Below are positions 1 through 64,000 of a stretch of 64,000 bases of DNA, piece after piece (the stretch's first letter is position 1; each line of letters opens with the position of its first letter). A program made the position numbers and the translations under genes. Below the pieces are notes generated by a model that worked only from the letters and a program-made list of their open reading frames with translations, was not told the origin of the DNA and ran no database searches. The DNA is taken from the NCBI RefSeq assembly GCF_002007565.1, contig NZ_CP015625.1:1860001-1924000 (forward strand), read 5' to 3'. This DNA is from Ditibartonella choladocola (GTDB taxonomy: Bacteria > Pseudomonadota > Alphaproteobacteria > Rhizobiales > Rhizobiaceae).

Positions 1-767
1 AATTCACTCCAGCCATAACGTTCTTTCGCCATAAAAGCCAAAGTTGAAGGCCAAACCGCTTCTGCAAGCCAATAGAGGAAGAAAGCAAAAGCAACCCAAA
101 GCACAGTCGGATAATGCCGCAATTCCAGCAATGCGCCAACCGGATTTGCCCTTCTGATGTCAAAGGGGCGGCGTAGTGACGCTGGCAAGGTTTCGGGCAA
201 CATATACATGGCGAAAATGAAATTGACGAACGACAATCCGGCCGAGAAATAGAAAGGAATGCGCGGCCCCATTTCTCCCAGAATGCCGCCAATCAATGGC
301 CCCAGAAAAAAGCCGACACCGAATGCAATGCCGATCAGACCGAAATTGCGTGTGCGGGTGTTATCGTCGGAAATATCCGCGAGATAAGCCGAACAGGTGG
401 AAAAACTGGCGCCGCTTATACCGGCAAGAATTCTTCCTATAAAAAGCATGGAATAGCTCCACGCAATGGCGCAAATAAAATTATCGATCGCAAAAGTAAT
501 AATGGATAATAGTAAAATTGGCCGTCGGCCGAAACGGTCGGAAAGATTGCCGATAAAGGGAGCAAACAGAAATTGCATGGTCGAATAGACCATGAGCAGA
601 AAACCGCCGTCAACCGAAGCGCGGCTGATGCTGTCGCCGGTCAATTGGCTTAAATATTCCGGCATAACCGGCACAATGATCGCAATGCCGATAATATCCA
701 GTAACAGCGTGATGAAGACCAGAACAAGTCCCTTGTGAACAAATTTTGCATCGAGACTTTGCGACAT
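1..767 (-). CDS. Tet-family MFS exporter, C-terminus outside the window
   Basis: The minus-strand frame opens with ATG at 767 and stays open to base 1, so about 255 N-terminal residues are visible and the C-terminal third is missing. The N-terminus (MSQSLDAKFVHKG) leads into helix 1 with LLLDIIGIAIIVPVMPEYL, typical of the TetA/TCR group of 12-TM drug:proton antiporters. The loop 2-3 motif DRFGRRPILLLS and the stretch GRILAGISGASFSTCSAYLAD are further MFS hallmarks, and LPETLP lies near the central loop. It is an inner-membrane exporter. The family includes tetracycline pumps, but resemblance does not show that tetracycline is the substrate. No TetR-type repressor is visible beside it in this window. 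Family call firm, substrate unknown. Confidence 0.85.
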   Translation of the reverse strand, partial: MSQSLDAKFVHKGLVLVFITLLLDIIGIAIIVPVMPEYLSQLTGDSISRASVDGGFLLMVYSTMQFLFAPFIGNLSDRFGRRPILLLSIITFAIDNFICAIAWSYSMLFIGRILAGISGASFSTCSAYLADISDDNTRTRNFGLIGIAFGVGFFLGPLIGGILGEMGPRIPFYFSAGLSFVNFIFAMYMLPETLPASLRRPFDIRRANPVGALLELRHYPTVLWVAFAFFLYWLAEAVWPSTLAFMAKERYGWSE

Positions 768-1241
768 AACGAGTTTCCGTGCTGCTTTTAAAAAGCCTAA
801 TAGGCCGAATAATCGGGCAAGAAAAGCCAAAAGATGGATAATAAAGCCATGAACATGTAAATTTTTAAAACCGGTTATATTTGCCAATAACTGTTTCTGA
901 TAGTTTTACAACCAAAATCCGGATTTGACGCCCCTATCATTCACAGCCGGTCATCATTCACATTATGTCAGCAGTCATAACATGTGGAAGCACTCTTTTG
1001 GTTATGTAGAAATAACAATCGGGAGCGGATGGCGGCCACGACCGGCAATGATCGCTGCACGACTATTTATTGTGCTTTTATATTTGCTTTGGAAAATTGG
1101 CCCCCGAACATAAATCAGGCAAAGAACTACACTCGCAACAGTTTTGAAAGCAGGATTTGAAACAACATAAAGGGAGGGGTTGAAACGGCACGGGCAGACT
1201 GTTCCAAATCGCGCGGAATGATTTAAATTCGCCATAATCTT
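768..1241. other. Intergenic gap without a supported gene
   Basis: This gap lies between the MFS gene, which is transcribed away from it, and the 3' end of the zinc peptidase. Only short overlapping ORFs without recognisable motifs occur here. The first part presumably carries the MFS promoter. I see no repeat, RNA gene or clear terminator. Confidence 0.5.
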
Positions 1242-2138
1242 TCAAAAATGGTCACATGATTCCATTTTACCTGATTGGTAACCGGTTTTGAAAGCATTCA
1301 CTCTTTGTGCGGAAGTGCCATGAGTGAAACTATCCGGCACTACATAGCCTTGTGTTTGTTTTTGTAGCGTATCATCGCCGATTTTTGCCGCCGCATTCAA
1401 TGCCGCCCCGACATCGCCTTCTTCCAATAGCCCGTCATCTTCTGTCGAATGCGCCCACACACCGGCATAACAATCGGCCTGTAATTCTATTTTGACCGAA
1501 AGCGCATTGGCAGTCGAAGTATCGGCGCGCGCCCTCGCTTTATTCATCCGGTCAAGAACGCCGGTCAGATTCTGGACATGGTGGCCGACCTCATGCGCAA
1601 TAACATAAGCTTGGGCAAATTCCCCCGGTGCGCCGAAATGGGTCGCCAGTTTGTCGAAAAATTCGTCATCAAGATAAAGTTTCTGATCGGCAGGGCAATA
1701 GAAAGGGCCAACGGCTGCCGTTGCAAGCCCGCATGGCGAATCAATCGCGCCGGAAAAACGCACGAGTATGGGGGGCTTATATTTGGCATTATGCCGACGA
1801 AATATATCACCCCATGTATCTTCCGTTTCGGCAAGAACCGTTGCGATGAACCGGCTGCGCCTGTCATTTGTCTGTAACGGTGTTTTCGTTCCCGATGACG
1901 CACTATGTTCGTTCACCAGCGCGCCATCACCGAACAGAAAACGCGTCGGACTGTAGCCGAACAGGCTGAGCCCGAAGAAAATAACAGCAAGAATGAAAAT
2001 TCCCTTGAAACCGCCACGCGACAATAATGCAAAACCGATGCCGCTCAAACCTGTGCGAAAAACCGGACTTGCACCACTATTTTCTTCGCCACGACGGTCT
2101 TCGATATTGTCACTTTGTCTGCCACCTTCCCACCGCAT
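1242..2138 (-). CDS. YpfJ-type neutral zinc metallopeptidase
   Basis: A 298-residue protein of the Zn_peptidase (YpfJ) family. The start fits the family, whose members begin with a conserved MRW.G...SDN.EDRR segment; here it reads MRWEGGRQSDNIEDRR. One membrane helix follows at about residues 48-65 (FKGIFILAVIFFGLSLFG), so most of the protein probably lies in the periplasm. The zinc-binding HExxH motif is AHEVGHH, and a downstream ELQADCYAG supplies a likely third ligand and the family's conserved QADC. The physiological substrate is not established for the family. It is divergent from carB, with about 220 bp between the starts. Fold and family sure, role unknown. Confidence 0.88.
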   Translation of the reverse strand: MRWEGGRQSDNIEDRRGEENSGASPVFRTGLSGIGFALLSRGGFKGIFILAVIFFGLSLFGYSPTRFLFGDGALVNEHSASSGTKTPLQTNDRRSRFIATVLAETEDTWGDIFRRHNAKYKPPILVRFSGAIDSPCGLATAAVGPFYCPADQKLYLDDEFFDKLATHFGAPGEFAQAYVIAHEVGHHVQNLTGVLDRMNKARARADTSTANALSVKIELQADCYAGVWAHSTEDDGLLEEGDVGAALNAAAKIGDDTLQKQTQGYVVPDSFTHGTSAQRVNAFKTGYQSGKMESCDHF

Positions 2139-2356
2139 AAGCCACTCCTCGCGCTTACATTATTAAAGAGCATATAACTTCCTCCTCCAGGAAGAGAAGG
2201 CTCCCGCCCTTAGTAAAGCAAAAAAAATTAGGAAAAGCAAAATTTAGGGGGTTACTTTCACGCCGACTTTACCTATAAGGCAGGCTTAGCCTTAAAAAAA
2301 GAAATGTTGAACCTGCCAGTTTTTTCCTGCGCGGGTGTTTGCGATAGGATGCAGCC

Positions 2357-5300
2357 ATGCCAAAACGCACAGATATAAAATCCATTCTCATCATCGGTGC
2401 GGGGCCTATTGTTATCGGTCAAGCCTGCGAATTCGACTATTCCGGAACGCAGGCCTGTAAAGCCTTGAAAGAAGAAGGCTACCGGATCATTCTGGTCAAT
2501 TCAAATCCGGCAACAATCATGACCGATCCGGATCTTGCCGATGCCACTTATATCGAGCCTATAACACCGGAAGTTGTTGCCAAAATTATTGCCCGCGAAA
2601 AGCCGGATGCGCTGCTTCCCACTATGGGCGGGCAAACTGCCTTGAACACCGCTTTATCGCTAAAACGTATGGGTGTTCTCGATCGTTATAATGTCGAGAT
2701 GATCGGGGCCGATGCCAAGGCAATCGACAAAGCCGAAGACCGTGCATTGTTCCGTGAAGCCATGGCAAAAATCGGTCTTGAAACACCGAAATCCATGCTT
2801 GCCAATGCAACCGAAATCAAGGAAGAAGATCGCAAACGCCACGACGCAATGCGCGACAAGCTCAAGGCGGAGCTTGAAGGTGACGAGCTTGATAAGGCAC
2901 TCGAAAAACTCGAACATGATTGGCATCTGGGCGAAGGCGACAGAAAACAGCGTTATATTTCCCATGCAACCGGTAAAGCCGGTCAAGCTCTCGATGTTGT
3001 GGGACTTCCTGCAATTATCCGCCCGTCTTTCACGCTTGGTGGAACCGGTGGCGGTATTGCCTATAACCGTTCGGAATTTTATGAAATTATCGAACGCGGG
3101 CTTGAAGCTTCGCCAACCACAGAAGTTCTCATTGAAGAAAGTGTTCTGGGGTGGAAAGAATTCGAGATGGAAGTTGTTCGCGACAAAAAGGACAATTGCA
3201 TCATCGTCTGCTCGATCGAAAATCTTGACCCTATGGGCGTTCATACCGGTGACTCGATTACAGTCGCACCGGCTTTGACTTTGACCGACAAAGAATACCA
3301 GATGATGCGCAATGCCTCGATTGCGGTTTTGCGCGAAATCGGTGTCGAGACCGGCGGTTCCAACGTGCAATTTGCAGTCAATCCGGAAAATGGCCGTTTG
3401 ATTGTGATCGAAATGAATCCGCGTGTTTCGCGTTCTTCCGCCCTTGCCTCGAAAGCGACCGGTTTTCCGATTGCCAAAGTTGCCGCAAAACTGGCTGTCG
3501 GCTACACATTGGACGAATTGGAAAACGATATTACCGGCGGTGCAACACCGGCTTCGTTCGAGCCATCAATCGACTATATCGTTACCAAAATTCCGCGTTT
3601 CGCCTTTGAAAAATTCCCTGGTGCTTCGCATACTTTGACCACGGCGATGAAATCGGTTGGTGAAGTTATGGCAATTGGCCGTACTTTTCAGGAATCTTTG
3701 CAAAAAGCCTTGCGCGGGCTTGAAACCGGCTTAACCGGTCTTGACGAAATCTCTATTCCCGAACACGCTGAAGGCGATGAGAAAAATGCTATCCGTGCCG
3801 CTATCGGCACACCGACGCCTGATCGTTTGCGCTTTGTTGCGCAGGCTATGCGCATGGGCATGCCATTAAACGAAATTCACCAGATCAGCAAAATCGACCC
3901 GTGGTTTCTTGAACAGATTGCCTCGATTGTCGACATGGAACAGCGTGTGCGCGAACAAGGCCTGCCGAAAGATGCGGAGAATTTCCGTATGCTCAAATCC
4001 ATGGGCTTTTCAGACGCGCGGCTTGGCAGCATTACCGGTCTTGAAACCGAAGAGGTTACAAAAGCGCGCCATGAACTCAATGTAAAGCCGGTTTATAAGC
4101 GCGTTGATACATGCGCTGCCGAATTTGCTTCACCGACTGCTTATATGTATTCGACCTATGAAGTGCCTTTCGCCGGTAAAATGCGTTCGGAAGCCGATGT
4201 TTCCGACAGGAAAAAGGTGGTTATCCTTGGTGGCGGCCCTAACCGTATCGGACAAGGTATAGAGTTCGATTATTGCTGCTGTCATGCCGCTTTTGCACTT
4301 CATGATGCCGGCTATGAAGCGATTATGGTCAATTGCAATCCGGAAACTGTCTCGACAGATTATGATACATCCGACCGGCTCTATTTCGAGCCGTTGACTG
4401 CCGAGGATGTGCTTTCAATTCTCGAAGCGGAAAAAGAAAAAGGCGAGCTTGTCGGCGTTATCGTCCAATTCGGCGGACAAACCCCCTTGAAGCTTGCAGC
4501 CTCGCTTGAAAAGTCCGGCATTCCGATACTTGGAACCTCGCCCGATGCTATTGATCTCGCAGAAGACCGCGACCGCTTCCAGAAACTGCTCATCAAGCTT
4601 GATTTGACGCAGCCTAAAAACGGCATTGCCTATTCGGTTGAACAGGCGCGCCTTGTTGCCAATGATCTGGGCTTTCCGCTGGTTGTGCGCCCGTCTTATG
4701 TGCTTGGCGGCCGCGCCATGCAAATCATCCATGACGAGCGTAATTTGCAATCCTATCTTCTCGACACTGTTCCCGAACTGGTTCCTGAAGAAATCAAGGC
4801 TCATTACCCGAACGACAAAACCGGCCAGATCAATACACTTCTTGGCAAGAATCCTCTTCTTTTCGATACCTACCTCACCAATGCAATCGAGGTTGATGTC
4901 GATTGCCTGTGCGATGGCGAAGATACTTTCGTTGCCGGTATTATGGAACATATCGAGGAAGCCGGTATCCATTCGGGTGACTCGGCCTGTTCGCTCCCCG
5001 TTCACACATTATCGCCTGAAATCGTTGAAGAGTTGAAACGCCAGACAATCGAGCTTGCCAAAGCGCTTCATGTTGGCGGTTTGATGAATGTGCAATATGC
5101 CGTCAAAGAAGGCGTTATCTATATTCTTGAGGTCAACCCGCGCGCTTCCCGTACCGTTCCTTTTGTTGCCAAAACAATCGGACGGCCGATTGCCAAGGTG
5201 GCTGCCCGTGTCATGGCCGGTGAAAAGCTCGAAAAAACAATCAATTATTATGGCGGAAGACCAAAAGCCCAGAAAAAACCGCATATTGCTGTGAAAGAGG

Positions 5301-5842
5301 CTGTTTTCCCGTTTGCCCGCTTTCAGGGCGTTGATACCTTGCTTGGACCGGAAATGCGTTCAACCGGCGAGGTCATGGGGCTCGACTACAGCTTTGCTCT
5401 TGCTTATGCCAAAGCGCAGCTTGGTGCAGGAAATGATTTGCCACGGGAAGGAACACTTTTTGTGTCCGTCAAGGATGATGATAAAACCCGCGTCCTTGGC
5501 GCTGTCAAGCGCATGGCAAAACTCGGTTTTTCCATTCTTGCAACAACAGGAACACAAAAATTTCTCGAACAGCATGGCGTTAAGGCCAAGAAGATCAACA
5601 AGGTTCTCGAAGGTCGCCCGCATATTGAAGATGCTATTCGCAACCGTCAGGTGCAGATTGTTTTCAATACAACGGATACGGCAAGTGCAATTTCTGATTC
5701 AAAATCGCTGCGTCGCGCGGCTTTGATGCAAAAGGTTCCCTATTACACGACAATGTCTGGCGCTATATCGGTTGTTGACGCAATAGAAGCTTTGCAGAAT
5801 GGCACAATTCAAGTGCGTTCGCTGCAAGAATATACCGAATAA
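2357..5842 (+). CDS. carB: Carbamoyl-phosphate synthase large subunit
   Basis: CarB makes carbamoyl phosphate from bicarbonate, ammonia delivered by CarA, and two ATP, feeding pyrimidine and arginine synthesis. The 1161 residues contain two homologous halves. The first starts [22 protein letters not shown] and the second [21 protein letters not shown] (about residue 620). Each is an ATP-grasp synthetase, and the C-terminus has the MGS-like allosteric domain ([19 protein letters not shown]). It is about 90 residues longer than E. coli CarB. The extra charged segment near residues 160-210 is usual for alphaproteobacterial CarB. carA is not in the window. A strong hairpin follows directly, so it is probably a single-gene transcript. 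Confidence 0.98.
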
Positions 5843-5849
5843 TCGTCTT

Positions 5850-5890
5850 GCCCACGGCTAAAGCATAACTTGCCGTGGGCTTATTCATTT
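5850..5890 (+). terminator. Rho-independent terminator of carB
   Basis: A nine-base stem, GCCCACGGC (5850-5858) with GCCGTGGGC (5872-5880), is followed by a T-rich tail. It starts 7 bases after the carB stop codon. Confidence 0.75.
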
Positions 5891-5899
5891 CTCCACCCC

Positions 5900-6160
5900 A
5901 TCCCGTGTACTGGCCTTCAAGCCATCAAGCCCGAAGGCCTACCCTGTTTTAACTGCCACGGGGTGAGAACATTTCTCGATCTAGCTTAACCATCACTCTT
6001 CCAATTCCAAGTGCCTGCCTTCAAGCCATTAGCCGCCTGCCTTCAAGCCATTAGCCCCTCAAGCCCTGACCTGTTTCAACTTTCACACGACAAAAACACT
6101 TCCTGATTGAGCTTGCCTATTTTCCTCGTCAATCATATGAGCCTGCTTTCAAGCCGCCGG
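5900..6160. repeat. Degenerate short repeats around CTTCAAGCC
   Basis: The motif TTCAAGCCATTAGCC and variants recur (around 5928, 6015, 6034, 6053, 6140), with CCTGCCTTCAAGCCATTAG present twice 19 bp apart. Copies are irregularly spaced and diverged. No coding frame is supported. Confidence 0.55.
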
Positions 6161-6204
6161 GCCTGAAATAACTTACGGATTTTACCGGAATGGAATTTTT
6201 ATCC

Positions 6205-6855
6205 GGCTCATTCCGGCACACAACTTTACGCGGTTTATTTAGCCACACAACAGACTTTGCAACGTTTTATGCTTTTCGACCGGATTGCTCAGCGCCCAAG
6301 AAATGACTTAGCCGCTAAACAAAATTATCCCGCCCCCGCCAGTCATGAGCGCAATTCCGATTCTTTCAACAAATAGCTTTCAAGCTTTTATCAGCACATT
6401 TCTGAACAGCTTTCGTGTTACCGCTCATTCTGGCACACAACTTTACGTGGTTTATTTTGCCACAAAACAGACTTTGCGACGTTTTATAATTTCGGCCAGA
6501 TTGCTCAGCGCCCCAGAAATGACTGCGCCGCCAAACAAAATTATCCCGCCCCCGCCAGTCATGAGCGCAATTCCGATTCTTGCAACAAATAGCTTTCAAG
6601 CTTTTATAAGCACATTTCTAAACAGCTTTCGTGTTACCGGCTCATTCCGGCACACAACTTTACGTGGTTTATTTTGCCACACAGCAGACTTTGCAAAGTT
6701 TTATAATTTTCGACCGGATTGCTCAGCCCCCAAGAAAGACTGCGCCGCTAAACAAAATTATCCCGCCCCCGCCAGTCATGAGCGCAATTCCGATTCTTGC
6801 AACAAATAGCTTTCAAGCTTTTATCAGCACATTTCTGGACAGCTTTCGTGTTACC
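6205..6855. repeat. Three tandem copies of a ~217-bp unit
   Basis: The block that begins near GGCTCATTCCGGCACACAA recurs with CAACTTTACG at 6221, 6438 and 6655, a period of 217 bp. ATGAGCGCAATTCC recurs at 6345, 6561 and 6778, giving spacings of 216 and 217, so small indels separate the copies. Copies are highly similar. Open frames inside (for example 6345-6809) arise from the repeat and have no recognisable domain. The array lies in the carB-ftrA gap. Confidence 0.9.
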
Positions 6856-6960
6856 GGCTCTTCATCCCGCGCACTATGAGAAATGGGGAAAGGGAAAATG
6901 CGGAAAAGTGTTTCTATCGCATTGCTTTACTTATCATTTTTGCCCACCCACAACCTTTTA

Positions 6961-7086
6961 CGTGCCGATCACTTGCAACGTCCCGATTATTTGCGACGTG
7001 CCGATTGCTTTCATTGTGCCAATCGCGTTCGACGTGCCAACCCCCTATGAAGTGCCGATCGCATTTGATGCGCCAATAATTTCCAC
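6961..7086. repeat. Seven phased 18-bp units (CGTGCCGAT...)
   Basis: Seven consecutive 18-base units run from 6961 to 7086 without a phase slip. Most begin CGTGCCGAT or CGTGCCAA, and the second half varies. Because 18 is a multiple of 3, the frame through it reads as a hexapeptide repeat of the VPIxxx kind. That frame is short, has no good ribosome site and merges into the 217-bp repeat, so coding is doubtful. Confidence 0.85.
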
Positions 7087-7605
7087 TTCGGTTTAAAGCG
7101 ATTATCACTTCTGCTTCACCCTAAAAGCCGTTTTGGCTGAACCCTACCCGACTTGCCCCTCGCCGCCATAATCCTGCCCCACACATGCCCGCCTTAAAAT
7201 AACGGGTCTCATGAGCGACATTGTCACGTTTTATGTTTCTTTGATTCAATATTTTCTTAATTTTTTTTAAAGCTAAAAAATTTTAAAATAACAAACTCAC
7301 CCAGTTATTTTTAATAAATTATTTTATTTCATTATGAAATAAAATTAGCCTAAATATTTTTTTGAATAATATTTTCATTATTGCGATAAAATAAATAGTA
7401 TATTTTTTATTTTTTTACTTCTTTTACGCCGTCTAATATCCCGTTATCTATTATATATTCAATTGTTATTTTTCAACAAACAAAAGCAAAATTCGGCCAC
7501 TTTTATAAGTTTTATAAATGAACTTGATAATTTTGGTAAATTTTAAATTTGCGCTTTTGATAAAAGATGATATATATAGTCATGTTTTATTCCGAGGGTT
7601 AAATT
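7087..7605. other. AT-rich leader region upstream of ftrA
   Basis: From about 7240 to 7600 the sequence is very AT-rich, with many runs of A and T, then a purine-rich stretch GAGGG at 7594-7598 ahead of the ftrA ATG. It probably contains the ftr promoter and any iron-responsive operator (Irr or RirA type expected in this order), but I cannot point to a specific box. No gene is supported. Confidence 0.45.
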
Positions 7606-8139
7606 ATGAATTTAAACAAACTAATTCTGGCTGCTTCTTGCACTCTGTTTGCAACACCGGCTTTGGCTGTCGAATATCCGATTGGCGAACCACAGCACTG
7701 CGGTGGCCTTGAGATTGCGGCTGTTTATCTGCAACCGATCGAAATGGAGCCGGAGGGCATTATGCTTGCGGCTGCGAAGTCCGACATCCATCTGGAAGCG
7801 GATATTCATGCGACAGAGGATAATAAGAACGGTCTTCCGGAAGGCGCATGGGCACCCTATCTTCAGGTCTCATATGAATTGACCAAAGAAGGTGCAAAAG
7901 AGCCTTTGAGCGGTCATTTCCATCCTATGGTTGCCAATGACGGCCCGCACTATGGCGAAAATATCAAGCTCGATGGTGCTGGCAAATATCATTTGAAATA
8001 CACCATTTTGCCACCTTCAAAAGAGTCCATGTTCGGCCGCCATGTCGATAAAGAAACCGGCGTTGGCCCGTGGTTTGACAAATGCGTTGTCGAATATGAC
8101 TTCACCTATGCCGGTACCGGCAAAAAGGGTGGCTATTGA
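7606..8139 (+). CDS. ftrA: Periplasmic iron-binding protein of the FtrA/P19 family
   Basis: A 177-residue periplasmic protein with a signal peptide (MNLNKLILAASCTLFATPALA) followed by mature EYPIGEPQHCGGLEIAAVYL. It belongs to the P19/Tp34 (FetP, FtrA) family, dimeric metal-binding proteins that deliver iron to an Ftr1-type permease. Metal-site positions are visible in HLEADIHA and the acidic/His motifs around MVANDGPHYGENIKL. In Brucella FtrABCD imports ferrous iron at low pH, and the same four genes follow here in order. The 259-bp gap to ftrB contains a hairpin, so ftrA may be expressed above the rest. Confidence 0.9.
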   Translation: MNLNKLILAASCTLFATPALAVEYPIGEPQHCGGLEIAAVYLQPIEMEPEGIMLAAAKSDIHLEADIHATEDNKNGLPEGAWAPYLQVSYELTKEGAKEPLSGHFHPMVANDGPHYGENIKLDGAGKYHLKYTILPPSKESMFGRHVDKETGVGPWFDKCVVEYDFTYAGTGKKGGY

Positions 8140-8280
8140 TTGTTATGACCGGCAGTCTAATTCTGCCGGAAACAGTTTCGGGATAAGTTTCCAGTCAATC
8201 TTATCCCCAAAGATCGAGACCTGTTTGTAATGTCGGGGTTTACTTTCGATCATCCACCATTAGAAGTAACCCCTCCGAGC

Positions 8281-8320
8281 AGACCGGCCGTTGTGACCTC
8301 CACAGCCGGTCTTGCTTTTT
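8281..8320 (+). terminator. Hairpin with T-tract between ftrA and ftrB
   Basis: AGACCGGC (8281-8288) pairs with GCCGGTCT (8305-8312) and is followed by TGCTTTTT. An earlier seven-base stem without T-tract lies at 8149-8169, just after ftrA. The arrangement looks like a partial terminator inside the operon that would favour ftrA transcripts. Confidence 0.6.
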
Positions 8321-8398
8321 AGCGGGGATTTTTTGGTTCTCTGGAAAGTAAACCATTCATTCCGGAAAGCTCGCTTTGGTTCAAAAAAGGGTTTTGTT

Positions 8399-8722
8399 AT
8401 GCGCGCAATATTGGTTTTGCTGTTTTGTCTGTTTCCCCTCTTTGCCGGAGCCGACGAACTTTCGCTTTATAATGTAACCATCAAAGATGGTGTATTTGAA
8501 CCGCAATCAATTGAAGTACCCGCGGGACAACGTTTTAAAATTTCGGTTAAAAATATCGGTTCTGGGCCGGCCGAATTTGAAAACCTGTCAATGCGCGTTG
8601 AAAAAGTTTTAGGCGCAGGCGTTGAATCATTTGTTGTCATTCACCCGCTCAAACCCGGCAGTTACCATTTTATTGACGAATTTCACATGGATATGGCCGG
8701 TTTCGACATTAACGTAAAATAG
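8399..8722 (+). CDS. ftrB: Cupredoxin-domain component FtrB of the ferrous iron importer
   Basis: I place the start at ATG 8399, which gives 107 residues and a good signal peptide (MRAILVLLFCLFPLFAGA). A TTG start at 8312 would add 29 residues ahead of the signal peptide and lies in the terminator hairpin. The mature part (ELSLYNVTIKDGVFEPQSI) is a small cupredoxin-like fold. In Brucella FtrB is proposed to oxidise Fe2+ before transport through FtrC. The classical Cys ligand of type-1 copper proteins is absent; candidate ligands are Met and His near the C-terminus (EFHMDMAGF). ftrC starts 12 bp later. Confidence 0.85.
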   Translation: MRAILVLLFCLFPLFAGADELSLYNVTIKDGVFEPQSIEVPAGQRFKISVKNIGSGPAEFENLSMRVEKVLGAGVESFVVIHPLKPGSYHFIDEFHMDMAGFDINVK

Positions 8723-8734
8723 GAGAGCAGACAA

Positions 8735-9586
8735 ATGGGTGCACCTCTTTTCATCGTTTGGCGTGAAAGTATCGAAGCGCTACTCGTTATCGGCATCCTT
8801 TATACGTGGTTGCGGCGCGAAAATCTTTTAACGCTTAAAAACCGTTTGTGGGCGGGAACTGCATTAGGGCTTGTTCTTGCCGGAATTCTCGCCATTCTGT
8901 TTTATGTTGCGGGCACATGGTTTGCAGGCCCCGGCGGGGAATGGTTCTTCACCGCTATGATGGCCGTGGCCGCCCTTCTCATTATGCAAATGATCGTCTG
9001 GATGCACCACCACGGCGCTTCAATGAAACATACTCTGGAACGTGAAGCGGCCGAAAGCCTGCAATCTTCCGGCGGATTCGGTATTATGCTCCTTGCAATG
9101 ATTGCCGTTGCCCGCGAAGGCTCGGAAACAGTGGTGTTTCTTGCCGGTGTCGGAGCGCAACAAAATGGCGCTTCGCTCGGCATGTTCATTCTTGGTGGTG
9201 TGCTCGGCTTTATTCTTGCACTTTTCACTTTCTGGTTGTTGCAGAAATTTTCCAAAATCATCCCGTGGAGATGGTTTTTCTTGGGAAGTGAATTTGTCCT
9301 TCTCCTCATCGGTGGCGGTTTGTTGATTACTGCCTTTGACAAAGCGGCAGCCCAGATTTCGGCTTATGATTTACCCGAATGGCTCTACAGCTTTATGGAT
9401 GATCCGCTATGGAGTACAAGCTGGCTTATTCCCGATAACAGCACATTGACGGGACTGACCGGCTACCATGCGGAACCGTCTTTGATGCAAGTCGTTGTAT
9501 TGGCAGTTTACTGGATCGCAGCCATTGTTCTTTGTAACAGGAAGCCTGCCAAAACGGCGGTTCGCCCCCCATTGAAAGTTACCTGA
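8735..9586 (+). CDS. ftrC: Ftr1-type iron permease FtrC
   Basis: A 283-residue, seven-helix membrane protein of the iron/lead (ILT, FTR1/EfeU) family. Both family R-E-x-x-E iron-coordinating motifs are present: RESIE near residue 10 (VWRESIEALLVIGIL) and REGSE in the middle (IAVAREGSETVVFL). The last helix region reads FFLGSEFVLLLIGGGLLI. It forms the permease of FtrABCD in the inner membrane. An AGGAG ribosome site lies 10 bp before the ATG, and ftrD begins 22 bp downstream, consistent with one transcript. Confidence 0.93.
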   Translation: MGAPLFIVWRESIEALLVIGILYTWLRRENLLTLKNRLWAGTALGLVLAGILAILFYVAGTWFAGPGGEWFFTAMMAVAALLIMQMIVWMHHHGASMKHTLEREAAESLQSSGGFGIMLLAMIAVAREGSETVVFLAGVGAQQNGASLGMFILGGVLGFILALFTFWLLQKFSKIIPWRWFFLGSEFVLLLIGGGLLITAFDKAAAQISAYDLPEWLYSFMDDPLWSTSWLIPDNSTLTGLTGYHAEPSLMQVVVLAVYWIAAIVLCNRKPAKTAVRPPLKVT

Positions 9587-9608
9587 AACCAATTTTTTAA
9601 AAAAAACC

Positions 9609-10985
9609 ATGTCACGTATCATCACCACTGCCGTCTATCATCTGGGCACTGTCATGCATCGCCATAGGACAGTGATCCAGACGATACAGTGGTGTGTTGT
9701 TGCCATTTACCTGTTTCTCCTGATTGTGCCGTCATTTCTGCCATTGCCGCCACGGCAGGAACATATCCTTGGCAATCTCGTGCTGTTTGCACAATTTGTT
9801 TTCTGGGGAATCTGGTGGCCATTCGTTATTCTCTCCATGCTGTTTATAGGACGTATCTGGTGCGGCGTTTTCTGCCCTGAAGGGGCTTTGGCCGAATTTA
9901 CCAGCCGCACTGTCGGGCGTAATAAAAGTATCCCGCGCTGGCTCAAATGGCGCGGCTGGCCGACAGTTGCCTTTATTCTGACAACGCTTTATGGCCAGTT
10001 AATCAGCGTTTATGATTATGCGGAAGCAGCACTTCTCATTCTGGGCGGCTCGACATTGGCAGCAATGGCAATCGGTTTCTTTTTCGGTAAAGGAACGCGC
10101 GTCTGGTGCCGTTATCTTTGCCCTGTTAATGGCGTTTTCAACCTGCTTTCCCGCCTTGCTCCTATTTCGTTCAAGACAGATCAGGAAAAATGGGCGCATT
10201 ATTGTGGTGGCCGTCAGGAAAACCCCAATTGCCCTCCAATGATAAATATTCACCAGCTTCATGGTGTTAATGCTTGCCATATGTGCGCGCGCTGTGCCGG
10301 CTTCCGCGATGCTGTGGCTCTGAAACCACGCTCGGTTATGGAAGAAGTTGTCGTTTACGGTGAAGACAAAAACGCAAGCCCATGGGAAACAAGATTACTG
10401 CTTTTCGGTATGATCGGTGTTGCAATCGGGGCGTTTACATGGACTGTCAGCCCGTGGTTTGTGACTTTCAAGCAGGCAATAGCCGAATGGCTTGTCGACC
10501 ACAATATTTTCTGGCCACTCGACCCGACCGCTCCGTGGTGGGTATTGACAAACCACCCCGCCAATAATGACAGTTTCAACTGGGTAGACGGCTTTTGTGT
10601 TGCAAGTTACATCTTAGGAAGTGGTCTGCTTTTTGGCACATTTTTGACCCTGATGTTATGGGCTATCGCCTCGCTCATGCGTTCGCAGACACTTTTCCAT
10701 CATTTGGCACAAGCGTTTTTGCCACTGGCGGCTGCCGGTCTGTTTTTGGGGCTTACAGCAACAACTGTAAAACTTTTAATGTATGATGGCATCACCTTCT
10801 GGTGGTTGCCATATGCACGTGCGTTCATTCTTGCTTTAACTGCGCTCTGGAGCCTTTATCTTGCGGCAAGAATCTTGCAAAGAACGCCGGCAAGCCTCAT
10901 CCGCAAATATCTGGGCTTTTTCCTTTTTGCTGTTTCTTGTGTTCCTATCGTCTATGCATGGTGGCTTATGTTCTGGGGCTGGTAA
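9609..10985 (+). CDS. ftrD: Polytopic ferredoxin-like protein FtrD
   Basis: A 458-residue membrane protein of the NapH/4Fe-4S family that serves as the electron-transfer partner of the Ftr importer. Cys motifs visible are CGVFCPEG (about residue 88), CRYLCPVNG (about 172) and CHMCARC (about 223), enough for iron-sulfur clusters, set between several helices. In Brucella FtrD is thought to take electrons from FtrB and pass them to the membrane pool. The ATG at 9609 follows a run of A with no obvious Shine-Dalgarno sequence. It is the last gene of the ftr cluster, and no strong terminator follows. Confidence 0.9.
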   Translation: MSRIITTAVYHLGTVMHRHRTVIQTIQWCVVAIYLFLLIVPSFLPLPPRQEHILGNLVLFAQFVFWGIWWPFVILSMLFIGRIWCGVFCPEGALAEFTSRTVGRNKSIPRWLKWRGWPTVAFILTTLYGQLISVYDYAEAALLILGGSTLAAMAIGFFFGKGTRVWCRYLCPVNGVFNLLSRLAPISFKTDQEKWAHYCGGRQENPNCPPMINIHQLHGVNACHMCARCAGFRDAVALKPRSVMEEVVVYGEDKNASPWETRLLLFGMIGVAIGAFTWTVSPWFVTFKQAIAEWLVDHNIFWPLDPTAPWWVLTNHPANNDSFNWVDGFCVASYILGSGLLFGTFLTLMLWAIASLMRSQTLFHHLAQAFLPLAAAGLFLGLTATTVKLLMYDGITFWWLPYARAFILALTALWSLYLAARILQRTPASLIRKYLGFFLFAVSCVPIVYAWWLMFWGW

Positions 10986-11849
10986 AACAGTTTTTTCTAA
11001 ATGTCGCGTGAGCAAATGGCTGCTTAAACGTTAAAGGCCATCATACCGCCCTATTCTTGAGGCGGGAGACCACCTCAAAAGCTCGAGGAAGAGAGATAAT
11101 GCAAAAGAGCCAATGATCGGCAATATCTTGCAAACAATCAGGCAAATAACCCTTTCCATTTGGCACATATGCCATTTGGCTACCTGACCTCTTCATGCAT
11201 TCCGGTTTTTACCGGTCGGCGGGAAGTAAAATCCGATCATAGCGTCGAACCGGCGGTTGAACGGGAGCTTTTAAATTTGCAACCAATAACCCCGAAAATC
11301 GGTATGCCAAAAAAACAATCCCGCCAAAACCGATAACGCCCTAAAACATACCCCCACAAGATTGACGCGAAAAATACATGAACCGTTCGACGAGGTACAA
11401 TCGAACGGCTATATCGGCCATCCTCCCGCTCCCGCTCCCGCTCCCGCTCAAAAATAATCCGGTATTTCCGGCATGAGAACAGCTTAAAATTCGACCCTCG
11501 TTAAAAAATCGCCTGCCTGTTATCCCGTCCGTTATCCCGCCCATTATAACTCGGATGTGTTTTTTTCTTCAAAGCTCATTAGATCAGCCGCAGTTCAACC
11601 AAAACCTGTCGCCGGAATTTTTCAAAAGCCTTATCGAGCCTTTATAAATCTTATGCCTTCAATGGAATTGAGAACGCGTTGCCCACCGCCAAATCAATCA
11701 AGATTTCATCCCCTAAATCAACCATGCACATTCTCTTTGCTTTTCATTAAAGCAGGTTCTCAATGCAGATTATAAAAGCAGGTGCCATACGCAGACCATC
11801 AATAAAATCACCGATAAAGAAACCCTATCCGCAAAGATTTGCGTTGCTT
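10986..11849. other. Long convergent gap with a hexamer repeat
   Basis: This is the 3'-to-3' gap between ftrD and the ABC gene. It holds four perfect CTCCCG hexamers at 11423-11446 and several AT/GC-mixed short ORFs without motifs. It runs into the 18-bp array at 11850. No promoter, RNA gene or real coding sequence was recognised. Confidence 0.55.
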
Positions 11850-11993
11850 TTGCCTTCTATAAAGAGGTTTTCTTTTACAAAAAATTTTTCTTCTACAAGG
11901 GGAGTGTCTTCAAAAAGGAGCCAGTCTTCAAAAAGGGCATACTCTTCCGGAAGAGTTTCGCCTTCAAAAGGCTTTTGTGTTCTAAGAGAAACG
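11850..11993. repeat. Eight phased 18-bp units (CTTCAAAAAGG type)
   Basis: Eight successive 18-base units fit NNNTCTTCNANAAGGNNN. They start at 11850, 11868, 11886, 11904, 11922, 11940, 11958 and 11976. The units are degenerate, but the phase never slips. The plus-strand frame over it reads Ser/Lys/Arg-rich hexapeptides (SSKRS-like); it has no ribosome site or domain and I do not call it a gene. Confidence 0.85.
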
Positions 11994-12056
11994 TGTTCGC
12001 ACGGATAAAGGTATTTTTGCCCGAAAATTATGAAAGATTGTTTGCCAAAAACCTGA

Positions 12057-14009
12057 CTATTTTATTTCCGGCTCATCATTTTCCGGCTTATTATCTGCAG
12101 ATTTATCACCTGCGTCCGCTGCGGGCACTGTCCTGCTTGCGGTCGTGTTTTCATCGTTTGTTGTTGAAGCGGAAGTTCTGCCGTTTGATGTTTCGTTCTC
12201 GTTCCTTTGCAAAGCCTGTTCCGAAGGCTCGAATTTGACTTCCACAATCACGTCGAACAGATAGCTTTCGTCATTGCGGCGGCTGATATAAACAAAAGTG
12301 GTATGTTTCAGATGCTGGAACACAACCGCGGCAATGCGCTTGCGCACCGTTTCATCAATACCGTCCATAACCTGATTGGCGACAATCCATTCGGGATTTG
12401 TAAGAAGCACGCGGGCAAAAGCAATTGAACGGCGTTCAACATCGTTCAATCGTTTTTCCCAATCGACATTTTCTTCATCAAGTGCCGAAAAATAATCACT
12501 CAAACCGGTGATTTCGAGCGCGTGTTCGATTTCATCGTCTGTCGGGTTTTTATCCGTTGCGGGATAAAGAAGAACCGTGCGCAATGTGCCCGGTGGAATA
12601 TAAGGCGCATCGGGAATATAGTTCGGCAAACCGGAATTGGGCAGACCTACCGTTCCCTGCCCCCATGGCCACAAACCGGCCAGAGCGTGATAAAGAATGG
12701 TTTTGTCAACGTCTTGCGGCGCATAGATCAGAGTATTCTGCCCGCGTTTGATTGCCAAATTCGACGGTGTCAAAGTCAATTTGCCGTTGGCTGTGCGGAT
12801 CAACAGATTGTCGAAGGTCATAATATCGGAATCATTGGTTTTGACGACGATATGTTCGCCCTTCAGCCGATCGACATCATCCATCTGCACAACAGCTTGT
12901 CTGAAAGTTGCAACACGCAACATCGTTGCCCGCCAGTCGGCCAGAGCGCCATAATTGTCAACAAACCAGCGCAATGACTGGTGCGCCTGATTGAAGGCCT
13001 GAACAGCAGCCTGAAGACCGCCGAGGTCAATACCGCCGCCAAAATAGATCGGCGAGGCGATAATATAAGGGGCAACATTCGATACCCAGCCATAACCGGC
13101 GGTAATGCCTGTCAATTTGGTCGTTGCGACAACAATATGCCAAATGGCGTTCAAAACATTTTGCACACGCCCGTCGAGATAGCGCTTCTCGTCTTTCTCA
13201 GCCCCCATCAGCGTGATCGAATCAATAGAGCGGTTGGTGTGCATTAAAGCGGCACGCAAATCTGCTTCACGCGCATAGCGGTTGGCGTTGATCGTTACCA
13301 GATTACGCGCAACAAACCAGGTGAGAAAGGAAGCCGCACCGACATAGAGAAGCACCGCCCAGATCATGTAACCGGGAAGCGGAAAACTGTAGCCGGAAAA
13401 GCTGAAAACGAAACCGGCCGTTGTTGCCCATAACGTCGGAATGAAGATGATTAATGTTACACTGGCCTGCAACAGATTGATGCCGAGATCAGCGGTTGAT
13501 TCGGCAAGATGTCGGGCATCTTCGTGAAGTTTCTGGTCGGGGTTTACGCCGACTTCCCCTGCCATTGTCAGGCGAAAGGCACGCTTGGGCTGCATCCATT
13601 GGCTGATAAGGTCGTCAGTCAATCCTTCACGCAATTTCATCTTCAAATATTGGTTCAAAAAAGTCTGGACAATGTTGAAGATCAATAGAACCGAGGCAAT
13701 GACAAAGAATACACCGAGCTGGAAAACAAACTCATGCAAATCTTTACGGCTGATCGCGTTCCAGAAATCCTTGGTCCACTCATTGATTTGCAATTGCCCG
13801 CGGCCAATCAGAATAATGAGCACGAGTATTCCAAGAAATGTCGCAATCAACGTGTTGCGCGTGTGCGAATGCCAGAAAGCGATATAAAGAATTTTTGCCT
13901 GATGGGAAAAACGGGTATTTTTGACAATGCCTTCGCGCAATGAACCGGGAGCGGCATCGACCGGATTATCGGGCATAACGTCGTCTTTATCGCTGCCATT
14001 TTTGGCCAT
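12057..14009 (-). CDS. SbmA/BacA-like ABC transporter with a degenerate ATPase domain
   Basis: A 650-residue protein with an ABC_membrane_2 (SbmA/BacA/YddA) membrane domain at about residues 40-370, containing EWTKDFWNAISRKD, DQKLHEDARHLAE and FNQAHQSLRWFVDNY, followed by an ABC-type domain at 395-590. In relatives the ATPase part reads like GxSGxGKST, LSLGEQQR, LDEATSALD and GHR. Here the corresponding segments are YAPQDVDKTIL (429-439), LNDVERRSIAF (521-531), WIVANQVMDGID (541-552) and SRRND (576-580), and the Q-loop glutamine is Asp (IPDAPY). Only the Walker A lysine survives. Transport powered by ATP is therefore doubtful. The C-terminal 55 residues are acidic, Asn/Thr-rich and probably disordered. 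The reading frame is intact. It may work like BacA, using the proton gradient, or be inactive. Confidence 0.85.
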   Translation of the reverse strand: MAKNGSDKDDVMPDNPVDAAPGSLREGIVKNTRFSHQAKILYIAFWHSHTRNTLIATFLGILVLIILIGRGQLQINEWTKDFWNAISRKDLHEFVFQLGVFFVIASVLLIFNIVQTFLNQYLKMKLREGLTDDLISQWMQPKRAFRLTMAGEVGVNPDQKLHEDARHLAESTADLGINLLQASVTLIIFIPTLWATTAGFVFSFSGYSFPLPGYMIWAVLLYVGAASFLTWFVARNLVTINANRYAREADLRAALMHTNRSIDSITLMGAEKDEKRYLDGRVQNVLNAIWHIVVATTKLTGITAGYGWVSNVAPYIIASPIYFGGGIDLGGLQAAVQAFNQAHQSLRWFVDNYGALADWRATMLRVATFRQAVVQMDDVDRLKGEHIVVKTNDSDIMTFDNLLIRTANGKLTLTPSNLAIKRGQNTLIYAPQDVDKTILYHALAGLWPWGQGTVGLPNSGLPNYIPDAPYIPPGTLRTVLLYPATDKNPTDDEIEHALEITGLSDYFSALDEENVDWEKRLNDVERRSIAFARVLLTNPEWIVANQVMDGIDETVRKRIAAVVFQHLKHTTFVYISRRNDESYLFDVIVEVKFEPSEQALQRNENETSNGRTSASTTNDENTTASRTVPAADAGDKSADNKPENDEPEIK

Positions 14010-14322
14010 TCAATCAATTCCCCTTACATGACAATCGCGACATTCTGACGACAGTTAAAAATATTGATTGCACCCTTATACACCAGATAGTGTCGGCAAT
14101 CAAAATAGCAAAAGCAAGAATGCTTGCAATTTTAATATTAATAAAACTTGCTTTCCGGTTTTAGAGGGTCTAATGAAGCGCCAATCGATTTTTCGGTTGT
14201 GCGACTTTCTTAACCGTGCAGCAAGCACTATTTAACGAAACTCCCCTTTCTAAATTTCGATCTACCAAATGTATCAACACTGTATGTGTCGATGCAATCA
14301 TTTCTTATTACAGGAGTTTCCT
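14010..14322. promoter_or_regulatory. Divergent promoter region and long cold-shock leader
   Basis: This 313-bp interval separates the divergent ABC gene and csp gene. The last ~90 bases before the csp ATG contain ATCAACACTGTATGTGTCGAT and end in CAGGAG at 14311, as expected for a long untranslated cold-shock leader. No exact start site can be fixed. Confidence 0.4.
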
Positions 14323-14532
14323 ATGGCTACAGGAACAGTTAAGTGGTTCAACACAACAAAAGGCTTCGGCTTCATTCAACCTGATGATGGTGGTGCAGAT
14401 GTTTTTGTACACATCTCGGCTGTTGAACGTTCAGGCATGAATGGTCTTACCGAAGGACAAAAAGTGTCTTACGAGGTTGTGCAGGATCGCCGTTCGGGAA
14501 AATCTGCTGCAGGCAATCTTTCAGCTCTTTAA
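14323..14532 (+). CDS. CspA-family cold-shock protein
   Basis: A 69-residue single cold-shock (OB-fold) domain, [18 protein letters not shown], with both RNA-binding motifs: RNP1 is KGFGFIQP and RNP2 is VFVHISAV. Such proteins bind single-stranded RNA and melt secondary structure. The ATG at 14323 is chosen over the in-frame codon at 14269 because CAGGAG lies 6 bp upstream and the protein then starts at the normal family N-terminus. A terminator follows. A second csp gene lies at 37281. Confidence 0.96.
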
Positions 14533-14615
14533 TGACAAGCGGCTTGAATGCTTTTAATTCGACAATAAAAGATTTATCGGCATTTCAACGCTACCATTCA
14601 CGAGTTATTACAAAA

Positions 14616-14647
14616 AGCTCTACCGGTTTTTCGGTAGGGCTTTTTTA
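14616..14647 (+). terminator. Terminator of the first csp gene
   Basis: AGCTCTACCG (14616-14625) pairs with CGGTAGGGCT (14632-14641, one G-T pair) and is followed by TTTTT. Confidence 0.85.
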
Positions 14648-14725
14648 ATGGTCTAATCATTTTATCAATTTGATCTCGAAGCCCCCATTCCCCCCACTTT
14701 TATATGTTTCCGTTCTTTCCTCGAT

Positions 14726-14800
14726 CTTTCCCCCTATTTTTTCCCCCTCATTTTTCCCCCCTTATTTTTCCCCCCCTTATTTTTCCCCCCTTATTTTCCC
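14726..14800. repeat. Pyrimidine-rich 14-15-bp repeat (TTTTTCCCCCCTTA)
   Basis: About five units of TTTTTCCCCC(C)TTA with 14-15 bp period form an almost pure C/T tract on the plus strand. A pure polypyrimidine tract of this length could form triplex or H-DNA. The open frame across it is low-complexity Pro/Phe and is rejected as a gene. Confidence 0.8.
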
Positions 14801-15023
14801 ATGTCGGCTCGGCAATGTTTCGTCACATCTTTCCCGTTGTTTTGTCCCCATGTTTCCTAAGAAGTTTCCTGCGATATTTTTCTTGAACGTCGCCCGCGTT
14901 GTTTTCTGACCGGAATAACAAACATTCGCTCTTGAAAGCCAAACGGAAGAATATCGTTTTGCTATTTCAAGAAGAACGTCAACAAGCTGCTTGCACTTCT
15001 ATTTAGATAAGCTATAAATTTTA

Positions 15024-15225
15024 TTGACGGTTCCCCTTCAGGATGTCTTCAAAAGGGGAATAATAGGGAACACGGAAAAATTGACCGCACTCAAGGGATT
15101 TCAACCGTGGCTGCCCCCGCAACTGTAAACGGCAGCACCTTTTTTAGGGATTTATCCGGCCACTGCGAAAGCGGGAAGGTAAAAGGTGCAAAAAAAATGC
15201 CGCGAGCCAGGAGACCTGCCGTCAA
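15024..15225 (+). ncRNA. Cobalamin (B12) riboswitch
   Basis: The closing stem is TTGACGG (15024-15030) with CCGTCAA (15219-15225). Conserved core elements follow in order: GGGAACACGG (15066), the B12 box region GCTGCCCCCGCAACTGTAA (15110-15128), GGCAGCACC, CCACTGCGAAAGCGGGAAGGT (15160-15180), and GCCGCGAGCCAGGAGACCTGCC (15199-15220). A small hairpin at about 15229-15247 and then AAAGGAAAGG before an ATG at 15293 suggest translational control. The next recognisable genes are a BtuFCD-like importer. Confidence 0.96.
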
Positions 15226-15292
15226 TCATAGGCTTTCACGAGCCTGTCATTGAATATCCCTAACGCACGGTGGGTGCAAAGGAAAGGTAACC

Positions 15293-15760
15293 ATGGCAAT
15301 CCGGTCAGGCGCCAAGTTTGTCGCCTCTCATATGCTTATACGGATTTTTTTATCCCGTCCGGTTTATGAAGTGATAGCAATGTTGCAGCAGATTGTGTTG
15401 CAACAAATATTGTATTTTTTGCGCTTTTTGATCGTTTGCCAACAACACATCCGGAAACCGCTTCTTTCATTATTTTGCTCAAGAGAAGAAAAGATAAACC
15501 ACGTTGGCAAAGCGTTTTTTATTGCTTTAAAAACAACCGCAATAAAAGGGCTTTCAGGCGTTTCAACAGCGTTTATCAATGCCTTCCCGGTGGAGAATTT
15601 TTGTAAGGCTCTTCATTCGGATGATACGCGGCAAATAGAGCCTTCGACGTTGAACGAATGGGCTTTTCCCTGCTTGAAAACTTTCCCGAACGCCCTCGTG
15701 AAATATTTGAAACCCGTGACAAGGCAAAACCTTCATAAAACGGCCTTGCCTTGGGCTTGA
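15293..15760 (+). CDS. Uncharacterised 155-residue ORF behind the riboswitch
   Basis: This frame begins 67 bp after the riboswitch with a good ribosome site (AAAGGAAAGG, 6 bp before the ATG) and ends 17 bp before the substrate-binding protein gene, exactly where a riboswitch-controlled first gene would sit. I do not recognise a family. The product is basic, with a hydrophobic stretch at about residues 27-50 (EVIAMLQQIVLQQILYFLRFLIV) and a single pair of Cys residues in it. It could be a small membrane protein, the remnant of a lost gene such as an outer-membrane receptor, or simply a translated leader. Codon use and homologs would decide. Confidence 0.35.
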   Translation: MAIRSGAKFVASHMLIRIFLSRPVYEVIAMLQQIVLQQILYFLRFLIVCQQHIRKPLLSLFCSREEKINHVGKAFFIALKTTAIKGLSGVSTAFINAFPVENFCKALHSDDTRQIEPSTLNEWAFPCLKTFPNALVKYLKPVTRQNLHKTALPWA

Positions 15761-15777
15761 ACGAGAAGAGCAAACTC

Positions 15778-16815
15778 ATGAAAACCATCCATTTGAAGAC
15801 GACAATTTTAACTGCGGTGATTTCCTTCTTTGCGGTTAATTTTTATAGCAATGCTTTGGCTGAAGAAACGCATTATCCGTTAACGGTAAAAAATTGCGGC
15901 CGCACACTGGTTTTTAACAAAGCACCGGAACGCGTTGTTTCGGTCGGACAAAATACGACAGAGATACTTTATGCTTTGGGATTATCCGACAAGGTCAAAG
16001 GGACTGCACTCTGGTATTCGCCGGTTTTGCCGCAATTTACCGAAGTCAACAAAAACGTAAAAATGCTTTCCCATGATGTTCCAAGTTTCGAGAGCATCAT
16101 TGCCGAAAAACCCGATCTTGTGGCAAGCCATCAGGAATGGGTTATAGGGCCTGCGGGAAGTGCTGCAACCTATGACCAGTTCAAGGATTTTGAAATTCCG
16201 GTTTATACCGCTCCTGCCGATTGCGTGGGAAAAGACAACCTTGCCGGTAGCGACGGTTTGCGAACAGCCCCCTTTACGATGGATCTCATCTATCAGGAAA
16301 TTTCCGAACTTTCAGTGATCTTCAACGTTCAGGATAAAGGAGAACAACTTGTTAAAGAGCTGAAAGGGCGCGAACAGGCTGCAATCGACAAAGTCAAAAA
16401 CCTGCCCAAGGGCAAACTCAGCGCGGTTTTCTGGTATTCGAGTGCCGATCTTGATATTGACCCCTATGTTGCCGGAGACCTTGGTGCACCCGGTTATATT
16501 ATGAAAATTCTCGGCATTCAAAACGTTATCAAATCCGATTATGAATGGCCGACTGTGGGATGGGAAACCATCGTTAAAGCGAACCCGACCATTATTGTTC
16601 TTGCCGAAATGGATCGCCGCCGTTTTCCCGCCGATGATGTTGTCGTGAAACGTGATTTCTTGAAGAAAGATCCCGTTACAAAACTGCTACCGGCTGTCGA
16701 GAATAACCGTCTTGTCAACATGGACGTGCAATCCATGAATACAACCATGCGCACCATTGACGGTATCGAAAAACTGGCAAATGCCATTGTCGAACTTGGT
16801 CTTGAAAAAGAGTGA
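15778..16815 (+). CDS. Substrate-binding protein of a BtuF/FecB-type ABC importer
   Basis: A 345-residue periplasmic binding protein (class III, FecB/BtuF fold). The ATG at 15778 is preferred over 15751 because it begins the signal peptide MKTIHLKTTILTAVISFFAV. The family start of the mature domain is present: NCGRTLVFNKAPERVVSVG, then NTTEILYALGLSDKVKG, ESIIAEKPDLVASH and a C-terminal TIDGIEKLANAIVELG. It captures a chelate or corrinoid for the permease encoded next, with a 4-bp stop/start overlap. The upstream B12 riboswitch suggests cobalamin or cobinamide, but sequence alone cannot exclude a siderophore. Confidence 0.88.
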   Translation: MKTIHLKTTILTAVISFFAVNFYSNALAEETHYPLTVKNCGRTLVFNKAPERVVSVGQNTTEILYALGLSDKVKGTALWYSPVLPQFTEVNKNVKMLSHDVPSFESIIAEKPDLVASHQEWVIGPAGSAATYDQFKDFEIPVYTAPADCVGKDNLAGSDGLRTAPFTMDLIYQEISELSVIFNVQDKGEQLVKELKGREQAAIDKVKNLPKGKLSAVFWYSSADLDIDPYVAGDLGAPGYIMKILGIQNVIKSDYEWPTVGWETIVKANPTIIVLAEMDRRRFPADDVVVKRDFLKKDPVTKLLPAVENNRLVNMDVQSMNTTMRTIDGIEKLANAIVELGLEKE

Positions 16816-17828
16816 CACATTTACCCCGCACGATTATCATCTGGCTTTTTTGCATCTGTCTTTTGCTATGCGCAATTGTGACAGGTGCAGCAATTGGCGA
16901 GATTGCCATTCCGTTTTCAACTTTTTTGAAAACCATTGCCAACCATCTGTTCGGTAGCGGTTACGAGGTGGATATATTCCATAGTCGGGTGATCTGGCTG
17001 TGGCGTCTGCCGCGTGCAGTGGTGGGCGCATGTTGTGGTGCCGGTCTTGCCATGTGCGGGGTTATTTTACAGGCCTTGTTGAGAAATCCCCTTGCCGAAC
17101 CCTATCTTCTCGGCATTTCGTCGGGTGCGGGAACAGGTGCGGCATTGGTTACCGCTTTCGGCATGAATTTGAGTATTCTGTCACTTTCAACGGGTGCATT
17201 GATCGGCGGTCTGTTATCGTTTTTCTTTGTTGTTTTTCTTGCCTATCATTCCGGACGCAATGCAACCGCCATTATTCTCGCCGGTATTGCTAGCGCCATG
17301 TTGTTCAATGCATTGACAGCTCTCATATTGATGATTTTTACGCCACTTGAAGGACGCTCGAATATTTTTGCCTGGATGATCGGAAATCTTTCCGGTGCAA
17401 GATGGAGTGATGCTTTACTGGCTTTCCCGTTGACACTTCTGGCATTTTTAATTTTCCTTGCATTTTCCCGCATTCTCGATGCTTTCGTCTTCGGCTCGCG
17501 TGCCGCAAAATCGCTTGGTATTTCTGTCAATTATGTGAGCATGTTGCTGATTACTCTTGTTGCTCTGGTTACTGCCGTTATGGTTTCCATTATGGGTACA
17601 ATCAGCTTTGTCGGACTGGTTGTTCCCCATGCGGCACGGCTTATTGTCGGCGTGCGTCACCAGCTTCTGATACCCGCTTCGGCATTGATCGGCGCACTTT
17701 TTATGATTGCCGCCGATGTGATTTCGCGCATTATTGTGCCCGGCCTTGCTTTTCCGGTCGGTATTGTCACGGCATTGATCGGCGCACCGCTTTTTGCCCT
17801 GTTGCTGTTGCGGCAGAAAGGAAATTGA
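16812..17828 (+). CDS. FecCD/BtuC-type ABC permease
   Basis: A 338-residue, roughly ten-helix inner-membrane permease of the FecCD family. It starts with GTG at 16812, overlapping the preceding stop (GTGA), which indicates translational coupling. Family signatures are RLPRAVVGACCGAGLAMCG, LLRNPLAEPYLLGISSGAG, IMGTISFVGLVVPHAARL and PVGIVTALIGAPLFALLLLR. It forms the channel for the importer with the neighbouring binding protein and ATPase. The ATPase gene begins 2 bp after the stop. Confidence 0.95.
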   Translation: MTHLPRTIIIWLFCICLLLCAIVTGAAIGEIAIPFSTFLKTIANHLFGSGYEVDIFHSRVIWLWRLPRAVVGACCGAGLAMCGVILQALLRNPLAEPYLLGISSGAGTGAALVTAFGMNLSILSLSTGALIGGLLSFFFVVFLAYHSGRNATAIILAGIASAMLFNALTALILMIFTPLEGRSNIFAWMIGNLSGARWSDALLAFPLTLLAFLIFLAFSRILDAFVFGSRAAKSLGISVNYVSMLLITLVALVTAVMVSIMGTISFVGLVVPHAARLIVGVRHQLLIPASALIGALFMIAADVISRIIVPGLAFPVGIVTALIGAPLFALLLLRQKGN

Positions 17829-17829
17829 T

Positions 17830-18603
17830 ATGCTTGTCGGCGAACATTTATCGCTTGAACGTGACCATCACACGATTCTTGATGATATAACGCTCACATT
17901 GAACGACCATGAAATTTTAGGCATTATCGGCCCCAATGGCGCGGGCAAAAGTTCGCTTTTATCTGTTTTTGCAGGCCTTGTTACACCGACAAAAGGCGAT
18001 ATAAGCCTTGATAATATTGCCTTGTCCAAATGGTCGCGGCGTAAACTTGCAAAAACAATTGCCTTTGTCGAACAACAGGCCGAACCGCATGAGCGCATCG
18101 ACGTGCGCCACGCCATAGAAATTGGCCGCACACCACACAAAACATTGCTTTCACCGTGGTTTCCCGAAGATGAAGAGGCGTTGCAGGATGCACTCGAAAA
18201 AGTCAATATGAAAGGCTTCGAGAAGCGTCTTCTGAACAGTCTTTCGGGGGGTGAAAAGCAACGCATCCACATTGCCCGTGCATTGGCACAAAAACCGCGT
18301 ATTCTCATTCTCGATGAACCGACAAATCATCTTGATATAGGATGTCAATTGGAGATACTCTCTCTCGTTCGCAGGCTTGATCTTTCGGTACTGATTGCCC
18401 TTCACGATCTTAATCATGCAGCCATGTTTTGCGATCGCATCGCTTTGCTCGATCATGGGCGTTTGATAAGTTCGGGGCTTCCCGAAGACGTGCTGACGAA
18501 ACAAACAATATTGACCAACTTCCGTGCCAATGCCGAAATAGACAAGCTTGAAAATGGCAGGCTTCATATACGTTACCTGCTACCACCTTCATTGAAAGGA
18601 TAA
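17830..18603 (+). CDS. ATPase of the BtuCDF-like importer
   Basis: A 257-residue ABC ATPase of the FepC/BtuD type. The ATG at 17830 is chosen; a GTG/ATG further upstream would lie within the permease gene. Walker A is GPNGAGKSS (about residue 36), the Q-loop is VEQQAEPHE, the signature is LSGGEKQR, Walker B is ILILDEPTNHLD and the H-switch is ALHDLNHA, so unlike the protein at 12057 this one is fully equipped. It powers the permease encoded just upstream. The gene for pseudoazurin starts 3 bp after its stop. Confidence 0.95.
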   Translation: MLVGEHLSLERDHHTILDDITLTLNDHEILGIIGPNGAGKSSLLSVFAGLVTPTKGDISLDNIALSKWSRRKLAKTIAFVEQQAEPHERIDVRHAIEIGRTPHKTLLSPWFPEDEEALQDALEKVNMKGFEKRLLNSLSGGEKQRIHIARALAQKPRILILDEPTNHLDIGCQLEILSLVRRLDLSVLIALHDLNHAAMFCDRIALLDHGRLISSGLPEDVLTKQTILTNFRANAEIDKLENGRLHIRYLLPPSLKG

Positions 18604-18606
18604 AAA

Positions 18607-19044
18607 ATGAAAACACTCGTCGCTCTTCTGGCTTTATTCGCCTTTACCGCTTCTGCAAATGCCGAAACTTACGAAGTCAAAATGCTCAATCGCGGAACAG
18701 CCGGTGCTATGGTGTTCGAGCCGGATTATCTAAAACTGAAACCCGGCGACTCGGTGAAATTCATTGCCACACAGAAAAGTCACAACGCTGCAACCATTGA
18801 TGACATGATACCGGAAGGCGCAACACCCTTCAAAGGCAAAATTGATGAAGAACTGCAAGTGACTTTCGATAAACCCGGCTTTTACGGCATTAAATGTATT
18901 CCCCATTATGCCATGGGAATGATTATGCTGATTAAAGTCGGTGACGATCAGGCTTTGCCGCAATCCTACCGCGATCATAAGCAGCCCGGCATTGCAAAAA
19001 AGCGCTTTGACGACATTTTTTCCCGTGTCGATAAAGGGGAATAG
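18607..19044 (+). CDS. Pseudoazurin, blue copper electron carrier
   Basis: A 145-residue periplasmic cupredoxin with signal peptide (MKTLVALLALFAFTASANA). The type-1 copper ligands of pseudoazurins are all visible: His in KSHNAATI, then Cys, His and Met in GIKCIPHYAMGM. Known pseudoazurins carry electrons to copper nitrite reductase, nitrous-oxide reductase or peroxidases. None of these is in the window. It begins 3 bp after the ABC ATPase gene and ends in front of a terminator, so it seems to be the last gene of the riboswitch transcript. Either it serves an unseen reductase, or it has a role linked to the imported ligand. Confidence 0.92.
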   Translation: MKTLVALLALFAFTASANAETYEVKMLNRGTAGAMVFEPDYLKLKPGDSVKFIATQKSHNAATIDDMIPEGATPFKGKIDEELQVTFDKPGFYGIKCIPHYAMGMIMLIKVGDDQALPQSYRDHKQPGIAKKRFDDIFSRVDKGE

Positions 19045-19160
19045 AAAACGTTGCGCAAATGCCGGAATGTCGGGAAAATGGCGCGAATTTCTGAAGAATG
19101 ATAAAATTTGCAAGAATTGGTCCCGACAGACCGGCTAAACTGCAAACTAGCTAAACTGCA

Positions 19161-19190
19161 AACTATTGGTGGCTTCACCAATAGTTTCCT
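19161..19190 (+). terminator. Terminator after pseudoazurin
   Basis: An eleven-base perfect stem, AACTATTGGTG (19161-19171) with CACCAATAGTT (19176-19186), is followed by a pyrimidine-rich but T-poor tail. Just before it GCTAAACTGCAAACT occurs twice in tandem (from 19134). Confidence 0.65.
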
Positions 19191-19311
19191 TCCCTCTACG
19201 ATAAATTGATGAAGACAATTCTTGCACTTTTAAAGCGCTTGGGACATAGATTTATTATGCTGACTTATTGCACTTCAAGGCAAGAATCAGTCTATTGCTT
19301 ATTCAATCTGA

Positions 19312-20526
<1,215 letters not shown>

Positions 20527-20564
20527 AACTTTGGCCATGAACGGCCTTTACAGATAACGAATTG

Positions 20565-20591
20565 AAAACCGCCTTTTCAGGCGGTTTTTTT
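20565..20591 (+). terminator. Terminator of the aminotransferase gene
   Basis: AAAACCGCC (20565-20573) pairs with GGCGGTTTT (20580-20588) and runs into a T-tract of seven. Confidence 0.9.
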
Positions 20592-20795
20592 GTAAAATAC
20601 CAAACAGTTTGTTTTGCCGACGCAGCTCACAAAAAAACCAAACCTTCCCGATCTCCCGCTGCAAAGACAGTTCACTGCAAAACGTCGCTTGAAAAACTGC
20701 TGATGGTGTATTCGCCTTGAAAGCTTAGTGATCCTTGCTTTGTCGAATAAATCACTTTGAAGGATAAAAAGAATAATGCCGGTTCAGCCTCTATA

Positions 20796-21310
20796 AAGCT
20801 TGTGCCTGAAAGAGATTCCAAGCTTCCAAACAAGCCGCACATTACCTGCCCCGAACTGACTTGCCCGCTCATATGGTTGATCTTACCCGTGCATACATGA
20901 TTGACGGGTGCTACGCACCATCATAAAGCTTGTGCCCGCAAGAGATTTCAAGCTTCCAAACAAGCCGCACATTACCCGCCCCGAACTGATTTGCCCGCTC
21001 ATATGATTGATCTTACCCGTACATACATGATTGACGGGTGCTATGCACCATCTAAAGCTTGTGCCTGAAAGAGGTTTCAAGCTTCCAAACAAGCCGCACA
21101 TTACCTGCGCCGAACTGATTTGCCCGCTCATATGGTTGATCTTACCCGTGCATACATAATTGACGGGTACTATGCACCATCTAAAGCTTGTGCCTGTAAG
21201 CAGTTTCAGCGTCTAAACAGAGCGTGGTAACAACCGCGAAGACCTATTTCCCCCGCACCTATGATTGATACCGCCAGCACATATATGATTGACGTAATCT
21301 ATGCGCACAT
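20796..21310. repeat. Tandem 129-130-bp repeats, about 3.5 copies
   Basis: AAGCTTGTGCC recurs at 20796, 20926, 21055 and 21184 (130, 129 and 129 bp apart). The fourth unit decays after about 60 bases, though CATATATGATTGACG is still recognisable near 21280. Each unit contains CCGCACATTACC and TGATTGACGGGT. ORFs on the minus strand here are repeats of the same peptide and have no domain. The array lies between the aminotransferase terminator and the AbcR-like sRNA. Confidence 0.9.
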
Positions 21311-21634
21311 GTTGATCTCGTCTCTGCCGAGACGGTCTATATAATCAAATGTAACTCTCCTCGGCAGAAAGCGGGCTGAACGCTTCGCTCACTCCATTTC
21401 CTCTAAGATTTCTGATTATCTGCCAGAATAAAAATCACAAAAAAGAAAGACATATCCCCATAACCGGAGAATATGGTATTTGCTGTCGATATAAATTTTC
21501 TGCAACCATGATAACGGGTGCGCGCATAAACGCGTGAAACCGGCAATTGTGAAAAGAATTACCGCCGTTACAATTTGCGATAAGATCACCAGAAAAACCA
21601 TAACTTCTTTAAAAAGCAGAAATACAAAAAAATC

Positions 21635-21757
21635 AAAAAAAAAGCCGGACAAATAGTCCGGCTGAAGTTTGAAGGTATCAGAGACTATAGTCAATCTGAC
21701 AAAACCTCCAGAGGGGAACACTCAAGAAACGCAATGGGAGGAGACGTCCACTTGAGA
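21635..21757 (-). ncRNA. AbcR-like (alpha-r15) trans-acting small RNA
   Basis: Read on the minus strand, a ~120-nt transcript would start near 21757 and end at a strong terminator, AGCCGGAC-loop-GTCCGGCT (21663-21656 with 21650-21643) followed by nine T. It folds as three stems. The first is closed by CTCAAG/CTTGAG and exposes CTCCTCCC, an anti-Shine-Dalgarno motif of the AbcR type; then come CCTCTGGAGG and GTCAGATTGAC...GTCTCTGAT. Length, layout and the neighbouring vtlR/lsrB and trxB genes match AbcR sRNAs of Rhizobiales, which bind Hfq and repress many ABC-transporter mRNAs. One copy is visible here; several relatives have two. Confidence 0.8.
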
Positions 21758-21762
21758 TGCCG

Positions 21763-21793
21763 GTAATATGCACTTTTTTTAGGCAGCCAGCAA
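21763..21793 (-). promoter_or_regulatory. Likely promoter of the AbcR-like sRNA
   Basis: On the minus strand TTGCTG (21793-21788) and CATATT (21770-21765) are separated by 17 bp, placing a start near 21757. In relatives VtlR activates abcR2 through a LysR-type site upstream of such a promoter. The exact operator cannot be fixed by eye. Confidence 0.45.
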
Positions 21794-22291
21794 CCAGATT
21801 TTAAGCAGAACAGCTATGCACCAAACGCATAGCTTCATTGAAATATTTTTTGACCGAAAATTTATGTAGATGTTTTATTGTTATAAAACAAATATTTAGA
21901 AAAATCTTTTTGTCAGAATCCCGCCAGATCGCCGTAAAAACATCTATATCCCGTTTTGGCTTGATTGAAAATTTTTTTGCCCAGAGAGCGTGCATCCGCT
22001 GCTCAAAGAATTGGCACGTTTATTTAATGCCTATTATTTCGCCGCAAGTGAACACGATTTCATATGCATAAATTTGGCACTTGCGAACACTGTTGATAGG
22101 CTATCGCCTTCGGCGTTTATCATTTCAAACTGTCAGAAAACCGGCGGGTCAATAGAAAGGCACTTCAAAATCGGAATAAAAGACAAATAATGTGACAGCA
22201 TAAGGCCGGTAGAGACAAGGTTCATCAGGGCGAACGTTATAAAAGGTTTTTAATGTTTGTTCCCGTGATTGAAATTTTCCGAATACCGCAA
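21794..22291. other. Gap between the sRNA promoter and vtlR
   Basis: About 500 bp without a supported gene, downstream of vtlR on its strand. Short hydrophobic or basic ORFs occur on both strands without ribosome sites. I looked for a second AbcR copy and did not find the anti-SD motif plus terminator again. Confidence 0.5.
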
Positions 22292-23197
22292 TCAGAATGA
22301 CCAATTGCGTGATTTTGCAAAAATATAATCACGAAAAGCATGAAGTTTGGCCGAATTTTTGAGCGCTTCGGGATAACAGAAAAACGTATCGAATGAAGGA
22401 ATTTCTGTGAGATCGGGGAAAAGTCTTATCAAACCATCATTGGGAGCAATGATATAATCCGGTAAAACAGCAATACCAAGATTTTTCATGGCCGCTTTTT
22501 TAATGGAAATCACATTATTGATTTGTAAAGACGGGATACGTTGTGAACCGTCGTTACGACCGGCGGTTTCAAGCCAGTTCAATCCGGCAAGATAGCTTGG
22601 TGCCGATTCACCGAAAGACAAAATGCGATGATTATCAAGCTCTTCCAATTGGGTGGGTTTGCCATGATTGGCAAGATAATTGGCCGAAGCATAGACATGC
22701 ATATGCACTGTAAAAAGCCGCCGCTGGATGAGGTCGGGCTGTTGGGGTTGGCGTAAACGCAAAGCACAATCGGCGTGGCGCATTGTCAAATCCAGTTCCT
22801 CGTCATCGAGGAGAAGCTGGATCTGTATATCCGGATAAAGGTTGACAAATTCCGGTATACGCTGGACGAGCCAACCGGAACCAAGGCCGAATGTCGTTGT
22901 AACGCACAAATGGCCGGTCGGCTTTTCGCGACTTTCACTCAATTTGGAGCGGACATTTTCAAGTTTCATCAATACGTCATGGGCAGTGCGATATAAAATT
23001 TCGCCCTGCTCTGTCATGATAAGTCCGCGCGCATGGCGTTGGAAAAGTGGCACGCCGACATCCTGTTCGAGCGCAGAAACCTGACGTGAAATTGCCGATT
23101 GCGATAAATGCAACGTCTGAGCGGCATGTGTAAACGAGCCAGCTTCAGCAGCGGCGTGGAAAATTCTCAATTTGTCCCAATCCAACGGCGCAGCCAC
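22292..23197 (-). CDS. vtlR: LysR-type regulator of the VtlR/LsrB group
   Basis: A 301-residue LysR-type regulator. The N-terminus, PLDWDKLRIFHAAAEAGSF then LSQSAISRQVSALEQDVGV, is the winged-helix domain and is nearly diagnostic for LsrB (Sinorhizobium) and VtlR (Brucella, Agrobacterium). The effector domain follows from about residue 92 (GHLCVTTTFGLGSGWLVQ). In relatives it activates abcR2 and small-protein genes, and LsrB also governs oxidative stress and LPS genes through Cys residues; only one Cys is visible here, in MRHADCALRL. It lies directly downstream of trxB on the same strand (98 bp) and points towards the AbcR-like sRNA, the arrangement seen in other Rhizobiales. Confidence 0.9.
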   Translation of the reverse strand: MAAPLDWDKLRIFHAAAEAGSFTHAAQTLHLSQSAISRQVSALEQDVGVPLFQRHARGLIMTEQGEILYRTAHDVLMKLENVRSKLSESREKPTGHLCVTTTFGLGSGWLVQRIPEFVNLYPDIQIQLLLDDEELDLTMRHADCALRLRQPQQPDLIQRRLFTVHMHVYASANYLANHGKPTQLEELDNHRILSFGESAPSYLAGLNWLETAGRNDGSQRIPSLQINNVISIKKAAMKNLGIAVLPDYIIAPNDGLIRLFPDLTEIPSFDTFFCYPEALKNSAKLHAFRDYIFAKSRNWSF

Positions 23198-23294
23198 CAG
23201 ATTTTCTCCTCAATTATAAAAACACCGGCTTTTGAGCGGTGATACCCATCTTCTATATCGGGCGCAATTTCCAACTAAAAAGCGCCCGCCGAAC

Positions 23295-24517
<1,223 letters not shown>

Positions 24518-24574
24518 ATTTTTCGATTTGTCAGCAATGTCTGCGCGCGTTTTGCGCTGATTCTGGGAATAACC

Positions 24575-25963
24575 ATGTTACTCCCTGCCCTTGCAGATTT
24601 GCGGGCGGGAAATGGCGACTGGGTTGTTTTCATCCGATCGGCTGCAACGACCATTGCTTTTGCGACACTGATCCTGCTTGCAACAAACGGAGCCAATTGT
24701 CGTTTTTCGGCACGACTGGGATTTTTGCTCACAGTTTGCTTGTGGATCACCGGTTGCGTGCTCGGTGCTATGCCACTTTATTTTTCACATCTGCCATTGT
24801 CGCTCGCTGCTGCCATTTTTGAAGGTGTTTCCGGCATTACCACCACTGGCGCCACCGTACTTACAGGACTTGACCGGCTGCCGCGCGGCATTCTTCTATG
24901 GCGTTCGCTTTTATGCTGGATTGGCGGCATCGGGTTTATCGCCTTGGCCTTGTTGCTTTTGCCATCCCTCAGAGTGGGTGGTATCCAGCTTTTCAATATG
25001 GAATCTTCCGACCGTGCAGAAAAAGTTCTGCCGCGTGTGAACCAGATTGCCAATGGCATTATCATTGCCTATCTGGGGCTTACGCTTTTATGTATGCTGT
25101 CCTATTTTGCCGTTGGGATGACAATGTTCGACGCTGTCAATCATGCCATGACGACAATTGCGACAGCCGGTTTTTCAACCCATGATGCTTCACTCGGCTA
25201 TTTTTCCAAAACGCCTTCGGTGCTGGTTATTGCAACAATTTTTATGCTGCTCGCCTCGCTCCCCTTTATTCTTTATGTCAAGCTTGTTTTGCCTGAACGT
25301 TCGCGGCGTTTGGCCGACCCGCAGGTTGTTGTTTTTCTGTCCATCGTTCTTGTCGCCAGTTTTGCGCTTGCCATCTGGCTGCGTTTCCATTTCGGATTTT
25401 CGTTCCACCGTGCATTCCTTGACGCGATTTTCCATTTCGTCTCGGTGATTACAACCACCGGCTATGCCGCTGAAGATTATCTGTTGTGGGGGCCTTTCGC
25501 GATCGGCCTTTTCTTTATTGCTTCATTTATAGGCGGCTGTGCGGGGTCAACATCGGGCGGCATTAAAATTAACCGTCTCATCATTCTCTGGCGTTTCACA
25601 CGCGTCGCCATGATGCGGCTTCTCTCCCCCAATACGGTTGTGAAAGTGCGTTATGGCGGAACCGATATTTCCGGTGATCTTGCCCAGACAGTTTTGCTGT
25701 TCATGAGTCTCTATATGGCATCACTTGTGATCGGAGCGGTGTTGCTCTCCTTTACCGGACTCGATTTTGTTTCGGCTTTTACCGGCGCACTAACCGCCCT
25801 TTCCAATGTCGGCCCCGGTTTTGGCGACAGAATTGGCCCTGACGGAAATTTTTCCACAGTGGGCGACGCCGCTTTATGGATATTGAGCGGCCTTATGTTT
25901 GCAGGACGTCTTGAAATTGTTACTGTTATCATTCTTTTTACACCGGCGTTCTGGAGAAAATGA
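24575..25963 (+). CDS. TrkH/KtrB-family potassium uptake protein
   Basis: At least 462 residues of a Trk-type potassium channel subunit with four pore loops: GITTTGATV, TIATAGFST, VITTTGYAA and ALSNVGPGF. CWIGGIGFIALALLLLPSLRVGG is a typical TrkH segment. It imports K+ together with TrkA, not in the window. The coordinate uses the first ATG, but that codon lies inside the first helix. The frame stays open upstream and 19 more codons (FRFVSNVCARFALILGIT) complete helix 1. They contain no ATG, GTG or TTG, yet an ATT at 24518 has CAGAGG six bases before it. I think the true start is this ATT. Confidence 0.92.
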   Translation: MLLPALADLRAGNGDWVVFIRSAATTIAFATLILLATNGANCRFSARLGFLLTVCLWITGCVLGAMPLYFSHLPLSLAAAIFEGVSGITTTGATVLTGLDRLPRGILLWRSLLCWIGGIGFIALALLLLPSLRVGGIQLFNMESSDRAEKVLPRVNQIANGIIIAYLGLTLLCMLSYFAVGMTMFDAVNHAMTTIATAGFSTHDASLGYFSKTPSVLVIATIFMLLASLPFILYVKLVLPERSRRLADPQVVVFLSIVLVASFALAIWLRFHFGFSFHRAFLDAIFHFVSVITTTGYAAEDYLLWGPFAIGLFFIASFIGGCAGSTSGGIKINRLIILWRFTRVAMMRLLSPNTVVKVRYGGTDISGDLAQTVLLFMSLYMASLVIGAVLLSFTGLDFVSAFTGALTALSNVGPGFGDRIGPDGNFSTVGDAALWILSGLMFAGRLEIVTVIILFTPAFWRK

Positions 25964-26035
25964 TTTTACCACGTGACGTTTTTCCTAACCGGTGATAGAC
26001 AGACACTCAATTGAACAATAGTGAAGTAAAGCCTT

Positions 26036-26506
26036 ATGCAGATTAAAGCCGATCTCGATTCAATCGATTGGAAAATACTCAAAGAGCTTCAGAGCAATGG
26101 CCGCATGACGAATGTCGAACTTGCTTCAAAAGTCGGTATTTCGGCACCTCCATGTTTGCGTCGGGTGAGACGCCTTGAACAGGATGGCATTATCAAAGGT
26201 TATCAGGCTATCCTGAATGGAGCTATGATCGGGCAGGATCTCGTGGCTTTTTGTTTTGTCGGTTTACATCGCCAGTCCGATGCGGATTTACGTGGTTTTG
26301 CAGCCATGGTCTATAAGTGGCCACTGGTTAGAAAAGCATGGATGGTGTCGGGAGAATCGGATTTTCTGCTTCACTGTGTGGCTCCCGATCTCAAAAGCTT
26401 CCAGACATTTGTTATCGAACAACTGACAGCCGCCTCCAATGTCGGCTCTGTGCGCACTGCTCTCACCATTCGCGTCATCAAAGACGAACCACCGCTTATT
26501 CTTTAA
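26036..26506 (+). CDS. Lrp/AsnC-family transcription regulator
   Basis: A 156-residue Lrp-type regulator. The N-terminal helix-turn-helix reads DSIDWKILKELQSNGRMTN and VELASKVGISAPPCLRRVR, followed by LEQDGIIKGYQAIL. The C-terminal RAM domain (about residues 65-150) binds amino acids and mediates oligomerisation. It has the normal length. It lies 72 bp after trkH on the same strand with its own likely promoter. Targets are not evident; in relatives such proteins act on amino-acid metabolism or on their own gene. Confidence 0.93.
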   Translation: MQIKADLDSIDWKILKELQSNGRMTNVELASKVGISAPPCLRRVRRLEQDGIIKGYQAILNGAMIGQDLVAFCFVGLHRQSDADLRGFAAMVYKWPLVRKAWMVSGESDFLLHCVAPDLKSFQTFVIEQLTAASNVGSVRTALTIRVIKDEPPLIL

Positions 26507-26656
26507 GAAACACGAGACGCGAAAAAGCGTGACTGGTAAACCCTTGAATCCATTGCCAGTCAGAGACGGTTTTTTCAAGGAAATCCATTCATTGTTGCTT
26601 CGCGTTTTAGCGTGTTTTCATTTTTTCATGATCGTTTTGTTCTTTTACCGACATTG

Positions 26657-26824
26657 CTTTTATGCCACTCTCGCCCCTGAGTTTTACCGCACTCTTACCC
26701 CTAAGTTTTACGCCACACTCATCTCTGAGTTTTACCCCATTCTTACCCCCTGAGTTTTACGCCACACTCATTTCTGAGTTTTACCCCACTCTTACCCCCT
26801 GAGTTTTACGCCACGTTCACCTAC
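26657..26824. repeat. Seven 24/25-bp units alternating in two types
   Basis: GAGTTTTAC begins units at 26679, 26703, 26727, 26752, 26776 and 26801, and a diverged unit precedes them from 26657. After the first pair the units alternate between GCCACACTCATCTCT and CCCCATTCTTACCCCCT types, so the evolving unit is really a 49-bp pair. Spacing alternates 24 and 25. Confidence 0.9.
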
Positions 26825-28085
26825 GGGAAAGAGCAAAAGCGTTCCCCCCTCTTCAACCTTTTCATTTTCAATAAAACGCATTCATTGAATAAAAGAGCCT
26901 TTATTTATTTACCAAGCGGAATCGGGGTAGCTCAAAACGCAACTCAAGTCTTTTCGACAATCTTGCTTTTCAACGATTTTGCGAAAGTTTCCGACCATTA
27001 AAGAAGGAATGAACAAAGAAAGATAAAAGCGCTCCCCCGACCTACCAAAAAATCAAGCCGGAAAACCAACCAACTCATTAAAGATAGGAGACACAGATAA
27101 ATGCAGGCGGCAAAAACTCTAAAAATATTACCGGCAAGCCCGCCTTAAATGATTGTTATCGATTTTAAAGCCTTGAAACTTACTTAGTAACCGGTGCTGC
27201 CTTTGACCCACTTGCGTTTTTGTTTGTTACATTTTTCTTACTGTGATTGATGTTTTGTCGTTCGCAAAAATCCACCAAAATTCTAACGTTTATGTTTTGA
27301 ACACACAAAACTCGGTCGAGAGAAAAGAGTATTGACATTTATCAAAGCTCATTCACACAGCTTTTTCTTTAAAAACGACCCGATATTTAAAGTCTGACAA
27401 CATTCGTTTATTTTTTATATAGCTATGTTTCGGCTTTTGCTCCCTCAATAGCAAAATAGTTTTAATTCATTGATTTTATGAATTAATTTTTTGTTTTAAC
27501 GGCTCATGCTTTTCTTCACGTTAATTCAAAATTGAAAAAACTCGATCACTCGAAAAAGTCTTCGATTTGAATGTGTTTTATGCTTTTTCTTGAAGATTTC
27601 CCGATATGAACCCGCTTAAATCCGACATTTGAATTATTGGTTGTTAAAGTTCGTTACTTTGGCACTACAAAGTTGTGTTTTACGATGGATTTAAATTGTC
27701 TGCCGTTCTATCTTAAATTATATTTCCATAATCAAGAGTTTGGAAATAGCTGCTGAACCGCAAATATTAGATTTTCTATTTGAATCAATGTAAGTGAATT
27801 TATTTTATAGGTAAGTGAATTTATTATGAATCAAAAAAACTATCTATGGTTACGGTTTTTTGCGCGAACCTTTGATGCTTTTCTTTATATATTTTTATTT
27901 ATGTTATTATCTTTATTTTAAGAACTATAAATAATTATATTGTATTTTCGTACGTATTATCGCCATATTATTCTTATTTCGTATCACGCGTTATAGAATT
28001 TACTTTATCTATATGTGAATTTTACATATTTATTTTTTCAATTGATTGTTTAATTTATTATTTTACCGGAAACAATCTCGGTAAA
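26825..28085. other. AT-rich gap ahead of the membrane-repeat ORFs
   Basis: About 1.26 kb without a supported gene. Composition falls to strongly AT-rich from about 27330. AAGTGAATTTATT occurs twice (27791 and 27813) close to 27800. The region differs in composition from its neighbours and may be acquired DNA. No transposase remnant, tRNA or attachment repeat was seen. Confidence 0.5.
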
Positions 28086-28304
28086 ATGATTTTAGGTTTA
28101 AAAATTGTGAATGCTGACACCGGAAATAATTTAAATTTGAGTGATTATTCCGACCGGACGATGCGACAAATGTTCTCCGGATTTTGTTTAGGCATTCCAC
28201 TGTTATATTTTATTACATTTTTATACAATATAATATTGTATTTCAGAAAAACCGTGCAAGCTATGATAAGAAAGTCAGCCAGTCATCTGTTGATGAGAAA
28301 GTAA
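28086..28304 (+). CDS. Short membrane ORF, possibly the 5' half of a split gene
   Basis: 72 residues with one clear transmembrane helix (GIPLLYFITFLYNIILYF) followed by a basic tail. It stops at 28304, inside the start of the acidic repeats encoded in another frame (28184-28621). If a one-base shift is allowed in the A-run near 28245, the two frames join to give helix, nine-residue repeats, helix. I do not recognise a family. It could be the real start of the following gene, broken or switched by slippage. Confidence 0.35.
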   Translation: MILGLKIVNADTGNNLNLSDYSDRTMRQMFSGFCLGIPLLYFITFLYNIILYFRKTVQAMIRKSASHLLMRK

Positions 28305-28621
28305 ACCTGCGGACCGACGAGGAGGAAACAGACCTGCTATATGATGACGGGGAAGCCAAACTGCCAACTGATAAAGAGAAAGCCTGCCCGTCATCTGACG
28401 GTGAGGAAGCCGATCTGCTAACTGATGACAAGAAGGCCAGCCTGCCATCTGACGACGAGAAAATCAAGCTTCCATCAGTTAACGAGAGTGATATAGCAAA
28501 TAAAATTGTTCGCCAACCTATCCCTGTTTTTAATTATATATTTTTCGCAGCGACTTATATTTTTCTATTCTTATCAATCGGTTTTATATCGAAACTGAAC
28601 TTGGGGATATATCCGTATTAA
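28184..28621 (+). CDS. Membrane protein with seven acidic nine-residue repeats
   Basis: The frame opens at TTG 28184 and encodes 145 residues. A hydrophobic N-terminus is followed by seven repeats of nine residues (DEKVNLRTD, EEETDLLYD, DGEAKLPTD, KEKACPSSD, GEEADLLTD, DKKASLPSD, DEKIKLPSV), then NESDIANKIVRQ and a C-terminal helix FNYIFFAATYIFLFLSIGFI. No family recognised. The 27-bp unit keeps the frame, and an acidic charge pattern is conserved between copies, which argues that it is translated. The Sel1 gene starts 4 bp after its stop, so they are probably coexpressed. The upstream start is uncertain (see 28086). Confidence 0.5.
   Translation: MFRHSTVIFYYIFIQYNIVFQKNRASYDKKVSQSSVDEKVNLRTDEEETDLLYDDGEAKLPTDKEKACPSSDGEEADLLTDDKKASLPSDDEKIKLPSVNESDIANKIVRQPIPVFNYIFFAATYIFLFLSIGFISKLNLGIYPY
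28292..28480 (+). repeat. Seven in-frame 27-bp repeats
   Basis: Seven exact-length 27-base units, each beginning GAxGA/AAxGA and encoding a nine-residue acidic segment. Unlike the gaps' minisatellites they keep an open frame. Confidence 0.88.
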
Positions 28622-28625
28622 AGCT

Positions 28626-29420
28626 ATGAGATACTTTATCCTAATTCCCTTTATGATTATTGTGTTTATCATTGTTGGTTCGGTTCTTTTTTCGCCTGTT
28701 TCCAACTTCAAAAATTTCGAAAAAAACAGCGTTTATACTGGTGGGAACAATAAAAGTGATGCCACGTATAACACTGCACAAAGCAACCGGAAGAATGACT
28801 TACCGGATTTGCAGCAAGTGCAGCAAGCTGCCAGGCAAGGAAACGGATATTCCCAGCTTAAGCTGGCGGATTTATATTATTCCGGACACGGCGTTCAACA
28901 AAATTACCAGATCGCCAGTTATTGGTATAACGAGGCTGCTGTTCAGGGAATCGCAACTGCACAATATAAACTCGGATATATGTACCTGAATGGTCAAGGT
29001 GTAGCGGTCAATAATCAAGTTGCTGTCTATTGGTATACGCAAGCAGCTACTCAAGGGGTTGCGGCTGCCCAGTTTGGTCTCGGTTACATGTATCATTATG
29101 GCTTGGGAGTTCAGACGAATTACCAACTTGCTATGAATTGGTATAATTTGGCGGCTAATCAAGGAAATTCCGATGCCCAAACGAATATAGGTTTTATGTA
29201 TGAGAAGGGACAGGGCGTCAAACAAGACTATGAAACAGCAGCAACGTGGTATCGTGCAGCAGCCGATCAAGGAAACGCGATGGCTCAATATAATCTTGGC
29301 ATTTTGTATTATAATGGCTACGGTGTTCCACAAAATAAAGGCGAAGCCTTAAGACTTTTCGATCTTGCCGCCCGGCAAGGTTATATTGATGCTAAAAACT
29401 TCCTCAAACAAGCATATTGA
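28626..29420 (+). CDS. Sel1-repeat protein with N-terminal membrane anchor
   Basis: 264 residues. An N-terminal hydrophobic segment (FILIPFMIIVFIIVGSVLF, about 4-22) is probably an uncleaved anchor. A Ser/Asn linker leads to five Sel1-like repeats of 36 residues from about residue 73, each of the form GxxxAQxxLGxMYxxGxGVxxNYxxAxxWYxxAAxQ, with a capping partial repeat at the end. Sel1 arrays form alpha-solenoids for protein contacts, often in envelope or host-contact functions. The solenoid would face the periplasm if the anchor is N-in. It follows the acidic-repeat ORF by 4 bp. Partner unknown. Confidence 0.9.
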   Translation: MRYFILIPFMIIVFIIVGSVLFSPVSNFKNFEKNSVYTGGNNKSDATYNTAQSNRKNDLPDLQQVQQAARQGNGYSQLKLADLYYSGHGVQQNYQIASYWYNEAAVQGIATAQYKLGYMYLNGQGVAVNNQVAVYWYTQAATQGVAAAQFGLGYMYHYGLGVQTNYQLAMNWYNLAANQGNSDAQTNIGFMYEKGQGVKQDYETAATWYRAAADQGNAMAQYNLGILYYNGYGVPQNKGEALRLFDLAARQGYIDAKNFLKQAY

Positions 29421-29638
29421 TAAACATTATCAAACACCTGATTTCTTCTATTCAAAAATATTAAATCGTCGCTTTTAACAATTTCCGTCTTTTAAGCGTT
29501 CAGTTGTTTTTGAGGTCAGGCTGAAAAATATCGGAACAGATACGATCATCCGTCTACCCGTTATATATTTATCAAATCCGGATTTTTATCAAACTAACGC
29601 GTCAAACGTCCTGCGATGACTGTACCAATACTCGCGAC

Positions 29639-30054
29639 CTGAATAACATGGTCATTGCGCAACAGGAATGGCGTGGACACTGCGGCAACCGGAATGGCGT
29701 GGTTATTGCGCCGACGGGAATGGCGTGGACATTGCGTCAACCGGAACGGCGTGGTCATTGCTTCAACCGGAATAACATGGTCATTGCGTCAACCGGAATG
29801 GCGTGGACACTGCGGCAACCGGAATGGCGTGGTTATTGCGTCAACAGGAATGGCGTGGTCACTGCGGCAACCGGAACGGCGTGGTCATTGCGTCAACCGG
29901 AACGGCGTGGTCACTGCGTCAACAGGAATGGCGTGGACATTGCTTTAACCGGAACGGCGTGGACACTGCGGCAACCGGAACGGCGTGGACACTGCGTCAA
30001 CCGGAACGGCGTGGTTATTGTGTCAACCGGAACGGCGTGGTTATTGCGCCTGCT
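29639..30054. repeat. Sixteen 26-bp tandem units (GGAATGGCGTGG...)
   Basis: Sixteen units of 26 bases, of which the last fifteen start every 26 bp from 29665 to 30029 with no slip. The consensus is GGAAYGGCGTGGWCAYTGCGKCAACC; differences cluster at a few positions (GGAAT or GGAAC, GGACA, GGTCA or GGTTA, CGGC or CGTC). 26 is not a multiple of three, so each frame reads the same 26-residue peptide period, which explains the long ORFs here. No spacers, so not CRISPR. Confidence 0.95.
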
Positions 30055-30286
30055 CTGTTTATTTTTCAAATGTCATATCTTTCAATGAAAAACCGTTGCC
30101 GTCTGGCAGTCGGATTTGCCGGCTTCAGCCTTAAAATTTCAAGAGTGAATTGGCGCAATAAACAATCCGGTCAGGCTATTTCACCTAACTGTTCTTTCGG
30201 GTGTCCTAAAACTCACGGAACAAAATTCCCTGCCTCTTACAGCAGAGAAAACCCTCGATAGTCATAACAACCACAGAAATAGTGCA
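30055..30286. other. Gap after the 26-bp array
   Basis: No supported gene. The minus-strand glycosyltransferase ends at 30287 and I see no convincing terminator in this gap. Confidence 0.4.
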
Positions 30287-31339
30287 TTATTTTTTTGTAA
30301 AAAGTTCCTGATAAACTTCGTCTATCGAGCTTGCTTCTTTATCAAGGGGAAAATCTTTTTGCACATGCTCTAAGGCTTTTTCACCCATGGCGATGGTCTT
30401 TTCCGGGTCTTCCAGATAGGGCTTTATCGCTTCTGTCAAAGCTTTTCCATCACCGGCCGGAACGACTGTTCCCGTGCCTTCGGTAACAAGTTCCTGATAT
30501 GCCCCCGCATCGCTTGCCACAACAGCGGTTTTGGAAGCCATAGCTTCAAGCGGTGTCAGCCCGAACCCTTCGTTTCTCGATGGGGCAACGTAAAGCGTTA
30601 CCCGCCTGTACCAGACGCGTATATCATCAACCTCGCCCAGTATGAGAATGCGCTTTTGAAGACCGGCAGCGGCAATTTTACGCTCCAGCTCTTTTTCAAA
30701 ATCTTTGTGTTCGGCAGTGGTGCGGCCGGTAATAATGGCTGTCCAGTCGGGATAATGGGGCAACAATTCAATCATCGCATCGACAAAAAGATCGGTTCCC
30801 TTCTGGTGGCGTACGCGCCCGAAACAACCGACCGCATATTTGCCGGGAAGTTTTGTCGATTGGAATGTATCTTCAAATGTTGCAGGCGGGGTAAACCGGT
30901 CAAGGTCTATACCATGCATGATAACCCGATAGGGCACTTCAAGAAACGAGCCGGAACGGGCACTTGTGGCGATAACCTTGTCCATCTTCCGGATAAGCCA
31001 ATTGGTAAAAGGCTTATGTTGGCGTTGCGCAGCAGACGTAAATATAAGCTTCAGCTTCATGCGAAAAAGATCGCGCAACAAAATGCCTGCCACCATTTCG
31101 ACATTACGCCGCGCATGCCAGATGCGAAACGGTTTGCCATCAGGCCGTTTCCACAGTTTCAATAAACTTGAATAGCCAAGAGATGGCAAACTATCGGGCA
31201 AGCCGGGTCCGATAGTGGAAATGCGTATGCCTTTTTTGCGCTGCAAGGGGATGAGTTGCACAATTGTCGATGTCACACCCGACAAACGCTTTTTGAAATT
31301 GGGCGCAATAACGTCCGTTTCGTCAATCGACACACGCAT
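30287..31339 (-). CDS. GT4 glycosyltransferase, LPS-core mannosyltransferase type (LpcC/WadC)
   Basis: 350 residues with the GT-B fold of family 4. The N-terminus (VIAPNFKKRLSGVTSTIVQL) and IGPGLPDSLPSLGY resemble rhizobial LpcC and Brucella WadC, which add mannose to the LPS core from a nucleotide sugar. The sugar-nucleotide domain contains GCFGRVRHQKGTDLFVDAM and the E-x7-E motif RNEGFGLTPLEAMASKTAVVAS. No signal peptide, so it acts at the cytoplasmic face. It follows greA by 11 bp on the same strand, a linkage known in relatives. Substrate inferred from resemblance only. Confidence 0.85.
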   Translation of the reverse strand: MRVSIDETDVIAPNFKKRLSGVTSTIVQLIPLQRKKGIRISTIGPGLPDSLPSLGYSSLLKLWKRPDGKPFRIWHARRNVEMVAGILLRDLFRMKLKLIFTSAAQRQHKPFTNWLIRKMDKVIATSARSGSFLEVPYRVIMHGIDLDRFTPPATFEDTFQSTKLPGKYAVGCFGRVRHQKGTDLFVDAMIELLPHYPDWTAIITGRTTAEHKDFEKELERKIAAAGLQKRILILGEVDDIRVWYRRVTLYVAPSRNEGFGLTPLEAMASKTAVVASDAGAYQELVTEGTGTVVPAGDGKALTEAIKPYLEDPEKTIAMGEKALEHVQKDFPLDKEASSIDEVYQELFTKK

Positions 31340-31350
31340 TGAATTACCAA

Positions 31351-31824
31351 TCAGATAAACTGGATGGACAAGATCTCGTAAGAACGCGAACCACCCGGTG
31401 CATTCACTTCGATAGAATCGCCCTTTTCCTTGCCAATCAGGGCGCGAGCAATCGGTGAAGAAATGGAAATCTTGCCCAATTTCACTTCGGCTTCCTGCTC
31501 GCCGACGATCTGGTAGGTTTTTTCTTCTTCGGTGTCTTCGTCAATCAGTTTGACTGTTGCACCGAATTTCACTTTGTCGCCAGTGAGTTTTGAAACGTCG
31601 ATTACTTCTGCACAGGTAACATAGTCTTCAAGTTCCGCAATACGTCCTTCATTATGGCTCTGTGCTTCTTTTGCAGCATGGTATTCGGCGTTTTCCGAAA
31701 GGTCGCCATGGCCCCTCGCTTCGGCGATTGCTTCAATGATACGGGGGCGTTCTTCGTGCTGACGCCATTGAAGCTCTTTTTTCAACTTTTCATAGCTTCC
31801 GGTCGTCATCGGATATTTTTCCAT
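31351..31824 (-). CDS. greA: Transcription elongation factor GreA
   Basis: 157 residues. GreA stimulates RNA cleavage by backtracked RNA polymerase. The start at 31824 ([18 protein letters not shown]) is preferred over an upstream in-frame ATG at 31866 because GGAAAGG lies at the correct distance and the N-terminus then matches the family. The coiled coil carries the tip acidic residues in [16 protein letters not shown]. The C-terminal FKBP-like domain includes the family motif [17 protein letters not shown]. It heads an operon with the glycosyltransferase and has a hairpin leader. Confidence 0.97.
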
Positions 31825-31859
31825 TATCGTATCCTTTCCTTCCCGCGATTTTTGCGTCG

Positions 31860-31911
31860 AAAACAAAAAGAAACGGCCTCCGGAACTCCTTCCGGAACCC
31901 GTCTCTAAACT
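31860..31911 (-). terminator. Terminator-like hairpin in the greA leader
   Basis: On the minus strand a hairpin centred on TTCCGGAAGGAGTTCCGGA, with outer ACGG/CCGT pairing, ends in GTTTCTTTTTG about 40 bases before the greA ATG. It lies downstream of the likely -10 region, so it sits inside the leader and could attenuate greA, as the leader terminator of E. coli greA does. Confidence 0.55.
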
Positions 31912-31922
31912 TTTAGCTTCCC

Positions 31923-31930
31923 ATTATATA
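31923..31930 (-). promoter_or_regulatory. Likely -10 element of greA
   Basis: The minus strand reads GCTATATAATGG here, with TATAAT at 31928-31923. A start would fall near 31916. The -35 region is A/T-rich and not clear. Confidence 0.45.
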
Positions 31931-32167
31931 GCATAGGAAAAAGATTTTTCATCCTAAATTTTGTTTCCAAAAACGCCCGACATTCACAAAATTCAGGCTA
32001 AAGATTGCTAAAAGCCGCCAAAACGACATTGACTTTTCTTAACAAAACTTAATTTTCCGATTTATTGTCGAACACTATCTCTTTGCTACAATTTGGCTTA
32101 AATTACACTATAATGTTCGACAAGAATAATGCCATGATCCATTCACCTTCTCGGACTTGAGGGCAAA
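31931..32167. other. Divergent gap between greA and the SH3 protein gene
   Basis: No gene. It presumably contains the upstream part of the greA promoter and the promoter of the SH3 gene. Confidence 0.4.
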
Positions 32168-32851
32168 ATGAAAAAAATACTCGGTTCCTTGTTGTTTGGT
32201 ACATTTTTGTTAACGACACAGGCAGCACAAGCAGCAGAGGCGCTCGTAACAGCGCCTTTGAATTTCAGAGACGGGCCAAGTACTGCCTATGCCATTCGCG
32301 GCACAATAGCTCCGGGTGAAATCGTCGGCGTGCGCGGATGTTCGGGCAATTGGTGTGAAATCAATTATGGCCCGCGCATCGGTTGGGCTTCCGCGTCATA
32401 TCTGGCCTTCCGCAATGGCGAAGCAGTTTATAACAGCTATAATCGCCCCTCTTCATCGACATTCAATGTCATTATCGGTGGCGGTTACTATGATGATGAC
32501 TGGTATTACCGCCGTTATCGCCGGCCGCATTGGCACGGGGATCATCGTCCACCTCCACCACCGCCACCACATTGGGGCTTTGACCGGCCGCACCGTCCGC
32601 CTCCGGGCATGCGCCCGCCACCATTCAGACCCGGCCCCGGTATGCCTCCGCCGCCACATGGCGGGCCGGGTGGCCCGTTTCCCGGTGGTGGCCCCGGTGG
32701 AGGGCCTGGTATGCCTCCGCCGCCGCATGGCGGGCCGGGGGGCCCATTTCCCGGTGGTGGCCCCGGTGGAGGGCCTGGTATGCCTCCGCCGCCACATGGC
32801 GGGCCGGGTGGCCCGTTTCCCGGTGGTGGCCCCGGTGGAGGGCCGCGTTAA
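32168..32851 (+). CDS. Secreted SH3-domain protein with Pro/Gly-rich repeat tail
   Basis: 227 residues: a signal peptide (MKKILGSLLFGTFLLTTQAAQA), one bacterial SH3 (SH3b) domain at about 25-80 (VTAPLNFRDGPSTAYAIRG, CSGNWCEINYGPRIGWASASYL), an aromatic Tyr/Asp/Arg linker, and a tail from about residue 125 rich in Pro, Gly and His. The tail ends in three nearly perfect 23-residue copies of GMPPPPHGGPGGPFPGGGP-type sequence. SH3b domains in exported proteins often bind peptidoglycan. The tail is probably unstructured and surface exposed, and its copy number may vary between strains. A terminator follows. Confidence 0.9.
   Translation: MKKILGSLLFGTFLLTTQAAQAAEALVTAPLNFRDGPSTAYAIRGTIAPGEIVGVRGCSGNWCEINYGPRIGWASASYLAFRNGEAVYNSYNRPSSSTFNVIIGGGYYDDDWYYRRYRRPHWHGDHRPPPPPPPHWGFDRPHRPPPGMRPPPFRPGPGMPPPPHGGPGGPFPGGGPGGGPGMPPPPHGGPGGPFPGGGPGGGPGMPPPPHGGPGGPFPGGGPGGGPR
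32639..32845 (+). repeat. Three in-frame 69-bp repeats
   Basis: Copies start at 32639, 32708 and 32777, with GGTATGCCTCCG at each start. They are nearly identical, much less diverged than the intergenic arrays, which suggests recent expansion or contraction. Confidence 0.93.
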
Positions 32852-32870
32852 TTCGCACTTGAATTCAATT

Positions 32871-32905
32871 CCGGCCGATTATTTTATGATCGGCCGGTTT
32901 GATAT
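32871..32905 (+). terminator. Terminator of the SH3 gene
   Basis: CCGGCCGAT (32871-32879) pairs with ATCGGCCGG (32889-32897), followed by TTTGATATTT. Confidence 0.75.
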
Positions 32906-33574
32906 TTGCATGATTGTTTATTCCGGCTTTCTTGCCGAACACCAACGCTCTATTCGAGCCGGATGTTCACCCGAAACATTGTTGGCGGAAAGGTCTTGCC
33001 AAAAGGAGGCCGGTTTTGCTTCCGATAAATTATCGGTTAGTTCCGGCTAATGTTTTTGCCAACATCGCCGGATAAAAAATCCATCATGTTTTTGCCGCTT
33101 CGTTTGGTAACCACAAACGAGGTGAGGAAAATTTTTGTCTTGGCAGTCTATAACCTTGGAGGAGCCTTGCAATGATACACAATGATACGGGAAACATTCC
33201 GGTTTGAAAGCTGCCGGACTTGCGATCAACCATGTTGACCCACGACCCGGTTGAATAAAGATAGATTGGAAGGCACTCTGCCCTTCCGGATTTTTCGAGA
33301 TGTTAGAAAAGGGCTATATTTTTCAGGAAAACCACGCTTTTCAAGAAGATTAACGCGGTTTGAAACATCAATTTTCGGGATTCGGGACTTCGGAACTTCA
33401 AATGATTTTTTTCTAATCTCTTCAGCTTTGGCCGATTTCGGGTTTGTCACTTTCTGCGGCATTTGCCGATTTCGCGTTTGACAAGGGAAAAGAAAGAAAA
33501 TTCCTTATGGATTGTGTAAACAAAATATGGCTTTTATCTTTTATTTTCGGGCAGGAATACCATATTGTTCTATC
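32906..33574. other. Gap upstream of uvrB
   Basis: About 670 bp without a recognised gene. TTGCAATGATACACAATGATACGGG near 33167 has a short duplicated ATGATAC. ORFs at 33226-33481 on both strands mirror each other and have no motif. The uvrB promoter probably lies in the last 100 bp; a LexA box was not recognised. Confidence 0.45.
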
Positions 33575-36322
33575 ATGACGTCATTAGCTAAAAAACATCA
33601 ATCCGCCGGGGCAAAAAAGTCCCGTCCGAAAAGAGAAGACAAAGCGGTTCTGAATGCGCCCGCCGGTTCGATTGCCGATTGGGCAGCCGATATTGATAAA
33701 GCAGCCGAAAAGCCGGTCAAAAAACCGGTAAAGGCGAAAAAAGCCGCTGCAAAGTCGACACGTACATCGCGCGGCACTTCGATTGGCGGGAAAGCAACAG
33801 CAAAACAGCGCGCGGCCGCCGGTCTTAATCCTGTGGCGGGCCTTGATGTCGGGCTTGAAGATGCTTCAAAAATTTCCACTGGTGGCGCCACGGCAACCGT
33901 CGAGGCATTATCGAACCTGATTGCTTCGGGAAATCCGCTGTTTAAAAATGGCAAATTGTGGACGCCGCATCGTCCTGTCCGTCCGGAAAAATCGGAAGGC
34001 GGAATACCATTCAAAATGGAAACGCCGTTTCTTCCCTCCGGTGACCAGCCGACCGCAATTAAAGACCTTGTCGAAGGTATCAAAAATGGTGACCGCACAC
34101 AGGTTTTACTTGGCGTAACCGGTTCGGGTAAAACTTATACAATGGCGAAAGTCATCGAGGAAACCCAACGCCCTGCCCTTATTCTTGCCCCCAACAAAAC
34201 TCTGGCGGCACAGCTTTACGGCGAGTTCAAGAATTTCTTTCCGCACAATGCGGTGGAATATTTCGTTTCCTATTATGATTATTATCAGCCGGAAGCCTAT
34301 GTGCCGCGCTCCGACACCTATATCGAAAAGGAATCGTCGATCAATGAACAGATCGACCGGATGCGCCATGCGGCAACCCGTGCTGTTCTTGAACGGGATG
34401 ATGTTATTATCGTCGCTTCAGTTTCCTGTATCTACGGTATCGGTTCGGTCGAAACCTATACGGCAATGACCTTCCAGATGCAGGTGGGCGACCATCTCGA
34501 CCAGCGCCAGCTTCTTGCCGATCTTGTTGCCCAGCAATATCGTAGGCAGGACATCAATTTTGTGCGCGGCTCGTTTCGTGTGAGAGGCGACACAATCGAA
34601 ATATTCCCTGCCCACCTGGAAGATCGCGCATGGAGGATTTCCCTGTTCGGCGACGAGATTGACTCGATTACCGAATTCGACCCGTTGACAGGACAAAAAA
34701 CCGGTGATCTGAAATCGGTTAAAATTTACGCCAATTCACACTATGTGACACCGCGCCCGACACTTAATCAGGCGATCAAATCCATAAAGATCGAGCTTCG
34801 TGACCGTCTGGCGGAATTGAACAAAGCGGGGCGGCTTCTTGAAGCCCAAAGGCTTGAACAGCGCACCACATTCGATCTTGAAATGCTGGAAGCGACCGGA
34901 AGCTGTGCCGGCATTGAAAATTATTCGCGTTATCTCACAGGTCGCCAACCGGGTGAACCGCCGCCGACCATGTTTGAATATATTCCTGATAATGCCATAA
35001 TTTTTACCGATGAAAGCCATGTCACCATTCCGCAGATCGGCGGCATGTATCGCGGTGACTTCCGCCGCAAGGCAACATTGGCCGAATATGGTTTCAGGCT
35101 TCCTTCCTGCATGGATAACCGCCCGTTACGTTTCGAGGAATGGGACGCCATGCGCCCGCAAACCATTGCGGTATCGGCAACGCCGGGGGCTTGGGAAATG
35201 GAACAGGCAGGCGGTGTTTTTGCCGAACAGGTCATCCGCCCGACAGGGTTGATAGACCCGCCGGTCGAAGTGCGCCCTGCCCGCAATCAGGTGGACGATG
35301 TGCTTGGTGAAATCCGCAAAACCACCGAACAGGGTTACCGCAGTCTGGTGACAGTTCTCACCAAACGCATGGCGGAAGATTTGACCGAATATCTCCATGA
35401 ACAGGGTATCCGTGTTCGCTATATGCATTCGGACATTGATACATTGGAAAGAATCGAGATCATCCGCGATTTGCGTCTGGGCGCGTTCGATGTGCTTGTC
35501 GGCATCAACCTGTTGCGTGAAGGACTTGATATTCCCGAATGCGGTTTTGTTGCCATTCTTGACGCCGACAAGGAAGGATTTTTGCGTTCGGAAACATCGC
35601 TTATCCAGACAATCGGCCGTGCTGCAAGAAATGTCGATGGCCGTGTTATCCTTTATGCCGATAACAAAACCGGTTCGATGGAAAGAGCACTGGCAGAAAC
35701 CGAACGCCGTCGCGAAAAACAGCAGGCTTATAATATCGAGCATCACATCACACCATCGAGCGTGAAGAAGAATATCGCCGATATTCTCGACTCGGTTTAC
35801 GAGCGCGACCATGTTCGTGCCGATATTTCCGAATTTGCCGAAGCTGGCAATATGGTTGGCAACAATCTTGCTGCCCATATCGAACATCTGGAAAAATTGA
35901 TGCGCGACGCGGCCGCCGATCTCGATTTCGAGGAAGCGGCAAAATTGCGCGACGAGATCAAGCGCTTGCAGCAGACAGAGCTTGCCATTTCCGATGATCC
36001 GCTCACACGGAATGTCGAAAAGACCATTGAAAGCGGCGAGCTGTCACGCGACAAAGCCAACAAAAAGGGACTCTTTGCCAAGCCCGACCTTGACCATATG
36101 GGGCCGAATATGGATGTCGGGATTCTCCAAACGAACCCGAAAAGCGGAAAGTTCAGAAAAAATACGCTTGATGAAATGACGGTAAAACGCACCGAAGTTC
36201 CGCTCGGCGAAAGTGCAAAACCGATCAAACGCGAGCGTATTGGACTTGGCTCCTTTGAAGACCCTGTGGAAGTTGCGCGCAAACGCCGCCGTCCCGGAAA
36301 AACCGGCAGACCGGGGCGTTGA
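33575..36322 (+). CDS. uvrB: Excinuclease ABC subunit B with long terminal extensions
   Basis: UvrB is the damage-verifying helicase of nucleotide excision repair. ATG 33575 ([19 protein letters not shown]) is chosen over 33512 because the first 21 residues would be unrelated to the basic N-terminus of relatives. The product has 915 residues. About 145 residues of Lys/Ala-rich, probably disordered extension precede the canonical start ([20 protein letters not shown]). Motif I is [10 protein letters not shown], the beta-hairpin is [15 protein letters not shown], and motif II is DESHVTIPQ. Motif VI lies in [10 protein letters not shown], and the UvrC-binding UVR motif is [18 protein letters not shown]. 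Another ~115 residues follow it. Both extensions are usual in Rhizobiales. Confidence 0.97.
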
Positions 36323-37280
36323 AGTGAAATAAAATTGCAGACCGGTGAAAAATTTTCCGCTCCGGTCTGCCGTTCCAAATCAGCGTTTGGTGTTATGGCT
36401 TTCGGGAAAATTCAAGAAACTTTCCTTTGAAACAAAGCCTGATTGCGCGATAAAAATTGCAATATCTTGAGCTTTACCCCACCCCGTTTTATCGAAAAAA
36501 GGCTTCCGGTTGAAACAATCAAAAGTCTTTATCATACAAAGATGGAACTATACTTGCGTTTAACAAGAAAATGATTGGAATGATTTTAATTTATCCTCAC
36601 AATAAAACGCTATGCTTTTCTAAGCAATTGTTTTTTATATTCAATTTATATATTTATAAAACCGCCTGAAGCAACAATCAACGCACCTGTTTATCGTTTT
36701 ATGAAAGCGCCAACTATTCAAAATACCGGTGTTTGGCGCACAGAATAATCAACATTGTTCATTTTAACTTTATTTGAAATGCACGCCAATCGGCGATAAA
36801 AGTGGGATAATGGGAAATTCAAACAGAATATGATGCACGTGGTAAAATAACCGTGCCCGCTCGCTTTTTCACGCGATTTTTCTAAAGCCGAAAAATGTTT
36901 TTACAAAAGTAAAACTATTAAAATCTGCCAATTTAAAGAATAAATTCAGAAAACTCTTGCAAATTTCAAGAAATTAATACAATCTATGCGGGTTCGGGCA
37001 TTTTACGAACATTGGAAGACTATTAACAGGCGCGCCAAAACCGCTATAAGTTTTGGGCTAGTAACAACCGGATAACCGGTGAAAACCGGTACCGATGAGC
37101 CATCGAAAGATGGTTATAATCGAGAGATGGTTATATTGGCCACTATCGGTTGAAAGCTGGTAAATAGAGTGCTTTCCAGACTTCAAGAACTGCCTGCATG
37201 TACCGTTTTGCGCGTGGTGTGCGGGACGGTGTTTATTATAAAAACCTGTTGTTACAGGTAACTGAATGAGGAAACATTCT
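36323..37280. other. Long gap containing the leader of the second csp gene
   Basis: No supported ORF. From about 37040 to 37280 there are overlapping inverted and direct repeats (ACCGGATAACCGGTGAAAACCGGT, AGATGGTTATAATCG/AGATGGTTATATTGG) that look like a structured RNA leader of the csp gene. The rest is AT-rich and featureless to me. Confidence 0.45.
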
Positions 37281-37496
37281 ATGGCTCAGACCGGGGAAGT
37301 GAAGTTTTTTAACAATGATAAAGGGTTTGGTTTTATCAAGCCGGATGATGGTGGCGCCGATATATTCGTCCACATTTCTGCTGTTCAGGCTTCAGGCTTG
37401 ACAGGACTTACAGACGCACAAAAAGTATCGTTCGATACCGAACCGGATCGTCGTGGCAAAGGTCCGAAAGCTGTCAATATTACAATCATCGGTTGA
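37281..37496 (+). CDS. CspA-family cold-shock protein
   Basis: 71 residues, a single cold-shock domain: MAQTGEVKFFNNDKGFGFI with RNP1 KGFGFIKP and RNP2 IFVHISAV. The start at 37281 gives the family N-terminus; an in-frame ATG at 37266 would add MRKHS. AACTGAATGAGGAAAC upstream provides GAGG. It differs from the csp at 14323 at the C-terminal half (DRRGKGPKAVNITIIG). Preceded by a long structured leader and followed by a terminator. Confidence 0.95.
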   Translation: MAQTGEVKFFNNDKGFGFIKPDDGGADIFVHISAVQASGLTGLTDAQKVSFDTEPDRRGKGPKAVNITIIG

Positions 37497-37527
37497 TTTT
37501 TATCGGCTGATTTTATTTGCTGCGTTC

Positions 37528-37557
37528 AAACCGGATCTTTCGATCCGGTTTTTTTTC
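37528..37557 (+). terminator. Terminator of the second csp gene
   Basis: AAACCGGATC (37528-37537) with GATCCGGTTT (37542-37551), then a run of T. Confidence 0.92.
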
Positions 37558-37710
37558 GCCAAATGTTTGTAACAAAAAAATATATTTTGTGATGGAAAAA
37601 AATATTAAATAAATTATTTACCATAAGAAAGTCACAAGCAGCGTTCAGGCTGCGTTCAGAAAATGAGATATAGAATTATTTTCATGAATCGAATTCAAAG
37701 GAGTTCAACC

Positions 37711-38184
37711 ATGAAAAATTTTGCAAAATTGGCAATAGTTTCTGCTGTATCGGCAGTGATGGTTGTGGCCCCGCTCGCTGCCGCATCGGCGCATGACCAT
37801 TATTGGCGTGGTCCGGGCTATTGGGACGGTCCACGTTATTGGGATCACCACCATCATCATCACGATCACGGGGATGCGGTTGCAGCCGGTGTGGTTGGCC
37901 TTGCAGCAGGTGCGCTAATCGGCAGTGCCTTGTCGCAACCATCCGAACCACGGGTAATCTATCAGGCTCCGCCTCCACCGCCAGCCTACTATCCGCCTGC
38001 TCCGAGATATTATCAACCGGCTCGTCCTTATTATCCGCCTGCACCAACGGCTTATAAGCCGGTCTACCAGCCATGGAGTGCCGGTTGGCGCAATTATTGC
38101 GCATCCAAATACCGGTCGTTCAATCCACGGACGGGAACCTATCGCGGCGTAGATGGTCTTAACCATTTTTGTAACGCCAACTGA
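37711..38184 (+). CDS. BA14K-family exported protein
   Basis: 157 residues with a signal peptide (MKNFAKLAIVSAVSAVMVV then PLAAASA), a His/Trp-rich segment with six consecutive His (YWDHHHHHHDHGD), a glycine-zipper helix (AAGVVGLAAGALIGSAL), a Pro/Tyr-rich middle and the C-terminal BA14K motif (WRNYCASKYRSFNPRTGTY and DGLNHFCNAN). BA14K is an immunoreactive Brucella protein with lectin-like activity; the C-terminal Cys pair and RSFxPxTGTY define the family. The ATG at 37711 has AAGGAG upstream and starts the signal peptide; 37663 would not. Its 3' end and terminator are duplicated five times downstream. Confidence 0.9.
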   Translation: MKNFAKLAIVSAVSAVMVVAPLAAASAHDHYWRGPGYWDGPRYWDHHHHHHDHGDAVAAGVVGLAAGALIGSALSQPSEPRVIYQAPPPPPAYYPPAPRYYQPARPYYPPAPTAYKPVYQPWSAGWRNYCASKYRSFNPRTGTYRGVDGLNHFCNAN

Positions 38185-38202
38185 TTTGATAGCATTTGAT
38201 TT

Positions 38203-38234
38203 AAAAATACCCGGCCCTGTGTCGGGTATTTTTT
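38203..38234 (+). terminator. Terminator of the BA14K gene
   Basis: AAAAATACCCG (38203-38213) and CGGGTATTTTTT (38223-38234) form a stem with T-tract. The same hairpin recurs at about 38618, 39027, 39437 and 39847 in the repeat array. Confidence 0.92.
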
Positions 38235-38440
38235 AACCTTCAATGAAACAATGCTAGATAAGCAGCATCAATTCCCCATTCAAAAAACAAACAAACGAAA
38301 TTGCAATTTTTAACAAAAGAGGCATTTGTCGTTCGATTGACCGCTTGAAAGCGTCGGAACAATCTGCAAGGCATTTCCTCATCCTCATCTTTTCCGATAA
38401 CAGAAAGCTTCCTGATAATATGGGGGAACTGCCCGCCCCT

Positions 38441-38595
38441 GTTATCCGCCTGCACCAACGGCTTATAAGCCGGTCTACGAGCCTTGGAGTGCCGGTTCAC
38501 GCATTGATTGCGCCTCCCGAATACCGGTCGTTCAACCCGCGGACGGGAACTTGATCGCCGTAGTTGGTCTTAACCATTTTTGTAACGCCAACTGA
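38441..38595 (+). pseudogene. BA14K 3' fragment, copy 1
   Basis: GTTATCCGCCTGCACCAACG to AACGCCAACTGA matches the parent gene from about 38030 to 38184. GGAACCTATCGCGGCG of the parent is GGAACTTGATCGCCG here, so codons after TGT are out of frame and read a stop. There is no signal peptide or start. Further copies: 38852-39006, 39264-39418, 39675-39829 and 40085-40235. Confidence 0.85.
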
Positions 38596-38851
38596 TTTGA
38601 TAGCATTTGATTTAAAAAATACCCGGCCTTGTGTCGGGTATTTTTTTAACCCTCAATGAAACAATGCTAGATAAGCAGCATCAATTCCCCATTCAAAAAA
38701 CAAACAAACGAAATTGCAATTTTTAACAGAATAGGCATTTGTCGTTCGATTGACCGCTTGAAAGCGTCGGAACAATCTGCAAGGCATTTCTTCACCCTCA
38801 TCTTTTCCGACAACGGAAAGCTTCCTGATAATATGGGGGCTGCCCGCCGCT

Positions 38852-39006
38852 GTTATCTGCCTGCGCCAACGGCTTATAAGCCGGTCTACCAGCCCTGAAG
38901 TGCCGGTTCACGCATTGATTGCGCCTCCCGAATACCGGTCGTTCAATCCGCAAACGGGAACTTGATCGCCGTAGATGGTCTTAACCATTTTTGTAACGCC
39001 AACTGA
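38852..39006 (+). pseudogene. BA14K 3' fragment, copy 2
   Basis: Same segment, with the same GGAACTTGATC change and an extra TGA in AGCCCTGAAG. Confidence 0.8.
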
Positions 39007-39263
39007 TTTGATAGCATTTGATTTAAAAATACCCGGCCTTGTGTCGGGTATTTTTTTAACTTTCAACGAAACAATGCTAGATAAGCAGCATCAATTCCCC
39101 ATTCAAAAAACAAACAAACGAAATTGCAATTTTTAACAGAATAGGCATTTGTCGTTCGGTTGATCGCTTGAAAGCGCCGGAACAATTGGCAAGGCATTTC
39201 TTCACCCTCATCTTTTCCGATAACGGGAAGCTTCCTGATAATATGAGGGGGATGCCCGCCCCT

Positions 39264-39418
39264 GTTATCCGCCTGCACCAACGGCTTATAAGCCGGTCTA
39301 CCAGCCTTGGAGTGCCGGTTCACGCATTGATTGCGCCTCCCGAATACCGGTCATTCAATCCGCAAACGGGAACTTGATCGCCGTAGATGGTCTTAACCAT
39401 TTTTGTAACGCCAACTGA
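39264..39418 (+). pseudogene. BA14K 3' fragment, copy 3
   Basis: Same segment. RSFNPxTGT is still readable in one frame, then a stop. Confidence 0.8.
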
Positions 39419-39674
39419 TTTGATAGCATTTGATTTAAAAATACCCGGCCTTGTGTCGGGTATTTTTTAACTTTCAACGAAACAATGCTAGATAAGCAGC
39501 ATCAATTCCCCATTCAAAAAACAAACAAACGAAATTGCAATTTTTAACAGAATAGGCATTTGTCGTTCGGTTGATCGCTTGAAAGCGCCGGAACAATTGG
39601 CAAGGCATTTCTTCACCCTCATCTTTTCCGATAACGTAAAGCTTCCTGATAATATGGGGGAACTGCCCGCCGCT

Positions 39675-39829
39675 GTTATCCGCTGTCACCAACGGCTTAT
39701 AAGCCGGTCTACCAGCCATGGAGTGCCGGTTCACGCATTGATTGCGCCTCCCGAATACCGGTCGTTCAATCCGCAAACGGGAACTTGATCGGCGTAGATG
39801 GTCTTAACCATTTTTGTAACGCCAACTGA
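39675..39829 (+). pseudogene. BA14K 3' fragment, copy 4
   Basis: Same segment, with CCGCTGTCACC instead of CCGCCTGCACC. Confidence 0.8.
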
Positions 39830-40084
39830 TTTGATAGCATTTGATTTAAAAATACCCGGCCTTGTGTCGGGTATTTTTTTAACTTTCAACGAAACAATGC
39901 TAGATAAGCAGCATCAATTCCCCATTCAAAAAACAAACAAACGAAATTGCAATTTTTAACAGAATAGGCATTTGTCGTTCGGTTGATCGCTTGAAAGCGC
40001 CGGAACAATCGGCAAGGCATTTCTTCATCTTTATCTTCTCCGATAACGGAAAGCTTCCTGATAATATGGGGGCTGCCCGCCGCT

Positions 40085-40235
40085 GTTATCCGCCTGCACC
40101 AACGGCTTATAAGCCGGTCTACCAGCCATGAAGTGCCGGTTCACGCATTGATTGCGCCTCCCGAATACCGGTCATTCAATCCGCGGACGGGAACTTGATC
40201 GCCGTCGATAGCCTTAACCATTTTTGTAACGCCAA
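40085..40235 (+). pseudogene. BA14K 3' fragment, copy 5 (end of array)
   Basis: Same segment, diverging at GCCAAGCGAA, where the parent stop and terminator are lost. Confidence 0.75.
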
Positions 40236-40260
40236 GCGAATTTATGAGAAGCGGCATTAA

Positions 40261-40845
40261 CCCCTTATATCAGCATTAAAAAAGTCTACCCCACCTTATG
40301 TCGCTGATTTTTTGCGATGGATGTTTTTTCCTCGCTTGGCCTGCCGGAAATTCGTTTAAAGGCCGGATTCACACCGCTATATTGACCATCTGTTTTGGAT
40401 TGACCGGATGTTTCAACCTTCAATCTTCATGACTGGATAGCGTTTTGAAAGCTCGCAAAAAGAATTTGTTATTTTTTGCAACCTCATTTTTATTTTGCCG
40501 AGCCATACCGGCTTTTTCCCGTGCGCCCTATGAAATTCCCCTTATAAAGCTCCTACCCTGTGCGTTTTTCCGCGCTGTGCGTTTTCCACCCGTCCGGCTC
40601 CCTTGCCTGTACGCCTTCCATCACTATCACTTTCTCCCCATCCTGTCATAGTTGGAAAAGCCGGATTACGAGAGGCTTTGGCCGCAATAGTCGGCCTTTA
40701 TCAACCGCACATAGGCCGCTCTTTGCGGCCTTTTCAGCCTTGGAAGCTCGCAAAGTCATTGCCGTCCGGATAGGCTATTTTTATCTCAAGCCCAAAAAAA
40801 GCGATGCGGCACGGGGGCGCTATCAAAGGAACGCAAAGAAAGGTC
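40261..40845. other. Gap between the BA14K array and the MBL gene
   Basis: No recognised gene. ORFs 40445-40967 have no ribosome site or domain. A weak direct repeat of GGCCGCNNTNNGCGGCC type occurs near 40710-40730. Confidence 0.4.
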
Positions 40846-40894
40846 GAAAAAACAATGGCGGAAGTGGCAAAGCGATAAAGCTTTGCCACTTCCG
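40846..40894 (-). terminator. Terminator of the MBL hydrolase gene
   Basis: A nearly perfect 14-15-base stem GGAAGTGGCAAAGC/GCTTTGCCACTTCC, followed on the minus strand by a short spacer and TTTTTT. Confidence 0.8.
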
Positions 40895-40896
40895 GT

Positions 40897-41541
40897 TCAT
40901 AAATCTTGCAAAAACTGGTTGTGGAGTTTTTCTTCGCCAATGGTGCTTATACCGCCGTGACCACTGATAAACACAACATCATCACCTAAAGGCAAAACTT
41001 TTTCTTTCAAAGAAGACATAAGATCGTCATAGGAACAAAAGGGAAAATCGGTTCGTCCGATCGAATTGTGAAAAAGCACATCGCCAACAAGTGCCAAACG
41101 GGTTTCATCATTGAAATAGATAACATGGCCGGGAGCATGGCCAGGGGTATGGAACACCTTGAAACTATGCCCTCCACAATCGACAATATCGCCCTCTTCA
41201 AGCCAGCGGTCGGGCACGCAATTGCGCACCCCCGTCATGCCATATTCTTTCGCTGTCGTCACGAGATTGTCCATAAGCGGCTTATCGGCAATATTGGATC
41301 CGATAACGGGAACATTGAGCGCCTCTTTGGCTTCCATGGCGCCACCCGCATGATCGACATGTGCATGTGTTATCCAGATTGCTTCAACCTTGATACCGGC
41401 CTGTTCTATCGCTTGTGCCACACGCGACCAATCACCACCGGGATCAACCAGCACGCCCCGCTTTGTTTCATCGTCATAAAGGAGCGTACAATTTTGTTGG
41501 AAAACCGTCACCGGTATGATTATTGCTTTCAGCTTTCCCAT
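40897..41541 (-). CDS. MBL-fold hydrolase, glyoxalase II-like (YcbL type)
   Basis: 214 residues from the ATG at 41541 (MGKLKAIIIPVTVFQQNCTL), which has AAGGATC upstream; the ATG at 41568 would add nine untypical residues. The metallo-beta-lactamase motif is THAHVDHAGG, with further ligands His in HTPGHAPGH, Asp in LVGDVLFHNSIGRTDF and His in ISGHGGIST. The family is close to YcbL, a hydroxyacylglutathione hydrolase-like enzyme lacking the C-terminal domain of GloB. It may hydrolyse S-lactoylglutathione or a related thioester. Substrate not certain. Confidence 0.9.
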   Translation of the reverse strand: MGKLKAIIIPVTVFQQNCTLLYDDETKRGVLVDPGGDWSRVAQAIEQAGIKVEAIWITHAHVDHAGGAMEAKEALNVPVIGSNIADKPLMDNLVTTAKEYGMTGVRNCVPDRWLEEGDIVDCGGHSFKVFHTPGHAPGHVIYFNDETRLALVGDVLFHNSIGRTDFPFCSYDDLMSSLKEKVLPLGDDVVFISGHGGISTIGEEKLHNQFLQDL

Positions 41542-42082
41542 AACAGATCCTTCGATATTCGATTGCAAGAATTCAGAACTTTATCAACATGTGACATATC
41601 AATATCAAGATTGGTCAATATCAAGATTGGCAAATTTTGCCGGAATGATCTTTAGTTTGCCAGATGTCTTTATTATTGTTTACATCTATTTCTGCCGATG
41701 TCACGGGGTTTGCCTTGCTTGATAAAAAGTGGCAAGCCGGAAAAGTCGAAATTTGTAAAACGGCCTGCAAAAACTTTTTTTGAAAAAACAGCCCTTTTAA
41801 AGCCAAAACCGGCGTAGCCCTTCGGTTGCCCACGCCGATAAACATCGCCCAAAAACCCGACATTGATCGTAAAATTGGCAAACTCTATTATTTTAACCGC
41901 TCATGATTTTATTCATGTTATGATTTTATCCACGTCATTAACGATAAAACGAGTGTAAAGTTCTGTTATGAATGGCAGGCGCGTTTGTCATGGTATTGCC
42001 TAAAATATGGAGCAATGAGAGGGTAGCTATCTCGACAGGGATAAATTCTTCCGATAAACTCGGCTCAATCCGGATATGAAAA
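41542..42082. other. Divergent gap between the MBL gene and the response regulator
   Basis: No gene. ATATCAAGATTGG occurs twice at about 41601-41622 (ATATCAATATCAAGATTGGTCAATATCAAGATTGG). The rest is featureless. Promoters for both neighbours are expected. Confidence 0.4.
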
Positions 42083-42787
42083 ATGACAGAAAAAAACACA
42101 AAGCTTTCTGATGATGCTCCCCATCTTCTGGTGATAGACGACGACACACGCATACGTAGCCTGTTGTCGCAATATCTTGCCCAGAACGGTTTTCGTGTTT
42201 CGGTTGCAGCCAGTGCCGATGAAGCACGGCGTAAATTGGCCGGACTTGATTTCGACCTGCTGATTGTCGATGTGATGATGCCGGGGGAAAACGGCATTTC
42301 GCTCACCCGTTCGCTGCGCGAGACAAAAACCGTTCCGATATTGATGCTGACAGCCTTGTCGGAAACCGACAGTCGCATTGACGGCCTTGAGGCGGGAGCC
42401 GATGATTATTTGCCCAAGCCTTTTGACCCGCGCGAGCTTTTGTTGCGGGTGAACGCGATTTTGCGTCGCGGCAGTACCGGCGGCCAACCGAAGATAGAAC
42501 AATTGGTATTCGGCCCCTATACATTTTCGATTGCCAAAAAAGAACTGAAGAAATCGGGCGAAATTATAAAACTGACCGATCGCGAGCAGGAAATTATGGT
42601 TATTTTTGCCGAACATGCAGGAACGACAATTCCGCGCCATAAACTTGCAACAGGTGAAGGGGAAGTGGGCGAGCGCACGATTGATGTGCAGATCAACCGC
42701 TTGCGCCGCAAGATAGAAAATGATCCGGCCAATCCGGTTTACCTGCAGACGGTGCGCGGCATCGGCTACAAGCTCTCGATCGAATAG
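42083..42787 (+). CDS. OmpR-family response regulator
   Basis: 234 residues. The receiver domain (about 13-125) has the acidic pair DDD in LLVIDDDTRIR, the phospho-acceptor Asp in LLIVDVMMPGENG, Thr in MLTALSE and Lys in LPKPFDPRELL. The C-terminal winged helix (about 140-234) has LTDREQEIMVIF and VDVQINRLRRKI-like recognition (IDVQINRLRRKI), then VRGIGYKL. It pairs with the histidine kinase that starts 9 bp later. Which genes it controls is not visible; in Rhizobiales such pairs are annotated EnvZ/OmpR. Confidence 0.95.
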   Translation: MTEKNTKLSDDAPHLLVIDDDTRIRSLLSQYLAQNGFRVSVAASADEARRKLAGLDFDLLIVDVMMPGENGISLTRSLRETKTVPILMLTALSETDSRIDGLEAGADDYLPKPFDPRELLLRVNAILRRGSTGGQPKIEQLVFGPYTFSIAKKELKKSGEIIKLTDREQEIMVIFAEHAGTTIPRHKLATGEGEVGERTIDVQINRLRRKIENDPANPVYLQTVRGIGYKLSIE

Positions 42788-42796
42788 GATCAACTG

Positions 42797-44137
42797 ATGG
42801 CCGGGCCTATCGACAGTTTGGGGCGTTGGCTGGCAAAAAAAATGCCAAAGCGCCTTTATGCGCGTTCTCTCATTATCATCATTGCGCCGATGGTTCTGTT
42901 GCAGTCGGTGATTGCCTATGTTTTCATGGAACGGCATTGGCAAATGGTGACCGAACGCCTGTCGACTGCTGTGGTGCGCGATATTTCTGCGATTATCGAC
43001 ATTATCGAAACCTACCCGCAAGATGATAATTACAACAATATCACACGCATTGCCCAACAACGCATGGGGCTGAATATTTCCATTCTCCCGCCTGAGCCGC
43101 TGCCCCCACCCGGCCCCAAACCGTTTTTTGCCATTCTCGATTATTTTCTAAGTGAAGAAATCACCCGCCAGATCAATCGCCCGTTCTGGATTGATACCGT
43201 CGGTGATTCAGATCTTGTGGAAATCCGCATCCGACTTGATAACCATGTCTTGCGCGTTTTTGCCATGCGCTCGCAAGCCTATGCTTCAAACACCGGCATT
43301 TTCTTGAGCTGGATGGTTGGCACGGCACTTGTTTTGTTGATTATTGCTATTTTCTTTTTAAGAAACCAGATCAAACCGATCCAGCAGCTTGCCGCTGCCG
43401 CCGACAGTTTCGGGCGCGGCTTGCCGTTGCCGGAAGGCTTCGAGCCGAGAGGTGCAGAAGAGGTGCGCCGTGCAGGCACTGCATTTTTGCGAATGCGCAA
43501 GCGCATTGAACGCCAGATAGAACAACGCACAATGATGCTTTCGGGTGTCAGCCATGATTTGCGAACCATTTTAACGCGCTTCAAATTGCAACTGGCATTG
43601 GCAAAAGGAAGTTTCGATACCACCCCGCTTGAACAGGATGTCGCCGACATGCAGAACATGTTGGAAGGGTATCTTGCCTTTGCCCGTGGTGAAGGAACAG
43701 AAAATGTCGGTGAACTTGATCTGGAAGAGTTGATGAAAACCCTTCAAAAAGACGCGAAACTGCGTGAACGCGGCTTTGTCTATCAAATCGAAGGTTCGCC
43801 TCTGGTGCAATTGAAACCGAAAGCTTTTTCACGGCTTGTCAGCAATCTTGTCTCGAACAGTTTCCGTTATGCCAAAAACGTCGATGTTGCCATTGTCCAT
43901 GGTGACGATGACCTTGTCATTATTATCGACGATGACGGGCCGGGTATCCCCGCCAATATGCGCGAGGAAGTGTTCAAACCTTTCTTCCGTCTCGACGAGG
44001 CGCGCAATCAGGATGCGAGCGGTACCGGTCTTGGCCTTTCAATTGCGCAGGATATTGCGCGCAGCCATGGCGGCAATATCATTCTCGATGATAGCCCGAC
44101 GGGTGGCTTGCGGGTCATTGTTGAAATTCCTCTCTAA
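42797..44137 (+). CDS. EnvZ-type sensor histidine kinase
   Basis: 446 residues with two membrane helices (about 25-45 and 172-192) and a ~125-residue periplasmic domain that is Pro-rich (LPPEPLPPPGPKP). HAMP follows, FLRNQIKPIQQLAAAADSFGRG. The H-box is SGVSHDLRTILTRFK, where the usual Pro after HDLRT is Ile. The catalytic domain has LVSNLVSNSFRYA (N-box), DDDGPGIP (G1) and GTGLGLSIAQDI (G2). It phosphorylates the upstream regulator. Stimulus unknown. Confidence 0.95.
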   Translation: MAGPIDSLGRWLAKKMPKRLYARSLIIIIAPMVLLQSVIAYVFMERHWQMVTERLSTAVVRDISAIIDIIETYPQDDNYNNITRIAQQRMGLNISILPPEPLPPPGPKPFFAILDYFLSEEITRQINRPFWIDTVGDSDLVEIRIRLDNHVLRVFAMRSQAYASNTGIFLSWMVGTALVLLIIAIFFLRNQIKPIQQLAAAADSFGRGLPLPEGFEPRGAEEVRRAGTAFLRMRKRIERQIEQRTMMLSGVSHDLRTILTRFKLQLALAKGSFDTTPLEQDVADMQNMLEGYLAFARGEGTENVGELDLEELMKTLQKDAKLRERGFVYQIEGSPLVQLKPKAFSRLVSNLVSNSFRYAKNVDVAIVHGDDDLVIIIDDDGPGIPANMREEVFKPFFRLDEARNQDASGTGLGLSIAQDIARSHGGNIILDDSPTGGLRVIVEIPL

Positions 44138-44252
44138 CGCCCGATATGAAATGAACGGGCATTGGTTTTGACCATATTCCGGAGAACCGCCAAAGCGCGG
44201 GCTTTCAGGGATTTGGTCTGGCCTTATGCCGTTTTTCAGAAAGGGAAATATC

Positions 44253-44450
44253 ATGCCAGCACGTTCAAAAGTACAGCAGGAAGCCGCCGGAGCCGCCCTT
44301 GCAGCCAAACGCGGTAAAAGACCGGTCAGTTCGCTACAGGGCGCATCCAAAAAAATGGAACAATCCATGACAGAAGACGAGCTTAAAGAATTTGCGTCAA
44401 CCAAACGCAAGGACTTGCCGGAGAGCATCGGGAAAAAACCCAAAAAATAG
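44253..44450 (+). CDS. DUF3008 small basic protein
   Basis: 65 residues from ATG 44253 (MPARSKVQQEAAGAALAAK); AAAGGGAAAT gives a ribosome site. SLQGASKKMEQSMTEDELKEFASTKRKDLPE is the conserved region of DUF3008, a small protein of unknown role in Rhizobiales. It lies 115 bp after the kinase on the same strand. Confidence 0.88.
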   Translation: MPARSKVQQEAAGAALAAKRGKRPVSSLQGASKKMEQSMTEDELKEFASTKRKDLPESIGKKPKK

Positions 44451-44835
44451 AATTTTGCCAATTATCTGATCTGATAATGATCTGACAATTATCCGGCAAG
44501 CTTGTTCGGGGGCGAAAAGCTGCTAACAGGTGATTGTGCAGGCTTTTACATTTCTGTCGCGATGAAAATGTCGTTCGCAGCATTTGGACATGCGAAAAAT
44601 TGGTCATGCGTGAAAATACGCAGCGATGATATTTAAAGATTGCAGTTTAAATTTAAAGATTGAATTTAAAATTGGCGATCATAGCTCGAAAACCGGCTTT
44701 ACCCTTGGCCAAGAGTTACAGAGCCTTGGCAACAACCCATTCAGCTTTATCGAATTGATAGCGGACTTACGGCGCAAAAGTTGCGCAGAGTTGAGGGAAT
44801 ATGGCTCTAAAATAAATCGCTTTGTTCAACACGCA

Positions 44836-45060
44836 AATGCTGCCCATTCAAAGCCGATATTTTCAGACCTTAAAAGCCCCTTGCTTTCAAACGCCGCCCA
44901 TTCAAAGCCGACATCTTCAAGCCCTGACACCTTAAAGCCTTTGCTTTCAAATGCCCGCTCTCAAAGCCAACGCCTTAAAAGTTGATACTTTCAAACCGCC
45001 ATGGCTTTAAATCGCACAGGCTTAAAATGCTTGCACTTCCAAATGTCGGCGTTTTGAAGC
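44836..45060. repeat. Degenerate ~18-bp repeats around TTCAAAGCC
   Basis: GCCCATTCAAAGCCGA occurs at about 44842 and 44899, and TTTCAAACGCC, CCTTAAAAGCC and TCTTCAAGCCC fill the interval with about 17-19-bp spacing. Two ~56-bp higher-order copies are recognisable. It lies in the convergent DUF3008-csaA gap. Confidence 0.6.
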
Positions 45061-45083
45061 TACAATGCCTTGCTTTTTTTGGC

Positions 45084-45422
45084 TTAGAATATACGACCGC
45101 CGACCGGAACTTCTTTCGAGGGCTGTAAAAGCACGACATCGCCATTTTCATCCGGCAAGCCGAGAGTGAGCACTTCCGACATGAACGGGCCGATCTGGCG
45201 TGGCGGAAAATTGACAACGCACAGGACTTCACGCCCGACAAGTTCATCAAGCTTATAGTGCACGGTGATTTGTGCTGACGAAAGTTTGACACCGATCTCT
45301 TTGCCGAAGTCGATTTTCAACTTATAGGCAGGTTTTCTCGCTTGAGGGAAAGCTTTCGCTTCAACTATTTTTCCCACCCTTATATCGACTTTCAAAAAAT
45401 CGTCGAAACTGATTTCTGTCAT
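45084..45422 (-). CDS. CsaA-type tRNA-binding protein
   Basis: 112 residues, one tRNA-binding OB-fold (EMAP/Arc1p type). ISFDDFLKVDIRVGKIVEA is the family start, then KPAYKLKIDFGKEIGVKLSSAQIT and RQIGPFMSEVLTLG. CsaA proteins form dimers and have chaperone-like or tRNA-binding activity, the physiological role being unclear. Start has GAGGTTGTCAG upstream. Confidence 0.93.
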   Translation of the reverse strand: MTEISFDDFLKVDIRVGKIVEAKAFPQARKPAYKLKIDFGKEIGVKLSSAQITVHYKLDELVGREVLCVVNFPPRQIGPFMSEVLTLGLPDENGDVVLLQPSKEVPVGGRIF

Positions 45423-45463
45423 CTGACAACCTCTTTGATTGCCTGAAACATATTATTTATTTT

Positions 45464-45964
45464 TCAGGCATTTCCCTTCGTTTCAAACAAAGCGAATTGC
45501 AACGCATTATCAGCCGAAAGTGATGACCAGGCCACCATCTGGAAAGCGCTATAATGGGTTTCACAAACATCCAAAGCGTTGATAAGCAGGTTTTCCACCT
45601 GGGCATTGGAGGGATGCAAACCGCCCGACAGCAACAATGCCTGCCTGAAAATAACAGATGAAGCATCTTCCCAAAAATCGAAATGCCCCATCAGCAATTT
45701 TTCATTTATTGCAAGGATCAATTTGAGAAGTTCTTTTCGTCTGGTTTGTGAAACCGACATATCGAATGCACAGGCAAGATGCAGTGCTTCCTGATTTTCC
45801 ATCCACGAGAAAGCAATATGGTAAGTTGCCCAATGCCCCTCCACACAAATTGTAATTTCATCCTCCGCCGTTCTCTCGAACGACCAGTCATGACCATTGG
45901 CCACCTGTTCGATCAAATCGACAGGGTGGAGATCCCGTTCCAAGTTGCCTACGGCAAGCCTCAT
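45464..45964 (-). CDS. YbjN-domain protein
   Basis: 166 residues from the ATG at 45964 (MRLAVGNLERDLHPVDLIEQ), with GAGGAATGAA before it; the ATG at 46021 adds a stretch that does not fit. It contains the YbjN (type III chaperone-like) fold: GHWATYHIAFSWMENQEALHLACAFD and RRKELLKLILAINEKLLMGHFDFW. In E. coli YbjN is a sensory/regulator of motility and envelope stress without a clear mechanism. In Rhizobiales it lies beside ubiK and lgt as here. Confidence 0.9.
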   Translation of the reverse strand: MRLAVGNLERDLHPVDLIEQVANGHDWSFERTAEDEITICVEGHWATYHIAFSWMENQEALHLACAFDMSVSQTRRKELLKLILAINEKLLMGHFDFWEDASSVIFRQALLLSGGLHPSNAQVENLLINALDVCETHYSAFQMVAWSSLSADNALQFALFETKGNA

Positions 45965-46209
45965 TTCATTCCTCAATTCCAAATCGCATTTTCGCGAGAA
46001 AATTCCAGCGAAAAACACCACCCACGCGTCGCCACGTGGTTCCAGTTGCCCGCAAAAACTATAAACGCATAAAACTCACAACAAGTGCATAAAACGCAAA
46101 ATCCGCCATTCGTTCTATTTCGGCTCTTTTGCGAATCATCTTTTGTTTTCAGTGTATTGATCTGAATCGAGAGTGCTAGTCCCCTTGATTCAAAAAGCTG
46201 TTTACGGAT

Positions 46210-46246
46210 AAAAAAACAGGGCGGGAACAAATGTTCGACCCGCCCT
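46210..46246 (-). terminator. Terminator of ubiK
   Basis: AGGGCGGG (46246-46239, minus strand) pairs with CCCGCCCT (46225-46218), followed by GTTTTTTT. So ubiK has its own terminator and is not simply cotranscribed with ybjN. Confidence 0.85.
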
Positions 46247-46303
46247 AACAGATTCTGGATTAAGCATTTTTCCGACTTATTCACAGCCAAGAAAAACTGG
46301 GGA

Positions 46304-46603
46304 TTATTTTTTCTTTTCGTCCTTGTCGGATGAAGATGACGCTGTTTTTGCCTTTGAACCCGATTTGTTTTCCAGATTATCCAAACGTTTTTTCAGCTCC
46401 TCGACTTCCTGACGTGCTTTGGCTGCCATTTCCTTGACAACCTCGAATTCGTCACGATGGACAACATCGAATTTATTGAGGACACGTTCTGCCTGTGCGC
46501 GAAAAGCTGTTTCAGCTTCATTGCGCACGCCTTGTGCAGCACCGGCTGCATCGGTCATCAACTTTGCTAGCTCGTCAAGCACGCGGTTGGGTCCATTACT
46601 CAT
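46304..46603 (-). CDS. UbiK/YqiC accessory factor (BMFP domain)
   Basis: 99 residues: MSNGPNRVLDELAKLMTDAAG, an amphipathic helix, then a coiled coil (DEFEVVKEMAAKARQEVEELKKRLDNLE) and a Lys/Ser tail. UbiK helps aerobic ubiquinone synthesis by interacting with UbiJ and lipid. The C-terminal part beyond the coiled coil is low complexity. Divergent from lgt. Confidence 0.92.
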   Translation of the reverse strand: MSNGPNRVLDELAKLMTDAAGAAQGVRNEAETAFRAQAERVLNKFDVVHRDEFEVVKEMAAKARQEVEELKKRLDNLENKSGSKAKTASSSSDKDEKKK

Positions 46604-46968
46604 TTGGCCTATCCTTCTTAAAACTGTTTAGATACCCGGTAAAAACCAATTCAGGCTAACATATAGAACATTTTTTTAAAATGAGGATAGCGGTTTTGTC
46701 ATCTTTACGAAACTGCATCAAAAACTTGAAAATTCGCGCTGTTTTTTACTCATGAAAAATGTTTCTCTTTCACATCATATCGTTTTGAAAAAACAGAAAA
46801 TTCCAAAACCCGTTGCTTGCGGTATGCTTGGGCAAACATGAAAAAATTTAAAATTTTTAAAGAATTGATAGCATTCGATAGAATTGATAAAAGCTTGACC
46901 CGTAAACATTCCTCGGTCATCTTCAGTCAAACAATTTCCGACTTCATCAATTTATCCGGCCTCATGTT
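46604..46968. other. Divergent gap of ubiK and lgt
   Basis: No gene. AGAATTGATAGCATTCGATAGAATTGATA near 46859 is a short direct repeat. Promoters for both neighbours are expected here. Confidence 0.4.
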
Positions 46969-47859
46969 ATGAATGATCTACCGCCCTGCCCTGCCATTGC
47001 TTTTCCCGATTTTTTGAACCCTATCATTGTTCAAATCGGGCCGATTGCGCTTCATTGGTATGGTCTCGGCTATGTTATCGGCATTCTGTTTGCCTGGTGG
47101 TATGGTGGATTGCTGCTTAAAAACAAAACACTTTGGTATAACGAAACGCCGCCCATGACACCCCAATTATTGGGTGATTTTGTGGTCTGGGCTGCTATCG
47201 GTGTTGTTGTTGGCGGGCGTCTTGGGCAGGTTTTATTCTGGGACCCGCAATATTATTTCAGCCATCCTGCGGAAATCATCGCCGTCTGGGATGGTGGTAT
47301 GGCTTTTCATGGCGGGCTTATCGGAACCATTATCGCGATGATATGGTTTGCGCTCAAACACAAAATCGGCATCTGGACAATGTTTGACACCATCGCTGCC
47401 GGAGTGCCTGTCGGCCTCGGCGTGGTGCGTCTTTGCAATTTCATCAATCAGGAATTATGGGGCAATGTCACAAATATTCAATGGGCCGTCTGTTTTCCGC
47501 GCGATCCCGACTATCTCCCCCGCCATCCGAGCCAGATCTATGAAGCGTTAATGGAAGGGCTTATCCTTTTTATTATACTTGCTATTCTTGTTTTTGCCTT
47601 CAAAGCCTTGCGCAAGCCCGGCATTGTTTCGGGTACTTTCATTTTCGGCTATGGTGTTGCCCGCATGATTTCGGAAATATTCCGCGTCCCCGGCGAGGAT
47701 CCTGAATGGTTTAGTCGCGTTTTTTCCGGTACCGGCTTCACTTACGGCATGGCCTTGTCGCTTCCCATGGTGCTTTTCGGTGTTTATGCCATTTATCGCG
47801 CTTTCAGACATGCACCAAACAACGATGTCAAACTGCGTTCGTTAAAAACCGATGAATGA
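46969..47859 (+). CDS. lgt: Phosphatidylglycerol-prolipoprotein diacylglyceryl transferase
   Basis: 296 residues, seven membrane helices. Lgt attaches diacylglycerol from phosphatidylglycerol to the lipobox Cys of prolipoproteins. Signatures: [37 protein letters not shown], the essential HGGLIG (AFHGGLIGT), and [15 protein letters not shown], in which the conserved Asn and the adjacent acidic/Gln positions lie; [12 protein letters not shown] follows. The stop overlaps the start of the next gene by 8 bp. Confidence 0.97.
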
Positions 47860-48955
47860 TCTTAAAACCAAAATTTGCGAATTGATCGCGCTACAAGGCC
47901 CTTTGCGGGTAAGCACATTCATGACATTGGCCTTGAGCGACGAACAAAACGGCTATTACAAAAATGAAATGCCTTTTGGCAAAAAGGGCGATTTCATCAC
48001 CGCGCCCGAAATAAGCCAGATGTTCGGCGAGCTTATCGGCATCTGGGTGATTGAAACTTTCTATAAATTGAAAAAACCCGCCTCTTTTACCCTTTGTGAA
48101 TTGGGGCCGGGGCGCGGAACACTGATGCAGGATTTGTTACGCACAATCAAAAAACTCTCGGCCGATTGTTTTCAAGCTGCCAATGTTTTGATGGTCGAAA
48201 CCTCCGACAAGCTTGCAGCACTCCAAAAACAGGCTCTTTCTTCTTATCGTGATAAAGTCCGCTGGCTCAAGGATTTCGACAAACTTCCCGACGCCCCGCT
48301 CATTCTGGTTGCAAACGAATTTCTTGATGCCTTACCGATCGACCAGTTTATCAAAATTGACGGCGATTGGCATGAACGGCTTATAACGACAGATGATAAC
48401 GATGAGCTTGGTTTTACCGTTGGTAATAATGTGCTCGATCAAACAGGCTTGCCGAAAAAATATCGTGATTTGCCGGAAGGTTCCGTTTTGGAGCTTTCTC
48501 CCTTACGGCTCGAATTTGTCGAAAAAGTTTTAAAACATCTCTCCCGCCATCATGGCTCGGCACTTTTTATTGACTACGGGAGCACCGGCCTTCCCTATGG
48601 CGATACATTGCAGGCGGTATCGCGCCATGAATTCAAAGATATTTTCGCAAATCCGGGAAAAGATGATCTGACAAGCCATGTCGATTTCTCTTCACTTGAA
48701 GTGATTGCCAAACGTCACGGAATTTTATCGGGCGTCATCACCCAAGGTGCGTTTTTGACAGGTCTCGGATTGATTGAACGCGCCGGCCGGCTGGGGGCGG
48801 ATAAAAGCCACGATGTTCAAGAAAAAATCCGCCTCGACGTGGAAAGACTGGCGGCACCCGAAGAAATGGGAACGCTGTTCAAAGTGCTCGCTTTGAGCGA
48901 TGAAGAAACCGGCATTCACCCGTTGTTTACTGCAGAGCAGAATTACCGCGATTGA
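47852..48955 (+). CDS. MidA/NDUFAF7-type SAM-dependent methyltransferase
   Basis: 367 residues with the SAM site [17 protein letters not shown] and the family signature [21 protein letters not shown] at the N-terminus, then [17 protein letters not shown]7 of mitochondria dimethylates an arginine of the complex I subunit NDUFS2; the bacterial substrate is presumably NuoD or another protein. It overlaps lgt by 8 bp, and pgeF follows 40 bp later. Confidence 0.92.
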
Positions 48956-48995
48956 CAACCCGTTTTGAAAACGCCACGATAAGCTGTTAAATCTA

Positions 48996-49793
48996 ATGGT
49001 CGTTCATATGTCACAATTGCCATCCCCTGTTTTTTCGCCTTCCCTTGAAAATTTGGAAAAAAACGGCATTCGCCACGCTTTTTTCACACGTCAGGGCGGT
49101 GTTTCCCGCGGGATTTACGAAAGCTTGAACCTTGGTCGCGGCTCCGATGATGACAAAGAAAATATTGATAAAAATCGCGATATTGTTGCCGCTTATATGG
49201 GGGTTAAGCCGGACAATCTTATCAATCTCTATCAAATCCATTCGCCCCATGCGCTGATTGTCAATGAACCGATCATAGGTGAACGTCCGCGTTCGGATGC
49301 ATTGGTCACCAATAAAGCCGGACTTGCTTTGGGGATTTTGACAGCCGATTGCGGGCCTGTGCTTTTTGCCGATGCGAAAGCCCGTGTCATTGGAGCTGCC
49401 CATGCAGGCTGGCGGGGCGCTTTGGCCGGTGTTATCGAAAATACGGTCGCGGCAATGGAAACATTGGGTGCAAAACGGAACAATATTGTAGCAACATTAG
49501 GACCGTGTATCGGCCCCAAACATTATGAAGTTGGCAAAGAATTTTATGAAACATTCGTCGAAGAAAACAAATCATATGAAAAGTTCTTTACCAAATCCGG
49601 ACGCTTCGGGCATTTTTTCTTCAACCTCTGGGATTTCATCCAGAATCGGCTTGATGATGCCGGTGTTCATGGAGATTGCGTAAATTTGTGTACTTATGGC
49701 GACGAAAAAAGGTTTTTCTCCTATCGGCGCAAAACCCATCGCAATGAACCCGATTACGGTCGGCAAATTTCGGTCATTACACTCGCAATATAG
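48996..49793 (+). CDS. pgeF: Peptidoglycan editing factor PgeF (YfiH, laccase-domain)
   Basis: 265 residues of the Cu-oxidase_4 family. In E. coli PgeF removes peptidoglycan precursors that contain L-Ser instead of L-Ala; other members act as purine nucleoside enzymes. Metal-site elements: HAFFTRQGGVSRGIY, LTADCGPVLFAD, HAGWRGALAGVIENTV and GPCIGPKHYEVG. Two ATGs, 48996 and 49008, are possible; neither has a strong ribosome site. It ends the lgt-midA-pgeF group, a conserved order in relatives. Confidence 0.93.
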   Translation: MVVHMSQLPSPVFSPSLENLEKNGIRHAFFTRQGGVSRGIYESLNLGRGSDDDKENIDKNRDIVAAYMGVKPDNLINLYQIHSPHALIVNEPIIGERPRSDALVTNKAGLALGILTADCGPVLFADAKARVIGAAHAGWRGALAGVIENTVAAMETLGAKRNNIVATLGPCIGPKHYEVGKEFYETFVEENKSYEKFFTKSGRFGHFFFNLWDFIQNRLDDAGVHGDCVNLCTYGDEKRFFSYRRKTHRNEPDYGRQISVITLAI

Positions 49794-50308
49794 TTGTTTG
49801 ACAAGTAAAAGGCAGGTTTGGTTTCGGGTTTCGCAAGGTTTTCAAGGTGAAACTTTTGCGGGGCACAAAAACGAAAAGCAGAAAACTTTACCAATGGTAA
49901 CTTGCCAACGAAAAGCCAAGACCATCAATACGAAGCTAAAGAATTAAAGATGATAAAGGCAAATTCTCTAGCGGTAAATTTATCATAAAAATCCGGTGAC
50001 AAGGAAAAGCCGGTCACCGCTAAGCCCCTCCCCCAAAAAGAAGTTACGCCTGCCAAGCCCCCGAAAAAAGTAAAGTTACAAAAGCGGGAATTGGCAAGGC
50101 AGGAAATGTCTGTCAGCTTTTGCCGTTTAAATCCGGTCATTGCGAAACCGGATAGCATTTGGCTGTGAATTCTTTTTTTAAACGGTGCAAAAACAAAACA
50201 GTCAATTAGAAAATGGCAGGAGTGACAATATGAACTCTTGCAATCTGATAACAAAAAGTTAAAACCGCAGCCAGAAATTCTGTTTTCTTTAGAGCCAGGG
50301 GCCAAGCC
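49794..50308. other. Gap upstream of prs
   Basis: No gene on the plus strand. The long minus-strand ORF 49925-50590 extends into prs and is its shadow. Nothing else recognised; the prs promoter must be in the last ~150 bp. Confidence 0.45.
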
Positions 50309-51241
50309 ATGAAACTTTTCTGCGGCAATTCCAACCCACGCCTTGCCGAAGACGTAACAAAATATCTCAACATTCCCATGGGTAAAGCAACGGTCAGACG
50401 CTTTGCCGATCAGGAAATTTTTGTTGAACTCCATGAAAATGTTCGCGGTGAGGATGTTTTTCTTATCCAGTCCACATCCTATCCCGCAAATGACCATTTG
50501 ATGGAACTGCTCATTATGATTGATGCGGTTCGTCGCGCTTCTGCACGCCGCATTACTGCTGTTATTCCTTATTTCGGTTATGCAAGACAAGACCGCAAAC
50601 CCGGCCCCAGAACGCCGATTTCCGCGAAGCTTGTTGCCAATCTATTGACTGAAGCTGGCGCAAACCGCGTTTTGACACTCGACCTTCATGCAGGCCAGAT
50701 TCAAGGCTTTTTCGATATTCCGACCGACAATCTTTATGCTGTTCCGGTCATTGCCCGCGATGTCAAAAACAACTATCCGCTCAAAAATGTCATGGTTGTT
50801 TCACCTGATGTGGGTGGTGTTGTGCGTGCACGCTCTCTTGCAAAACGTCTTGATTGCCTGCTTGCTATCGTTGACAAACGCCGCGAACGTCCGGGCGAAT
50901 CGGAAGTTATGAATGTGATTGGCGATGTTTCGGGCAAAGATTGTCTTTTGCTTGACGATATTGTCGATTCCGGTGGTACACTTTGCAATGCTGCCGAAGC
51001 CCTTTTGAAAAAAGGTGCGAAGAGTGTAACCGCCTATATTACCCACGGGGTTCTTTCGGGCGGCGCAATTGCCCGCATCACCGGTTCCAAGCTGAAAGAG
51101 CTTGTGATTACCAATTCCATCATGCCGACACCGGCTGTTGAACAGGCTCCCAATATTCGCGTTTTGCCTATTTCCGACCTCATCGGCGAGGCTATTTCGC
51201 GCACAGCAGCCGAACAATCGGTTTCAAGCCTGTTTGATTAA
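50309..51241 (+). CDS. prs: Ribose-phosphate pyrophosphokinase
   Basis: 310 residues. Makes PRPP from ribose 5-phosphate and ATP for nucleotide, His and Trp synthesis. Family features: [20 protein letters not shown], the ATP/flexible-loop region [35 protein letters not shown], and the PRPP-binding loop [17 protein letters not shown]. Terminator follows; the next gene lies on the opposite strand. Confidence 0.98.
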
Positions 51242-51262
51242 AAGTTTCATTTGTTAACGAAT

Positions 51263-51297
51263 AAAGGCCGCAGAGATTTTGTTTCTGCGGCCTTTTA
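51263..51297 (+). terminator. Terminator of prs
   Basis: AAAGGCCGCAGA (51263-51274) with TCTGCGGCCTTT (51284-51295), then TTATTA. It could act in both directions for prs and the convergent ATPase gene. Confidence 0.88.
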
Positions 51298-51431
51298 TTA
51301 TGATGAAACAGCAGCTTTTCTCGCACCGGAACTTTTGTTGAACCGGATATTTTATCGATCATAAGCTTTTTATAAAACTCACGCTTTCCATGAAAAAGCT
51401 GATCTTTTGCACTTTATCGGGCATTAGCGTT

Positions 51432-52961
51432 TTATTCGGCTGCATCGCTTTTATTTTGAAAGTCATCGGGTGCATCGGGGTCACCGGGCAATGTTTCCAG
51501 TCCGAGATCGGGAAAAGCGGCAATGCGTTTTCCCCCGAAATCGGTTCTTACCACCAGAAGTCCGCGTTCTTCAAAATAGGTCAAGAGATGGCGCGCGCGA
51601 CTCATAGAATGCGTACCATAGAGACGGGCAAGCGTTGCATCGGAAGGGCATGGTTTACCGCTTACTGCCGCTTCAGCGACATTCAAAAACACACCTTGAA
51701 TATCATCTGTCAGTGTTTCGGAAAGTGCCAATGCTTTTTGCCATGTTTCGCTTGCCGCTGTTTCCTCGTCAATTGCGGCTTGCGCCACAGCAAGTTTGCG
51801 CCGGAAACGGGCAAGATCAAGCGGTTCACCGGCAATCCGATGAATGCGGCAACGCACCAGAAAATCCTGATAAAGTACCGCAACCGAACGGAAAGAAGCA
51901 TCCTTGTCATCAACAATTTCGCGCATCACAGCGTCGAGTTCGGCCTCGCGTTCCTGTTCGTCGATTTCGGGAAAGAGGCTTTGGTCTTCTTGTGGCTCTT
52001 CCTGTTTCTGGCGTACCAGCTCTTCCAATATTTCATTGGTCGGTTTCGGCGGTGGCGGGGGTGAGGCGCGCCTTATCGGCATAATCATTTCTTCCGGCGA
52101 TGGTGTGAAGATCAGATCTTCCGCGTCGACTGGCGCTTCCGGCAAGGGAAGAAGTTTGGGACTTGTCGAACGGGCAGATGTTTCAACGGGGCCAATCACC
52201 ACAGGAAGCGGGCGGCGGGACAAAGCCGGACCAAGTGCTACAAAATGACCGCGTTCAAGATCGCGGAACATTTCCGCCTGCCGGCGCTCCATTCCTAAAA
52301 GATCGGCAGCACGCGCCATATCAATATCAAGAAATGTCCGCCCCATTAAAAAGTTGGAAGCTTCGGCTGCAACATTTTTTGCAAGTTTCGCAAGACGTTG
52401 TGTGGCAATAACACCGGCAAGTCCGCGTTTTCTACCCCGACACATGAGATTGGTCATGGCACCGAGTGAAAGCTTGCGCGCTTCGTCGGAAACATCACCG
52501 GCTGCGGCGGGGGCAAATAATTGTGCCTCGTCGACCACCACCAGAAGCGGATACCAATAATCGCGTTCAGCGTCGAAAAGCCCGCCAAGAAAGGCGGCGG
52601 CAGCGCGCATTTGCTGTTCGGTATCAAGCCCTTCAAGGTTCAAAATAGCAGAAACGCGATGCTGGCGTACGCGAGCGGCAATGCGTGTCAATTCCAGTTC
52701 GGTGCGCTGCGCTTCAACAACCACATGGCCGAATTTGTCGGCAAGAGTAACAAAATCCCCCTCCGGATCAATCACACATTGTTGCACCCAATGGGCGCTT
52801 TGCTCAAGCAGCCTGCGTAATAAATGCGATTTTCCCGAACCGGAATTGCCTTGCACCAGCAAACGTGTTGCCAATAATTCTTCAAGATCAAGGCTCGCCA
52901 CTTTCGAGCCGGTCAAGGCACCACGTTCAAAAATAGTTCCCAGATTGATGTCGACAGTCAT
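51432..52961 (-). CDS. HerA-like DUF87 ATPase
   Basis: 509 residues from the ATG at 52961 (MTVDINLGTIFERGALTGSKVAS); the ORF continues upstream, but the added 44 residues do not fit the family. Walker A is QGNSGSGKSHLLRRLLE, Walker B is PLLVVVDEAQLFAP, and a later arginine stretch RGRKRGLAGVIATQRLAKL carries sensor/Arg-finger positions. This is the HerA/FtsK-type (DUF87) core. A Pro/Glu linker (about 335-385) joins it to a C-terminal helical/winged domain with TLARLYGTHSMSRARHLLTYFEERG. HerA proteins translocate DNA, often with NurA; no nuclease gene is adjacent here. The substrate is unknown. Confidence 0.9.
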   Translation of the reverse strand: MTVDINLGTIFERGALTGSKVASLDLEELLATRLLVQGNSGSGKSHLLRRLLEQSAHWVQQCVIDPEGDFVTLADKFGHVVVEAQRTELELTRIAARVRQHRVSAILNLEGLDTEQQMRAAAAFLGGLFDAERDYWYPLLVVVDEAQLFAPAAAGDVSDEARKLSLGAMTNLMCRGRKRGLAGVIATQRLAKLAKNVAAEASNFLMGRTFLDIDMARAADLLGMERRQAEMFRDLERGHFVALGPALSRRPLPVVIGPVETSARSTSPKLLPLPEAPVDAEDLIFTPSPEEMIMPIRRASPPPPPKPTNEILEELVRQKQEEPQEDQSLFPEIDEQEREAELDAVMREIVDDKDASFRSVAVLYQDFLVRCRIHRIAGEPLDLARFRRKLAVAQAAIDEETAASETWQKALALSETLTDDIQGVFLNVAEAAVSGKPCPSDATLARLYGTHSMSRARHLLTYFEERGLLVVRTDFGGKRIAAFPDLGLETLPGDPDAPDDFQNKSDAAE

Positions 52962-53264
52962 TGCCAATCCATCAATTGCCGAACCGTCGCAAGGCTCGTA
53001 GAATATTGAAACAAAAATATCGTTGATTCTTTTTTCATGGTTCCTTTTAGCATTTCCTTGCCGAAAGGTGAAAAAAACGTCATTTTTTCCCACAACTCTT
53101 GCAAGCTCCCGATCTTTCGATTATAGCACCCCAATCCACGTCGACACCCTTGGAGGCAACGTGGGATGGATAAGGGGAAAATCTTTGCCTTTTTCCATAT
53201 TCATGTCCGGAACCGTTGAAAGCTCCGCCCATGAATCTCCAGTTTTTTGAAAAGGACTTAAGCC

Positions 53265-53924
53265 ATGAGCAAAGTTTACACACTCAAGGCCGAAGCACGC
53301 GAACGGGTTGGTAAGGGGTCCTCTCGTCACCTTCGCCGCAACGGTCTTGTTCCAGCAGTTATTTACGGCGATAAAAAGCCTGCACTTTCCATTGCCCTTT
53401 CCTATAAGGACATTTTTTACAAGATTCACGGTGGTGCATTCTTTACAACCATTGCTTCAATCGAAGTTGGTAACGAAAAAATTGAGGTTTTGCCAACCGA
53501 TTACCAGCTTGATCCGGTTCGTGACTTCCCGATGCATGTCGATTTCTTGCGCGTTACGGAAAAATCGGTTGTTCACGTCAATGTTCCTGTCCACTTCCTC
53601 AATGAGGAAGAAGCTCCCGGCATCAAGACCGGCGGCGTTTTGAACATTGTTCGCCACGAAGTCGAACTTGAAGTTCCCGCCCATCACATTCCGGAAGCTC
53701 TTACTGTTGATCTTACCGGTTTGGAAGTTGGTGATTCCGTCCACATTTCCGACATCAAATTGCCTGAAGGCTCCTCGCCGCTCATCAAGGACCGCGATTT
53801 CACAATCGCAACCATTGCAGCCCCAGTTGCATTGCCTGTTGAAGATGAAACACCGGCAACTGACGAAGCCACAGCAGCAACCGATGAAGCACCTGCTGCT
53901 ACAGGTGAAGAAAAATCCGAATAA
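53265..53924 (+). CDS. rplY: 50S ribosomal protein L25/Ctc type
   Basis: 219 residues. The L25 domain binds 5S rRNA ([31 protein letters not shown]) and the TL5/Ctc C-terminal domain follows ([28 protein letters not shown]). The C-terminal 30 residues are a low-complexity Ala/Thr/Glu-rich tail ([18 protein letters not shown]). AAAGGACTT before the ATG is the ribosome site. It is followed by a terminator and pth. Confidence 0.97.
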
Positions 53925-53932
53925 TGTGACTC

Positions 53933-53964
53933 AAAAGGCGGGGAAATTTTCCCGCCTTTTCTTT
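53933..53964 (+). terminator. Terminator between rplY and pth
   Basis: AAAAGGCGGG (53933-53942) with CCCGCCTTTT (53951-53960), then CTTT. Only 17-20 bases before the pth ATG. Confidence 0.8.
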
Positions 53965-53981
53965 CCAAGCGAGGTTTAGCC

Positions 53982-54692
53982 ATGTTGCTTATTGCCGGTC
54001 TCGGCAATCCCGGTTCTGAATATCAGGATAACCGGCACAATATCGGTTTTATGGCGGTTGACGAAATCAATCGAAAATACAAGTTTTCCCCCTGGAACAA
54101 GAAATTCAACGCGCTTATTTCCAATGGCACGATTGAAGGTGAAAAAGTCCTTCTTCTTAAACCTCAAACTTATATGAATCTTTCCGGTCAGGCTGTTGGC
54201 GAAGCGATGCGCTTTTATAAGCTGCAACCGGAAAATATCATTGTCATTCACGATGAACTCGACCTTGTGCCGGGCAAATTGCGTGTCAAAACCGGCGGCT
54301 CCAGCGGCGGCCATAACGGAATCAAATCCATTGATGCCCATTGCGGCAATAATTACCGCCGTATCCGTATCGGCATTGGTCATCCGCAATCAAAAGAGCA
54401 AGTCACTTCCCATGTGCTCGGCAATTTTTCCAAAGCCGATCATGAATGGCTTGATCCCCTTCTTGACGCATTGGCCGATAATGTCGGCTTTCTCGTCAAT
54501 GGCAAAGACAGTCTGTTTATGAACCGGATTTCTTTGGCGCATGAAGGCGAAACAGATCACACTCCCGAAGCCGACAAAAAGCCCAAAAAACAAAGCCATA
54601 TCAGACAGGCGCGCCCGCAGCAGGCAAAAGAACTCCCCACGACCGGCCCGATGGCAGAGATGTTGAAAAAACTGTTCAAAAACAACGACTAG
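53982..54692 (+). CDS. pth: Peptidyl-tRNA hydrolase
   Basis: 236 residues. Frees tRNA from peptidyl-tRNA. The catalytic His is in [13 protein letters not shown], with [43 protein letters not shown] and RIRIGIGHP. About 40 basic residues beyond the canonical C-terminus ([26 protein letters not shown]) are probably disordered; such tails are usual in Rhizobiales. Transcribed with, or after, rplY and before ychF, but 1.6 kb and a minus-strand gene separate them. Confidence 0.97.
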
Positions 54693-54763
54693 ATGATTCC
54701 GCTTTGGCAATTGGCGGGCACAAATAGCCGCTCGTTTTAAGTGTTATATAAGAGGGTCATACA

Positions 54764-55112
54764 GTTCCTGCCTCAAGCAATTGCTACCTTGGGCAATTCT
54801 GCTTCGAGCGATACCTGCCTCAAGCCGTTCCTGCCTCAAGCATTTTCTATTTAAAGCTGTTCCTGCTTCAAACAATTCCGGTTTCAAGCTATTCCTGTTT
54901 TAAGCAATTCCTGCCTTAAACAATTTCTGCCTTAAACAATTTCTGCTTCAAATGGTTCCTGCTTCAAGCAGTTTCTATTTAAAGCTATTCCTGTTTTAAG
55001 CAATTCCGGCCTTAAACAATTACTGCTTCAAGCCATACCTCAAGCGATTCCTACATCAAGCCGTTCCTGCTTCAAGCTGTTCCCGCTTTCAACAGTTTCT
55101 GCGTCAAACAAT
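54764..55112. repeat. About 21 units of a 16-bp repeat (ATTCCTGCTTCAAGCA)
   Basis: Consecutive 16-base units of consensus RTTYCTGYYTYAARCA fill the interval, with one short (12-bp) unit near 55040 and a few degenerate ones at the left. All units are on the same strand. They are diverged but keep phase, and TTCCTG/TTCAAGC cores are frequent. It lies 70 bp after pth. Confidence 0.93.
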
Positions 55113-55470
55113 CCAATTGTGATTTTCGCCCCCGCTTGCCCCCTTTTGAAAAACAGCAGGGTCGCATATCTACCGGCACTCGAATTTTTCAAAGCCGACA
55201 AAGCGATCAATTGCCGACCTGACCAAACCGCTTTTTTCCAACTGCTTTAACAGGAGAAAAAGCGGGAAAAACAATCAGGGGTGAATGACATTTGTTACCG
55301 GATGCAATTTTAAAAAACAAAAAAATTCATTCAAAAAACACAAAATCCGGAATGGCAAAATTCCGGTTGTTTGCGTTTTTTCCAGAAAAGAACACCCGCA
55401 AAACATTCAAATGTCTTGCGGGAAAATTTCTTCAGCTATGGTGTTTTTGTCAGCAATGACAGGGTTTATC
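55113..55470. other. Gap after the 16-bp array
   Basis: 358 bp without a supported gene. The A-rich run near 55310-55350 is low complexity. No terminator of the minus-strand transpeptidase is clear. Confidence 0.4.
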
Positions 55471-56139
55471 TTACGAAAGCCCTTGTTCGTTGTGTTGGAG
55501 AACAATGACGTGGGTTCCTTCGGGAACGCGCCCGTAAAGGTCGATAATATCCTGATTGAGCAAGCGGATACAGCCGCTTGAAACAGCCTTGCCGATTGAC
55601 CATTCTTCATGGGAGCCATGAATTCTGAACAATGTGTCCTGACCGTTTTTGAAAAGATAAAGCGCGCGCGCACCCAATGGATTGTCGGGGCCTGCGGGCA
55701 TACCATCGCCCAAATGTCCGTAACGGTCAGGCTCGCGATCCATCATATCGCGTGTCGGATGCCACATCGGCCACATGCGTTTATATTGAACGACGGCTTC
55801 CCCTTCAAGCGCCAGACCGGCTTTGCCGACACCAACCCCGTAGCGTAGCGCACGCCCATTTTCCTGAACCAGATAGAGAAAACGTGCCTGCGTGTCGACA
55901 ACCAAGGTTCCGGGCGAATAAGGGCCGTTGAATGCGACTTCCTGACGCCAGTATTTCGGATTGATCTTGCTCATATCGACAGCCGGAAGCGGATAAGGTT
56001 CGTTTGTCACCGGACCGTAGAGCGCTTTTATATCGGCCGGAACCGGCCAGGATTGTTCGACTTGTGGTTGATTGCTTACGCAGGCGGCGAGCGCCAGGGG
56101 TGCGGCAATGATGAATGTACGCCGAGACAGGTGCCTCAT
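55471..56139 (-). CDS. L,D-transpeptidase (YkuD) with lipoprotein signal
   Basis: 222 residues from ATG 56139. The N-terminus MRHLSRRTFIIAAPLALAAC looks like a twin-arginine-type lipoprotein signal ending in the lipobox LAAC. The YkuD domain contains FNGPYSPGTLVVDTQARFLYL and the catalytic motif HGSHEEWSIGKAVSSGCIRLLNQD, with the active Cys in SSGCIR. Such enzymes make 3-3 cross-links or attach proteins to peptidoglycan. Likely anchored to a membrane, facing the periplasm. Divergent from ychF. Confidence 0.94.
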   Translation of the reverse strand: MRHLSRRTFIIAAPLALAACVSNQPQVEQSWPVPADIKALYGPVTNEPYPLPAVDMSKINPKYWRQEVAFNGPYSPGTLVVDTQARFLYLVQENGRALRYGVGVGKAGLALEGEAVVQYKRMWPMWHPTRDMMDREPDRYGHLGDGMPAGPDNPLGARALYLFKNGQDTLFRIHGSHEEWSIGKAVSSGCIRLLNQDIIDLYGRVPEGTHVIVLQHNEQGLS

Positions 56140-56357
56140 GATAACTCCATACAAAATATCGGATTGTTTTAAGCCTGAAAGCTTAGCCAAACGTTAAAAT
56201 AGACAAGATTCCGGCAAAAACGAGAGTGGTCATCAAAATCGTGTGGACTGTATCTTTTTCGCATCATGACCGGCTCTTTAACTGGTATCTGTTTAAAAAC
56301 GTGCTATAGAACCAACCATGTTTACACGCTTATCGGATCAGGATTGCGAGAATTTCA

Positions 56358-57461
56358 ATGGGATTTAAATGTGGTATCGTCGGATTGCCGAATGTGGGAA
56401 AATCCACACTGTTTAATGCTTTGACAAAAACAGCAGCAGCACAGGCTGCGAATTATCCTTTTTGCACAATCGAGCCGAATACTGGCGAAGTTGCTGTGCC
56501 GGATCCGCGGTTGAAAAAGATTGCTTCTATTGCCGGTTCCAAGGAAATCATCCCCACACGCATCAGCTTTGTCGATATTGCAGGGCTTGTGCGTGGCGCA
56601 TCGAAAGGCGAAGGGTTAGGCAACCAGTTTTTGGCCAATATTCGCGAAGTTGATGCCATTGTCCATGTGCTGCGCTGTTTCATCGACGAGGATATTACCC
56701 ATGTTGAAGGGCGAATTGATCCGGTGTCAGACGCTGCAACCGTTGAAACAGAATTGATGCTGTCCGATCTTGAAAGCCTCGAACGGCGTATTGTACAGAT
56801 GAGAAAGCGTGCGACAGGCAAAGACAAGGAAGCTTTGACCGTACTTCCGATGATGGAAGAAGCTTTGAAGCTTTTACAAAATGGCAAACCGGTTCGGCTT
56901 TTGACCAAAGATATTTCGGAAGATGACCGGCAAATTCTGGTTTCGTTCAATCTGTTGACCTCGAAGCCCGTGCTTTATGTTTGCAATGTTGCCGAAAGTG
57001 ATGCGGCAACAGGCAATGATTTTTCCAAAGCTGTCGAGAAAATGGCTGCCGAACAAGGCGCTGAAAGCGTGATTATTTCTGCCGAAATCGAGGCGGAAGT
57101 GGCGCAATTGCCGGAAGCGGAAGCCAAAGAATATCTCGAAGAACTGGGGCTTCATGAACCAGGGCTCGATCGTTTAATTCGCGCGGGCTATCACCTGCTT
57201 GATCTTATTACCTATTTTACCTGCGGCCCCAAAGAAACCCGTGCCTGGACCATTAAACGGGGAACCAAAGCCCCGCAAGCAGCCGGTGTTATCCATTCCG
57301 ATTTTGAACGCGGTTTTATTCGCGCCCAAACCATCTCCTATAAGGATTATGTCGAACTGGGTGGCGAAGTGGCAGCAAAGGAAGCCGGTAAAGCGCGTGA
57401 CGAGGGCAAGGATTATGTTGTCGAAGATGGCGACATCATGCTTTTCAAACATAATTCCTGA
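56358..57461 (+). CDS. ychF: Redox-regulated Obg-like ATPase YchF
   Basis: 367 residues. Obg-family P-loop ATPase (OLA1/YchF) that binds ribosomes and is involved in stress responses. G1 is GLPNVGKSTLFNAL, G3 is DIAGLVRGASKGEGLGNQFL; the G4 motif is altered (NVAESD instead of NKxD), which explains ATP preference in the family. A coiled coil (MLSDLESLERRIVQM) and a C-terminal TGS domain (IKRGTKAPQAAGVIHSDFERGFIRAQT) follow. Terminator after. Confidence 0.98.
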   Translation: MGFKCGIVGLPNVGKSTLFNALTKTAAAQAANYPFCTIEPNTGEVAVPDPRLKKIASIAGSKEIIPTRISFVDIAGLVRGASKGEGLGNQFLANIREVDAIVHVLRCFIDEDITHVEGRIDPVSDAATVETELMLSDLESLERRIVQMRKRATGKDKEALTVLPMMEEALKLLQNGKPVRLLTKDISEDDRQILVSFNLLTSKPVLYVCNVAESDAATGNDFSKAVEKMAAEQGAESVIISAEIEAEVAQLPEAEAKEYLEELGLHEPGLDRLIRAGYHLLDLITYFTCGPKETRAWTIKRGTKAPQAAGVIHSDFERGFIRAQTISYKDYVELGGEVAAKEAGKARDEGKDYVVEDGDIMLFKHNS

Positions 57462-57564
57462 TTTGTTATCAACAAATAGCGCCGGTTTTACTCAATTTCC
57501 GGCCGTTATTTTGTGACCAATCCGGTTTTAATATTTTTCGTGCCCGTCTCGTAAACCATAAAAT

Positions 57565-57599
57565 AAAAGCCGTCCGGAAAAAATTCCGGACGGCTTTTA
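57565..57599. terminator. Bidirectional terminator of ychF and the PRC-barrel gene
   Basis: AAAAGCCGTCCGG (57565-57577) with CCGGACGGCTTTT (57586-57598), A-run and T-run on both sides. Confidence 0.9.
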
Positions 57600-57629
57600 T
57601 TCAAAGAACTCTATAGAAAACCGATAAGC

Positions 57630-57680
57630 TTTCGATAGAAAAATAGCCTTTCGATAGAGAAATAGCCTTTCGATAGAGAT
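57630..57680. repeat. Three 19-bp units (TTTCGATAGAGAAATAGCC)
   Basis: TTTCGATAGA at 57630, 57649 and 57668, period 19 bp. Confidence 0.85.
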
Positions 57681-57712
57681 AGCGTTCTCGCCTATCAAAC
57701 TGCTATTTTTAA

Positions 57713-58153
57713 TCAGAGCTTTTTATGCTCTTCATATTTGAATTCGGGAGCGGCCATCAGCCCTTCCTTGGTTACATTGACCACAACCTTCCACGCACCA
57801 TTTTCATGACGCATGTAGATTGTTGAAGGATCAACCACAACATAGCGTTCACCCACACCAAGAAAACCACCTACACCCACAACAATGCCCGCTACATTAT
57901 TCTGGCGAATGATAATGTCCTTGATCTGGCCGATTGCTTGATCCTGCTTGTTCAATACTTTTGTATCAATCAAGCTTGAAGCAATAAAATCTGTTTCGGT
58001 CGGTGTGACATAACGCACAACGACATCACCATTCGGCAACTTGACTTCCGAAGCCGGTTCTTTCGGCGCTTCGATAGTGATCTTCGGTGATTGCGCAAAA
58101 GCGCTCCCAGCGATTGTTGCTGCCAAAACAGTGATAAGTGCCAGTCTTTTCAT
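57713..58153 (-). CDS. Secreted PRC-barrel domain protein
   Basis: 146 residues, signal peptide MKRLALITVLAATIAGSAFA, then a PRC-barrel domain at about 50-130 (DFIASSLIDTKVLNKQDQAIGQIKD with VAGIVVGVGGFLGVGERYVVV). Small periplasmic PRC-barrel proteins are common in Rhizobiales; their function is unclear. Convergent with ychF. Confidence 0.9.
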   Translation of the reverse strand: MKRLALITVLAATIAGSAFAQSPKITIEAPKEPASEVKLPNGDVVVRYVTPTETDFIASSLIDTKVLNKQDQAIGQIKDIIIRQNNVAGIVVGVGGFLGVGERYVVVDPSTIYMRHENGAWKVVVNVTKEGLMAAPEFKYEEHKKL

Positions 58154-58464
58154 TTAATACGCCTCATAATAATGTTAGTTACTTAAATAAAACGTATAAA
58201 AGATAAGAATGTTCCATTTTATTTATATTTTTTAATAATTATTTATTTTTTAAAACTGAAAATGGATATTATTGTTATATTATTGCGTTTGATTTTATTA
58301 TATATATCTAATATGAACTTCATTTACTCGATTTAAGTTTTATCTGACCATTCTCTTTTTTGCATGACTGATTGTTGCTTGAAGAAAAATATACCAATCT
58401 TGAACGGCTTTTAACGCCAAGCCGGATTTTGCGAAAATCGGCAGAGTTGAATAGCCACTTGTCT
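58154..58464. other. AT-rich gap upstream of the PRC-barrel gene
   Basis: 311 bp strongly AT-rich, likely promoter region of the minus-strand PRC-barrel gene. No ORF or repeat. Confidence 0.4.
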
Positions 58465-58542
58465 CACCACACAAGATATTTTTAGCCCACAAAAGATATT
58501 TTTAGCCTACACAGGATATTTTAACCCACACAAGATATTTGC
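58465..58542. repeat. Four 20-bp units (CACACAAGATATTTTTAGCC)
   Basis: AGATATT or GGATATT at 58474, 58494, 58514 and 58533, period 20, 20, 19. Confidence 0.88.
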
Positions 58543-58581
58543 AAGTGCCGAACTGCAACCTTGATTGCTTTTTAAACTTCT

Positions 58582-58679
58582 CGTTTTCAACCTCCCGTTT
58601 TTAACGTGTCGTTTTTAACCTGCCGTTTTCAAACTCCCGTTTTCAACTTGTCGTTTTCGACCTGTCTTTTTATGTGGCA
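58582..58679. repeat. Seven phased 14-bp units (CGTTTTCAACCTGC)
   Basis: Units begin at 58582, 58596, 58610, 58624, 58638, 58652 and 58666 (the last diverged), always 14 bp apart. Directly after the 20-bp array. Confidence 0.9.
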
Positions 58680-58772
58680 TTTTCCCGAAAGATGCCCAAT
58701 CATCTTCAATAAAACAGGTTCACAAGAAAACAGAGCCAAGCGCAGAATAGAAACACGCGCAAAACAAAAACA

Positions 58773-58842
58773 ACCATAAAACTGGGACAGTCACGAAACA
58801 GAGACAGGCACGAAAAAGAGACAGGAACGAAACAGGGACAAG
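58773..58842. repeat. Three to four 17-bp units (CACGAAACAGAGACAGG)
   Basis: CACGAAACAGAGACAGG at 58792, 58809 and 58826 (17-bp period) with a degenerate unit before. Confidence 0.8.
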
Positions 58843-59030
58843 TGCGGCTGAAACACTTTTCCCGCCCCTTTCCGGACTGTGCAAAATTAGAAACCCGCCT
58901 GCCGAATGAGCCGGTTTAATGCGAGCCTCATCACTAAAGAAGACGGCTTGGCACGCATGAACACGTGCCAATGAAGACCACTTGGCCAATAGAACCGGTT
59001 GCCAGGTACAACCTGTTGCCAAATAAGACT

Positions 59031-59262
59031 GCCCATTAACTGAGACTTCCGGCTAGCCAGCTTGCAAAACAAGGTCATTTGCTACACAAGGCTGCATGTC
59101 AAACGAGACCGGTTGCCAAATAAGACTGCCCATTAACCAAGACTTCCCGTTAGCCAGCTTGCAAAACAAGGTCATTTGCCACACAAGGCTGCATGTCAAA
59201 CGAGACCGGTTGCCAAATAAGACTGCCCATTAACCAAGACTTCCCGCTAAATAAGACTGCTT
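59031..59262. repeat. 97-bp tandem repeat, about 2.4 copies
   Basis: GCCCATTAACNNAGACTTCC at 59031, 59128 and 59225 (97 bp). Copies are nearly identical. Inside the unit weak ~17-bp periodicity (GCCAAATAAGACT and variants) continues leftwards to about 58940, so the 97-bp unit seems to have grown out of a shorter repeat. Confidence 0.9.
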
Positions 59263-59322
59263 ATCCAGCTCACCCGCTTGCCATAACGGAATAGAAACTT
59301 TTTTAAAGCCTCCCAGAAAAAC

Positions 59323-59874
59323 TCAATCGCCTTCGTAAGAGACCAGTGTATGCACTTCCACGCCCAATTGGCGAAGCTTTTCGGCTCCGCCATGATCGGG
59401 CAGGTTGATAACAAAACAGGCTGCAACGATTTCGGCGTCAATCTGGCGCAACAATTCTGCGGCTGCAATAGCCGTTCCGCCGGTAGCGATAAGATCATCC
59501 ACCAGAACCACACGTTCACCCGGTTTCACCGCATCGCGATGCATTTCCATTTCATCAATGCCATATTCAAGGCTATAGGCAATGCGCACCGTATCATAAG
59601 GCAATTTGCCTTTTTTTCTGATCGGCACGAAGCCTGCCGAAAGTTGGTGGGCAACAGCCCCGCCCAGAATGAAACCGCGTGCTTCCACACCGGCGATCTT
59701 ATCGACTTTAAGTCCTATATAGGGGTAAACCAGCGCATCAATAGTGCGCCGGAATGCACCGGCATTGCCCATCAAAGTGGTAATATCGCGAAACTTTACT
59801 CCAGGTTTCGGATAGTCCGAAATTGTGCGGATGGCTTTTTTCAGTGTTTCTTCAAGTGTATCATTTGTCATCAA
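59323..59874 (-). CDS. apt: Adenine phosphoribosyltransferase
   Basis: 183 residues. Salvages adenine to AMP with [25 protein letters not shown] is the family N-terminus, then [30 protein letters not shown] and the PRPP loop [20 protein letters not shown]. The start could be either Met of MMTND. It lies 3 bp after cytochrome c1 and is presumably the last gene of the petABC-apt transcript, as in relatives. Confidence 0.96.
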
Positions 59875-59877
59875 TTT

Positions 59878-60771
59878 TCAATCCAATTCATTCCATATGC
59901 GTCTTTTCACGGCATAGGTCAGGCCTGCAAAGACTATCAAGAACAAGATGACACGAAAACCGGTCTTCTTGCGTGTTTCCATATGCGGGTCGGCAGTCCA
60001 CATCAAGAAGGCCGATACGTCACGGGCGTAATTTTCAGTTGTTTCTTCTGTACCATCATTATACGTCACCATGCCATCACTTAAAGGGGGTGGCATGGCA
60101 AGTGCATTTCCCGAATTGAAATAAGGGTTGTACCAATTATTTTCCGCCAATTCCGCCCCTTCCGGCGGTTCGCTATAACCGGTGAGAAGTGCCGTAATAT
60201 AATCAGGCCCTGCTTCATTATAGTTGGTAAAAATATCGGCAATAAAGGCAGGAAACGGCAAAGACACCGCACGGGCTTTTGCCATTAGTGAAAGGTCGGC
60301 CGGATTGGCACCATTATTGGCAAATTTTGCTGCCTCGACATTTGGAAATGGTGAAGGAAAATAATCGGTCGGCAAACCTTTGCGAACAAACATTTCCCCT
60401 TCGCTGTTCGGCCCGTCCTGAATGTCATAGGTTTTGGCAAAAGCTTTTATTTGTTCCTCGCTATAGCCAAGTGCCTTGAGGTCGCGAAAAGAAACATATT
60501 TCAAGGAATGGCAGGTCGAGCAAACTTCTTTATAAACCTTGAGACCGCGTTGCAATTGCTGAAGATCATAAGTGCCAAAGGGACCAGAAAAACTCCAGCT
60601 CTGTTTTTCGGGAACTTTTAACGGGTAATGCGCCTCGCCGCCTTCCTCTTCTGCAAAAACAGCAAGAGGCACGAAAAGCAATGCCGCCACAACCAGCCAA
60701 AAAGAGAGTGCCTTCTTACCATAGCCGCCACCTTGTTTTGGCCTTTGCTTCCCTTTTTTCAAGATCTTCAC
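59878..60771 (-). CDS. petC: Cytochrome c1 of the bc1 complex
   Basis: About 297 residues. Passes electrons from the Rieske protein to cytochrome c. Heme-c motif CSTCH in KEVCSTCHSLKYVSFRDL, axial Met near NALAMPPPL, C-terminal membrane anchor FRVILFLIVFAGLTYAVKRR. The start is uncertain: in frame there are only GTG 60771 and TTG 60762 before the signal helix (ALSFWLVVAALLFVPLAVFA), both inside petB; ATGGTAAG at 60724 is out of frame. I use GTG 60771, overlapping petB by about 56 bp. Confidence 0.93.
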   Translation of the reverse strand: MKILKKGKQRPKQGGGYGKKALSFWLVVAALLFVPLAVFAEEEGGEAHYPLKVPEKQSWSFSGPFGTYDLQQLQRGLKVYKEVCSTCHSLKYVSFRDLKALGYSEEQIKAFAKTYDIQDGPNSEGEMFVRKGLPTDYFPSPFPNVEAAKFANNGANPADLSLMAKARAVSLPFPAFIADIFTNYNEAGPDYITALLTGYSEPPEGAELAENNWYNPYFNSGNALAMPPPLSDGMVTYNDGTEETTENYARDVSAFLMWTADPHMETRKKTGFRVILFLIVFAGLTYAVKRRIWNELD

Positions 60772-61990
60772 TAATGGAAGAAGGAACCGGCAAAGTCTTT
60801 TCAAACTTCGGCAAAAACGGCATGATGACGAGGAAAAATACGAAATAATAAAGTGTGGCGATTTGCGACCAGAATACGCTACTTTCTGTAATGGGGGATG
60901 CCCCCAATGTTCCAAGTAATACCACATCGGCAATAAACAGCCAGTAAAACAGTTTGAAAGCCGGACGATAGCGCGCAGAACGCACTTTCGAGCGGTCGAG
61001 CCATGGCACGAATAACCAGATCAACACCGCCGCCATCAATATCAGCACACCGCCGAATGTCGAGCTGATCGGCCCGAAATCGAATGTAATGGCGCGCAAC
61101 ATGGCGTAAAAGGGCAGAAAATACCATTCCGGCACAATATGCGGTGACGTGGTCATGGTGTCACCGGCGATATAATTGTCGGGGTGTCCCATATAATCGG
61201 GCATGAAAAACAAAAACCACGCAAAGAAAATCAGAAATACGCTGATTGCAAAAATATCTTTGATCGTCGCATAGGGCGTAAAAGGCACAGTTTCCGACGG
61301 CGACTTCACCTCTACCCCTGTCGGGTTGTTCTGCCCGACATGGTGGACAGCCCAGATATGCAAACCGATAAGAAAAACCAGAATGAAGGGAAAAAGATAA
61401 TGCAAAGAATAAAAGCGGTTGAGTGTCGGCTGGCCGACATTAAAACCACCCAATAATGTTTCATGGAGCCAGGGGCCGATAACGGGAATAGCCTTGAAAA
61501 GGCCGGAAATGACCGAAGCTGCCGATGTCGACATCATGCCCCAGACGAGTGTATAGCCCAAAAATGCGGTTGCCATCATCACCAGATAGATCAGCACACC
61601 GATAATCCAGATGAGTTCGCGCGGTCGCTTGTGCGAGCCATAATAAAGGCCACGGGCAAGATGGATATAGGCGGCAATAAAAAAGAATGACGAGCCGACA
61701 GCATGCCAAGGCTCGAATAGCCAACCGAACTGGCCATCGCGCATGAAGCGTTCGCGCGCATCGAATGCCAATGTCACATCGGGAATATAATGCATCGACA
61801 TGACAATGCCGGTCAAAATCTGCGATACCAGCATCAGCGTGAGGATACCGCCAAAGGTATAGAAATAATTGAGATTTCTCGGCACCGGAAACGATACACC
61901 GAGATTATAAAGAAAACGCAAAATCGGTAGCCGCGCGTCAAGCCAGCGTGTTAGCGCATATTTCGGATGATAGGATGAAGATTTTGTCAT
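60716..61990 (-). CDS. petB: Cytochrome b of the bc1 complex
   Basis: 424 residues, eight helices. Heme ligands are in helix 2 (HAVGSSFFFIAAYIHLARG) and helix 4 (LHYLFPFILVFLIGLHIWAVHH). The quinol site motif is PEWYF (VPEWYFLPFYAMLRA). The protein is separate from cytochrome c1, not a fused b/c1 as in Bradyrhizobium fbcH, but the c1 start lies inside its last codons. 5 bp after petA. Confidence 0.98.
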   Translation of the reverse strand: MTKSSSYHPKYALTRWLDARLPILRFLYNLGVSFPVPRNLNYFYTFGGILTLMLVSQILTGIVMSMHYIPDVTLAFDARERFMRDGQFGWLFEPWHAVGSSFFFIAAYIHLARGLYYGSHKRPRELIWIIGVLIYLVMMATAFLGYTLVWGMMSTSAASVISGLFKAIPVIGPWLHETLLGGFNVGQPTLNRFYSLHYLFPFILVFLIGLHIWAVHHVGQNNPTGVEVKSPSETVPFTPYATIKDIFAISVFLIFFAWFLFFMPDYMGHPDNYIAGDTMTTSPHIVPEWYFLPFYAMLRAITFDFGPISSTFGGVLILMAAVLIWLFVPWLDRSKVRSARYRPAFKLFYWLFIADVVLLGTLGASPITESSVFWSQIATLYYFVFFLVIMPFLPKFEKTLPVPSSISEDLEKREAKAKTRWRLW

Positions 61991-61995
61991 CGCAC

Positions 61996-62547
61996 CTATC
62001 CGATCTGCAACACGTTATCTGACAAAAACCGGTAAGGCGGTATTTCGAGGTTGCGGTTGGCGGGGCCTGAACGCACCCTTCCGGCTGTGTCGTAAACCGA
62101 ACCATGACAGGGGCAAAACCAGCCGCCAAAAGCACCCGACTGCCCCAAGGGCACACAACCGAGATGCGTACAAATATTAATCATCACCAGCCAGTTTTCA
62201 TGCCCCTCACCAGCCGATCGGGCAAGATCGGTGGCGGGTTGCTTCCCTTCAAGATTGGGATTAGCCGCATCCGGATCTTTCAGTTTATTCAGATCGACGT
62301 TTCTCGCGTCATCAATTTCTTTTTGTGTGCGATTGCGGATGACGACCGGCTGACCGCGCCATTTGACGGTCACAGACATTCCCTCTTCAATGCCGGAAAT
62401 ATCAACCTCGATTGTGGCACTTGCCAGCACTTTCTGATCGGGGCGCAACTGGTCGATAAATGGCCATGCGACAGAACCGACGCCCAGCGCACCGGCAACG
62501 CCGGTTGCAAGAAATAGAAAATCGCGTCGTGTCTTTTCGCTACTCAT
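61996..62547 (-). CDS. petA: Rieske iron-sulfur subunit of the bc1 complex
   Basis: 183 residues from the ATG at 62547 (MSSEKTRRDFLFLATGVAGALG), which starts a twin-arginine-type anchor; the ATG at 62613 would add a non-family extension. The 2Fe-2S ligands are in CTHLGCVP and CPCHGS. It transfers electrons from ubiquinol to cytochrome c1. First gene of petABC. Confidence 0.97.
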   Translation of the reverse strand: MSSEKTRRDFLFLATGVAGALGVGSVAWPFIDQLRPDQKVLASATIEVDISGIEEGMSVTVKWRGQPVVIRNRTQKEIDDARNVDLNKLKDPDAANPNLEGKQPATDLARSAGEGHENWLVMINICTHLGCVPLGQSGAFGGWFCPCHGSVYDTAGRVRSGPANRNLEIPPYRFLSDNVLQIG

Positions 62548-63077
62548 TGTAAAAGGTTGTAACCTGCCGGAAAAAGGTTGGAGCCTATTGGTCAAACGTA
62601 TGTTTTTTAGCACACAGCATCAATTTGTCCACGATTTAAAAAGAATGATAGTTGAAACACCATGTATTTTCAAAATTTTAAAGCCGTGCGCCGGCATAGC
62701 TTAAGCATTTTTACCCGATTGTTTCAAATAACGGCAGTTCGTCGCGCAATGAAGAAAACGGGGTGTCGGGTGTCGCCATCAATCAGGGTCGGCAAAATAC
62801 AATCCGGCTTTAAAAAAACAGTTTATCTACTGCGGCTCAACCTTTTAACTTTCATCAGAATTGTTATTGAAAAATAGGCAACCCGAAGCGCGCGGTTAGG
62901 AAACGCCTCGATTGCCCGATAAACTCCCTTAAATAGACACCCCGTAAACGTACACAAAGAAGAGGTTTCTGTTTTACGAAAACAAAAAACAGGAAACAGG
63001 AAAAGATCTTCCGGCTCAAAAGGGGCTGGCGTTTCTGTCCCGTTTTTTTCGCTCAAGCCCCTTTAAACGATAAAATC
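62548..63077. other. Gap upstream of petA
   Basis: 530 bp without a supported gene. It contains the petA promoter, not located. The ORFs on both strands here are short and without motif. Confidence 0.4.
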
Positions 63078-64000
63078 TCAAGACTCACTATCAAGATCAA
63101 GATGTCCGCCAACCTGCCGGTTCCACAAATGGGCATAAATACCGTGCTTCAAAAGCAATTCTTCATGCGTGCCATCCTCGACAATTTTTCCCTTATCCAT
63201 CACGATCAAGCGGTCCATTTCGGCAATTGTCGACAAGCGGTGGGCAATGGCAAGAACAGTTTTTCCTTCCATCAGGCGCGCGAGATTTTCCTGAATGGCA
63301 GCTTCGACTTCCGAATCGAGTGCCGAGGTTGCCTCGTCAAGAATAAGAATCGGCGCATCTTTGAGCATGACACGTGAAATAGCAATGCGCTGGCGCTGCC
63401 CACCGGAAAGGCGCGCGCCGCGCTCTCCCACAAAGGCATCATATCCGGTTTTGCCGTTCTGGTCGCGCAGACTGTCGATAAAATCGGCAGCTTCGGCATC
63501 CCTCACTGCTTCAAGCAATTCCCGATTGCTGGCATCAGGCCGCCCATAGAGAATATTATCTTTGAGCGAACGGTGCAAAAGCGAGGTATCCTGTGTCACT
63601 ACGCCAATGGCCGCGCGCAAGCTTTCCTGTGTGACATCGGCAATATTTTGCCCGTCAATCAATATAGCGCCCTCTTCGACATCGTGAAAACGCAAGAGAA
63701 GATTGACAAGTGTCGATTTACCGGCGCCTGAGCGCCCCACAACCCCTACCTTTTGACCCGGCTCGATATGAAGGTTGAAATCTTTCAAGATTCCCTTGCC
63801 CTTGCCATAGTGGAAGCCGACATGTTCAAACCGGATGTCGCCTTTTTTGACGACAAGTTTTTTGGCGTCCTTCTTGTCTTCAACGATTCTATCCTGTGCA
63901 ATGGAATGCATTCCATCTTCGACAATACCGATATTTTCAAAAAGTGCGGCCATTTCCCACATAATCCATTGCGCCATGCCGTTAAGCCGCAAGACAAGGC
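63078..64000 (-). CDS. ABC exporter ATPase region, N-terminus outside the window
   Basis: The frame continues past the end of the window, so only the C-terminal ~307 residues of an ABC exporter half-transporter (membrane domain fused to ATPase) are seen. Walker A is GRSGAGKSTLVNLLL, signature LSGGQRQRIAIS, Walker B ILILDEATSALD, H-loop AIAHRLSTIAEM. All catalytic residues are present. The substrate cannot be judged from this half; MsbA/lipid and multidrug types are possible. An internal Met codon at 63992 should not be taken as the start. Confidence 0.93.
   Translation of the reverse strand, partial: LVLRLNGMAQWIMWEMAALFENIGIVEDGMHSIAQDRIVEDKKDAKKLVVKKGDIRFEHVGFHYGKGKGILKDFNLHIEPGQKVGVVGRSGAGKSTLVNLLLRFHDVEEGAILIDGQNIADVTQESLRAAIGVVTQDTSLLHRSLKDNILYGRPDASNRELLEAVRDAEAADFIDSLRDQNGKTGYDAFVGERGARLSGGQRQRIAISRVMLKDAPILILDEATSALDSEVEAAIQENLARLMEGKTVLAIAHRLSTIAEMDRLIVMDKGKIVEDGTHEELLLKHGIYAHLWNRQVGGHLDLDSES

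What the first reader, a model, noticed from the sequence alone, without database searches (positions are those of the whole stretch)
5900..59262. Nearly every large intergenic gap carries its own, unrelated tandem repeat
Counting by eye, at least 15 separate arrays lie in gaps: 217 bp x3 (6205), 18 bp x7 (6961), 18 bp x8 (11850), C/T 14-15 bp (14726), 129 bp x3.5 (20796), 24/25 bp x7 (26657), 26 bp x16 (29639), 411 bp x5 (38235), ~18 bp (44836), 16 bp x21 (54764), 19 bp x3 (57630), 20 bp x4, 14 bp x7, 17 bp x3 and 97 bp x2.4 (58465-59262). Units differ between loci, copies within a locus are diverged, but phase is kept. This suggests a genome-wide process that grows local repeats from whatever sequence is there, rather than spread of one element. 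I do not know of a description of it; it may be known for this clade.
Basis: partly seen in the sequence, partly recalled or inferred. Interest (0 to 1): 0.72.

Follow-up and report, generated by a model that had tools for sequence, protein, structure and literature searches.

The report
Home-grown tandem repeats between genes
In this genome, likely a bee-gut Bartonella, many long gaps between genes contain their own unrelated tandem repeats, which likely grew by repeated local copying of whatever DNA lay there; a similar process is already reported in another bacterium, Ehrlichia ruminantium.

Summary
'Nearly every large gap' fits this window (9 of 9 gaps of 800 bp or more) but not the rest of the sampled genome (20 of 46); in repeat share the window exceeds all 40 other stretches. 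Units are locus-specific: 366 gaps share 7 similar pairs, none from the window. Two arrays show an origin. The 217-bp unit, three copies here, has one homologous stretch in each of three relatives. The 411-bp unit is the 3' end of a BA14K gene plus its terminator and downstream DNA, copied 5.4 times; a relative has its own duplication of that gene end. Arrays are rare within 150 bp upstream of starts (1.4% against 9.7%). Array copies equal 41% of the window's gap growth over relative G014; the rest is unexplained, and an indel scan recognised few tandem duplications. Best reading: local tandem duplication in weakly constrained gaps, as stated for Ehrlichia ruminantium (PMC10710844, passage). 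New member of a known kind.

The parts
6013..6056 (.). 22-bp unit, 2.0 copies; also 22x2.0 in relative G018
   Evidence: TRF; G018
6203..6860 (.). 217-bp unit, 3.0 copies; one homologous stretch in G018, G007 and G021
   Evidence: single place in own genome
6960..7040 (.). 18-bp unit, diverged copies; G007 has an 18-bp array with similar DNA in the same gap
11850..12000 (.). 18-bp period, diverged; TRF core 11889-11937 (2.7 copies)
14730..14797 (.). 14-bp C/T-rich unit, 4.8 copies, upstream of a cobalamin riboswitch that lies outside the array
20794..21219 (.). 129-bp unit, 3.3 copies
26658..26821 (.). 24-bp unit (49-bp higher period), 6.8 copies
28351..28454 (.). 54-bp unit, 1.9 copies; G007 has similar DNA in a 27x6.2 array in the same gap
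29649..30048 (.). 26-bp unit, 15.4 copies; 30 bp of matching DNA in the same gap of G007
37711..38184 (+). BA14K-like gene whose 3' end seeds the 411-bp array
   Evidence: Pfam PF07886, (ORF 37663-38184); start at 37711 read and called
38031..40235 (+). 411-bp unit, 5.4 copies: gene 3' end, terminator hairpin (five places), downstream DNA; copies after the first share decayed gene-end letters
54765..55112 (.). 16-bp unit, 22 copies (80-bp higher period)
57629..57679 (.). 19-bp unit, 2.7 copies, just after a hairpin downstream of the ychF-like gene
58467..58540 (.). 20-bp unit, 3.8 copies
58569..58671 (.). 14-bp unit, 7.3 copies (42-bp higher period)
58786..58840 (.). 17-bp unit, 3.2 copies
59011..59249 (.). 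97-bp unit, 2.5 copies
2139..2356 (.). contrast: divergent (promoter) gap without arrays, 218/218/219/220/222 bp in own/G021/G007/G014/G008

Best explanation
Many gaps between genes of this genome hold locus-specific tandem arrays that were likely made by repeated local tandem duplication of whatever DNA lay there. Inferred route: a first duplication by replication slippage or a short-homology error (81 of 120 sampled arrays have units of 14-23 bp, some 100-411 bp), then more copies by slippage or unequal exchange between copies, then decay by ordinary substitution. Shown: units are unrelated between loci; two long units have single-copy homologues in the same gap of relatives; one unit is a gene's own 3' end with its terminator; arrays are rare just upstream of start codons. 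Inferred: arrays persist where selection against extra DNA is weak (3' sides of genes), and with decayed arrays and other insertions they lengthen gaps in this lineage. Why this clade does it more is not explained.
For: Repeats cover 6.7% of noncoding DNA in an 864-kb sample (4.6% without the window) against about 0.1% in shuffled gaps. Locus-specific units: 7 similar pairs among 366 gaps, none with a window gap. Birth cases: 217-bp unit three copies here, one stretch in G018, G007, G021; 411-bp unit is a gene end plus terminator, amplified after decay, with a separate ~439-bp duplication of the same gene end in G007 and one more copy there than in G021. 10 of 23 window arrays have unit DNA in the orthologous gap of at least one of four relatives. 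Position: convergent gaps 13.7%, codirectional 6.0%, divergent 2.9% repeat; 1.4% within 150 bp upstream of a start, 9.7% elsewhere. Exact two-copy duplications: 9 of 36 have 4 bp or more of extra homology against about 2% by chance. Gap substitution is no faster than at four-fold sites. Gap growth over G014 correlates with array-added bases (25 gaps, Spearman 0.78).
Against: A global-alignment scan of gap indels recognised few tandem duplications: 5 of 176 (G021-G007), 6 of 786 (own-G007), 2 of 506 (own-G021); I judge its cheap gap extension unsuitable, but I did not redo it. Arrays equal only 3,238 of 7,856 bp of growth over G014, and 1,808 of those are one array. 13 of 23 window arrays have no unit DNA in any of the four relatives searched, and 8 of 13 none in G018, so their origin in place is not shown. 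14 of 36 exact duplications have no extra homology. Own is not consistently longer than G021 or G007 (window non-divergent gaps: longer in 8 of 26 and 9 of 29, shorter in 8 and 11). Some divergent gaps do vary (window 41542-42082; one gap in L083). Relative G014 is repeat-poor inside the clade.
Confidence: 0.75

Rival explanations
1. The arrays are selected for a job at 3' ends, such as stacked terminators, Rho-binding sites or insulators between convergent genes.
For: Arrays are densest in convergent gaps; the 411-bp array repeats a terminator hairpin five times and the same gene end is duplicated in G007.
Against: Units and copy numbers are not kept between species in the same gap; 92 of 129 gaps of 400 bp or more outside the window have none; the C-rich strand of codirectional arrays follows the replication half, not the gene strand (skew +0.12 and -0.15 on the gene strand).
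Confidence: 0.08
2. The long gaps are remnants of dead genes, and the repeats are a minor decoration.
For: In ant-associated Bartonellaceae long gaps hold gene remnants (PMC6044324, passages); 59% of growth over G014 is not visible array.
Against: 6 of 65 array gaps and 13 of 187 other gaps (200 bp or more) match any of 1,941 proteins from the sampled stretches; in the window only the copied BA14K end does. The protein set is limited to sampled stretches of this genus, so other remnants could be missed.
Confidence: 0.1
3. The repeats are copies of one or a few mobile or dispersed repeat families.
For: A few gaps elsewhere do share DNA (7 pairs).
Against: No window gap shares DNA with any of the other sampled gaps; the 217-bp array matches one place in the whole genome. 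Single short units would escape this test.
Confidence: 0.02
4. The arrays are assembly artefacts.
For: The sequencing method of this genome is unknown to me; repeats are known to cause assembly errors (PMC6868369, listing and abstract start only).
Against: Copies differ (median 90% match), arrays occur in several separately held genomes, and a 22x2.0 array is shared with G018.
Confidence: 0.03

Closest known systems
Ehrlichia ruminantium intergenic tandem-repeat expansion/contraction (Collins 2005, Frutos 2006: not held; statement seen in PMC10710844)
   Same: Long gaps, low coding share, tandem repeats in noncoding DNA that change gap length.
   Different: There the process is stated to be active between isolates and the coding share is about 64%; here only species could be compared and the sampled coding share is 77.5%. 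The genome here is larger and its relatives of this kind live in the bee gut lumen (PMC6044324 passage).
VNTR loci used for typing (e.g. MLVA of Bartonella henselae, PMC3428342, search listing)
   Same: Locus-specific tandem arrays.
   Different: Strain variability is not shown here; here they are a large share of gap DNA.
Long gaps of ant-associated Bartonellaceae (PMC6044324, passages)
   Same: Insect-associated relatives with low coding density and gaps over 1 kb.
   Different: There BlastX of long gaps found gene remnants; here few array gaps match a protein of the set searched.

Membership tests
Ehrlichia-type intergenic tandem-repeat turnover | Tandem repeats concentrated in noncoding DNA | tested here: met
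   6.7% of noncoding against 2.0% of coding bases, the coding part dominated by two very large repeat genes and 27 of 31 coding arrays having periods divisible by 3
Ehrlichia-type intergenic tandem-repeat turnover | Copy number varies among isolates of one species | not testable with these tools
   One genome per species held; between species 217-bp unit three copies against one
Ehrlichia-type intergenic tandem-repeat turnover | Low coding share with long gaps (about 64% stated) | tested here: inconclusive
   77.5% coding in the 864-kb sample, 64% in the window by my gene caller
Ehrlichia-type intergenic tandem-repeat turnover | Gap length changes through the arrays | tested here: met
   Array-added bases correlate with gap growth over G014, Spearman 0.78 in 25 gaps, but account for 41% of it
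Dispersed intergenic repeat family (REP/ERIC/MIRU type, recalled) | Same sequence at many loci | tested here: not met
   7 similar pairs among 366 gaps, none with the window
Repair-defect mutator | Loss of a repeat-stabilising gene that tracks the arrays | tested here: inconclusive
   RecJ over cut-off in 25 of 25 genomes; SbcC over cut-off in 0 of 25, repeat-poor ones included, and in only 1 of 14 controls, so the cut-off is strict; mutS and others not tested
Gene-remnant gaps | Protein-like remnants in the gaps | tested here: not met
   6 of 65 array gaps match any of 1,941 proteins; limited protein set

The most novel reading that the evidence does not exclude
A gut-symbiont Bartonella lineage runs against the usual bacterial loss of noncoding DNA: its gaps are growing, largely through tandem duplications born in place on the 3' sides of genes, with gene ends and their terminators serving repeatedly as seeds.
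Probability: 0.33. Interest if true: 0.6.

Novelty: new member of a known kind. Interest (0 to 1): 0.4.

Why it matters
If right, it is a counterpart to the Ehrlichia case outside the obligate intracellular lifestyle, with syntenic relatives at graded distances, so birth, growth and decay of intergenic arrays can be followed gap by gap. If net growth holds genome-wide, it is a bacterial lineage adding noncoding DNA. The arrays could also serve as strain markers for bee-gut Bartonella.

Tried and rejected
Rho-site idea: the C-rich strand of codirectional arrays follows the replication half, not the gene strand, as gap DNA does in general (with L048 an exception). Only 73 of 120 arrays have the leading-strand sign, so no special array skew is claimed. 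Repair genes: RecJ and SbcC do not track the arrays; others not tested. Hypermutation of gaps: identity in gaps is at or above that of four-fold sites (alignment inflates gap identity). Hidden decayed arrays as the bulk of gap DNA: self-similar stretches at lags 8-60 cover 5.1% of own gap DNA; in that test G013 shuffles are also high (0.18), so that row is not used. Indel scan by global alignment: found few tandem duplications (5 of 176, 6 of 786, 2 of 506); set aside because cheap gap extension split unalignable stretches, and not redone. The first attempt to pair G021 and G007 regions by coordinate mapped only two of eight regions; pairs were then chosen by BLAST overlap. The carB scan of named genomes returned named Bartonella (koehlerae, grahamii) but none of the bee group, so the organism is named by inference only. 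The set 'uvrB loci L009-L026' printed as genus members contains loci of other families too and is not used.
Full report
Observation. The window is G000:C1:1860001-1924000 of a 2,907,212-base single contig. TRF at score 40 or more lists 39 rows. Lag tests against 300 shuffles of ten places support nine; the '~18 bp at 44836' fails. Twenty shuffles of the 28 gaps of 100 bp or more give 0.35 TRF rows (score 50 or more) each against 28 real rows.

Organism. No tool names it. 'Bee-gut group' is inference.

Genome-wide. Forty further 20-kb stretches plus the window make 864 kb, 30% of the genome. Genes were called with my own codon-model script, so coding limits are approximate; its first run missed the BA14K gene. 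Repeats cover 13,125 of 194,629 noncoding bases (6.7%), 4.6% without the window; shuffled gaps give 183 of 167,953. The coding share (2.0%) is dominated by two very large repeat genes. After merging overlapping rows 120 intergenic and 31 coding arrays remain; of the 120, 57 have units of 16-20 bp, 81 of 14-23 bp, and the longest unit is 411 bp. Outside the window 7 of 9 gaps of 1.5 kb or more, 13 of 37 of 800-1500 bp, 17 of 83 of 400-800 bp and 14 of 95 of 200-400 bp carry an array; in the window 4 of 4, 5 of 5, 3 of 7 and 2 of 12.

Relatives. Noncoding repeat share in samples of 100-280 kb: G021 5.3%, G007 5.2%, G008 6.6%, G014 0.8%, G003 0.7%, G013 0.3%, G004 0.4%. A count that does not depend on gene calls (period at least 10 bp, not divisible by 3) gives per 100 kb: own 9.0 without the window, G007 8.3 (555 kb), G021 6.1, G008 5.7, G004 5.0, G013 4.0, G014 3.3, G003 0, and 1.6 in 80 alphaproteobacterial carB loci, two of them Bartonella; 1 in 100 kb from five other families. 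So own exceeds the wider class five- to sixfold in number and about ninefold in bases (714 against 83 per 100 kb), and G013 and G004 about twofold in number and fourfold in bases. G014, a close relative, is repeat-poor in 120 kb.

Locus specificity. All-against-all BLAST of 366 own gaps (169,770 bases) gives 7 similar pairs, none with a window gap; shuffled gaps give 0. The 217-bp array matches one place in the genome. Single short units would escape the BLAST test.

Birth of arrays. G018, the closest genome by UvrB, has one homologous 217-bp stretch where this genome has three; G007 and G021 have one partial stretch each. The 411-bp array starts inside the 3' end of a BA14K gene (PF07886); each unit repeats the gene end, a terminator-like hairpin and downstream DNA, and the hairpin occurs at five places. 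Copies after the first share altered gene-end letters that the intact gene lacks (by eye), so a decayed copy was itself amplified. In the same gap G007 has a ~439-bp period with three gene-end copies, G021 one intact and one decayed copy, and own and G007 units match over about the first 205 bp only; that duplication recurred at this gene end is inference. Of 23 window array rows, 10 have unit DNA in the orthologous gap of at least one of G021, G007, G014 and G008 (for three rows only G007 could be compared); four of the ten (two 18-bp rows, 54 bp, 411 bp) overlap an array there, 13 have none. G018 contigs span 13 of the 23, and 5 of the 13 show unit DNA, one as an array (22x2.0).

Where arrays sit. 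Of 45 called window genes, G007 has 45, G021, G014 and G008 44 each and G003 36 in the same region. Of 8 divergent gaps of 200 bp or more in the window, 7 have nearly constant length in own, G021, G007 and G014 and no own array; the eighth (41542-42082) varies and has two small arrays. Outside the window one divergent gap (L083) differs greatly from G021. Array share: convergent 13.7%, codirectional 6.0%, divergent 2.9%. In gaps of 300 bp or more: 1.4% within 150 bp upstream of a start, 9.7% elsewhere, 6.3% near stops. The cobalamin riboswitch and the ar15 RNA lie in array gaps but outside the arrays.

Growth. Over 25 orthologous gaps own exceeds G014 by 7,856 bp; array copies beyond the first equal 3,238 bp (41%), 1,808 of them in the 411-bp array; the 16x22 array was scored at its 80-bp period and so undercounted. 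In the window's non-divergent gaps own is longer by more than 10 bp than G014 in 16 of 26 (shorter in 3) and than G008 in 18 of 24 (shorter in 1), but against G021 8 of 26 (shorter 8), G007 9 of 29 (shorter 11) and G003 8 of 13 (shorter 3, yet G003 is longer in total). Outside the window: G021 longer in 11 of 21 (shorter 2), G007 13 of 51 (shorter 10), G008 3 of 3, G014 no non-divergent gap, G003 3 of 11 (shorter 1). Growth on the branch to own, G021 and G007 is the simpler reading, but rests mostly on this window.

Mechanism. Gap identity is at or above that of four-fold sites (0.89 against 0.85 for G021-G007), so no hypermutation is needed. Exact two-copy duplications pooled from five genomes: 9 of 36 have 4 bp or more of extra homology, against about 2% by a simple chance formula; 14 have none. 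This fits slippage or short-homology duplication for part of the cases. Against the reading, a global-alignment indel scan recognised few tandem duplications (5 of 176, 6 of 786, 2 of 506); a BLAST view of the same G021-G007 gaps shows duplications of about 440 and 100 bp but also stretches with no resolved origin. Repair genes tested do not explain the clade.

Literature. [quoted passage not shown] the original papers are not held. Searches aimed at bee-gut Bartonella listed no title or abstract start that describes such arrays; I saw passages of PMC6044324 and PMC10710844 only, and the library is open-licence only, so this is weak evidence of absence.

Verdict. Real, locus-specific arrays, two with clear local origin, in weakly constrained gaps: a new member of a known kind.

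Noticed in passing
L084 (G000:C1:1814254, 351 bp x 19) and L078 (G000:C1:948924, 342 bp x 9.8): Two very large in-frame repeat arrays (6.7 and 3.3 kb) inside coding sequence, units of 117 and 114 codons.
   Followed up: no
window 15011-15237 (+) and 21640-21758 (-): Cobalamin riboswitch and an ar15-family RNA by Rfam, each in a gap that also holds an array.
   Followed up: partly
window 32639-32844: 69-bp x 3.0 in-frame Gly/Pro-rich repeat in an SH3-domain protein gene, not an intergenic array.
   Followed up: no
G000 sampled stretches: Intergenic arrays are denser on the right half (1.42-2.9 Mb): 0.70 against 0.37 per kb of noncoding DNA without the window, partly because it has more long gaps.
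   Followed up: partly
L048 (gaps at G000:C1:2433842 and 2438333): Two nearby gaps share an 844-bp stretch at 92% identity.
   Followed up: no
G003 gaps orthologous to window 49794-50308 and 54693-55470: 3.1-kb and 5.4-kb intervals in G003 where own has 515 and 778 bp, possibly extra genes.
   Followed up: no
16 same-genus genomes, G000-G015: No SbcC match over the cut-off; best genus match is weak, E 5e-9 in G012.
   Followed up: no
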